Shown: in pieces, positions 1-28,980 of the stretch
Layout: every line of letters starts with the position of its first letter
Numbering within the stretch: the first letter of the stretch is position 1
IMG/VR virus record: IMGVR_UViG_3300030117_006748
Span: 1-28,980 of that record
Length of the DNA: 28,980 bases
DNA from: a virus
Strand: one strand, 5' to 3'
Made by a program: the position numbers and the translations under genes
Notes under the pieces: generated by a model
What the model was told of the DNA's origin: nothing
Database searches by the model: none
What the model saw: the letters and a program-made list of their open reading frames with translations, nothing else

Positions 1-2
1 AG

Positions 3-206
3 ACACCTAAGATTCCTGATTTTAAGGTATCAACCGTGTATTATCAGGTGGAGAACGGTCATGATCGTGATGGATTAGGTTCGGAAGAGAATTATTTCTG
101 GAAAACCGCCAAAGAAAGGAAAGAAAATGAAGAAAATGAGGAAAGAAAACCATTTGAACCAGAAAAAAACACTGGTGTTGTGAATATTGAACCAGAATTG
201 GGATAA
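3..206 (+). CDS. C-terminal end of an unidentified structural-cluster gene (5'-partial)
   Basis: An open frame enters from the left edge and ends at TAA 204-206, giving 67 residues that begin TPKIPDFKVSTVYYQVENG. After a tract with Tyr, Trp and Phe (ENYFWKTAKER) the tail is very rich in Glu, Lys and Asn (KENEENEERKPFEPE) and probably disordered or exposed. There is no recognisable domain in this fragment. Its position immediately upstream of gp25, on the same strand and separated only by a late promoter, suggests another tail or baseplate component; the hub protein gp5 is a possibility from remembered gene orders in related marine phages, but the fragment itself does not show it. The codon use is AT-rich like its neighbours. 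That this is coding is fairly certain; the function is unknown. Confidence 0.7.
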   Translation, partial: TPKIPDFKVSTVYYQVENGHDRDGLGSEENYFWKTAKERKENEENEERKPFEPEKNTGVVNIEPELG

Positions 207-223
207 TTTTCTTAAAAAAACGG

Positions 224-231
224 TATAAATA
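224..231 (+). promoter_or_regulatory. T4-type late promoter, TATAAATA
   Basis: Exact match to the T4 late promoter octamer, placed in the 42-base gap between the upstream stop (206) and the gp25 start (249). In T4 this box is recognised by RNA polymerase carrying gp55 and gp33 with the sliding clamp gp45. Transcription would be expected to start a few bases after the box, giving a leader of only about 10-12 bases. It presumably drives gp25, gp6 and the gp7-position giant. Confidence 0.8.
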
Positions 232-248
232 AATATAAAACTTGGTTC

Positions 249-650
249 ATGGCAAATGTAAGGGTGTCAAGAGCGTTTAAAGACATTAGTTTATCGTTTT
301 CACCCCATCCAGTAACAAAAGATCTACCTATTTTAAAGAATGAAAGTGCGATTCGTCGTTCAGTTCGTAATATTGTAGAGACAATACCAACAGAAAAATT
401 TTTTAATCCTGATTTTGGGTCTGATGTGTATAAAAGTCTCTTCGATTTTGTGGATTTTGGTACTGCCAATGTGATTCAAGGTCAAGTTAAGACCTCTATC
501 AATAACTTTGAACCAAGAGTTGATAATGTAAGGGTTGAAGTTGATCCACAACCTGATTTAAATCAGTTTGAAATCACTGTCATATATGATATTGTCGGTC
601 AAGAGTTCCCAACTCAGGAATATTCATTTATATTAGAGGCAACAAGGTAA
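249..650 (+). CDS. gp25: Baseplate wedge subunit gp25 (GPW/gp25 family)
   Basis: 133 residues, almost the same length as T4 gp25 (132). The family is a lysozyme-like-fold baseplate protein that nucleates tail sheath assembly and is conserved from phage tails to type VI secretion (TssE). Recognisable features are the N-terminal SRAFKDISLSFSPHPVT segment, the central RSVRNIVETIPTEKFFNPDFGS with the family's IxTxxxERxFxPxFG-like pattern, and the C-terminal beta strands ending in FILEATR. It starts at the first ATG after the late promoter; no convincing Shine-Dalgarno is visible in the short leader. The stop codon abuts the ATG of gp6 directly, implying coupled translation. It is expected to sit in the inner baseplate with gp6 and gp7 or gp53 type partners. 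Confidence 0.93.
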   Translation: MANVRVSRAFKDISLSFSPHPVTKDLPILKNESAIRRSVRNIVETIPTEKFFNPDFGSDVYKSLFDFVDFGTANVIQGQVKTSINNFEPRVDNVRVEVDPQPDLNQFEITVIYDIVGQEFPTQEYSFILEATR

Positions 651-2555
651 ATGCCTTTCTCAAATTTCACAAATCTCGATTTCGATCAGATAAAAACATC
701 AATTAAAGATTATCTTCGTGCAAATTCCAATTTTACGGACTTTGATTTTGAAGGTTCGAACTTTTCTGTCTTGATTGATACACTCGCATATAACACTTAT
801 ATTACTGCATTCAACTCAAACATGGTTGTAAATGAGTCTTTCTTAGACTCTGCCACTTTAAGACAGAATGTAGTGTCTCTAGCTGGAAATATTGGATACA
901 CACCACGTTCTAGAACGGCAGCAAACGCACAAGTATCGTTTAATGTTAATGTTACAGGGGAAACAAGTGCAGTGACCTTACAACCTGGTCTAGTATGCAC
1001 TGGAGACGTAGATAATCAGACATTTACCTTTGCGATCACCGAAGCGATAAGTGCAAACGTCGTCAATAATGTTGCAAAGTTTGAAAATATTAACGTTTTT
1101 CAAGGAACTTATTTAGAAAAAGAGTTTATTTTTGATGGATCTCTTGATCAAAGATTTATTCTAGACAATTCATTCATCGATACATCAAAAATTGTAGTTT
1201 TTGTCAAAAATGATGGAGATACAGGAGATGGAATACAATATAATTTAATAAATGATATCATAAATGTTGATTCAAACTCAAAAATTTTCTTAATTAATGA
1301 AATACAAGATGAAAGATATGAATTAAAGTTTGGAGATGGATTTTTTGGTAAAAAATTAGGAACTGGGGTAGGTCAAGACGGTAATCGAATTAAAGTTAGA
1401 TATATTGTTACAGATGGAGAGGATGGAAATGGTGCTCAGAGATTTACCTTCTCTGGTAGATTGACTAAATCAGATGGAAATCCACTCACTGCTTCTATCA
1501 CGGCAGTTACAACGAATGTTAAATCTCAAAATGGTGGAAATATTGAATCTATTGATTCAGTTAAGTATTTTTCACCTCTAACATACTCATCACAAAATCG
1601 TGCAGTAACAGCAAGAGATTATGAGGCAATAATCAAGAAAGTTTATCCAAATACTGAGTCTGTTTCTGTAATTGGAGGTGAAGAATTAGATCCTCCTGAA
1701 TTTGGAACTGTGGCCATAAGCATAAAACCAAAAAATGGTGATTTAGTCTCTGATTTTTCAAAAAATCAAATATTATCTAAACTAAAACAGTATACAATAT
1801 CAGGAATCAATCAAAAAATTATAGATTTGAAGTTATTATACATTGAAATCGATTCTAATGTGTATTATAACAGTTCTCTCATATCATCTGTGGATAATTT
1901 GAAAACAAATGTCATAAGTTCATTAAATGCATATTCAAAATCAATAAATTTAAACAAATTTGGTGGGAGACTTAAGTATAGTAAATTATTAAAGGTAATT
2001 GACGATACAAATCAAGCAATTACATCAAATATTACTAAAATAAGAATTAGAAGGAACTTAAAGGTATTAGTAAATCAATTTGCTCAATATGAATTATGTT
2101 ATGGTAATAGATTTTATGTAGATCCCAAAGGATTTAATATCAAATCGACTGGATTTACTATTTTTGGTCAATCTGGAACTTTATATTTATCAGATCTACC
2201 AAACGCCGATCTAAAGACTGGTATCTTAAGAATAATTAAAATATTAGATGATACAACAATCAAAGTTGTTGTCACATCTGCAGGTTCTATTGATTATGAA
2301 AAAGGTGAAATTAATTTATCAACAATTAATTTCTTATCTACGACAAAACCTAATAATGTAATTGAAATTCAAGTTTTTCCACGATCAAATGATGTAGTTG
2401 GTCTTAAAGATCTATATGTCTCATTAGACGTTTCGAATAGTACAATAAATATGGTTAGGGATGTTATCTCATCAGGAGATGAAGTTTCTGGAGTTCAATT
2501 CACTAGAGATTTTTATTCATCAAGTTATCCAAATGGTAAAATAATTCGAACATGA
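651..2555 (+). CDS. gp6: Baseplate wedge subunit gp6 (Baseplate_J-like)
   Basis: 634 residues, close to T4 gp6 (660). gp6 forms the dimeric ring of the inner baseplate that joins the wedges and transmits the conformational change at sheath contraction. The N-terminus FDQIKTSIKDYLRAN followed by DFEGSNFSVLIDTLAYNT is the characteristic gp6 opening. The middle part (about residues 300-420) has the Baseplate_J-type sequence RAVTARDYEAIIKKVYPN followed by the VGGEELDPPEFGTVAISIKP region. An AGAGG sequence at 635-639 lies 11 bases before the ATG and can serve as ribosome binding site. The start is immediately after the gp25 stop; the end overlaps the next start by the four bases ATGA. No sign of truncation. 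Confidence 0.93.
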   Translation: MPFSNFTNLDFDQIKTSIKDYLRANSNFTDFDFEGSNFSVLIDTLAYNTYITAFNSNMVVNESFLDSATLRQNVVSLAGNIGYTPRSRTAANAQVSFNVNVTGETSAVTLQPGLVCTGDVDNQTFTFAITEAISANVVNNVAKFENINVFQGTYLEKEFIFDGSLDQRFILDNSFIDTSKIVVFVKNDGDTGDGIQYNLINDIINVDSNSKIFLINEIQDERYELKFGDGFFGKKLGTGVGQDGNRIKVRYIVTDGEDGNGAQRFTFSGRLTKSDGNPLTASITAVTTNVKSQNGGNIESIDSVKYFSPLTYSSQNRAVTARDYEAIIKKVYPNTESVSVIGGEELDPPEFGTVAISIKPKNGDLVSDFSKNQILSKLKQYTISGINQKIIDLKLLYIEIDSNVYYNSSLISSVDNLKTNVISSLNAYSKSINLNKFGGRLKYSKLLKVIDDTNQAITSNITKIRIRRNLKVLVNQFAQYELCYGNRFYVDPKGFNIKSTGFTIFGQSGTLYLSDLPNADLKTGILRIIKILDDTTIKVVVTSAGSIDYEKGEINLSTINFLSTTKPNNVIEIQVFPRSNDVVGLKDLYVSLDVSNSTINMVRDVISSGDEVSGVQFTRDFYSSSYPNGKIIRT

Positions 2556-5500
2556 TAGAAACAGGAATTATAAGCAAAGTTAAAATACAAGATGTTATAT
2601 TAAATCAACTTCCTGATTTTATCAAGGAGGAAAGTCCTCTTACAGTTGATTTTTTAAAACAATACTATACCTCCCAAGAATATCAAGGTGGCCCGAGTGA
2701 TATATCTGATAATTTAGAACAATATTTAAATGTTAATAATTTAACACCAGAAGTTATAGTTGATAGCTCCACTACTGTTGGTCTTACTACAGTTGGTGCT
2801 GAGACAATCAAAGTTACTAGCACAAAAGGATTCCCAAATCATTATGGATTATTAAAAATTGGTGATGAAATTATAACGTATACTGATTCTAAATCAGATA
2901 GGTTTATTGGATGTAAACGTGGATTTAGTGGAATCACCAGTTATCATTCGGATACAAATAAGGAAGATTTAGTATTCAGTTCATCATCTGCAACGGAGCA
3001 TGCAGAATCATCTACAATTCAAAATTTAAGTTCTTTATTTTTAAAAGAATTTTATAAAAAATTTAAAACTACATTCTTACCTGGTTTAGAGGAAACAGAT
3101 TTCCAATCAAATTTGGATGTGGGAACTTTTATAGGTGAAGCGAGATCATTATATCAAACAAAAGGTACGGATGAGTCATTTAGAATACTCTTCAATGTCT
3201 TATATGGTATAGATCCCAAAATAATAAATTTGGAAGATAGATTAATAAAACCATCCTTTGCAACTTATGTAAGAAGAAGAATTTGTGTAGCTGAATTGTT
3301 AGAAGGAAATCCTGTTAAACTTAAGGGTCAGTCATTATTAAAAGGATTGACAGGACAAACTCTGTTTAGAAGTGATTTAGATCTCAATATAAATGCTGCA
3401 ATTTCCGAAATTGAACCTTTTGAAAGAATTGATTCTGGAGTGAGTGGCATTACAACGTATTACAAGATTGGTCTATTTGTAGGATATGATGAAAATACAG
3501 ATATAGAGGGTGATTTTGTTGTAGTACCTAATACAAAATCAATTGGGTATGCTACATCAGAGTCTACTGTTATTTCAGTAGATTCTACAATTGGTTTTGG
3601 AGTTACAGGAACTTTATTATCTGGAAATGATACTATAAATTATACCGATAAAACTGTAAATCAATTTTTAAATTGTACTGGTATAACTTCAATAGTACCT
3701 ACACAAAATGTTAGATCTGATATTACATATTTTGGTTTCGAAGATGGTGATTTGAATAAAAAAGTTGTATTAAGATTAACTGGAGTTTTATCAGATTTTA
3801 AACAAACTGAAAAATTAGATGTAGAAGAAGGTGAAATAATTTCAGTGAAGAGTATTGGTGATAAAGTTGAAAATCCAATAATTAATAAAACAAATAAAGA
3901 AACATTTTGTAACTCATGGATTTATAATACTAGTTCTTCATACTTTGTTGATAGAAAAGATGAAGGTAATAATATATTTCTCAAAAGTAAGATTGATAGA
4001 TCTAGTCTTAAAAAAGGAGATAGAGTAGATGTAGTAGATAGAAATTTAGGTGTAACAACAACATCAGCTCCAGTGGAAAATATTGATTCTTCTAATAATT
4101 CAATTACAATAGGTTCAACATTCTCAGGATCAGGAAATATTTACAAGATAAGAAAGCAATTAAACAAAGCTAATAGTATAGGTGCACCAATCGAATATGG
4201 TAATGATGTAATAATATCAGATGTTCTAAATGTATATACTGAAGGTGATAATGCATATGTAACTTCAAACTCCTTACCATCTTTCGTTAGTGATGATTCT
4301 GAATTTTCAAAACAAATTGATATAAACGTAAAAAAATCAGAGATCATTTCTCCCAATAATACTGCTTTTTCTGGTGATAGTGGTGATAAATTAGATTTTA
4401 CAACCATCAAGTTTCCAACTAACGTTAAATTTAAAACTGGTGATAAAGTATTTTACAGTTCTCAAGGAGATACCCTTGTTGGTTTAGAAACAGGAACATA
4501 TTTTGTCAAAGTCGAAAATGTTAACAATCAACCTAGAAAAATTAAATTATTTGGATCACCCTCTGGTATTGATAACAATCAAATCATTACATTTGCTGTA
4601 AGTGAAAATGCGAGTACTCATACTTTCATATTAGATTCACAAAAATCTGGACAAATTGGTGCACAAAAATTAATTAAAAAATTCCCATTAACTCCTAATT
4701 TATCTAATGGAATTGATGAACCAACACCAGTGGGTGAAATTGGAATGTTGGTAAATGGTGTTGAGATAACAAATTACAAGACAAACGATAAAGTATATTT
4801 TGGACCTCTATCATCTATAGATGTGTTAAATGGTGGTGAAGATTTTGATGTAATTAATTTACCTAATATAACAGTTTCTGCTGGTATTGGCACCACTGCA
4901 TTAGTGCAACCTGTTGCTAGTGGTAAGATAGTAGATGTATTTGTAGATCCACAAGATTTTGATATTGATAAGGTTATTTCTCTTAGTGTTACTGGGGGGA
5001 ATGGAAGTGGATGTGTGCTTGAACCAATTACAGGAACAAGATTTAGAGAAAAATTATTCAGTGCACAGATATCAGATGGTAGTTCTGCAGGAATAACAAC
5101 CATCACTCCCAACAATAAAATATCAACTATTATCTTCCCATCAAATCACAATTTCATAAATGGTGAACCAATTATCTATGATTCTAATTTAAATCCAGAA
5201 ATAATTGTTGGAACTGGAACTGATACATTAGTGAATGGAGCAACATATTATCCACAATTTATCAATAGCAAAAGTATAAGATTGTATGAATCTTCATCTG
5301 ATTTATCTGCTGGTATAGGGACAATTGCATTTCATAAGGAATCTGCAGGAACTCATATATTTAAAGTTGGTGTTAAAAATACTCTGTTAGATGTAAAAGT
5401 TATTGATGGTGGGGAAAATTATACAAATAGAAAGTTATTTGTCAAACCAGCAGGTATATCCACATCAACAGATAGTATTAATTTTAAAGATCACGGATTT

Positions 5501-8500
5501 AAAGATGGTGATTTGATTGAATATTCTGGTAATATTTCAGGATTAAGTACAACAAAAAATTATTACATTTTATTTGATAATAATGACTCATTTAGTTTAA
5601 GTGATGTTGGTGTGGGTGCAACAGATATATCAAACTATAATCGTAGGAAGAAAATTGATCTAAAAGATCAAGGCACAGGATTACATCAATTTAAATATCC
5701 TGAAATAACATTAACATCTCAAATTAATGAAATTGTAGGTATTGGCACCACAACTGTCAAAGTTGGATTGACTTCTTCTGTTGAAGCTGTGATAAAGGCA
5801 AGAGGGAGTATTCAGCAGGTTTATTTGTATGAACCTGGTACTGGTTATGGGTCAAGTATAATTAATAATCATAAAAAACCAATTATAACTTTATCAAACG
5901 GTAAGAACGGATCATTAATTCCAATTATTTCAAATGGAAAAATAAAATCAGTAACAGTAAGTTCAGCAGGGAAAGATTATTTTTCAACCCCAGATTTGAA
6001 TATTATAGATCCTGATGGAAAGGGATCTGGTGCTAAAATTAGACCAATTATTAAAAATAATAGACTTGATAGTGTGGTTGTAACAAATGAAGGTTTGGGA
6101 TATTCTGATAATACTTATATAAATGTGGTATCTGCTGGTAAAAATAATTTATTTGACTCACAGGTAAGATCATTAACTATGATCATTGATAATGACAATA
6201 ATCAGTTATTACAAGAATCTTTAAATAAATTAAAATACTCAGTTACAGGTTATAATCAGTCATTTATTGGAACAAAATCCACTGAGGTTGGTATTGGTAA
6301 TTCTGATTTAATAGGTTGGGCTTATGATGGCAATCCAATATATGGATCCCATGGTAATTCAAATCCTCTAGATACATCAAATCTAACAACAAGATTGAGA
6401 TCGGGATACACTAAAAGTGCAAGTAATATTGAAGATAGACCTGATACATCTATATTTGAAGTTGGTGATTTTATTGAAGACTTTAAATTTGAAAATTCTG
6501 GTGATTTGGATGAACACAATGGTAGATTTGAAATAACAAAAGAATTTCCTAATGGAACTTATGTTTATCATGCCACAGTAACTGATCTCAATGTTCCTAC
6601 CTTCCCTTTCTTTATTGGTAATACATTTAGATCAAAATCAATTGATTTTAATTTCAAAAATAATTTACAAACTAATTTTGATTTCAATTCAAATAATTTA
6701 CTTCGAAATACACTCCCATATAAAGTATCTGATGAATTTGCAAACAATGATTTTTTAGTAGAAACAAATGAAATACAAGATCAAAAAATTGAAATTACAT
6801 CTACATCTTCTGGATCAATCACGGGGTTTAATATTATCTCTGGAGGATCTAATTATAAAGTAGGTGAATTTTTAAAATTTGAGGTAGAAAATCAAAAAGA
6901 TGATATACTATCCTTCATCTCTAAAGTAGATGGAAAAAATATATCTTCAATCACAACAGAAATAGAAGAAAATAATAATTCAGTCATTACTTGGTCTGAT
7001 GGAACTATAAACGTATTTACAGAAAAAAATCATAATTTTAAAAATAATGATGTTGTAAGAATATCTAGTCTCTCTAGTGACATAACACCATTAAATAGAT
7101 CTTTCAAAATAGGAGTAACCACTTCAACAACCAATACTATATCTACAATTACTGGATCACCATCAGCTGGATTCACAACTGAAATATTTGTATCTAATAT
7201 ACCTGATTCAGTTTCTGTGGGTAGTAGTATTGGTATTGGAACTGAAACTTTAGGAATACTAAACATATACAGAAATTTAAATATTTTAACTGTAGAAAGA
7301 GATTCTAACCCATCATTTGGAACGACACATCCAAAAGGATCTGATGTTTCATATTTAATCAATAAATTTACAATTGATAAATCTATACCTGTATTTGAAT
7401 CTCAGGTAAATCAAAAAGTATTCTTTAATCCAGCTCAAACAGTGGGATTGGGCACAGATGATGGTACAGAAAATACATTATCTTTCTCATTTGCTGGTAA
7501 AAATATTACAAGAAATGTCCCTGTAAAACAAATATACATCGAAAACCACCCCTTTAAAACAAATCAAAAAATTAAATTTACTGCACCATCAGGTAATGTA
7601 GTAATATCTCATGATAATGGTGGAACTTCTTTCAATTTACCACAAGATTTATTTGTCGTTAATAAAAATATTAACTCAATAGGAATAAAAACAGAAATTA
7701 ATTCTGATGAGGTTCATTTCATAACTGTTCCCACTGTTAGTGAAAATTTACGTGATAAATTTTTATTTGAAACTGTCTTTGATCAGGTAACTGCAAAAGT
7801 TGAAAGAATAAAAACAACAGTAAAAACAACGGAATCTCATGATTTAAAAAATGATGATAATATATCATTATTGGTCAATCCATCATTATCTGTTGGTATT
7901 GGAACATCAACTGCTATTAGAGTATCAAGAGATTTATTAACTGGAAATACTTTAATCAATCCTGTAGGATTTAATTCAACTGGAATTAATACTACGACTA
8001 ATTCTATAAACATTCAAAATCATGAATTTAAAACTGGTGATAAAGTTAAATATGAATCTGATTTGTTACCAGATGGATTAGAAAACAAAAATTATTTTGT
8101 TTATAAAGTTGATGATGACAATTTGAAATTATCTGAAACATTATCAGACGTATCAAAAAATATACCACTCACAGTTGGTATTGGAAGCACAGGTGGATCT
8201 ACACAATCACTAGCTTTAATTAATCCAGAATTACAATCAATTAAAAATAACAATTTAGTTTTTGATCTTTCAGACTCATCTTTAACTGGTTATGAGTTAA
8301 AGATTTATTATGATAATTTCTTTAAAAATGAATTTATTTCTGACGGAAAAAATACTACTTTTAATGTAGTAACATCAATCGCAAATGGTTCAGTAGGTGC
8401 TGCTTTAACCATTGGATATGGAAATAGTTTACCTAATACATTATTTTACAATTTAGAAAAAACAGGATTTATAAGCACATCAGATACAGAGGTGAAAAAT

Positions 8501-11500
8501 TATTCACAAATATCATTTGTTGATAGTGTTTATAGTGGATCCTATGATATAACAGGAGTAGGTGCCACTACTTTTGAAGTATTTTTAAATAATGTTCCAG
8601 AAAAATTAGTTTATAATGCTACAGATGGAGAAATAAAATATAATACAACATCAAAGAACACAAAAGGATCAATAAACTCCATCAATATTATTTCTAGTGG
8701 TTCTAATTTCAAAAAAATTCCTAATTTTGTAGGAGTAGATACTACCTCACAAGGTTCAGGAGCCTCTATATTACCTACTTCTAATAATATCGGAGATGTT
8801 GAAGAAATTAGAATTATTAATGAAGGTTTTGAATATTCTTCAGATAAAACTTTAGAACCAGAAAGTTTAATATCATCAAGTGTTGACATCAAAAATACAA
8901 ACACTTTAGGTATCGTAAGTATTACTCAAGGTGGAGCAAATTATATTGACCCACCAGATATTATAATAGTTGATTCAGACACAGGTGAAGAAATAAGAAC
9001 TGGATTTATAGAACCTGTTATGTTGGAGAATAGTATTTTCTCCGTAAATGTTACTGAAAAACCTATAGGTTTACCATCAAATAAAGTAACTTTAAGAGCA
9101 ATTAATAATACAAATGGTACTGTCATAACAGATGTTGTCTCAAATGGATCTGGTATTTTTACTTGTAAGATAGCAACACCTTCATCAACATTTGCTGTTG
9201 AACCATTTAGTATAGGTGATACTGTTTTTATTGAAGGTATTGAAAAATTTAGTACTGATGGAACTGGATTTAACTCCAAAGACTATGGATTTAAATTACT
9301 AACAGTCTCTAACTATACTAATAATGTACCAGCAGAGGTCACAATAGATGTTTCAGCATTAACATCAAATACAGGAATCGCAAAGACTGTTGTTGAGACT
9401 TTTGCAACTGTTATTAATAAATCTGATTATCCAGAATTTTTCATAACTCAAAATCAATCAACTTTTGAGCTAGGTGAAAAATTAAGAAGAAAAAACAATG
9501 TGGGTAGTTTTTCAGTGGTTCGAGTTGATAATGGTAAGTTGAAAATTTTAGATAGATCAGATCTATTGAGAATTGATGATGTTTTAATTGGAGAAACTTC
9601 AGGTAGTCAATGCACTGTATCGAAAATAAGTAAAAATATTGGTAGATTAAAAACAGATTTTTCTATTTTAAAAAATCTTAATTGGAATGATAATACTGGT
9701 AAATTAAGTGAAGATTTTCAAGTTGTATCTGATAATGATTATTATCAAAATATGTCATATTCAGTTCAAAGTCCAATTGAGTGGAAAAAATTAAGAACTC
9801 CCGTAAATAATTTACTTCACACTAGTGGTATGAAGAATTTTGCTGATACGACTGTGCTTTCTGATGCGGTGGTAGGAGTTGGATCAGACAGTAATGTTAA
9901 TATAGTTATCGATGTAATTAATGAAAAGAGAGTGGATGAAATAAGAAATATTGATCTTGTATCGGATGCTGAACCTATTGTTGACAATACAAGTAGATTT
10001 GTCAAATTTGAAAATATAAGATTAACAGATTTTGTAAGTTGTAAAACTAATGATGTATTAACTATTGATAATATAAATCAAGAATTTACAAATTTACAAG
10101 GAAATGCAAATGAATTTTTAGATATATTTGAATTTTCTAATTCAACATCAAGCAGATTGTTCAATAATTTAATTATAATTACAAAAAGTTCATCTGGAAC
10201 TAATAGAATTCAAATATCAGATTTTATCCTCTTAAGTAATGGGGTAAAAAATATCTTAGTAGAAAAATCTAATTTAATTAACTCTGGGACTGGATTCACT
10301 AATTTAAATGAGGATAATTTTGCTAACTTTACACTGAACAAAGATATTACAGACAAAGTTGTCTCAGGTGTCTCTACAATTGTTGAAACAAACACCCTAA
10401 GATTTGCACCAATTCCTGCAGCTGATGCGGATTATGATTTAAAAATATTCTCAGCACAATTTAATGAAAATACTGTAGGATTTGGATCAACATCTATAGG
10501 ACCTATTGATTTAAATTCATCAAAGCAGTCCTGTACTACAGGAATAACAACAAATATCATTGTTGCTCCACTTAGTGAATTTGAATCATTATATGCCACA
10601 ATACAAATAACTGATGACACAACTAAAGAAATGAATTTAGTTGAGACTTTTGTTTCTCATTCAGGAACTGATACTTTCCTATCAGAAGCATATTTTAATA
10701 CAGATGATAATAAATTATCACTGAATAAATTAGGAATTATAACGTCTAGTATATCAGAAAATAATTTAATATTGAGTTTAGAAAATGATGGTAGTAATAC
10801 TTTAAATTTAAGATCAAAAATTATAGGTATTGGAACAACTGGAGTTTCGAATGGCACATATAGATTCAAAACAACTGGTCAAGCAGATGGTAGTGAAAGA
10901 ACATCAATATATTCTGGTTTATCTTCAACAAACGTTGGAATATCAACATTAATTACTTTAAATGCTAATGGATTTAATGCAATCAAATCTGTTGTAGAGG
11001 TAAGTATTGGAGCATCTAAAGCTATACATGAAGTATTATCTCTTCATGATGGAACAGATGCTTATGTTCAACAATCTGGATCTTTATCAATCACTAAAAA
11101 TAGTTTAACCGAATATGATCCTTCAGTAGGATTTGGAACATTCAGTGCAAATCTGTCTGGATCTAACTTTAGTATTGAGTTTCATCCTGATAATATCACT
11201 GGTATTTCAACAGTTATATCATTAAATCATGCTTTTTATACACAAATTGATGAAGAGAATGATCCTGAAAAATTGATTTATGGTTCAATTACTGAAGATA
11301 ATTCATTCCAATTATATACTTCTAGATTAGGTAATAGAATTGAAAAAACTCAATTTAGAATTAATAACAATTCAATACCTATTTTTGCAAAGGTATTTAA
11401 TCCCTCTGATACTAGTATTCTTGATCCTGCTACTGGAAAATTTAGTATTCAAAATAGTTTCTTTAGAGAGAATGAAGAATTAATCTATAAACCTAAATCC

Positions 11501-14500
11501 TCATTCATAGGTGTTGGGTCAACTCCTATGCAATTTAAAAATGGAACTGCAATTGATGCTTTACCAAGCACAGTATTTGTTAAGAATGTAGGAGCTGGTG
11601 GAACATCCTTCTTTATATCAACAACTAGAGCAGGAACAGCAGTTACTTTTGTAAGTTTAGGTGAAGGAAATGCCCATGAATTTAGCATGGCAAAGGCAAA
11701 TGAAAAAACACTTATTTCAATTGATGATGTAGCACAATATCCCTTAATTAGAAATAATGTCTCACATACATTAAATAGTAATTCTGGTAATGTTGGTTTA
11801 ACTACTACAATAATTCATCTTAGTGGAATTTCCACAGTAAGCACTGACGATATTTTAAAAATAAATGATGAGTTTATGTCAGTGATAAACGTAGGATTTG
11901 CGACGACTGGAGGGGCACCTGTAGGTACATCGGGTACATTTAATACAGTTGAAGTTAAAAGGGCATTTGTGGGCACCTCAGCTACCACACACTCAAATGG
12001 TGATGTTGCGACAATATTTAGAGGTTCTTATAATATTGTTGGTAGAGATATATTCTTTACAAAAGCACCGAGAGGTGATGTCACTAAAACAAAAACAATC
12101 AATAATTTAAATCCACCTACATCTAATTTCTCTGGACGTGTATACCTTAGAAACAATTATGATTCGAATGCAATATATGATGATATATCTGATCAATTTA
12201 CAGGAATTAACTCAACATTTACTTTAAAAGTTGGTGGAGCAAATACAATCGGAATAGGAACTACTGGTGGTAGTGGTATAATGTTTATTAATGGAATATT
12301 CCAATCTCCATCCACTCAGTTTAATACAGGAAAGAATTTCAAAATAATTGAAAGTGGTAGTGGTGCTAGTGGAGTTACCAGTGTTGTATTTACGGGTATT
12401 ACATCAAGTGACGGATCTATATTTTCTTCAAACAATATAAACATGAATGAATTGCCAAGAGGTGGTGTGCCAGTGGCAATCGGAAATACAATCAATGGAT
12501 TAGGATATGCTCCTCTGGTAAATGCTAATGTTAAAGCAATTCATGATGCTGCTGGTGCAGGAGGTATAGGAACCATAGTTGGAGTTGCTTTCAGTGGATC
12601 TGATTTAGTGGTTGAGAATGCTGTTTATAATGGTTCTACAGGAATAATGTCAATTAGAACAAAAGGTGAGCATAAATTCAAAGACTCCAATGATTTTGTA
12701 TTGATTAATAATATAGGTTTTAGCCCCAGTCTTAATATTAAAACATCTGAAATTGAGGTCGTATCTGTAGGTGCTACAAATATTTTCAATATTAGTATTG
12801 GAAAAACTGATACAACATTTAATTATACTGGTTCAGGATCAACTGCTGGTGAAGCATATCCATTCTTCCCTAATTTAACTTTTGGATCTGGATATAATGG
12901 ATTATCACCAATTGGTGTTGCCGTAACTGATTTAGGATATGAACATCGTTTTATATCCGCAAATGCAAATGCTATTACTTTCTCCACTACTGGTGCAACC
13001 ACATATGCACCAACAGATGCTATATATGATCCTGTGACAGGTGTATTACAACTCACCATTGCTAATCATGGATTAGAGGGAGATGGAGAAGATGGTAGTA
13101 ACACTATTAACATAAGAGTTGGAAGTTTATTCTTCTCATGCTCAAGAGATAATTTCCGCACAGTTCATCCATATCCAAGATCAACAAATACAACAGTAGT
13201 TGGTGAAAATCTAAAGATTACAAAAATTAATGATGATATATTCAGTGTAGTAGTAGGTAAAAACGTTGGGAATGGTGCTCAGGTAACTGCAACAGTTGGT
13301 GTAGGGGGAACATTAATATTTGCAGTTGGTGCTGCAGGAGCAGACTATAAAGATCCAATTGTATCTGTATCTCTACCATCTTACTCAAACTTATCTGTAA
13401 CTGGTGTTTCTAGATTAGGATTGGGTGCAACAACTGATACTGGAACAGATTTAAGAGTTAATGCAATTGTAAAACCAGCTACGGGTATTGGATCTACCTT
13501 ATTTGAAATATCCGAATATGAAATTGTTAATAAAGGATTTGGATTTAAAAAAGGTGATGTGGTTGAGGCAGTTGGGTTAGTTACCGCAAAAGGAATGCCC
13601 TCTCTTCTTGAAAAATCAACGTTAACTATAGATAAAATTTATAATGATTCCTTTGCTTTATGGCAGTTTGGTGATTTTGATTACATAGATTCAATAAAAG
13701 ATGAGCAAAATGGAGAAAGAAGTCAATTTGATCTACTTCTTAATAGTCAATTAATTAGTTTTGAACTTGGAAGTACGTTAAATCCTAGCGTTAGAAAAGA
13801 AAATTTATTTTTAGTTGTTATAAATGGAGTGATTCAAGAACCAACTACATCTTATACAATAGTTGGTGGAAACATAATTAGTTTTTCCGAACCACCTGTT
13901 CCTGAAGATGATATCACAATTTTATTCTATAAAGGGACACAAGATGAAGATTCAATAGTAAATTTAAAACAAAAATTAACCATTGAAGAGGGAGATGAGA
14001 TTCAAATAACTCAAGGATTTGGAGTTAAGGGGCAGGGTAAGAGAACTGTATTTAGTTTGGATACATCACAAAAATTGGAAACAAATCCATATTTACTTCA
14101 GGGTGTTAATTCTACAGTAAACAGACCACTTAATCTCATTAAACAAAAAGTAGATAAAATTATTAATAAGAGTCCTGTTTCGAAGAAAAGAGCAAGTATT
14201 GAACCAAGAATAAGTCCTGTTTCTAAGGTAATTGGTGATGTAAAAGCAGGAGATACAGAAATTTATGTTGATAATGCAGATTTATTTAAATATGAGTTTG
14301 CAAACACAGATGAACCTAATCTATCATTCTCTCTATTTACAGATCCATCAGTTAAAATAGGAGCTGCTGCGACATGCACAGTATCAGCTGCTGGTACAAT
14401 CAGTGCTATAACAATTACCGAAGGTGGTTCTGGTTATACATTTGCTCCTTCTATTCAAATCGCACCACCAGTTGGTGGTGGTATAACTGCTACGGGAGAG

Positions 14501-15196
14501 GCATCTGCTGTCAATGGGGTAGTTGTAGGTGCAGATGTCTTTACGATAGGATCTGGTTACACAAGTACAAATCCACCACAAGCGATAATTCGAAAACCAG
14601 CATTCCCTTATGAAAACATCACATTTAAAAATTCAGATGTAGTTGATAATATTCAAAGTAATGTAGGAGTAGTAACTGGTATTGGAACAACAACCACATC
14701 GTCATCAAAATTAGGAATTAAATTTACACTTAGACGTGAAGATGTTAATCGTAATAATTTTGTATTAAAAAGTCCAATAGCAGTAGGAAAACCAATTTAT
14801 ATTTTTGATACTCGTGTTGGATCAGGTGTTGAATCAATTAGTAATAGTGGGTCAGATACTGATGTGGTAGGTATTGGTGGGTCATTTGTTGACAATGTTT
14901 ATATTGTCGAGTCTGTCAGTGATAGTGGATCTGGTACTGGTATAGTAACATGCCTAATTAAATCAAATACAACCACCACTGGTATATCATCATCAGGAAC
15001 TGATAAATTACCTGTGGGTAAATATTCAGTTGGAGTCGTTAAGTCTTTAACTAGAGGATCAAACCCAATATCAATAGGTGTAACTGGTCTTACTGTTGGA
15101 TTGGTAACAGCAACAGGAATATCTACTTTCCCAACATTAAAGAGAAATGGTGGGGAAGATACCTTTGAACAAACTGGATCAATAATACCAGAATAA
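2552..15196 (+). CDS. Giant baseplate wedge protein in the gp7 position, 4,214 residues, multi-repeat, with YHYH-like domain
   Basis: One uninterrupted frame of 12.6 kb lying where T4 encodes gp7 (1,032 residues), between gp6 and gp8, so a role as wedge initiator and baseplate periphery is inferred. Residues 1-280 (KVKIQDVILNQLPDFI start; LFLKEFYKKFKTTFLPG; RSLYQTKGTDESFRILF) resemble the N-terminal domain of large structural proteins at this locus in marine T4-like phages and are the likely baseplate anchor. The rest is beta-rich modules. An EIITYT-type module occurs near residues 90-150, and repeats with NHxFxxGDxVxY near 617-697, 860-940, 973-1050 and 1818-1890. GxGY(T) modules occur near 1088-1215, 2042-2145 and 3949-4020. 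A YHYH-like domain spans about 1255-1355, and an NGVIQEPTTSYTI fibre-type motif lies near residue 3760. GIGTT-like pentapeptides recur throughout. It starts by ATGA overlap with gp6 and has no Shine-Dalgarno, so it is probably translationally coupled. True orthology to T4 gp7 is not proven beyond position. Confidence 0.85.
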   Translation: MIETGIISKVKIQDVILNQLPDFIKEESPLTVDFLKQYYTSQEYQGGPSDISDNLEQYLNVNNLTPEVIVDSSTTVGLTTVGAETIKVTSTKGFPNHYGLLKIGDEIITYTDSKSDRFIGCKRGFSGITSYHSDTNKEDLVFSSSSATEHAESSTIQNLSSLFLKEFYKKFKTTFLPGLEETDFQSNLDVGTFIGEARSLYQTKGTDESFRILFNVLYGIDPKIINLEDRLIKPSFATYVRRRICVAELLEGNPVKLKGQSLLKGLTGQTLFRSDLDLNINAAISEIEPFERIDSGVSGITTYYKIGLFVGYDENTDIEGDFVVVPNTKSIGYATSESTVISVDSTIGFGVTGTLLSGNDTINYTDKTVNQFLNCTGITSIVPTQNVRSDITYFGFEDGDLNKKVVLRLTGVLSDFKQTEKLDVEEGEIISVKSIGDKVENPIINKTNKETFCNSWIYNTSSSYFVDRKDEGNNIFLKSKIDRSSLKKGDRVDVVDRNLGVTTTSAPVENIDSSNNSITIGSTFSGSGNIYKIRKQLNKANSIGAPIEYGNDVIISDVLNVYTEGDNAYVTSNSLPSFVSDDSEFSKQIDINVKKSEIISPNNTAFSGDSGDKLDFTTIKFPTNVKFKTGDKVFYSSQGDTLVGLETGTYFVKVENVNNQPRKIKLFGSPSGIDNNQIITFAVSENASTHTFILDSQKSGQIGAQKLIKKFPLTPNLSNGIDEPTPVGEIGMLVNGVEITNYKTNDKVYFGPLSSIDVLNGGEDFDVINLPNITVSAGIGTTALVQPVASGKIVDVFVDPQDFDIDKVISLSVTGGNGSGCVLEPITGTRFREKLFSAQISDGSSAGITTITPNNKISTIIFPSNHNFINGEPIIYDSNLNPEIIVGTGTDTLVNGATYYPQFINSKSIRLYESSSDLSAGIGTIAFHKESAGTHIFKVGVKNTLLDVKVIDGGENYTNRKLFVKPAGISTSTDSINFKDHGFKDGDLIEYSGNISGLSTTKNYYILFDNNDSFSLSDVGVGATDISNYNRRKKIDLKDQGTGLHQFKYPEITLTSQINEIVGIGTTTVKVGLTSSVEAVIKARGSIQQVYLYEPGTGYGSSIINNHKKPIITLSNGKNGSLIPIISNGKIKSVTVSSAGKDYFSTPDLNIIDPDGKGSGAKIRPIIKNNRLDSVVVTNEGLGYSDNTYINVVSAGKNNLFDSQVRSLTMIIDNDNNQLLQESLNKLKYSVTGYNQSFIGTKSTEVGIGNSDLIGWAYDGNPIYGSHGNSNPLDTSNLTTRLRSGYTKSASNIEDRPDTSIFEVGDFIEDFKFENSGDLDEHNGRFEITKEFPNGTYVYHATVTDLNVPTFPFFIGNTFRSKSIDFNFKNNLQTNFDFNSNNLLRNTLPYKVSDEFANNDFLVETNEIQDQKIEITSTSSGSITGFNIISGGSNYKVGEFLKFEVENQKDDILSFISKVDGKNISSITTEIEENNNSVITWSDGTINVFTEKNHNFKNNDVVRISSLSSDITPLNRSFKIGVTTSTTNTISTITGSPSAGFTTEIFVSNIPDSVSVGSSIGIGTETLGILNIYRNLNILTVERDSNPSFGTTHPKGSDVSYLINKFTIDKSIPVFESQVNQKVFFNPAQTVGLGTDDGTENTLSFSFAGKNITRNVPVKQIYIENHPFKTNQKIKFTAPSGNVVISHDNGGTSFNLPQDLFVVNKNINSIGIKTEINSDEVHFITVPTVSENLRDKFLFETVFDQVTAKVERIKTTVKTTESHDLKNDDNISLLVNPSLSVGIGTSTAIRVSRDLLTGNTLINPVGFNSTGINTTTNSINIQNHEFKTGDKVKYESDLLPDGLENKNYFVYKVDDDNLKLSETLSDVSKNIPLTVGIGSTGGSTQSLALINPELQSIKNNNLVFDLSDSSLTGYELKIYYDNFFKNEFISDGKNTTFNVVTSIANGSVGAALTIGYGNSLPNTLFYNLEKTGFISTSDTEVKNYSQISFVDSVYSGSYDITGVGATTFEVFLNNVPEKLVYNATDGEIKYNTTSKNTKGSINSINIISSGSNFKKIPNFVGVDTTSQGSGASILPTSNNIGDVEEIRIINEGFEYSSDKTLEPESLISSSVDIKNTNTLGIVSITQGGANYIDPPDIIIVDSDTGEEIRTGFIEPVMLENSIFSVNVTEKPIGLPSNKVTLRAINNTNGTVITDVVSNGSGIFTCKIATPSSTFAVEPFSIGDTVFIEGIEKFSTDGTGFNSKDYGFKLLTVSNYTNNVPAEVTIDVSALTSNTGIAKTVVETFATVINKSDYPEFFITQNQSTFELGEKLRRKNNVGSFSVVRVDNGKLKILDRSDLLRIDDVLIGETSGSQCTVSKISKNIGRLKTDFSILKNLNWNDNTGKLSEDFQVVSDNDYYQNMSYSVQSPIEWKKLRTPVNNLLHTSGMKNFADTTVLSDAVVGVGSDSNVNIVIDVINEKRVDEIRNIDLVSDAEPIVDNTSRFVKFENIRLTDFVSCKTNDVLTIDNINQEFTNLQGNANEFLDIFEFSNSTSSRLFNNLIIITKSSSGTNRIQISDFILLSNGVKNILVEKSNLINSGTGFTNLNEDNFANFTLNKDITDKVVSGVSTIVETNTLRFAPIPAADADYDLKIFSAQFNENTVGFGSTSIGPIDLNSSKQSCTTGITTNIIVAPLSEFESLYATIQITDDTTKEMNLVETFVSHSGTDTFLSEAYFNTDDNKLSLNKLGIITSSISENNLILSLENDGSNTLNLRSKIIGIGTTGVSNGTYRFKTTGQADGSERTSIYSGLSSTNVGISTLITLNANGFNAIKSVVEVSIGASKAIHEVLSLHDGTDAYVQQSGSLSITKNSLTEYDPSVGFGTFSANLSGSNFSIEFHPDNITGISTVISLNHAFYTQIDEENDPEKLIYGSITEDNSFQLYTSRLGNRIEKTQFRINNNSIPIFAKVFNPSDTSILDPATGKFSIQNSFFRENEELIYKPKSSFIGVGSTPMQFKNGTAIDALPSTVFVKNVGAGGTSFFISTTRAGTAVTFVSLGEGNAHEFSMAKANEKTLISIDDVAQYPLIRNNVSHTLNSNSGNVGLTTTIIHLSGISTVSTDDILKINDEFMSVINVGFATTGGAPVGTSGTFNTVEVKRAFVGTSATTHSNGDVATIFRGSYNIVGRDIFFTKAPRGDVTKTKTINNLNPPTSNFSGRVYLRNNYDSNAIYDDISDQFTGINSTFTLKVGGANTIGIGTTGGSGIMFINGIFQSPSTQFNTGKNFKIIESGSGASGVTSVVFTGITSSDGSIFSSNNINMNELPRGGVPVAIGNTINGLGYAPLVNANVKAIHDAAGAGGIGTIVGVAFSGSDLVVENAVYNGSTGIMSIRTKGEHKFKDSNDFVLINNIGFSPSLNIKTSEIEVVSVGATNIFNISIGKTDTTFNYTGSGSTAGEAYPFFPNLTFGSGYNGLSPIGVAVTDLGYEHRFISANANAITFSTTGATTYAPTDAIYDPVTGVLQLTIANHGLEGDGEDGSNTINIRVGSLFFSCSRDNFRTVHPYPRSTNTTVVGENLKITKINDDIFSVVVGKNVGNGAQVTATVGVGGTLIFAVGAAGADYKDPIVSVSLPSYSNLSVTGVSRLGLGATTDTGTDLRVNAIVKPATGIGSTLFEISEYEIVNKGFGFKKGDVVEAVGLVTAKGMPSLLEKSTLTIDKIYNDSFALWQFGDFDYIDSIKDEQNGERSQFDLLLNSQLISFELGSTLNPSVRKENLFLVVINGVIQEPTTSYTIVGGNIISFSEPPVPEDDITILFYKGTQDEDSIVNLKQKLTIEEGDEIQITQGFGVKGQGKRTVFSLDTSQKLETNPYLLQGVNSTVNRPLNLIKQKVDKIINKSPVSKKRASIEPRISPVSKVIGDVKAGDTEIYVDNADLFKYEFANTDEPNLSFSLFTDPSVKIGAAATCTVSAAGTISAITITEGGSGYTFAPSIQIAPPVGGGITATGEASAVNGVVVGADVFTIGSGYTSTNPPQAIIRKPAFPYENITFKNSDVVDNIQSNVGVVTGIGTTTTSSSKLGIKFTLRREDVNRNNFVLKSPIAVGKPIYIFDTRVGSGVESISNSGSDTDVVGIGGSFVDNVYIVESVSDSGSGTGIVTCLIKSNTTTTGISSSGTDKLPVGKYSVGVVKSLTRGSNPISIGVTGLTVGLVTATGISTFPTLKRNGGEDTFEQTGSIIPE
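4400..5700 (+). repeat. Three diverged copies of an ~80-residue beta module (NHxFxxGDxVxY type)
   Basis: At protein level, copies start near 4400, 5129 and 5470. Each opens with a strand, then an FKTGDKVFY, FINGEPIIY or FKDGDLIEY turn, then a YY-containing strand and a ligand-like KLF, RLYES or SLSD strand, and ends with a THTF, THIF or LHQF motif. A related copy is at about 8003-8220 (HEFKTGDKVKY). Copies are too diverged to align as DNA, indicating old duplication. Confidence 0.6.
5812..6135 (+). repeat. Triple GxGY(T) beta module in the gp7-position protein
   Basis: Three successive copies of the pattern V-x-V-x-x-x-G-x-G-Y: YLYEPGTGYGSS, VTVSSAGKDYFSTPDLNI and VVVTNEGLGYSDNTYINV. Each is followed by a polar loop with GKxGS- or GKGSGAK-like sequence. 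Spacing is about 40-45 residues. Same module type as in gp8, the DUF4815-like protein and gp14. Confidence 0.65.
6311..6640 (+). other. YHYH-like domain inside the giant protein
   Basis: Residues about 1254-1360 carry, in order, GWAYDGNPIYG, then LDEHNGRFEITKEFPNGTY, VYHATV and FPFFIGNTF. This is the order of landmarks in the YHYH domain family (GWALDGxPIYGP, LDECNG, TYHYHxT, YPYxxGC). The cysteines are replaced by other residues and the YHYH itself reads YVYH. The YHYH family function is not established. Recognition is by eye and needs a profile search. Confidence 0.65.
8671..8960 (+). repeat. Second triple GxGY-type beta module block in the gp7-position protein
   Basis: Copies read INIISSGSNFKKIPNF, IRIINEGFEYSSDKTL and VSITQGGANYIDPPDIII, spaced about 40 residues apart, with a GSGAS loop between the first two. 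The third is the best match to the GxxYxxPPxIxI consensus. Confidence 0.6.
14386..14600 (+). repeat. C-terminal tandem GSGYT modules in the gp7-position protein
   Basis: Two close copies: ITITEGGSGYTFAPSIQI followed by a GGGITATGEASAV linker, then VFTIGSGYTSTNPPQAII. These are the clearest consensus copies in this gene and closely resemble those inserted in gp14. They lie near residues 3949-4020, about 200 residues from the C-terminus. Confidence 0.7.
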
Positions 15197-15216
15197 TGGT
15201 ATCTTAACAAATGTTG

Positions 15217-15224
15217 TATAAATA
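15217..15224 (+). promoter_or_regulatory. T4-type late promoter, TATAAATA
   Basis: Second exact copy of the late promoter octamer, in the 45-base gap between the giant gene's stop (15196) and the gp8 start (15242). Its spacing to the start codon (17 bases from end of box to ATG) equals that at the gp25 promoter (also 17 bases), which supports a real site. The predicted leader is about a dozen bases, A-rich, without a Shine-Dalgarno. Confidence 0.8.
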
Positions 15225-15241
15225 TCTAAAAAACTATTAAT

Positions 15242-16834
15242 ATGCCCGCAGTAGTAACAGATCAGTTTAGAATAACAAACGCAGGTAATTTTGTAGATTC
15301 TGTATTAAATTCTAATAATTCTTATTATGTGTTTTTAGGTTTACCTAATCCTAAAGGAGTTGGATTTGGCAGAACAGATAACTGGGATACATCTACACCA
15401 GATCCAGTGGATAATCTAGAGTATCTGACCCATTATAGAGACACATCATTATTTGGAAAAAAAATTAATTCATCAAATATCCGAAGAGTTGTAAAAAAAC
15501 ACACTTGGATTGCTAATGAAAGATACGATATGTATCGTCATGATTATAGTGTCAATAATTTATCACCTAATTCACAATCTGCAAGTTTATATAAATCAAA
15601 CTATTATGTGATAACTTCAGAGTTTAAAGTTTATATTTGTATAGATAACGGAGGTTCTGGTGCTCCTGGTAGTACTGATGCTAAGGGAAAGCAGACACAA
15701 ATTGAACCTTCATTCACAGATTTACAACCAGCATCTCCAGGTGTTGGAGATCCTTATACTTGGAAATACTTATTTACAGTTTCACCAAGTGATGTGATAA
15801 AATTTGACTCAACTGAATATATAATTCTACCTAATGATTGGTCAACTACTACTGATTCTCAGATACAAGCAGTGAGGGAATCAGGAGATTCTGATGTAAA
15901 TAAAAATCAAATCAAAAAGGTTTTTATAAAAGATAAAGGATTGGGATATACCGATAGATCTGAACCTTATTCATGTGATATTCTTGGTGATGGTGAAGGA
16001 GCAAAATGTCAGGTAACAGTTGTTGGTAATGAAATTACTGATATCATAGTTACTGCAGGTGGTTCTGGATATACTTTTGGTGTAGTTGATTTAAATCCTA
16101 TTAATTTTGCAGGAGATGCAACATCTAGACGAGCTAATTTAATACCAATTATACCACCATCTAAAGGTCATGGATCAGACATTTACACAGAACTTGGTGC
16201 TGATAAAGTCTTAGTTTATTCAAGATTTGATGATTCAACAAAAGATTTTCCAGTTGATACACACTTTGCTCAAGTGGGAATAATTAAAAATCCAACTCAA
16301 TTTAACACATCAAATTTATATACTGAATCTCAATTTTCATCATTATTTGCTATTAAATTAACCCCATCCTTTGCAAATGAAGTTGATGACACGGACGATT
16401 TAATTGGTGTATCAATAGCACAAACTGCTACGGGAACTTCTGCATCAGCTGAGGGTATAGTGGCTTCTTATGATAAAGATACTTTTGTTTTGAAATATAT
16501 TCAAGATCGAAGTTTGTATTTAAATCCAGTTACTGGTGATAATGAGGATTATTCAGGTGTTAATTTAAATGCAAATGTTCTTCCATTTACATCTGATACT
16601 TCTGTTGTATTCAGTGGATCATTTTCAGGTAATGGTTCAATTGATAATAATTTTACTGGTATAAGCACAACTATAGGTGGTAAAAATATTAATTTAGGAG
16701 TTAACTTTACAAATGGTCTAGCTAATCCTGAAATAAATAAAAAGACTGGTGATATTATTTACATCGATAATCGAAAAGAAGTTGAAAGAGACATCAGACA
16801 AAAAGAAGACGTTAAAATTATTCTGGAATTCTAA
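15242..16834 (+). CDS. gp8: Baseplate wedge subunit gp8, enlarged
   Basis: 530 residues against 334 in T4 gp8, the wedge protein that dimerises and contacts gp7, gp10 and gp6. The N-terminus VVTDQFRITNAGNFVDS and YVFLGLPNPKG, then FGRTDNW, correspond to the T4 gp8 opening and its FGRSEPW segment. GDPYTWKYLFTVSPSDV followed by STEYIILPNDW matches T4's GDGYVWEYLF and EYIVVPW (residues about 170-205). The extra length begins directly after this, with two GxGYT modules (KGLGYTDRSEP and GGSGYTFGVVDL, 15914-16092). The gp8-like chain then resumes at PSKGHGSDIYTELGADKV. The C-terminal 150 residues contain an SAEGIVAS module and beta-rich sequence. It is the first gene after the second late promoter; the next gene starts five bases after its stop. 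Confidence 0.9.
   Translation: MPAVVTDQFRITNAGNFVDSVLNSNNSYYVFLGLPNPKGVGFGRTDNWDTSTPDPVDNLEYLTHYRDTSLFGKKINSSNIRRVVKKHTWIANERYDMYRHDYSVNNLSPNSQSASLYKSNYYVITSEFKVYICIDNGGSGAPGSTDAKGKQTQIEPSFTDLQPASPGVGDPYTWKYLFTVSPSDVIKFDSTEYIILPNDWSTTTDSQIQAVRESGDSDVNKNQIKKVFIKDKGLGYTDRSEPYSCDILGDGEGAKCQVTVVGNEITDIIVTAGGSGYTFGVVDLNPINFAGDATSRRANLIPIIPPSKGHGSDIYTELGADKVLVYSRFDDSTKDFPVDTHFAQVGIIKNPTQFNTSNLYTESQFSSLFAIKLTPSFANEVDDTDDLIGVSIAQTATGTSASAEGIVASYDKDTFVLKYIQDRSLYLNPVTGDNEDYSGVNLNANVLPFTSDTSVVFSGSFSGNGSIDNNFTGISTTIGGKNINLGVNFTNGLANPEINKKTGDIIYIDNRKEVERDIRQKEDVKIILEF
15914..16092 (+). repeat. Two GxGYT modules inserted in gp8
   Basis: Copies VFIKDKGLGYTDRSEPYS and IIVTAGGSGYTFGVVDLN, about 40 residues apart, with a GDGEGAKCQV loop between them. 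They lie just after the part that aligns by eye with T4 gp8, so they account for part of the size difference. Confidence 0.65.
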
Positions 16835-16839
16835 ACAAA

Positions 16840-19800
16840 ATGGCACAAAAAATTAATTTAAATTCAAGTCCATACTATGATGATTTTGATAGTGAAAAGA
16901 ATTTTCATAAGGTTTTATATAAACCTGGTTTTCCAGTACAAGCCAGAGAATTAACAACTCAACAATCAATATTACAAAATCAAGTAGAAAAGTTTGGTGA
17001 TCATATATTTAAAGATGGATCTGTTGTAATACCAGGTGGCATAGCATTTGATAATCAATATAACGCAGTGAAATTGAAAAGTATTAACTTAAATGTTGAT
17101 ATATCTGTTTATATTAAAAATTATCTTGGTAAAAGAATTATAGGTAGTGAATCTGGTATAGAGGCAGTTGTTAAATTTGTTTCACTTCCAGATCAAGCAA
17201 ATGTGACTGATGTTACTTTATACGTAACATATTTAAGTTCTGATAATAATTTACAATTTAACTCATTTACTGATGGTGAATCACTTAGTGCAACCGAAAA
17301 TGTAGTATACGGTAATACAACGATTACTGCTGGTACTCCCTTTGCTTCATTGGTTTCAGAAGATGCTACTTCAGTAGGATCTGCTGCTTTTATTTCAAAA
17401 GGAGTATATTTTGTCAGAGGATTTTTTGTTAATGTTTCAGATCAGACATTAATTTTAGATGATTATACGAATAATCCATCTTATAGGGTAGGATTACAGA
17501 TAAATGAAACACTTGTAAATGCAAAAGAAGATAATAGTTTATTTGATAATGCTAAAGGGTTCACTAACTTTGCTGCACCTGGTGCAGATAGACTTAAGAT
17601 TGAATTAATTTTAAGTAAAAAATTATTATCGGATAAAAATGATACAAACTTTATCGAACTGATGAGGATTGATGAAGGTAAAATAAAAGTGATGAATTCG
17701 AAGAGTGATTATAATAAAATAAGAGATTGGATAGCAGAAAGAACTTTTGATGAGTCTGGAGATTATAGTGTAGAACCTTTCAAGATGGGTTTATTTAATT
17801 CCCTAAACGATAATCTAGGTAATAATGGTTTATTTTTTGAAGATGATACAACAGATCAAGAAAATACACCCTCTGATGATTTAATGTGTTTAAAATTATC
17901 TGCTGGTGAAGCTTATGTAAGAGGATATGATATAGAAAAAGTAGGGACAACTATTATTGATGTTGATAAACCAAGAGATGTGGGCATAAGGAGTGATATT
18001 GGCATTGGATTTGAGATGGGAAATGTTTTAAAATTAAACAATGTCACTAAGGGAGTTATAGGTCAAGGAGATGTTATAAAATTATTTGATAATTTTAATG
18101 GTGCAGGTACAAATATAGGAAGTGCCAGAGTATACTCGTTTAATTTAGAAGATTCTCCATATGAAGATGCAACCACAAGGTGGGAATTAAGACTATTTGA
18201 TATACAAACTAACACTGATTTAGTCGTTAATAAATTAGTTAGTAATGCAGAGTTACCATCTGGATCTTTTGTAAAAGGAAAAAGTAGTGGTGCCAGTGGT
18301 TTTTCTGTTGGTGCTGGTGGCAATTCTACAGTAATATCACTTAATGAAACTTCTGGATCATTTTCAAAGGGTGAACAAATACAAATTAATGGTGTAGATT
18401 TTCCAAGGACAATTGGAATTGTAACAGAATATACAACACAAAGTATAAAATCTGTTGAAGATGGAAGTAATTTTAAAGCAGATGCTGTAGTTGAAAGATT
18501 TAATTTTCCAAATAATATATCAATTGGTATTATTACTTCTACAACTGCTACCACTTGCACGTTAACATCACCAGGCAAGCAATTTTCAGGTGTCAGAGTT
18601 GGTTCATTAGTTAGATATGCAAAACCAGGATTTAGCGCAGAAACTTATAATAAAGTTATATCTATAGGTGCTGGTAATACTAGTTTAATACTTGGAAAAA
18701 TTAATTCAGGTGTTGCTGGTGTGTATGAAGGTGAACCCGTCATAGGAGAGGCAATATCAGTTCCAATATTCTTAGGTGCTCCAATCATTAGAGGTTCGGG
18801 AACACTATTTGCACCTTTACCAAACTCTGATGTATCAAGTGTTGATTTAACAGATTCAACATTAAAAATTACTAAACATGTAACAAATTTAAATGCTTCA
18901 TCTAACGCATTAACAGTAACTACAGCAACAGCTGGTATAGGTGATATATCAGATGTAGTATTTGAAACATTTGATCAAGAGAGATATTCAATTTTTGATT
19001 CAAATTCTTTACCACAAAAAATAACTAATGATTCATTTTCTCATAACAGTGGTTCAATTGGAATTACCACAATAAAAAATGGAGCAACATCAATTAATGT
19101 TACTCTTACAAAAACAAAGGTTAAATCAAAAGTAAAAGTATATAATCGTAGTCAAAAACTTAATGTAACCAGATCAAAATTATCACAATCAGGAAGTGTT
19201 GCTGCAGGAAATGGTGGTGCAATATCTGATGGATTAGTATTTGATGCCAGATATGGTTTACGAGTTCAGGATGAGGAGATTTCTTTAAATTATCCAGATG
19301 TAATTAAATTTTTAACTGTTTATGAATCTACAAATACAAGTGCTCCTACATTAGATAAGTTAACATTTACGAGCACAGTTGATGTATCAACTAATGCAGT
19401 CATAGGTGAAAATATAATTGGTGTTAACAATAAAATTACTGCAAGAGTTGTTGCAAAACCATCTTCTAATGTATTAGAAATAGTTTATCTTACTTCAGGC
19501 AAATTCAATGCTGGAGATTCCGTTAAGTTTTCAGAATCAAACATTAAGACAGAAATTGAATCTATTGAAATCGGATTATATAAAAATATTACAAACTCAT
19601 TCACCTTAGATAAGGGTCAAAAAAATGAATATTATGATTACTCAAGATTAATTAGAAATAAAAATGTCCCTGAACCAAATAGACAATTATTAATTGTATT
19701 TGATTACTATTCTGTTCCTGTTGACGATGATGGTGATGTATTTACAGTTTCTAGTTATGATCAAGATAGATATTCAAAAGATATTCCAACAATTGGAAAT

Positions 19801-22800
19801 TCAAATATAAGGGCATCAGATACTTTTGACTTCAGACCAAGAGTTTCTATATATGATCCATCTTCTGATACAGGATCACCTTTTGAATTTGGAAAAAGAG
19901 ATTTTAGTGGAAATGCTGTTTTAAGATACCTAACACCAAATGAAAGTTCAATTGCCAGTTTTGAACATTATTTACCTAGAGTTGATAAAGTATATTTAAA
20001 TAAGTTTGGTGATTTTATTTATGAAAAAGGTATATCTTCAATTGATCCTAAACCACCAACTAAAGTTGGTGAGTTAATGGAATTAGCATCGATTGGATTA
20101 CCAGCATATTTGTATAATACTCAAGATGCAGTATTAACATTGGTGGATAATCGAAGATTTACCATGAGAGATATTGGTGATATTGAAGATCGAGTTGCTG
20201 ATTTGGAAGAAACTACAACTTTATCTCTTTTAGAGATTGATGCCCAAACTTTACAAATTCAGGATGAGGAAGGAAGAAATAGATTCAAAACTGGATTTTT
20301 TGTAGATCCATTTAAAAATTATAATTTTATTAACACGAACTTATCATCAATACAAATTAATCCACAAGCTCAAGAATTAATACCATTTAGAACAAGGGAT
20401 ACATTAGCATCTCAATTAACACCAGCACAAACCACTATTAGTTCTGATTTAGATTTTAACACTGATTTTGAATTATTTGATTCAAATGTTAAAAAGACAG
20501 GAAATGTTGTCACTTTAAATTATGAAGAAGTAGAATTTTTATCTCAACCATATGCAACAGAAATCATAAATGTTAATCCTTATGAGTTACCAGTATTCTC
20601 AGGTAAAGTCGAATTAGATCCTCAAAGTGATACTTGGACAAGAACAGTCCAACTACCTGATCAAGTAATTCGACAAACAGGAAAGAATACTGTTAAAACT
20701 ATTAACATGAATTTCCTAGATGAGGCACCATCCTCTGTAAACTTAGGTAAAAGAGGTAAGTTTCAAGTAGGGAAAATTGATCTTAATAGATCTGGAGATG
20801 GTCAAAAAACATTTAGTGATGTAGATGAAACAATTCAAAATAATTTAGTATCATCAAGCACTGATGACTTTATGAGATCAAGAAATATACAATTTATTTC
20901 TGAAGGTTTTGTAGATTTTGTTGAAACATATCTATTCATTGATGGGCAAAAAATAGTTGATATAATTCCTAAATTACTTGAAATTACACCAACTTTCAAT
21001 GGTGTTGATTCTGGATCAAATGGTCAATTTAATATTGGTGAAGAAGTTCATGCATTAGATGGACAGGGTAATGTAATTATGAAATTCAGAGTTTGTCAAC
21101 CTGATCATAAATCTGGAAAATATAATAGTCCATCTGAAGTTTATTTTAATAATCCATATTCTTCTGGTGTGACTAAAATTTCTCAGAAATATAGTCCAAC
21201 ATCTACAGTTTTGAACGTTGATACAAAATCTTTATCAGAAGAAGCACAAGGTCAATACTTTGGATATGTTGAAAAAAATTCACAACTAGTTGGTCAAGAG
21301 AGTGGAGCAACTGCGTATGTCAAAAATTTAAGATTAATTACGGATGCATTTGGAGATTTAATAGGTTCATGTTTTATTCGTGATCCTCATTCACAACCTG
21401 CTCCCAGTGTAAAAATACAAACTGGAGTAAAAGAATTCAAAATAACCACAAGTCCTAAAAATGAAAACGTAGCACCAGCACAAAAATTTGGACTTATATT
21501 TGCTAAATCAAAATACTCTGCTTTCGGTACAGTTGAGGAATGGCAAGATACAGTTACTCTTACGACAAATACTACAACATTTAAGGTTGATGGTGAAATT
21601 GAATACACAGATCCATTAGCACAGACATTTGTTGTGGGTGGAAATGTTTTGGCACCAAGCGCTGTAAATGCAAATAGAGATCTAAATGGAATTTTTGTAA
21701 CAGCAGTTGAGGTTTATTTTTCAACTGTTGATACTGTTTCAAACACTCCTATTCGTTGTGAAATCAGATCTACGATTGCAGATGCAAGACCTTCAACTAC
21801 AGTAATTGGTAGAAGTAAAACATTGAGACCAAAAGGCACTGATGCGAATGGTAATGAAGTCACACTCATTGAATCAGACTCTGAATCTGCAAGTAAGGCA
21901 ACTAAATTTACCTTCCCTGAACCAATTTATTTGGCACCAGGTAAATCATATGCTTTTGTTTTAGTAGCACCTAATAGTACTGCATATACAGTATGGACAG
22001 GAAGACATGGTGAAATAGCAGTCAATCCAGATACGATACAAGGTGCTGACTCTGGAGCATCATTATTCTACTCAACTCAATATGGTGCAGGTGCGATATT
22101 TAAATCTCAAAATGGTGCTCTTTGGACTGAAGATCAATCACAAGACATAACATTTAAAATATACAAAGCCAAATTTACATCACAATCTGGATCAGTATTC
22201 TTTAATAATCCTGATTTAAATGATAGTAATGGTTATGTTTCTAAGTTATTGGATAATCCAATTTTAACATTACCCAAGACAGGATCAATTGGAATCACAA
22301 CCAACTTCACTAATGCTGATATTACTAAATTGGTTGCAGGTAGAAAAATATCTGCTTCATTTAATACTAGCACTGCTGTGATCACAGGAACTGGAAGTAC
22401 AGTTGATGGTGCAAGTATATTAAGTGGTGGAACTAATTACACGAATACTGCTTCTCTTACTAACAGTGTGGATACATTTGCAATTACTGGTAAGGGTTCT
22501 GGTCTTAAATTAAATTTAACCGTAGCCGATGGTATTATTACTGGATTGGATGGCACTACACCGATAGTTGCACCTGGAAATGGATATCAAGTTGGAGATG
22601 TGGTTGGTATTGTTACAAGCGATGCTGGTAATCAGGGTACAGGTGGACAAATAACAATTGATGCCATACAGGGTGTTGATACATTATTCTTAACTGATAT
22701 ACAAGCCACTGCATCGTCATTCAATCCAAATAGTGGAATTGGAATTTCATTCTTTAATGATGCAGATACAACAACACCTACAGGAACAATTACAGGAGAT

Positions 22801-24204
22801 AATGAGATATTATCCAGAAGTTTTGATGGTGGTGTAAATGATGGTAATGTAATTAAAGTAAATCACTTTAATCATGGAATGTACTCTTCAACTAATAAAG
22901 TTGAACTTACCGATATTGAATCAGATGTGGCTCCGACTAAATTGGGTTCTTCATTATCAAGAACTGAAACAAATGTCATAAGTGTTGCATCAACAAGTCA
23001 ATTTGTTAATTTTGAAGGACTTCCAGTTAGTGCTGATAACATAGGTTACGTAAAGGTAGGAACTGAAATTATTGGTTATCAATCAGTTGGAAATGGAATA
23101 TTAAATATTGGATCTGGATCCAATAAGCAGAGAGGAGTTGATAGTACAATTGTAATTGATCATAATGTAAATTCTATTATTAAAAAACACGAGATAGGTG
23201 GAGTCTCTATAAGGAGACTAGAGGTAGCAAATCTATCTCTCAGTAATTTAATAGGTCTCGATCATTATCATGTCACTTTTGATAGATCAGCAAATGGAAA
23301 AGATAGAAGCACAGATACATCTACTTCTCCACAATTATCATTTAACACTGAATCGTTTGTGGGTGGATCTAACGTCAAAGCATCTCAGAATATATTGTAT
23401 GGTGCTTTAGTTCCTAGATATGATGTTCTAACTCCAACAGGAGTAAATGGTGCTACAACGGGTATAGAGGCATCAATCAGAACAACTACTGGAACAAGTG
23501 TCGATGGTCAGGAATCATCTTTTGTTGACAAAGGATTCCAAACAGTACAACTTAATTCTTACAATCCATTAGAATCTGTGAGATTAGTTGCTTCTAAAGT
23601 TAATGAAAATCAATATTTGGCATCAGAAAAATCATTTACCACAATCTTGAATTTCACTTCAAATGATGAAAATATATCACCAATTGTAAAATTAAGTAGT
23701 GGATCTGAAACTGAATTTATCAATCATCGATTAAACAATCCAATCGGACTTGAAAATTATGATATTGATAATCGTGTAAATTCTATCATTGATGATCCAC
23801 ATTCAGCAGAATACATATCAAATACAGTTGTATTGAATAATCCTGCTACTTCACTTAAAGTATTGTTAAGTGCTTTTAGACCTTCATCATCAGACTTCAG
23901 AGTATTGTTTAGTTTGGTAAGAGCAGATTCAAGTGAAATAAGTCAAGCGTTTGAACTATTTCCTGGTTTCAAAAATGTTACAAAAATAGACGGTGATGGA
24001 TTCTTAGTGACAGATGAGTCGAAAAATGATGGTAGACCTGATACAGTGGTGACCCCAAGTAAAAATAATGAATTTAAAGATTACCAATTTACAGTTGATA
24101 ACTTACCTGAGTTCGTAGGATTTACAATCAAAATTGTAATGTCTGGAACAAACCAAGCACAACCACCAAGAATCAGAGAACTCAGAGCAATTGCAGTTAA
24201 ATGA
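16840..24204 (+). CDS. Giant virion structural protein with DUF4815-like N-terminus, 2,454 residues (gp9/gp10 position)
   Basis: The N-terminal sequence (SSPYYDDFDSEKNFHKVLY, FPVQARELTTQQSILQNQV, GDHIFKDGSVVIPGG) is the hallmark of DUF4815-type phage structural proteins, in which a YYDDFD stretch is followed by QARELTxxQ. Further landmarks are RASDTFDFRPRVSIYDP near residue 990 and a helical, probably coiled-coil stretch near 1106-1155 (MRDIGDIEDRVADLEETTT). A DPLAQTFVVGGN motif typical of phage fibre or baseplate proteins lies near 1590, and IYLAPGKSYAFVLVAP near 1695. A GxNY/GNGY repeat block is at about 1855-1925, an EIIGY module near 2045-2120, and the C-terminus ends PPRIRELRAIAVK. It sits where T4 has gp9 and gp10, so it is probably the outer baseplate or fibre-attachment protein. 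It starts five bases after gp8 and ends by ATGA overlap with the next gene. No Shine-Dalgarno was seen. Confidence 0.85.
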   Translation: MAQKINLNSSPYYDDFDSEKNFHKVLYKPGFPVQARELTTQQSILQNQVEKFGDHIFKDGSVVIPGGIAFDNQYNAVKLKSINLNVDISVYIKNYLGKRIIGSESGIEAVVKFVSLPDQANVTDVTLYVTYLSSDNNLQFNSFTDGESLSATENVVYGNTTITAGTPFASLVSEDATSVGSAAFISKGVYFVRGFFVNVSDQTLILDDYTNNPSYRVGLQINETLVNAKEDNSLFDNAKGFTNFAAPGADRLKIELILSKKLLSDKNDTNFIELMRIDEGKIKVMNSKSDYNKIRDWIAERTFDESGDYSVEPFKMGLFNSLNDNLGNNGLFFEDDTTDQENTPSDDLMCLKLSAGEAYVRGYDIEKVGTTIIDVDKPRDVGIRSDIGIGFEMGNVLKLNNVTKGVIGQGDVIKLFDNFNGAGTNIGSARVYSFNLEDSPYEDATTRWELRLFDIQTNTDLVVNKLVSNAELPSGSFVKGKSSGASGFSVGAGGNSTVISLNETSGSFSKGEQIQINGVDFPRTIGIVTEYTTQSIKSVEDGSNFKADAVVERFNFPNNISIGIITSTTATTCTLTSPGKQFSGVRVGSLVRYAKPGFSAETYNKVISIGAGNTSLILGKINSGVAGVYEGEPVIGEAISVPIFLGAPIIRGSGTLFAPLPNSDVSSVDLTDSTLKITKHVTNLNASSNALTVTTATAGIGDISDVVFETFDQERYSIFDSNSLPQKITNDSFSHNSGSIGITTIKNGATSINVTLTKTKVKSKVKVYNRSQKLNVTRSKLSQSGSVAAGNGGAISDGLVFDARYGLRVQDEEISLNYPDVIKFLTVYESTNTSAPTLDKLTFTSTVDVSTNAVIGENIIGVNNKITARVVAKPSSNVLEIVYLTSGKFNAGDSVKFSESNIKTEIESIEIGLYKNITNSFTLDKGQKNEYYDYSRLIRNKNVPEPNRQLLIVFDYYSVPVDDDGDVFTVSSYDQDRYSKDIPTIGNSNIRASDTFDFRPRVSIYDPSSDTGSPFEFGKRDFSGNAVLRYLTPNESSIASFEHYLPRVDKVYLNKFGDFIYEKGISSIDPKPPTKVGELMELASIGLPAYLYNTQDAVLTLVDNRRFTMRDIGDIEDRVADLEETTTLSLLEIDAQTLQIQDEEGRNRFKTGFFVDPFKNYNFINTNLSSIQINPQAQELIPFRTRDTLASQLTPAQTTISSDLDFNTDFELFDSNVKKTGNVVTLNYEEVEFLSQPYATEIINVNPYELPVFSGKVELDPQSDTWTRTVQLPDQVIRQTGKNTVKTINMNFLDEAPSSVNLGKRGKFQVGKIDLNRSGDGQKTFSDVDETIQNNLVSSSTDDFMRSRNIQFISEGFVDFVETYLFIDGQKIVDIIPKLLEITPTFNGVDSGSNGQFNIGEEVHALDGQGNVIMKFRVCQPDHKSGKYNSPSEVYFNNPYSSGVTKISQKYSPTSTVLNVDTKSLSEEAQGQYFGYVEKNSQLVGQESGATAYVKNLRLITDAFGDLIGSCFIRDPHSQPAPSVKIQTGVKEFKITTSPKNENVAPAQKFGLIFAKSKYSAFGTVEEWQDTVTLTTNTTTFKVDGEIEYTDPLAQTFVVGGNVLAPSAVNANRDLNGIFVTAVEVYFSTVDTVSNTPIRCEIRSTIADARPSTTVIGRSKTLRPKGTDANGNEVTLIESDSESASKATKFTFPEPIYLAPGKSYAFVLVAPNSTAYTVWTGRHGEIAVNPDTIQGADSGASLFYSTQYGAGAIFKSQNGALWTEDQSQDITFKIYKAKFTSQSGSVFFNNPDLNDSNGYVSKLLDNPILTLPKTGSIGITTNFTNADITKLVAGRKISASFNTSTAVITGTGSTVDGASILSGGTNYTNTASLTNSVDTFAITGKGSGLKLNLTVADGIITGLDGTTPIVAPGNGYQVGDVVGIVTSDAGNQGTGGQITIDAIQGVDTLFLTDIQATASSFNPNSGIGISFFNDADTTTPTGTITGDNEILSRSFDGGVNDGNVIKVNHFNHGMYSSTNKVELTDIESDVAPTKLGSSLSRTETNVISVASTSQFVNFEGLPVSADNIGYVKVGTEIIGYQSVGNGILNIGSGSNKQRGVDSTIVIDHNVNSIIKKHEIGGVSIRRLEVANLSLSNLIGLDHYHVTFDRSANGKDRSTDTSTSPQLSFNTESFVGGSNVKASQNILYGALVPRYDVLTPTGVNGATTGIEASIRTTTGTSVDGQESSFVDKGFQTVQLNSYNPLESVRLVASKVNENQYLASEKSFTTILNFTSNDENISPIVKLSSGSETEFINHRLNNPIGLENYDIDNRVNSIIDDPHSAEYISNTVVLNNPATSLKVLLSAFRPSSSDFRVLFSLVRADSSEISQAFELFPGFKNVTKIDGDGFLVTDESKNDGRPDTVVTPSKNNEFKDYQFTVDNLPEFVGFTIKIVMSGTNQAQPPRIRELRAIAVK
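22404..22612 (+). repeat. GxGY-type module pair in the DUF4815-like protein
   Basis: Two diverged copies: ASILSGGTNYTNTASLTN and PIVAPGNGYQVGDVVGIV, linked by a GKGSGLKLNLTV loop with the same G-S-G-x-x-x-x-V pattern seen between copies in gp8 and in the gp7-position protein. It is the only clear pair I found in this long gene. Confidence 0.55.
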
Positions 24205-24407
24205 TAAGAGTAGAAGGTCATTCAAATTTATACAGAGATGAGAGGACAGGAGCAATTGTCAATTGTGACGATGTTGGATATATGCAGCATGTAAAATACT
24301 TGGAAAATCGTAAAAAACAAAAGAGAGAGATGAATGACTTACGAAAAGAACTAGATGAAATAAAGTCTTTATTAAAAAATTTAGTAGAGGGTGATAATAA
24401 GTCATAA
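24201..24407 (+). CDS. Small conserved-type coiled-coil protein, 68 residues
   Basis: The first 28 residues (MIRVEGHSNLYRDERTGAI, then VNCDDVGYMQH) form a compact, probably folded start. They are followed by a long charged helix from about residue 30 (KYLENRKKQKREMNDLRK, ELDEIKSLLKNLV) with leucine and isoleucine at heptad-like spacing, so a coiled coil is likely. Small genes of this kind, with the GHxNLYRDxxTGAIVN opening, are familiar from marine T4-like phages next to the DUF4815 gene; no function is known to me. It overlaps the preceding giant gene by ATGA, so it is probably made in step with it, which hints at an accessory, chaperone-like or linking role. Its stop lies inside the third late promoter box. 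Confidence 0.85.
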   Translation: MIRVEGHSNLYRDERTGAIVNCDDVGYMQHVKYLENRKKQKREMNDLRKELDEIKSLLKNLVEGDNKS

Positions 24408-24410
24408 ATA
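24403..24410 (+). promoter_or_regulatory. Probable late promoter, CATAAATA
   Basis: One mismatch from TATAAATA, overlapping the stop codon of the 68-residue gene and ending 28 bases before the ATG at 24439. It lies in the only other non-coding gap of comparable size in the window (24408-24438). Context supports a weaker or variant late promoter for the 112-residue gene, the 142-residue gene, gp13, gp14, gp15 and gp16. Confidence 0.55.
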
Positions 24411-24438
24411 TAGTTAGGAATAATATTATTACAAATAA

Positions 24439-24777
24439 ATGGCCGCTGTATTTGTTTCAAATTTAATTATAAACTCTGGATCTTCTTTTGAGCAAACATT
24501 TGATTTGGCAAAATCAGATGATTCAGGTCCATTAAATTTGGATAATGCTACAGTTACTTCACAATTTAGAAAACATGCTGGCAGTACAACCAAACATGAT
24601 TTTACTACCACAAAGGATAGTGAAACTGAAGGAAAATTAACCATATCACTCACAGCAGTGCAATCTGCTGTTCCTAAACCAGGCAGATATGTTTATGATA
24701 TTATAATTACTGAAGGATCAAAAATAACCAGAGTGGTCGAAGGGTCTGTTCTAATAAGAGAAGGAGTAACTAGATAA
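24439..24777 (+). CDS. Small beta-sandwich-like virion protein, 112 residues
   Basis: The sequence opens with VSNLIINSGSSFEQTFDL and continues with alternating strands (PLNLDNATVTSQFRKHAGS, TEGKLTISLTAVQSAVPKP, GRYVYDIIITEGSKITRVV), ending EGSVLIREGVTR. The pattern 'fibre-like strand, LTxA/LDxxTVxxQxRKH, then PGRYVYDxxIT and RVVEGxVxIxxxVTR' recurs in small phage structural proteins and suggests an immunoglobulin- or BppU-N-terminal-like beta sandwich; this is inference from pattern only. It has no signal peptide or membrane segment. It is first behind the third promoter, and its stop overlaps the next start by one base (TAATG). AGGA at 24416-24419 is too far upstream to be a good ribosome site. 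Likely a decoration, baseplate or fibre-adaptor part; exact role unknown. Confidence 0.85.
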   Translation: MAAVFVSNLIINSGSSFEQTFDLAKSDDSGPLNLDNATVTSQFRKHAGSTTKHDFTTTKDSETEGKLTISLTAVQSAVPKPGRYVYDIIITEGSKITRVVEGSVLIREGVTR

Positions 24778-25205
24778 TGGCAGTTAAAGTCAATGTTGTT
24801 CAAAATCCTCTTAAAGTAAGAGTTGGGCAAACAGACGCCGTAAAAGTTATATCATCTAATTCTGGTGGTGGTGGAACTTCAGAAACAGCAATAAATGTTA
24901 TTGGTGGTATAGCCTCAGTAACTCAATTAAATGTATCTGGTATCTCAACACTTGCTGGAATTGCATCAGTTACTGGTGAAACATTATTTACAAATCAATT
25001 TAGTGTATCTGGTGTTTCTTCATTTACAGGTATTGTAACAACCACCAGTGATTTATATGTTGGGGGTGATTTATTCGTAGGTGATGATATCATTTTTGAT
25101 GAAGTCACTGGAAGAAATCTAAATATCACAGGTATAGGAACTGTTGGTACATTAAATGTGACTGGAACATTAACTGCTGGATTAATCGATGGAGGCTCGT
25201 TCTGA
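24777..25205 (+). CDS. Small fibre-like repeat protein, 142 residues
   Basis: After a short N-terminal domain (VKVNVVQNPLKVRVGQTDA, VKVISS) and a GGGG hinge near residue 30, the protein consists of short valine/glycine strand repeats. Examples are LNVSGISTLAGIASVTG, FSVSGVSSFTGIVTTTS, LYVGGDLFVGDDI and LNITGIGTVGTLNVTG. It ends in LTAGLIDGGSF. This x-V-x-G-x-(S/L)-x-x-x-G periodicity is typical of trimeric beta-helix or beta-prism shafts in phage fibres and fibritin-like proteins. It lies where T4 encodes gp11, gp12 and fibritin, so a short fibre, collar or whisker-like role is plausible but unproven; at 142 residues it is far shorter than T4 gp12 (527) or fibritin (487). AAGGAG at 24761-24766 gives a good ribosome site 10 bases before the ATG, unlike most genes here. 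Confidence 0.82.
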   Translation: MAVKVNVVQNPLKVRVGQTDAVKVISSNSGGGGTSETAINVIGGIASVTQLNVSGISTLAGIASVTGETLFTNQFSVSGVSSFTGIVTTTSDLYVGGDLFVGDDIIFDEVTGRNLNITGIGTVGTLNVTGTLTAGLIDGGSF

Positions 25206-26050
25206 TGGCAAAACCAAGTAGTAGACAAGAATTAATTGATTACTGTTTTCGTAAATTAGGTGCACCAGTATTAGAAATTAATGTGGATGATGATCAGGCA
25301 GATGATCTGGTGGATGATGCTCTTCAATTATTTGGGGAGAGGCATTTTGATGGTATTGAAAGAATGTATCTTAAGTATGAATTAACACAGGAGGATATCG
25401 ATAGAGGTAAAGCTGCTAATACTGATGGTGTGGGGATTGTTACTACCACTGGAAATTCTACAAATGTAAGTGGTTTAGGAACTGTTACTTCAAACTTTTA
25501 TGAAACATCCAACTTCATTCAAGTTCCTGATGCAGTTGTAGGGATAGATAGAATATTTAAATTTGATACAAGTTCCATATCAGGTGGAATGTTTAGTATT
25601 AAATATCAGTTATTTTTGAATGATCTTTATTACTTTAACTCTGTAAATCTTTTACAATATTCTATGACTAAGAGATATCTTGAAGATATTGATTTCTTAC
25701 TAACCACTGATAAACAAATAAGATTTAACAAAAGACAAAACAGATTATATTTAGATATTGATTGGAAAGCTCAGGAAGTTGGAACATTTTTAGTGATTCA
25801 ATGTGATAGAATTTTAGATCCTGATAACTTTACTGGTGTCTATAATGATAGTTTCTTGAAACTTTATCTTACATCCTTGATAAAAAGGCAATGGGGTCAA
25901 AATTTAATTAAGTTTCAGGGAGTCAAATTACCTGGTGGACTTGAATTAAATGGTAGACAAATATACGATGATGCAGAAAGAGAGTTGGAAAGCATTAGAT
26001 CAAGACTTATATCCGAATATGAATTACCTCCTCTTGATTTTATAGGATAA
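25205..26050 (+). CDS. gp13: Neck protein gp13
   Basis: 281 residues against 309 in T4. gp13 joins gp14 to form the neck that closes the filled head and connects it to the tail. The opening SSRQELIDYCFRKLGAPVL, then EINVDDDQADDLVDDALQ and ERHFDGIERMYLKYELTQ, is the standard start of gp13 proteins in marine T4-like phages. The rest contains VVGIDRIFKF, a LLQYSMTKRYLEDIDFLL helix region, FNKRQNRLYLDIDW and a C-terminal helical part (FLKLYLTSLIKRQWGQNLI; DDAERELESIRSRL), all expected for the family. GGAGG at 25191-25195 lies nine bases before the ATG, the strongest ribosome site in the window. The start overlaps the previous stop (TGATG); gp14 begins four bases after its own stop. Confidence 0.92.
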   Translation: MAKPSSRQELIDYCFRKLGAPVLEINVDDDQADDLVDDALQLFGERHFDGIERMYLKYELTQEDIDRGKAANTDGVGIVTTTGNSTNVSGLGTVTSNFYETSNFIQVPDAVVGIDRIFKFDTSSISGGMFSIKYQLFLNDLYYFNSVNLLQYSMTKRYLEDIDFLLTTDKQIRFNKRQNRLYLDIDWKAQEVGTFLVIQCDRILDPDNFTGVYNDSFLKLYLTSLIKRQWGQNLIKFQGVKLPGGLELNGRQIYDDAERELESIRSRLISEYELPPLDFIG

Positions 26051-26054
26051 TAAT

Positions 26055-27488
26055 ATGGCATTAAATCCCTTTTTTCTACAAGGATCACAAAGTGAGCAGA
26101 GACTTGTTCAGGATTTGGTTAATGAACAGTTAAAAATTTATGGTGTTGAGGTAAAATATTTACCAAGAAGAATTGTAAACAAAGATAATATTTTTACAGA
26201 AATACAATCATCTAGATTTAGTGATAATTTTTCAATAGAGGCATATGTAAACACATATGAAGGGTATGGTGGTGCTGGTGATATCATGACCAAATTTGGC
26301 ATGAGTTTAAAAGATGAATTAATAGTTACAATATCAAAAGAAAGATTTGAAGATTTTATAGCACCATTCTTGCAAACTTTACCAGAGGGAGAGATAGAAG
26401 TTGCCACAAGACCTAGTGAGGGGGATTTAATATTTTTCCCACTAGGACAAAGAATATTTGAAATAAAGTTTGTAGAACACGAAAAACCTTTTTATCAGTT
26501 AGGTAAAAATTATGTCTATGAACTTCGTTGCGAACTCTTTGAACTTGAAGATGAAATGGGAGGTTGGGATCAACTTAGCACCACGACAGAAGAAATTGAT
26601 GATGTTCTTGTGGATCAGGGATATATCACTTCACTTAAACTGATATCAATCGGTTCTACTGCAACTTTAGGAGTAACCACTACATCTGGTTATGTTCGTA
26701 AAATAATCCTTAATGATGATGGATTTGATTACACAAAAACACCAACTGTATCAATTAGTGCTGCCCCTGCTGGAGGAACAAATGCTACTGCGGTGGCAAT
26801 CACAACATCAATCAATGGTGTAAATTCAGTCAAAGAAATTTTACTAACAAACACGGGAGCAGGATATACAGTCACTCCCACTGTCACAATTGTAAGTGCT
26901 GCGTCAACAATACTCGGTATAGGTTCAACTACATTTGGTGTAGGAGCTGCTGCGACAGCATCACTAGTTACAGATAGTGTTGGTATTAAATCTATTTCTA
27001 TTATATCAAGTGGTAGTGGATATCCTACTGCACCTACCTTATTCTTTAATACACCATCTTCTGGCATAAACACTGCAACAGGTAGAGTTTTAATTAATGA
27101 TACAAATAATACTGTTTCACAAGTTCTCATATCTAATGCAGGTATAGGATACACTTCTGGAACAGGAATTGCTACAGTATCTCCACCACCAGTTATAACA
27201 GGCATCGGAACATATCAATTTAATGAATTGGTTACAGGTTCAATATCTGGAGCAAAAGGAAGAGTTAAGAGTTGGAATGTAACAACTAATACACTCAAAT
27301 TAGGAACCACTGACGGAACTTTTGTAGCAGGTGATGTAATTGTAGGAGCAGCTTCTTCTGCTAATTATACTGTTGATTTCATTGAATCTGCAGAATTTTC
27401 TGATAAATATGATAAAAGTGATGAAATTGAGACAGAAGCTGATGCTATTATTGATTTCTCAGAAAATAATCCATTTGGTACATTCTAA
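26055..27488 (+). CDS. gp14: Neck protein gp14 with an internal repeat insertion
   Basis: 477 residues, nearly twice T4 gp14 (256). gp14 binds gp13 at the neck. Residues 1-180 are the family core: NPFFLQGSQSEQRLVQDLV, VEVKYLPRRIVNKD, then DIMTKFGMSLKDELIVTIS and GDLIFFPLGQRIFEIKFVE, ending in the YELRCELFELEDE strand. The family C-terminus reappears at the end as ADAIIDFSENNPFGTF. Between them, about residues 190-440, sits a foreign-looking beta block: four GxGY(T) modules (26695-27180), then an SGAKGRVKSWNVTTNTLKL module (GTFVAGDVIVGAAS). The block leaves both core ends in frame, as expected for a surface loop. AGGA at 26044-26047 is a modest ribosome site. The stop overlaps the gp15 start by one base. 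Confidence 0.9.
   Translation: MALNPFFLQGSQSEQRLVQDLVNEQLKIYGVEVKYLPRRIVNKDNIFTEIQSSRFSDNFSIEAYVNTYEGYGGAGDIMTKFGMSLKDELIVTISKERFEDFIAPFLQTLPEGEIEVATRPSEGDLIFFPLGQRIFEIKFVEHEKPFYQLGKNYVYELRCELFELEDEMGGWDQLSTTTEEIDDVLVDQGYITSLKLISIGSTATLGVTTTSGYVRKIILNDDGFDYTKTPTVSISAAPAGGTNATAVAITTSINGVNSVKEILLTNTGAGYTVTPTVTIVSAASTILGIGSTTFGVGAAATASLVTDSVGIKSISIISSGSGYPTAPTLFFNTPSSGINTATGRVLINDTNNTVSQVLISNAGIGYTSGTGIATVSPPPVITGIGTYQFNELVTGSISGAKGRVKSWNVTTNTLKLGTTDGTFVAGDVIVGAASSANYTVDFIESAEFSDKYDKSDEIETEADAIIDFSENNPFGTF
26695..27180 (+). repeat. Four GxGY(T)xxPxVxI modules inserted in gp14
   Basis: Copies read IILNDDGFDYTKTPTVSI, ILLTNTGAGYTVTPTVTI, ISIISSGSGYPTAPTLFF and VLISNAGIGYTSGTGIAT. They start near 26695, 26828, 26985 and 27114, so the period is about 43-52 residues. 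Linkers are rich in Gly, Ala, Ser and Thr (GGTNATAVAITTS, LGIGSTTFGVGAAATAS). The first three match the consensus best; the fourth has lost the proline. Confidence 0.75.
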
Positions 27489-28285
27489 TGTTAGGAACTT
27501 ACTACTATCATGAAATAATTCGAAAGACAATCGTTTCTTTTGGAACATTGTTTAATGCCATCAGTATTCGACATGATGATAAATCAGGAAATACTTATAG
27601 TGAATTAAAAGTTCCTTTAGCATATGGTCCTTCACAAAAATTTCTTGCAAGATTAGAACAACAGGCAGATTTAAATAAACCTGTTGCTATTACTCTTCCT
27701 CGAATGTCATTTGAAATGAATAATGTTTCATATGATTCATCAAGAAAAACTGGAGTTACACAAACATTCAAAGCATCTGATGGTAATAATGTAAAAAAGG
27801 TTTTTATGCCTGTTCCATACAACATTGGATTTGAACTGAATATTTTAGCTAAATTGAACGATGATGCTCTACAAATTATCGAACAAATTTTACCATATTT
27901 TCAACCTTCATTCAATCTTACAGTTGATTTAGTTGCATCAATAGGAGAAAAGAGAGATATACCAATAGTATTAGATAGTATTAATTTTCAAGATGATTAT
28001 GAGGGTGATTTCTCAACAAGAAGAGCATTGATATATACGTTAGGATTTACGGCAAAAACATACTTATTCGGACCTGTAGCAGAATCCTCCTCTGGACTTA
28101 TCAAAAAAGTTCAAGTTGATTACAGTACAAATACTGATATTAAAAATTCTAAACGTGAAGTTCGTTACACTGTTACACCTGATCCTGTAAGTGCTGGTCC
28201 TGATGATGATTTTGGATTTAGTGAAACTACATCATTCTTCTCTGATTCTAAATCTTATAGTCCTACAAGACAAACTGATATCTAA
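27488..28285 (+). CDS. gp15: Tail completion / sheath terminator protein gp15
   Basis: 265 residues, close to T4 gp15 (272). gp15 forms the hexamer that caps the completed tail above the sheath and tube and docks the tail to the neck. Diagnostic sequence is the start MLGTYYYHEIIRKTIVSFG and TLFNAISIRHDD, then KVPLAYGPSQKFLARLEQQ, LPRMSFEMNNVSYDS and VPYNIGFELNILAKLNDDA. After these come the IIEQILPYFQPSFNLTV segment and DDYEGDFSTRRALIYTLGF. These are well-known conserved blocks of the family in their normal order. It begins inside the gp14 stop (TAATG) without a clear Shine-Dalgarno, consistent with coupling. The C-terminal 40 residues (SAGPDDDFGFSETTSFFSD) are acidic and serine-rich and probably exposed. 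The stop overlaps the gp16 start by one base. Confidence 0.94.
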   Translation: MLGTYYYHEIIRKTIVSFGTLFNAISIRHDDKSGNTYSELKVPLAYGPSQKFLARLEQQADLNKPVAITLPRMSFEMNNVSYDSSRKTGVTQTFKASDGNNVKKVFMPVPYNIGFELNILAKLNDDALQIIEQILPYFQPSFNLTVDLVASIGEKRDIPIVLDSINFQDDYEGDFSTRRALIYTLGFTAKTYLFGPVAESSSGLIKKVQVDYSTNTDIKNSKREVRYTVTPDPVSAGPDDDFGFSETTSFFSDSKSYSPTRQTDI

Positions 28286-28740
28286 TGACTAACTATGATC
28301 CGATTGACGAGGCTTTAAATATCAAGTCCGAAATAATTCCAACACCAGAGGATGTTGTATCTAAGAAAAAAAATCAACTTAAAAAAGTTGATGAGAATGA
28401 TATTGGTAAAGATTATGAATATACGAGAGGTAATCTTTACTCATTAATTGAGAAAGGACAGGAAGCAATTAATGGTATCATGGAAGTGGCAGGTGAGAGT
28501 GCTAGTCCAAGAGCATATGAAGTTGCTGGACAGTTGATTAAGTCAGTTGCAGACACAACTGATAAACTTATGGATTTGCAAAAAAAGGTTAAGGAGGTTG
28601 AAGAAGATACAAATAAAACAACAAACAATGTCACAAATAATGCATTATTTGTTGGATCTACTTCAGAATTATCAAAAATGCTGAAGAAAGGTTTTCTAAA
28701 TAATAAAGAGGCACCGAATCCTAAGAATGAAACAGTGTAA
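28285..28740 (+). CDS. gp16: Small terminase subunit gp16
   Basis: 151 residues against 164 in T4. The small terminase forms a ring of subunits that stimulates the large terminase gp17 ATPase and nuclease and takes part in recognising DNA for packaging. The N-terminal 45 residues are charged (VVSKKKNQLKKVDENDIG). The core DYEYTRGNLYSLIEKGQEA, INGIMEVAGESASPRAYEV and AGQLIKSVADTTDKLMDLQ, then KKVKEVEED, is strongly helical with a long coiled-coil central part (about residues 55-112), as in T4 gp16. The C-terminus NNALFVGSTSELSKMLKKG is typical of the marine relatives. It follows gp15 with a one-base overlap and no Shine-Dalgarno. Finding gp16 after gp15 predicts gp17 beyond the right edge. Confidence 0.92.
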   Translation: MTNYDPIDEALNIKSEIIPTPEDVVSKKKNQLKKVDENDIGKDYEYTRGNLYSLIEKGQEAINGIMEVAGESASPRAYEVAGQLIKSVADTTDKLMDLQKKVKEVEEDTNKTTNNVTNNALFVGSTSELSKMLKKGFLNNKEAPNPKNETV

Positions 28741-28980
28741 ATCTGGATACTATTATTGTTACGACGAAAAAAAATGTAAGCCTATTCCAAAGGGTTATCG
28801 AATAGGTTACGGTGGTTATCTGCGTCATGAAAAAGATGATGACAGTAAAAATGGTAACAAGAAAAATGGTAACGGAGGAAATGGAAATGGTAGCAATGGT
28901 GGTAATGGTAATGGTAATGGTTCTGGCGGGAATGGCGGTGGCAATGGTGGATCCAACGGGGGTAATGGAGGAGGAATGAG
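28727..28980 (+). CDS. Cys-motif plus Gly/Asn-rich protein (3'-partial)
   Basis: An ATG at 28727, the first after an in-frame stop at 28697-28699, opens a frame that runs off the right edge after 84 codons and overlaps the end of gp16 by 14 bases. The N-terminus carries three cysteines at residues 4, 11 and 17 in the compact motif CKSGYYYCYDEKKCKPIP, followed by KGYRIGYGGYLR and a short acidic run. From residue 42 it is a Gly/Asn/Ser low-complexity tract. I recall the C-x6-C-x5-C-KPIP-KGY motif in marine T4-like phage structural or prohead proteins, but its function is not known to me. AAAGAGG at 28705-28711 lies 15 bases upstream, a rather long distance. Coding is supported by the open frame, the motif and the operon position; the Cys cluster could bind a metal or form disulphides. 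Confidence 0.78.
   Translation, partial: MKQCKSGYYYCYDEKKCKPIPKGYRIGYGGYLRHEKDDDSKNGNKKNGNGGNGNGSNGGNGNGNGSGGNGGGNGGSNGGNGGGM
28850..28980 (+). repeat. Low-complexity AAT/GGT trinucleotide tract encoding Gly/Asn repeats
   Basis: From 28850 to the window end the DNA is nearly all aat, ggt, ggn and aac codons, coding for runs such as NGNGGNGNGSNGGNGNG with occasional serine. The tract is more G-rich than the surrounding sequence and locally near-tandem (aatggt). It presumably forms a flexible linker and could vary in length by slippage. Confidence 0.8.

Follow-up and report, generated by a model that had tools for sequence, protein, structure and literature searches.

The window, a 28,980-base IMG/VR viral record, contains the baseplate and neck gene cluster of an ocean T4-type, Kyanoviridae-like (cyanophage) phage. 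Its genes are gp25, gp6, the gp7-position protein (4214 aa), gp8, a DUF4815/VrlC protein, two small ORFs, gp13, gp14, gp15, and gp16. Pfam models match gp14 (PF11649, T4 gp14 neck protein; 7.5e-31) and gp8 (PF09215, T4 gp8 wedge protein; 3.8e-11). The nearest named phage found is Synechococcus phage S-SRM01 (Kyanoviridae), with identities of 55% for gp14 and 46% for the DUF4815 protein. A 142-aa ORF at 24777-25205 matches several giant baseplate wedge PHROGs (1469, 13163, 19601) over part of their length.

The four proteins named in the original prediction (gp7, gp8, DUF4815, and gp14) carry copies of the GxGY unit, a beta-structural repeat of about 40-45 residues with a Gly-x-Gly-Tyr turn, at levels well above chance by HMM. 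A seed HMM built from copies picked by eye matches these four proteins in the window and the corresponding positions in other phages. Iteration on envelope coordinates strayed into the gp8 flanks, and a model trimmed to 39 columns was used instead. The profile of 166 copies reads G-x-[IV]-xx-[VI]-x-[IV]-x-[ND]-x-G-x-G-Y-[T]-xx-P-x-[IVL]-x-[IV]...G-x-G-A-x-A. The first Gly of the turn is invariant (166/166), Tyr is present in 152/166 copies, and the Gly of the GSGA loop in 128 of 145. The xxP extension described earlier holds for part of the family: Pro is found in 97/166 copies, and is lacking in the majority of gp8 and DUF4815 copies and in many of those in gp7.

With the 39-column HMM, units start at aa 751, 1129, 1171, 1421, 2039, 2081, 2118, and 3948 of gp7, aa 222 and 264 of gp8, aa 1854 of DUF4815, and aa 212, 257, 311, and 352 of gp14. 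The seed and gene-specific HMMs add units at gp7 aa 1085 and 3989 and DUF4815 aa 1898, for totals of two in gp8, two in DUF4815/VrlC (the weakest), and four in gp14. The predicted gp7 blocks are present, although they number six rather than three (aa ~751, ~1085-1196, ~1421, ~2039-2157, ~3948-4013, and a degenerate one near 943-974). The features, all on the + strand, are as follows.

4802..4915, +: gp7 unit, aa 751-788 (39-column HMM E 0.0024; gp7 HMM 3.1e-9)
5804..6139, +: gp7 three-unit block, aa 1085-1196 (middle unit 5.7e-12, 39-column HMM; first unit 4.7e-10, seed HMM)
6812..6904, +: gp7 unit, aa 1421-1451 (39-column HMM E 0.0025; gp7 HMM 9e-5; DUF4815-only HMM 4.9e-4)
8666..9022, +: gp7 three-unit block, aa 2039-2157 (39-column HMM 2.7e-5, 0.083, 0.0014)
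14393..14590, +: gp7 two-unit block near the C-terminus, aa 3948-4013 (39-column HMM 1.2e-10; gp14-only HMM 1.3e-8)
15905..16150, +: gp8 unit pair, aa 222-303, an insertion relative to T4 gp8 (39-column HMM 0.0024, 0.0013; gp7-only HMM 6.3e-4; predicted strands 227-302)
16337..16627, +: gp8 extra small beta-barrel (modelled), aa 366-462, absent from T4
22396..22674, +: DUF4815/VrlC unit pair, aa 1853-1945, the most divergent copies (seed HMM 1.2e-8, 8.2e-5; 39-column HMM E 0.02)
26688..27194, +: gp14 four-unit array, aa 212-380 (39-column HMM 2.4e-9, 8.6e-6, 9.3e-7, 2.9e-4; pLDDT 76-95)
27210..27392, +: gp14 small beta-barrel (modelled), aa 386-446 plus strand 187-200, enclosing the array and absent from T4

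The gp7-position protein also contains a second, unrelated repeat of ~75 aa that is restricted to gp7 (HxFKTGDxVxY; window aa 860, 975, 1488, 1818, and 1912, nt ~5129, 5474, 7013, 8003, and 8285), which gives 30 matches in named phages and one weak line in reversed proteins. A YHYH domain (PF14240, 8e-23) occupies gp7 aa 1250-1344 (nt 6299-6583), shortly after a GxGY block. Phage S-SSM7 has two adjacent long genes with the name gp7 (L017 1562-10585 and 11651-20656), one on each side of a baseplate/fibre connector gene; there the gp7-position protein seems to have been split or duplicated.

Recurrence across genes was assessed by a leave-one-gene-out procedure, in which one HMM per gene was built only from that gene's copies, avoiding circularity, and run against 484 ORFs (163 kaa) from 11 phages. 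The gp14-only HMM finds 18 gp7 units (best 1.6e-10), and the gp7-only HMM finds 35 gp14 units (1.4e-9) as well as gp8 (7e-5). The gp8-only HMM reaches gp7 at 0.0016, while the DUF4815-only HMM reaches gp7 at 2e-5 and both gp14 and gp8 at about 2e-3. When the 484 ORFs were reversed or locally shuffled, no gene-specific HMM gave a match at E<0.01. At the same threshold, the 39-column model picks up 142 units in the four families and a single further unit elsewhere among the ORFs, and the controls stay empty. Profiles of one gene thus recover copies in the others above background, in line with what had been anticipated.

Scans of the phage and bacterial carriers with Pfam-A and NCBIfam placed no curated model above cut-off on the units, and the motif string did not turn up in a literature search. 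A tblastn search of phages with an idealised consensus gave no match, probably owing to low-complexity masking. Levanase fragments were the sole matches of the unit profile in a PDB sequence search (E 0.12) and were rejected as chance.

AlphaFold models, computed from 44 gp14 and 56 gp8 sequences, predict tandem three-strand beta units in both proteins. In the predicted unit, strand b1 (VxxIxVxN) is followed by the tight GxGY turn, a short b2 (PTVTI), the Gly-rich GSGA loop, and b3 (AxAxAxV), which forms a hairpin with b1 of the next unit, leading to tandem stacking. The same strand order is predicted for gp8 aa 227-302. The gp14 array is modelled with pLDDT 76-95, the gp14 core poorly, below 60. 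The gp8 model aligns with T4 gp8 (1n7z; Z 16.5, 267/328 residues, rmsd 3.9), the gp14 N-terminal core with T4 gp14 (9lu4; Z 9.8, 109 residues, rmsd 4.3), and neither model appears in the other's list of structural matches. As proposed at the outset, the unit therefore resides in proteins with different cores. The T4 proteins have these core folds in common with the window, but lack both the repeat and the small barrel; relative to T4, gp14 and gp8 have each gained the two elements. The extra small barrels of gp14 and gp8 weakly resemble aIF2gamma/EF-Tu-type barrels (Z about 4-6). Foldseek and VIA searches with whole gp14 and gp8 models returned core and barrel matches only and listed no solved counterpart of the array, which says little. 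BFVD matches (P22 gp10-like, phiM9 wedge, and cyanophage structural proteins) have good E-values, with TM scores mostly near 0.1-0.2 that make them hints only. The papers searched contained no cyanomyophage (Kyanoviridae) virion structure.

The unit is not special to the adjacent genes in which it was first noticed. Whole-record searches with a profile made from phage copies only detect 10-18 copies in each of ten cyanophages, four in pelagiphage HTVC008M, and none in the whole T4 genome. Cyanophage copies also lie far from the cluster, in genes annotated as tail fibre, baseplate wedge, or virion structural. The consensus matches 19 PHROGs, 17 of them tail, connector, head, or structural, and two with an unknown label. 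The profiles of PHROG families 460, 2885, 438, 701, and 5342 contain the unit, and these families cross-match one another for that reason; they are whole-protein families, and none sets the unit apart as a domain of its own. The HTVC008M gp7-position protein I899_gp055 (L179 33435-36485) bears the name 'head closure Hc2', which is probably a mislabel: the protein matches phrog_2885, a gp7 family, and part of its resemblance to gp14 (phrog_460, matched from aa 484) overlaps a repeat.

Judged by profile matches, the unit is also not phage-specific, as bacterial and archaeal proteins contain it. In cellular genomes it is sporadic. At 1e-6 it occurs in 4/79 genomes of the phylum of a Verrucomicrobiae carrier and in 1/81 of the phylum of a Bacillus carrier, the centre genome being included in each count. 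These samples provide the prevalence, since the bacterial loci fetched with the idealised consensus were selected for carrying the unit. Cellular carriers can hold long arrays. Bacterial multicopper oxidases with unit arrays are found at loci L193, L236, L258, and L222 (1-6402; by NCBIfam), the last with 19 units by the phage HMM, and a bacterial GH64 glucanase with a dockerin also carries the unit. Multicopper oxidase and GH64 glucanase domain types are usually secreted.

Within the phages, copies occupy the same sites per gene in the orthologues of the 11 genomes. Units are carried by 88/88 complete gp14 proteins in this sample (two to six each, four in 72) and by 89/91 complete gp8 proteins (mostly two). 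The nearest neighbor of a copy belongs to the same gene in 133/160 cases, against 61 by chance, and in 132 of the 160 to the same gene of another genome. A tree of 144 units shows 19 changes of gene label (53-65 after shuffling) and 119 of genome label (99-114 after shuffling); the tree rests on 39 columns, such that single branches mean little and the label counts are the evidence. Cross-gene similarity within a genome is not raised in the 11 phages (p 0.05-0.72), and synonymous codons at identical residues show no excess sharing (347 observed, 381 expected from codon usage). Grouping by gene and the lack of excess codon sharing place the spread across genes before the split of the sampled Kyanoviridae genera. 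These comparisons indicate that the spread among virion genes is ancient, and not the product of recent exchange. Grouping by gene rather than by genome is the outcome that the original prediction had named as leaving recent copying unsupported.

An immunoglobulin-like domain is a sandwich of about 90 residues, whereas the GxGY unit has about 40, a GxGY turn, and three predicted strands. The two are alike as promiscuous beta-domains of unrelated virion proteins and cellular proteins, and the occurrence in several proteins that is typical of phage Ig-like domains (Fraser et al. 2006, 2007, as cited in PMC10385173; for example, T4 Hoc) is also seen for the GxGY unit. In contrast to Ig-like domains, with their patchy presence and recent exchange, the unit occupies fixed sites in core wedge and neck proteins, is inherited with them, and groups by gene in the sampled Kyanoviridae. 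Ig-type Pfam models gave no significant match on carriers or units, and a Big_3_2 hit on another ORF (0.29) is chance. The tandem BACON repeats of crAss-like phages, for which a binding role has been proposed but is unproven (PMC6949934), resemble the GxGY repeats as tandem beta-units in tail-associated proteins with bacterial relatives, and expanded by old duplications (PMC6949934). BACON is Ig-like with its own Pfam model (PF13004), which found no match in scans of whole proteins and units, whereas GxGY is one unit type across gp7, gp8, DUF4815, and gp14. Of the systems compared, phage Ig-like domains and BACON repeats come closest, and the add-on surface role proposed for the GxGY unit follows the one ascribed to them on other phages.

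The reading we favor, with some reserve, is that the GxGY repeats are ancient insertions into loops of tail and neck proteins, vertically inherited, and most likely exposed add-on surface domains. The unit would have been inserted long ago, and more than once, into permissive loops of gp7, gp8, the DUF4815 protein, and gp14, and into other virion genes of the phage lineage. It would since have passed down vertically without changing sites, its sequence diverging more quickly than the cores of the host proteins. Exposed units may extend and stiffen the outside of the wedge and neck, and may present a repeated surface for weak contacts with the host envelope, fibres, or neighboring virion proteins. 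We infer exposure and a contact role from loop insertion, faster divergence, the presence of the unit in fibre-type genes, and its association with domain types that are usually secreted. In gp14, mean pairwise identity is 0.745 for the core, 0.58 for units 1-2, and 0.36-0.39 for units 3-4; in gp8, it is 0.67-0.81 for the core and 0.56 for the units. Purified S-SM1 virions yielded gp14 as a newly detected protein (PMC3037559). Insertion and faster divergence are the basis for exposure, and neutral loosening would give the same pattern.

The units might instead act as an internal assembly staple, contacting neighboring subunits of the ring or wedge as a marine-phage replacement for T4 contacts and not facing the host. 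In gp14 and gp8 the sites are fixed and the number of units hardly varies, which agrees with such a role, as does the retention of the invariant Gly, Tyr, and Pro in gp14 units 1-2. The fair conservation of these two units and of both gp8 units (0.56-0.59) fits an internal interface too. Divergence faster than that of the cores, and occurrence in fibre-type genes and bacterial proteins, point the other way, and we regard a staple as rather unlikely. The original prediction also envisaged a putative carbohydrate- or protein-binding unit whose copies might interlock in the virion. As gp14 is located at the neck and gp7 and gp8 at the baseplate, at opposite ends of the tail, a lock between gp14 and gp7 or gp8 copies in the finished virion is unlikely.

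Convergence, in which Gly/Thr-rich beta stretches have become alike without common origin, is improbable. The unit is short and of such composition, which leaves room for some convergence between genes, and DUF4815 and gp8 copies reach each other weakly (E about 1e-3 to 1e-2). However, cross-gene matches extend to 1e-10 with none in reversed and composition-matched shuffled proteins, a single unit falls outside the four families among the ORFs of the clusters, and searches of whole bacterial genomes give matches at 5e-12 while most random genomes have none. The mobile-domain reading of the original prediction, recent copying between neighboring genes, is very hard to credit: one gp7/gp8 pair is alike in DNA (78.7% over 47 bases), but it is not among the pairs with excess codon sharing, and copies group by gene at orthologous sites with neither a within-genome excess nor shared codons beyond expectation.

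A further-reaching reading, put forward tentatively, is that of an uncatalogued, widespread beta-repeat family, without a Pfam or NCBIfam model and with no solved homolog found by sequence, in the neck, wedge, hub, and fibre proteins of cyanophages and pelagiphages. Such a family would give the virion a common type of exterior surface from neck to baseplate. The unit is present in nearly all sampled marine T4-like gp14 and gp8 proteins but is not covered by any model in the domain databases searched, and it probably misleads annotation, as for the HTVC008M gp7-position protein. With a named domain model, these large virion proteins could be annotated, and it could be tested directly whether phage add-on beta-domains bind hosts or simply build surface.

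Follow-up and report, generated by a model that had tools for sequence, protein, structure and literature searches.

A GxGY-module array enlarges the gp14 neck protein of a marine T4-like phage and its relatives and is probably an external decoration of the neck

Introduction

The gp14 gene in the viral DNA analysed here (28,980 nucleotides of IMG/VR record IMGVR_UViG_3300030117_006748, hereafter the window) encodes a protein of 477 aa versus 256 aa in T4. This raises the question of what the additional residues are, whether they are peculiar to this phage, where on the virion they would lie and what they might do there. An initial annotation had read them as a repeat insertion, possibly one that decorates the neck in place of whiskers.

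Results

The window encodes a T4-type stopper with an inserted array

The window covers the genes from baseplate to neck of a T4-like marine phage, namely a baseplate wedge gene, gp6, a giant gp7 (4214 aa), gp8, a 2454-aa DUF4815 protein, two small genes and gp13-gp16. By PHROG annotation of the neighbours, the 13-14-15-16 gene order is that of T4. The gp13 adaptor (25205-26050, + strand; 281 aa; phrog_211, alignment) precedes gp14 (26055-27488, + strand, as are all its parts below), which is followed by the gp15 tail terminator (27488-28285, + strand; 265 aa; phrog_227, alignment), a protein without insertion. The gene at 24439-24777 encodes 112 aa; its product matches phrog_3304 (L-shaped tail fiber protein assembly) at E 1.2e-28, with a weak hit to Pfam LtfC at E 0.0059. 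After gp16, a Gly/Asn-rich ORF beginning MKQCKSGYYYCYDEKKCKPIP (28727-28978) is cut by the window end; ORFs resembling it were seen in L005 and L072.

The translated gp14 frame was identified as the neck/stopper protein by Pfam T4_neck-protein (PF11649; residues 3-162, E 7.5e-31, 107.9 bits versus a cut-off of 25), by phrog_460 (head closure Hc2, E 9.7e-122) and, in a PDB sequence search, by the solved T4 gp14 chains 9mkb and 9lu4 (residues 3-160, E 7e-23). The stopper core occupies residues 1-185 (26055-26609), as delimited by alignment to T4 gp14. In structural comparisons, in which the modelled core has low pLDDT, the core model matched 9lu4_M (VIA-align Z 9.1, rmsd 4.0 Å, 99 residues) and the gp14 model matched 9lu5_M (Foldseek E 1.5e-6). 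At the other end, alignment defines a conserved C-terminal tail, residues 450-477 (27402-27485), which closes with DFSENNPFGTF and has a mean pairwise identity of 0.64. The family start and the family end (DFxExNPFG) are both present, as the initial annotation had stated.

The protein is indeed enlarged by a repeat block. The array spans residues 204-388 (26664-27218), is predicted to be a rigid domain and is missing from the gp14s of S-PM2 and S-TIM4. A module HMM, built from gp14 sequences, found exactly four modules of ~42 aa each in the window gp14: module 1 (residues 213-255, 26691-26819; 54.2 bits), module 2 (residues 258-310, 26826-26984; 38.2 bits), module 3 (residues 311-352, 26985-27110; 38.2 bits) and module 4 (residues 354-396, 27114-27242; 28.4 bits), whose envelope enters the start of the second part of a C-terminal barrel. 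None of 1,000 shuffles of the stretch contained a module of at least 10 bits (best 9.8). The count of four GxGY(T)xxPxVxI modules given initially therefore stands; the motif does not hold throughout, since GFDY stands in module 1 and the PxVxI part is missing from module 4. The insertion had also been put at ~250 residues and proves shorter, at ~185 aa for the insertion proper (~204-388). No Pfam family matched the module at E≤1, and the array profile, run against PDB sequences, gave no value lower than E 0.24.

What surrounds the array is a small barrel. Its first strand (~residues 186-200, 26610-26654) comes from a match to domain 3 of eIF2-gamma with the array skipped, and its remainder, which we call the 'VKSW' barrel (residues 389-449, 27219-27401), has predicted strands and is also present in short, array-free gp14s. 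The structural alignment with eIF2-gamma domain 3 runs from residue 187 to residue 449 of the model, aligns just 76-80 residues and reaches Z ~6, which may reflect merely a common arrangement. Because residues 187-449 minus the array fit an eIF2-gamma domain-3-like barrel, the array is located in a loop of that barrel. The SGAKGRVKSW element, previously counted as a module of the insertion, belongs to the barrel instead: alignment shows it to be native to the module-free gp14s of S-PM2 (292 aa) and S-TIM4 (310 aa). A second insertion point exists in the gp14s of syn9, ACG-2014d and S-H35, which carry two modules in the barrel's next loop.

The array is predicted to fold as a separate domain under purifying selection

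Modelled alone with AlphaFold2, the array formed a single rigid all-beta body (pLDDT 93.1, pTM 0.85). In the full-length model most of it had pLDDT ~84-96; the core was modelled poorly from a shallow alignment, and with its pLDDT low the way in which core and array are angled to each other was left uninterpreted. Searches of the PDB for fold neighbours of the array model gave a best Foldseek E of 0.73 and a best VIA-align Z of 3.4 (77 residues, rmsd 3.2). The repeats are thus predicted outside the core fold, as had been proposed.

Charged residues make up 6% of the array versus 28% of the core. The dN/dS ratio is ~0.20 for the array, ~0.05 for the core and ~0.08 for the C-terminal tail. The low charge and these ratios are what would be expected for an exposed domain that is less constrained yet purified. 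Conservation was 0.59 for module 1, 0.56 for module 2, 0.35 for module 3 and 0.44 for module 4. Across divergent gp14s the four modules stay in register, with invariant glycines and tyrosines.

Module arrays are widespread in marine relatives

Full-length relatives of the window gp14 occur on many independent contigs, ruling out a one-off insertion or an assembly artefact. A gp14 match was found in 2,324 INPHARED records; in 148 of these, P-SSM2 among them, it extends over 80% or more of the query, and enterobacterial gp14s are without the block; it is not a feature of most T4-like gp14s. The array alone matched 53 INPHARED records, all with marine or cyanobacterial phage names; in IMG/VR, gp14 was matched by at least 600 stretches. 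Module numbers among 247 complete gp14s were 0 (26 proteins), 2 (80), 3 (9), 4 (129) and 6 (3), counts that are not frequencies, as the proteins came from scans with three chosen queries (long, medium and short) and some contigs were fetched twice. The gp14 of the isolate S-8S56 has eight modules. Its gp13 (L342:3263-4381) has 372 aa with ~90 extra residues in the N-terminal half, making it a third neck protein with an insertion.

These data show that the array is real and lineage-wide and not unique to the window phage. It is atypical relative to T4 only, and the length of the window gp14 is normal in the marine lineage. For marine T4-likes, the premise that neck proteins do not usually host repeats is incorrect. 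A literature search, limited to papers outside subscription, found none describing the gp14 array.

In a core-based tree, length classes were clustered far beyond shuffled labels, yet nine changes were required; row L054 (335 aa, 'short' in the tree), probably cut by a contig end, was left out as evidence. S-TIM4 falls inside the two-module clade, which implies module loss.

The module also occurs outside gp14. In each of the tested marine phages the gp14 array profile matched other open frames, among them gp7 and giant fibre-type genes, whereas no T4 open frame was matched. Within the window, extra copies were found inside gp7 (14354-14641, + strand; E 1.8e-13), with further matches at 8648-9094 and 5720-5893. 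Besides its scattered GxGY modules, the window gp7 (2552-15196; 4214 aa) has a YHYH domain at residues 1250-1344 (PF14240, E 8e-23).

Some relatives carry lectin-like domains within the array

A Laminin_G_3 domain (PF13385; Pfam cut-off 27.6 bits) lies inside the array of the gp14s of Sf-FS3 (31.2 bits) and S-SSM7 (26.6 bits in one search, 31.2 in another). The window's own gp14 (G000) had no PF13385 match.

Some gp14s, of ~750-775 aa, hold a ~200-aa jellyroll-like domain inside the array (L049:3001-5259, L340 ~2283-4634, L332:301-2592 and L333:301-2589). A gp15 from Mosig EXVC030M, a SAR11 phage (pelagiphage), has 532 aa (L338:5092-6690), with a [module-jellyroll-module] cassette at its end; this jellyroll and that of the L049 gp14 share 86% identity; the Mosig gp14 itself is without array. 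The jellyroll domain is, judged by sequence, common to neighbouring neck proteins, gp14 in L049 and gp15 in Mosig. An IMG/VR scan for it returned two loci. The L049/L340/Mosig domain had a weak laminin match (E 0.08) and no match in Pfam or PHROGs, and hhalign did not join it to the S-SSM7/Sf-FS3 domain (7%); it may at most be called LamG-like.

The array probably lies outside the channel, next to gp15

In T4, residues 178-256 of gp14 are disordered until the tail joins, whereupon they bind residues 203-245 of gp15 (PMC12270204). Since the array and barrel occupy this gp15-binding part of gp14, they should lie outside the channel, adjoining gp15. Dimensions in the T4 and phage 812 papers point the same way, as six ~185-aa arrays would be too big for a neck channel of 10-40 Å. 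Structures of marine T4-like necks were not found, and we infer the placement of the array outside the channel.

A ~75-aa extra domain at the gp15 end that binds gp14 in T4 was present in 6 of 8 loci with an extra-large gp14 versus 2 of 117 with an ordinary long gp14, in a set whose loci are not independent, some having been re-fetched from the same contig; few lineages underlie this co-variation of gp14 and gp15. Both this domain and the cassette seen in L049 gp14 and Mosig gp15 agree with a position of the array next to gp15. The extra domain was noted in L072, L055, L150, L144, L201, L341, L342, L343 and L344.

External neck elements are known in phage 812, where the stopper has an external beta-sandwich and separate decoration proteins span the same joints (PMC12886913). 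In phage 812 particles without the decoration proteins, necks were often broken (PMC12886913).

Fibritin is absent with and without the array

Fibritin_C (PF07921) had no match in the window, itself just a 29-kb fragment, or in six marine genomes, and the T4 control matched at E 2.4e-35, in line with the initial annotation's remark that no fibritin gene is seen here. Cyanomyoviruses have been reported to be without wac, and S-PM2 to be without a collar by electron microscopy (PMC2984593). The loss of fibritin is not tied to the array, because S-PM2 and Mosig, which are module-free in gp14, also lack Fibritin_C.

T4 fibritin binds domain III of gp13 (residues 190-239; PMC12270204). Of the 50 T4 residues of this segment, 23 are left in an alignment of the window gp13 and four marine gp13s. 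The wac position, immediately before gp13, is taken by a fibre-like gene (24777-25205, + strand; 142 aa, with PHROG baseplate/fibre hits), whose product ends in LIDGGSF. Among its relatives the body is variable and the C-terminal IDGG-x-[FY] motif is kept in many. A neck fibre, if there is any, may come from this gene.

Discussion

Taken together, our results suggest that the array is probably a built-in external decoration of the gp14-gp15 joint, able to carry further domains. On balance, gp14 would seem to be a T4-type stopper of the ordinary kind in which the C-terminal part has turned into an outward-facing decoration. Following its core, the protein would form a small beta-barrel, with the rigid four-module GxGY body in one barrel loop. 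Six array copies, by analogy with the T4 hexamer, would encircle the neck-tail joint beside gp15, where they would most likely stabilise the junction of stopper and terminator and could form an expandable scaffold that accepts added domains. The sequences and models show a modular architecture that is widespread and variable, a rigid predicted fold and, in some relatives, a ConA/laminin-G-type domain; that the array is exposed on the virion, touches gp15 and reinforces the joint is inferred. The existence of short gp14s without modules (S-PM2, Mosig) is a counterpoint to this model, and the array is therefore not required for a sound neck in general.

A live rival, though an unlikely one, is that the array serves as an auxiliary glycan adhesin, which would attach to polysaccharide of the host or of marine origin at the neck, either by itself or together with a lectin-like domain. 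The same module in gp7 and giant fibre-type genes, the Laminin_G_3 domain inside some gp14 arrays and the divergence of module 3, the highest of the four, would suit such a role; but the window gp14 is without a LamG domain, the array's dN/dS is low, with no sign of diversifying selection over the domain as a whole, and in cyanophage A-1(L) the carbohydrate-binding module of a neck fibre did not bind its host (PMC10966104).

It is quite improbable that the array is an evolutionary passenger, a mobile structural module that recombination has carried from one virion gene to another and that an exposed loop tolerates although it does nothing specific. The several module copies in each marine phage genome, the apparent loss in S-TIM4 within a module-bearing clade and the two insertion sites in the gp14 barrel speak for this reading, whereas purifying selection on the array and the conserved register of its modules, with their invariant residues, speak against it. 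We regard as similarly doubtful a broader scenario in which the fibritin collar of marine T4-likes gave way to an evolvable neck display ring independent of fibritin, with gp14 GxGY arms, gp15 tails, swapped lectin-like cassettes and a glycan-binding surface of its own.

That the arrays replace fibritin as a whisker or collar substitute, taking over tail-fibre retention and attachment sensing, fits their location at the neck, the absence of Fibritin_C from the window and six marine genomes and the reported lack of wac in cyanomyoviruses but is very unlikely and not supported, as fibritin docks on gp13 and not on gp14, its docking segment is truncated in all marine gp13s aligned, S-PM2 and Mosig have neither fibritin nor a gp14 array, the array is a compact domain and not a long trimeric coiled coil, and a fibre-like gene takes the wac position. 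Of the earlier proposal that the array decorates the neck or collar, the whisker role thus falls away, and external neck decoration is likely, given a separate domain on the C-terminal side, the side by which T4 gp14 binds gp15.

The neck is usually viewed as conserved plumbing. In some very common ocean viruses, a core neck part would bear a rigid arm on the outside that varies between phages, and some relatives have lectin-type domains on these gp14 arms. Should the arm secure the head-tail joint or make contact with host sugars, this would help to explain how these phages cope without collar and whiskers. The fold of the array is confidently predicted and no convincing solved counterpart was found; as the module is repeated through the largest cyanophage virion proteins, one structure would inform many genes.

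Among known systems, T4 fibritin (gpwac) resembles the array in neck location only, being a trimeric coiled coil on gp13 that has no sequence or architectural relation to it. In the neck of phage 812, the stopper gp97 has an external beta domain, and the decorations gp164 and gp56 bridge the adaptor-stopper-terminator joints (PMC12886913). The phage 812 decorations, however, are separate proteins for which GxGY modules are not described, whereas in the window the modules are built into gp14. T4 gp14 (PDB 9mkb, 9lu4-9lu7) shares the core (residues 3-160), the stopper-loop segment, the 13-14-15-16 order and a C-terminal E-x-x-PF-type motif, but has a ~79-residue C-terminal arm without modules where the window gp14 has a barrel with a 185-aa inserted array. 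The medium-form gp14s of syn9 and ACG-2014d agree with it in core, barrel, module type and C-terminus and differ in having just two modules, in the barrel's next loop, instead of four. Finally, the gp14s of P-SSM2 (470 aa) and other long Kyanoviridae proteins (phrog_460) are 51% identical to it over the full length, with four modules at the same positions and the same C-terminus, and differ by ordinary sequence divergence alone; the window gp14 is a new member of this long Kyanoviridae gp14 group.
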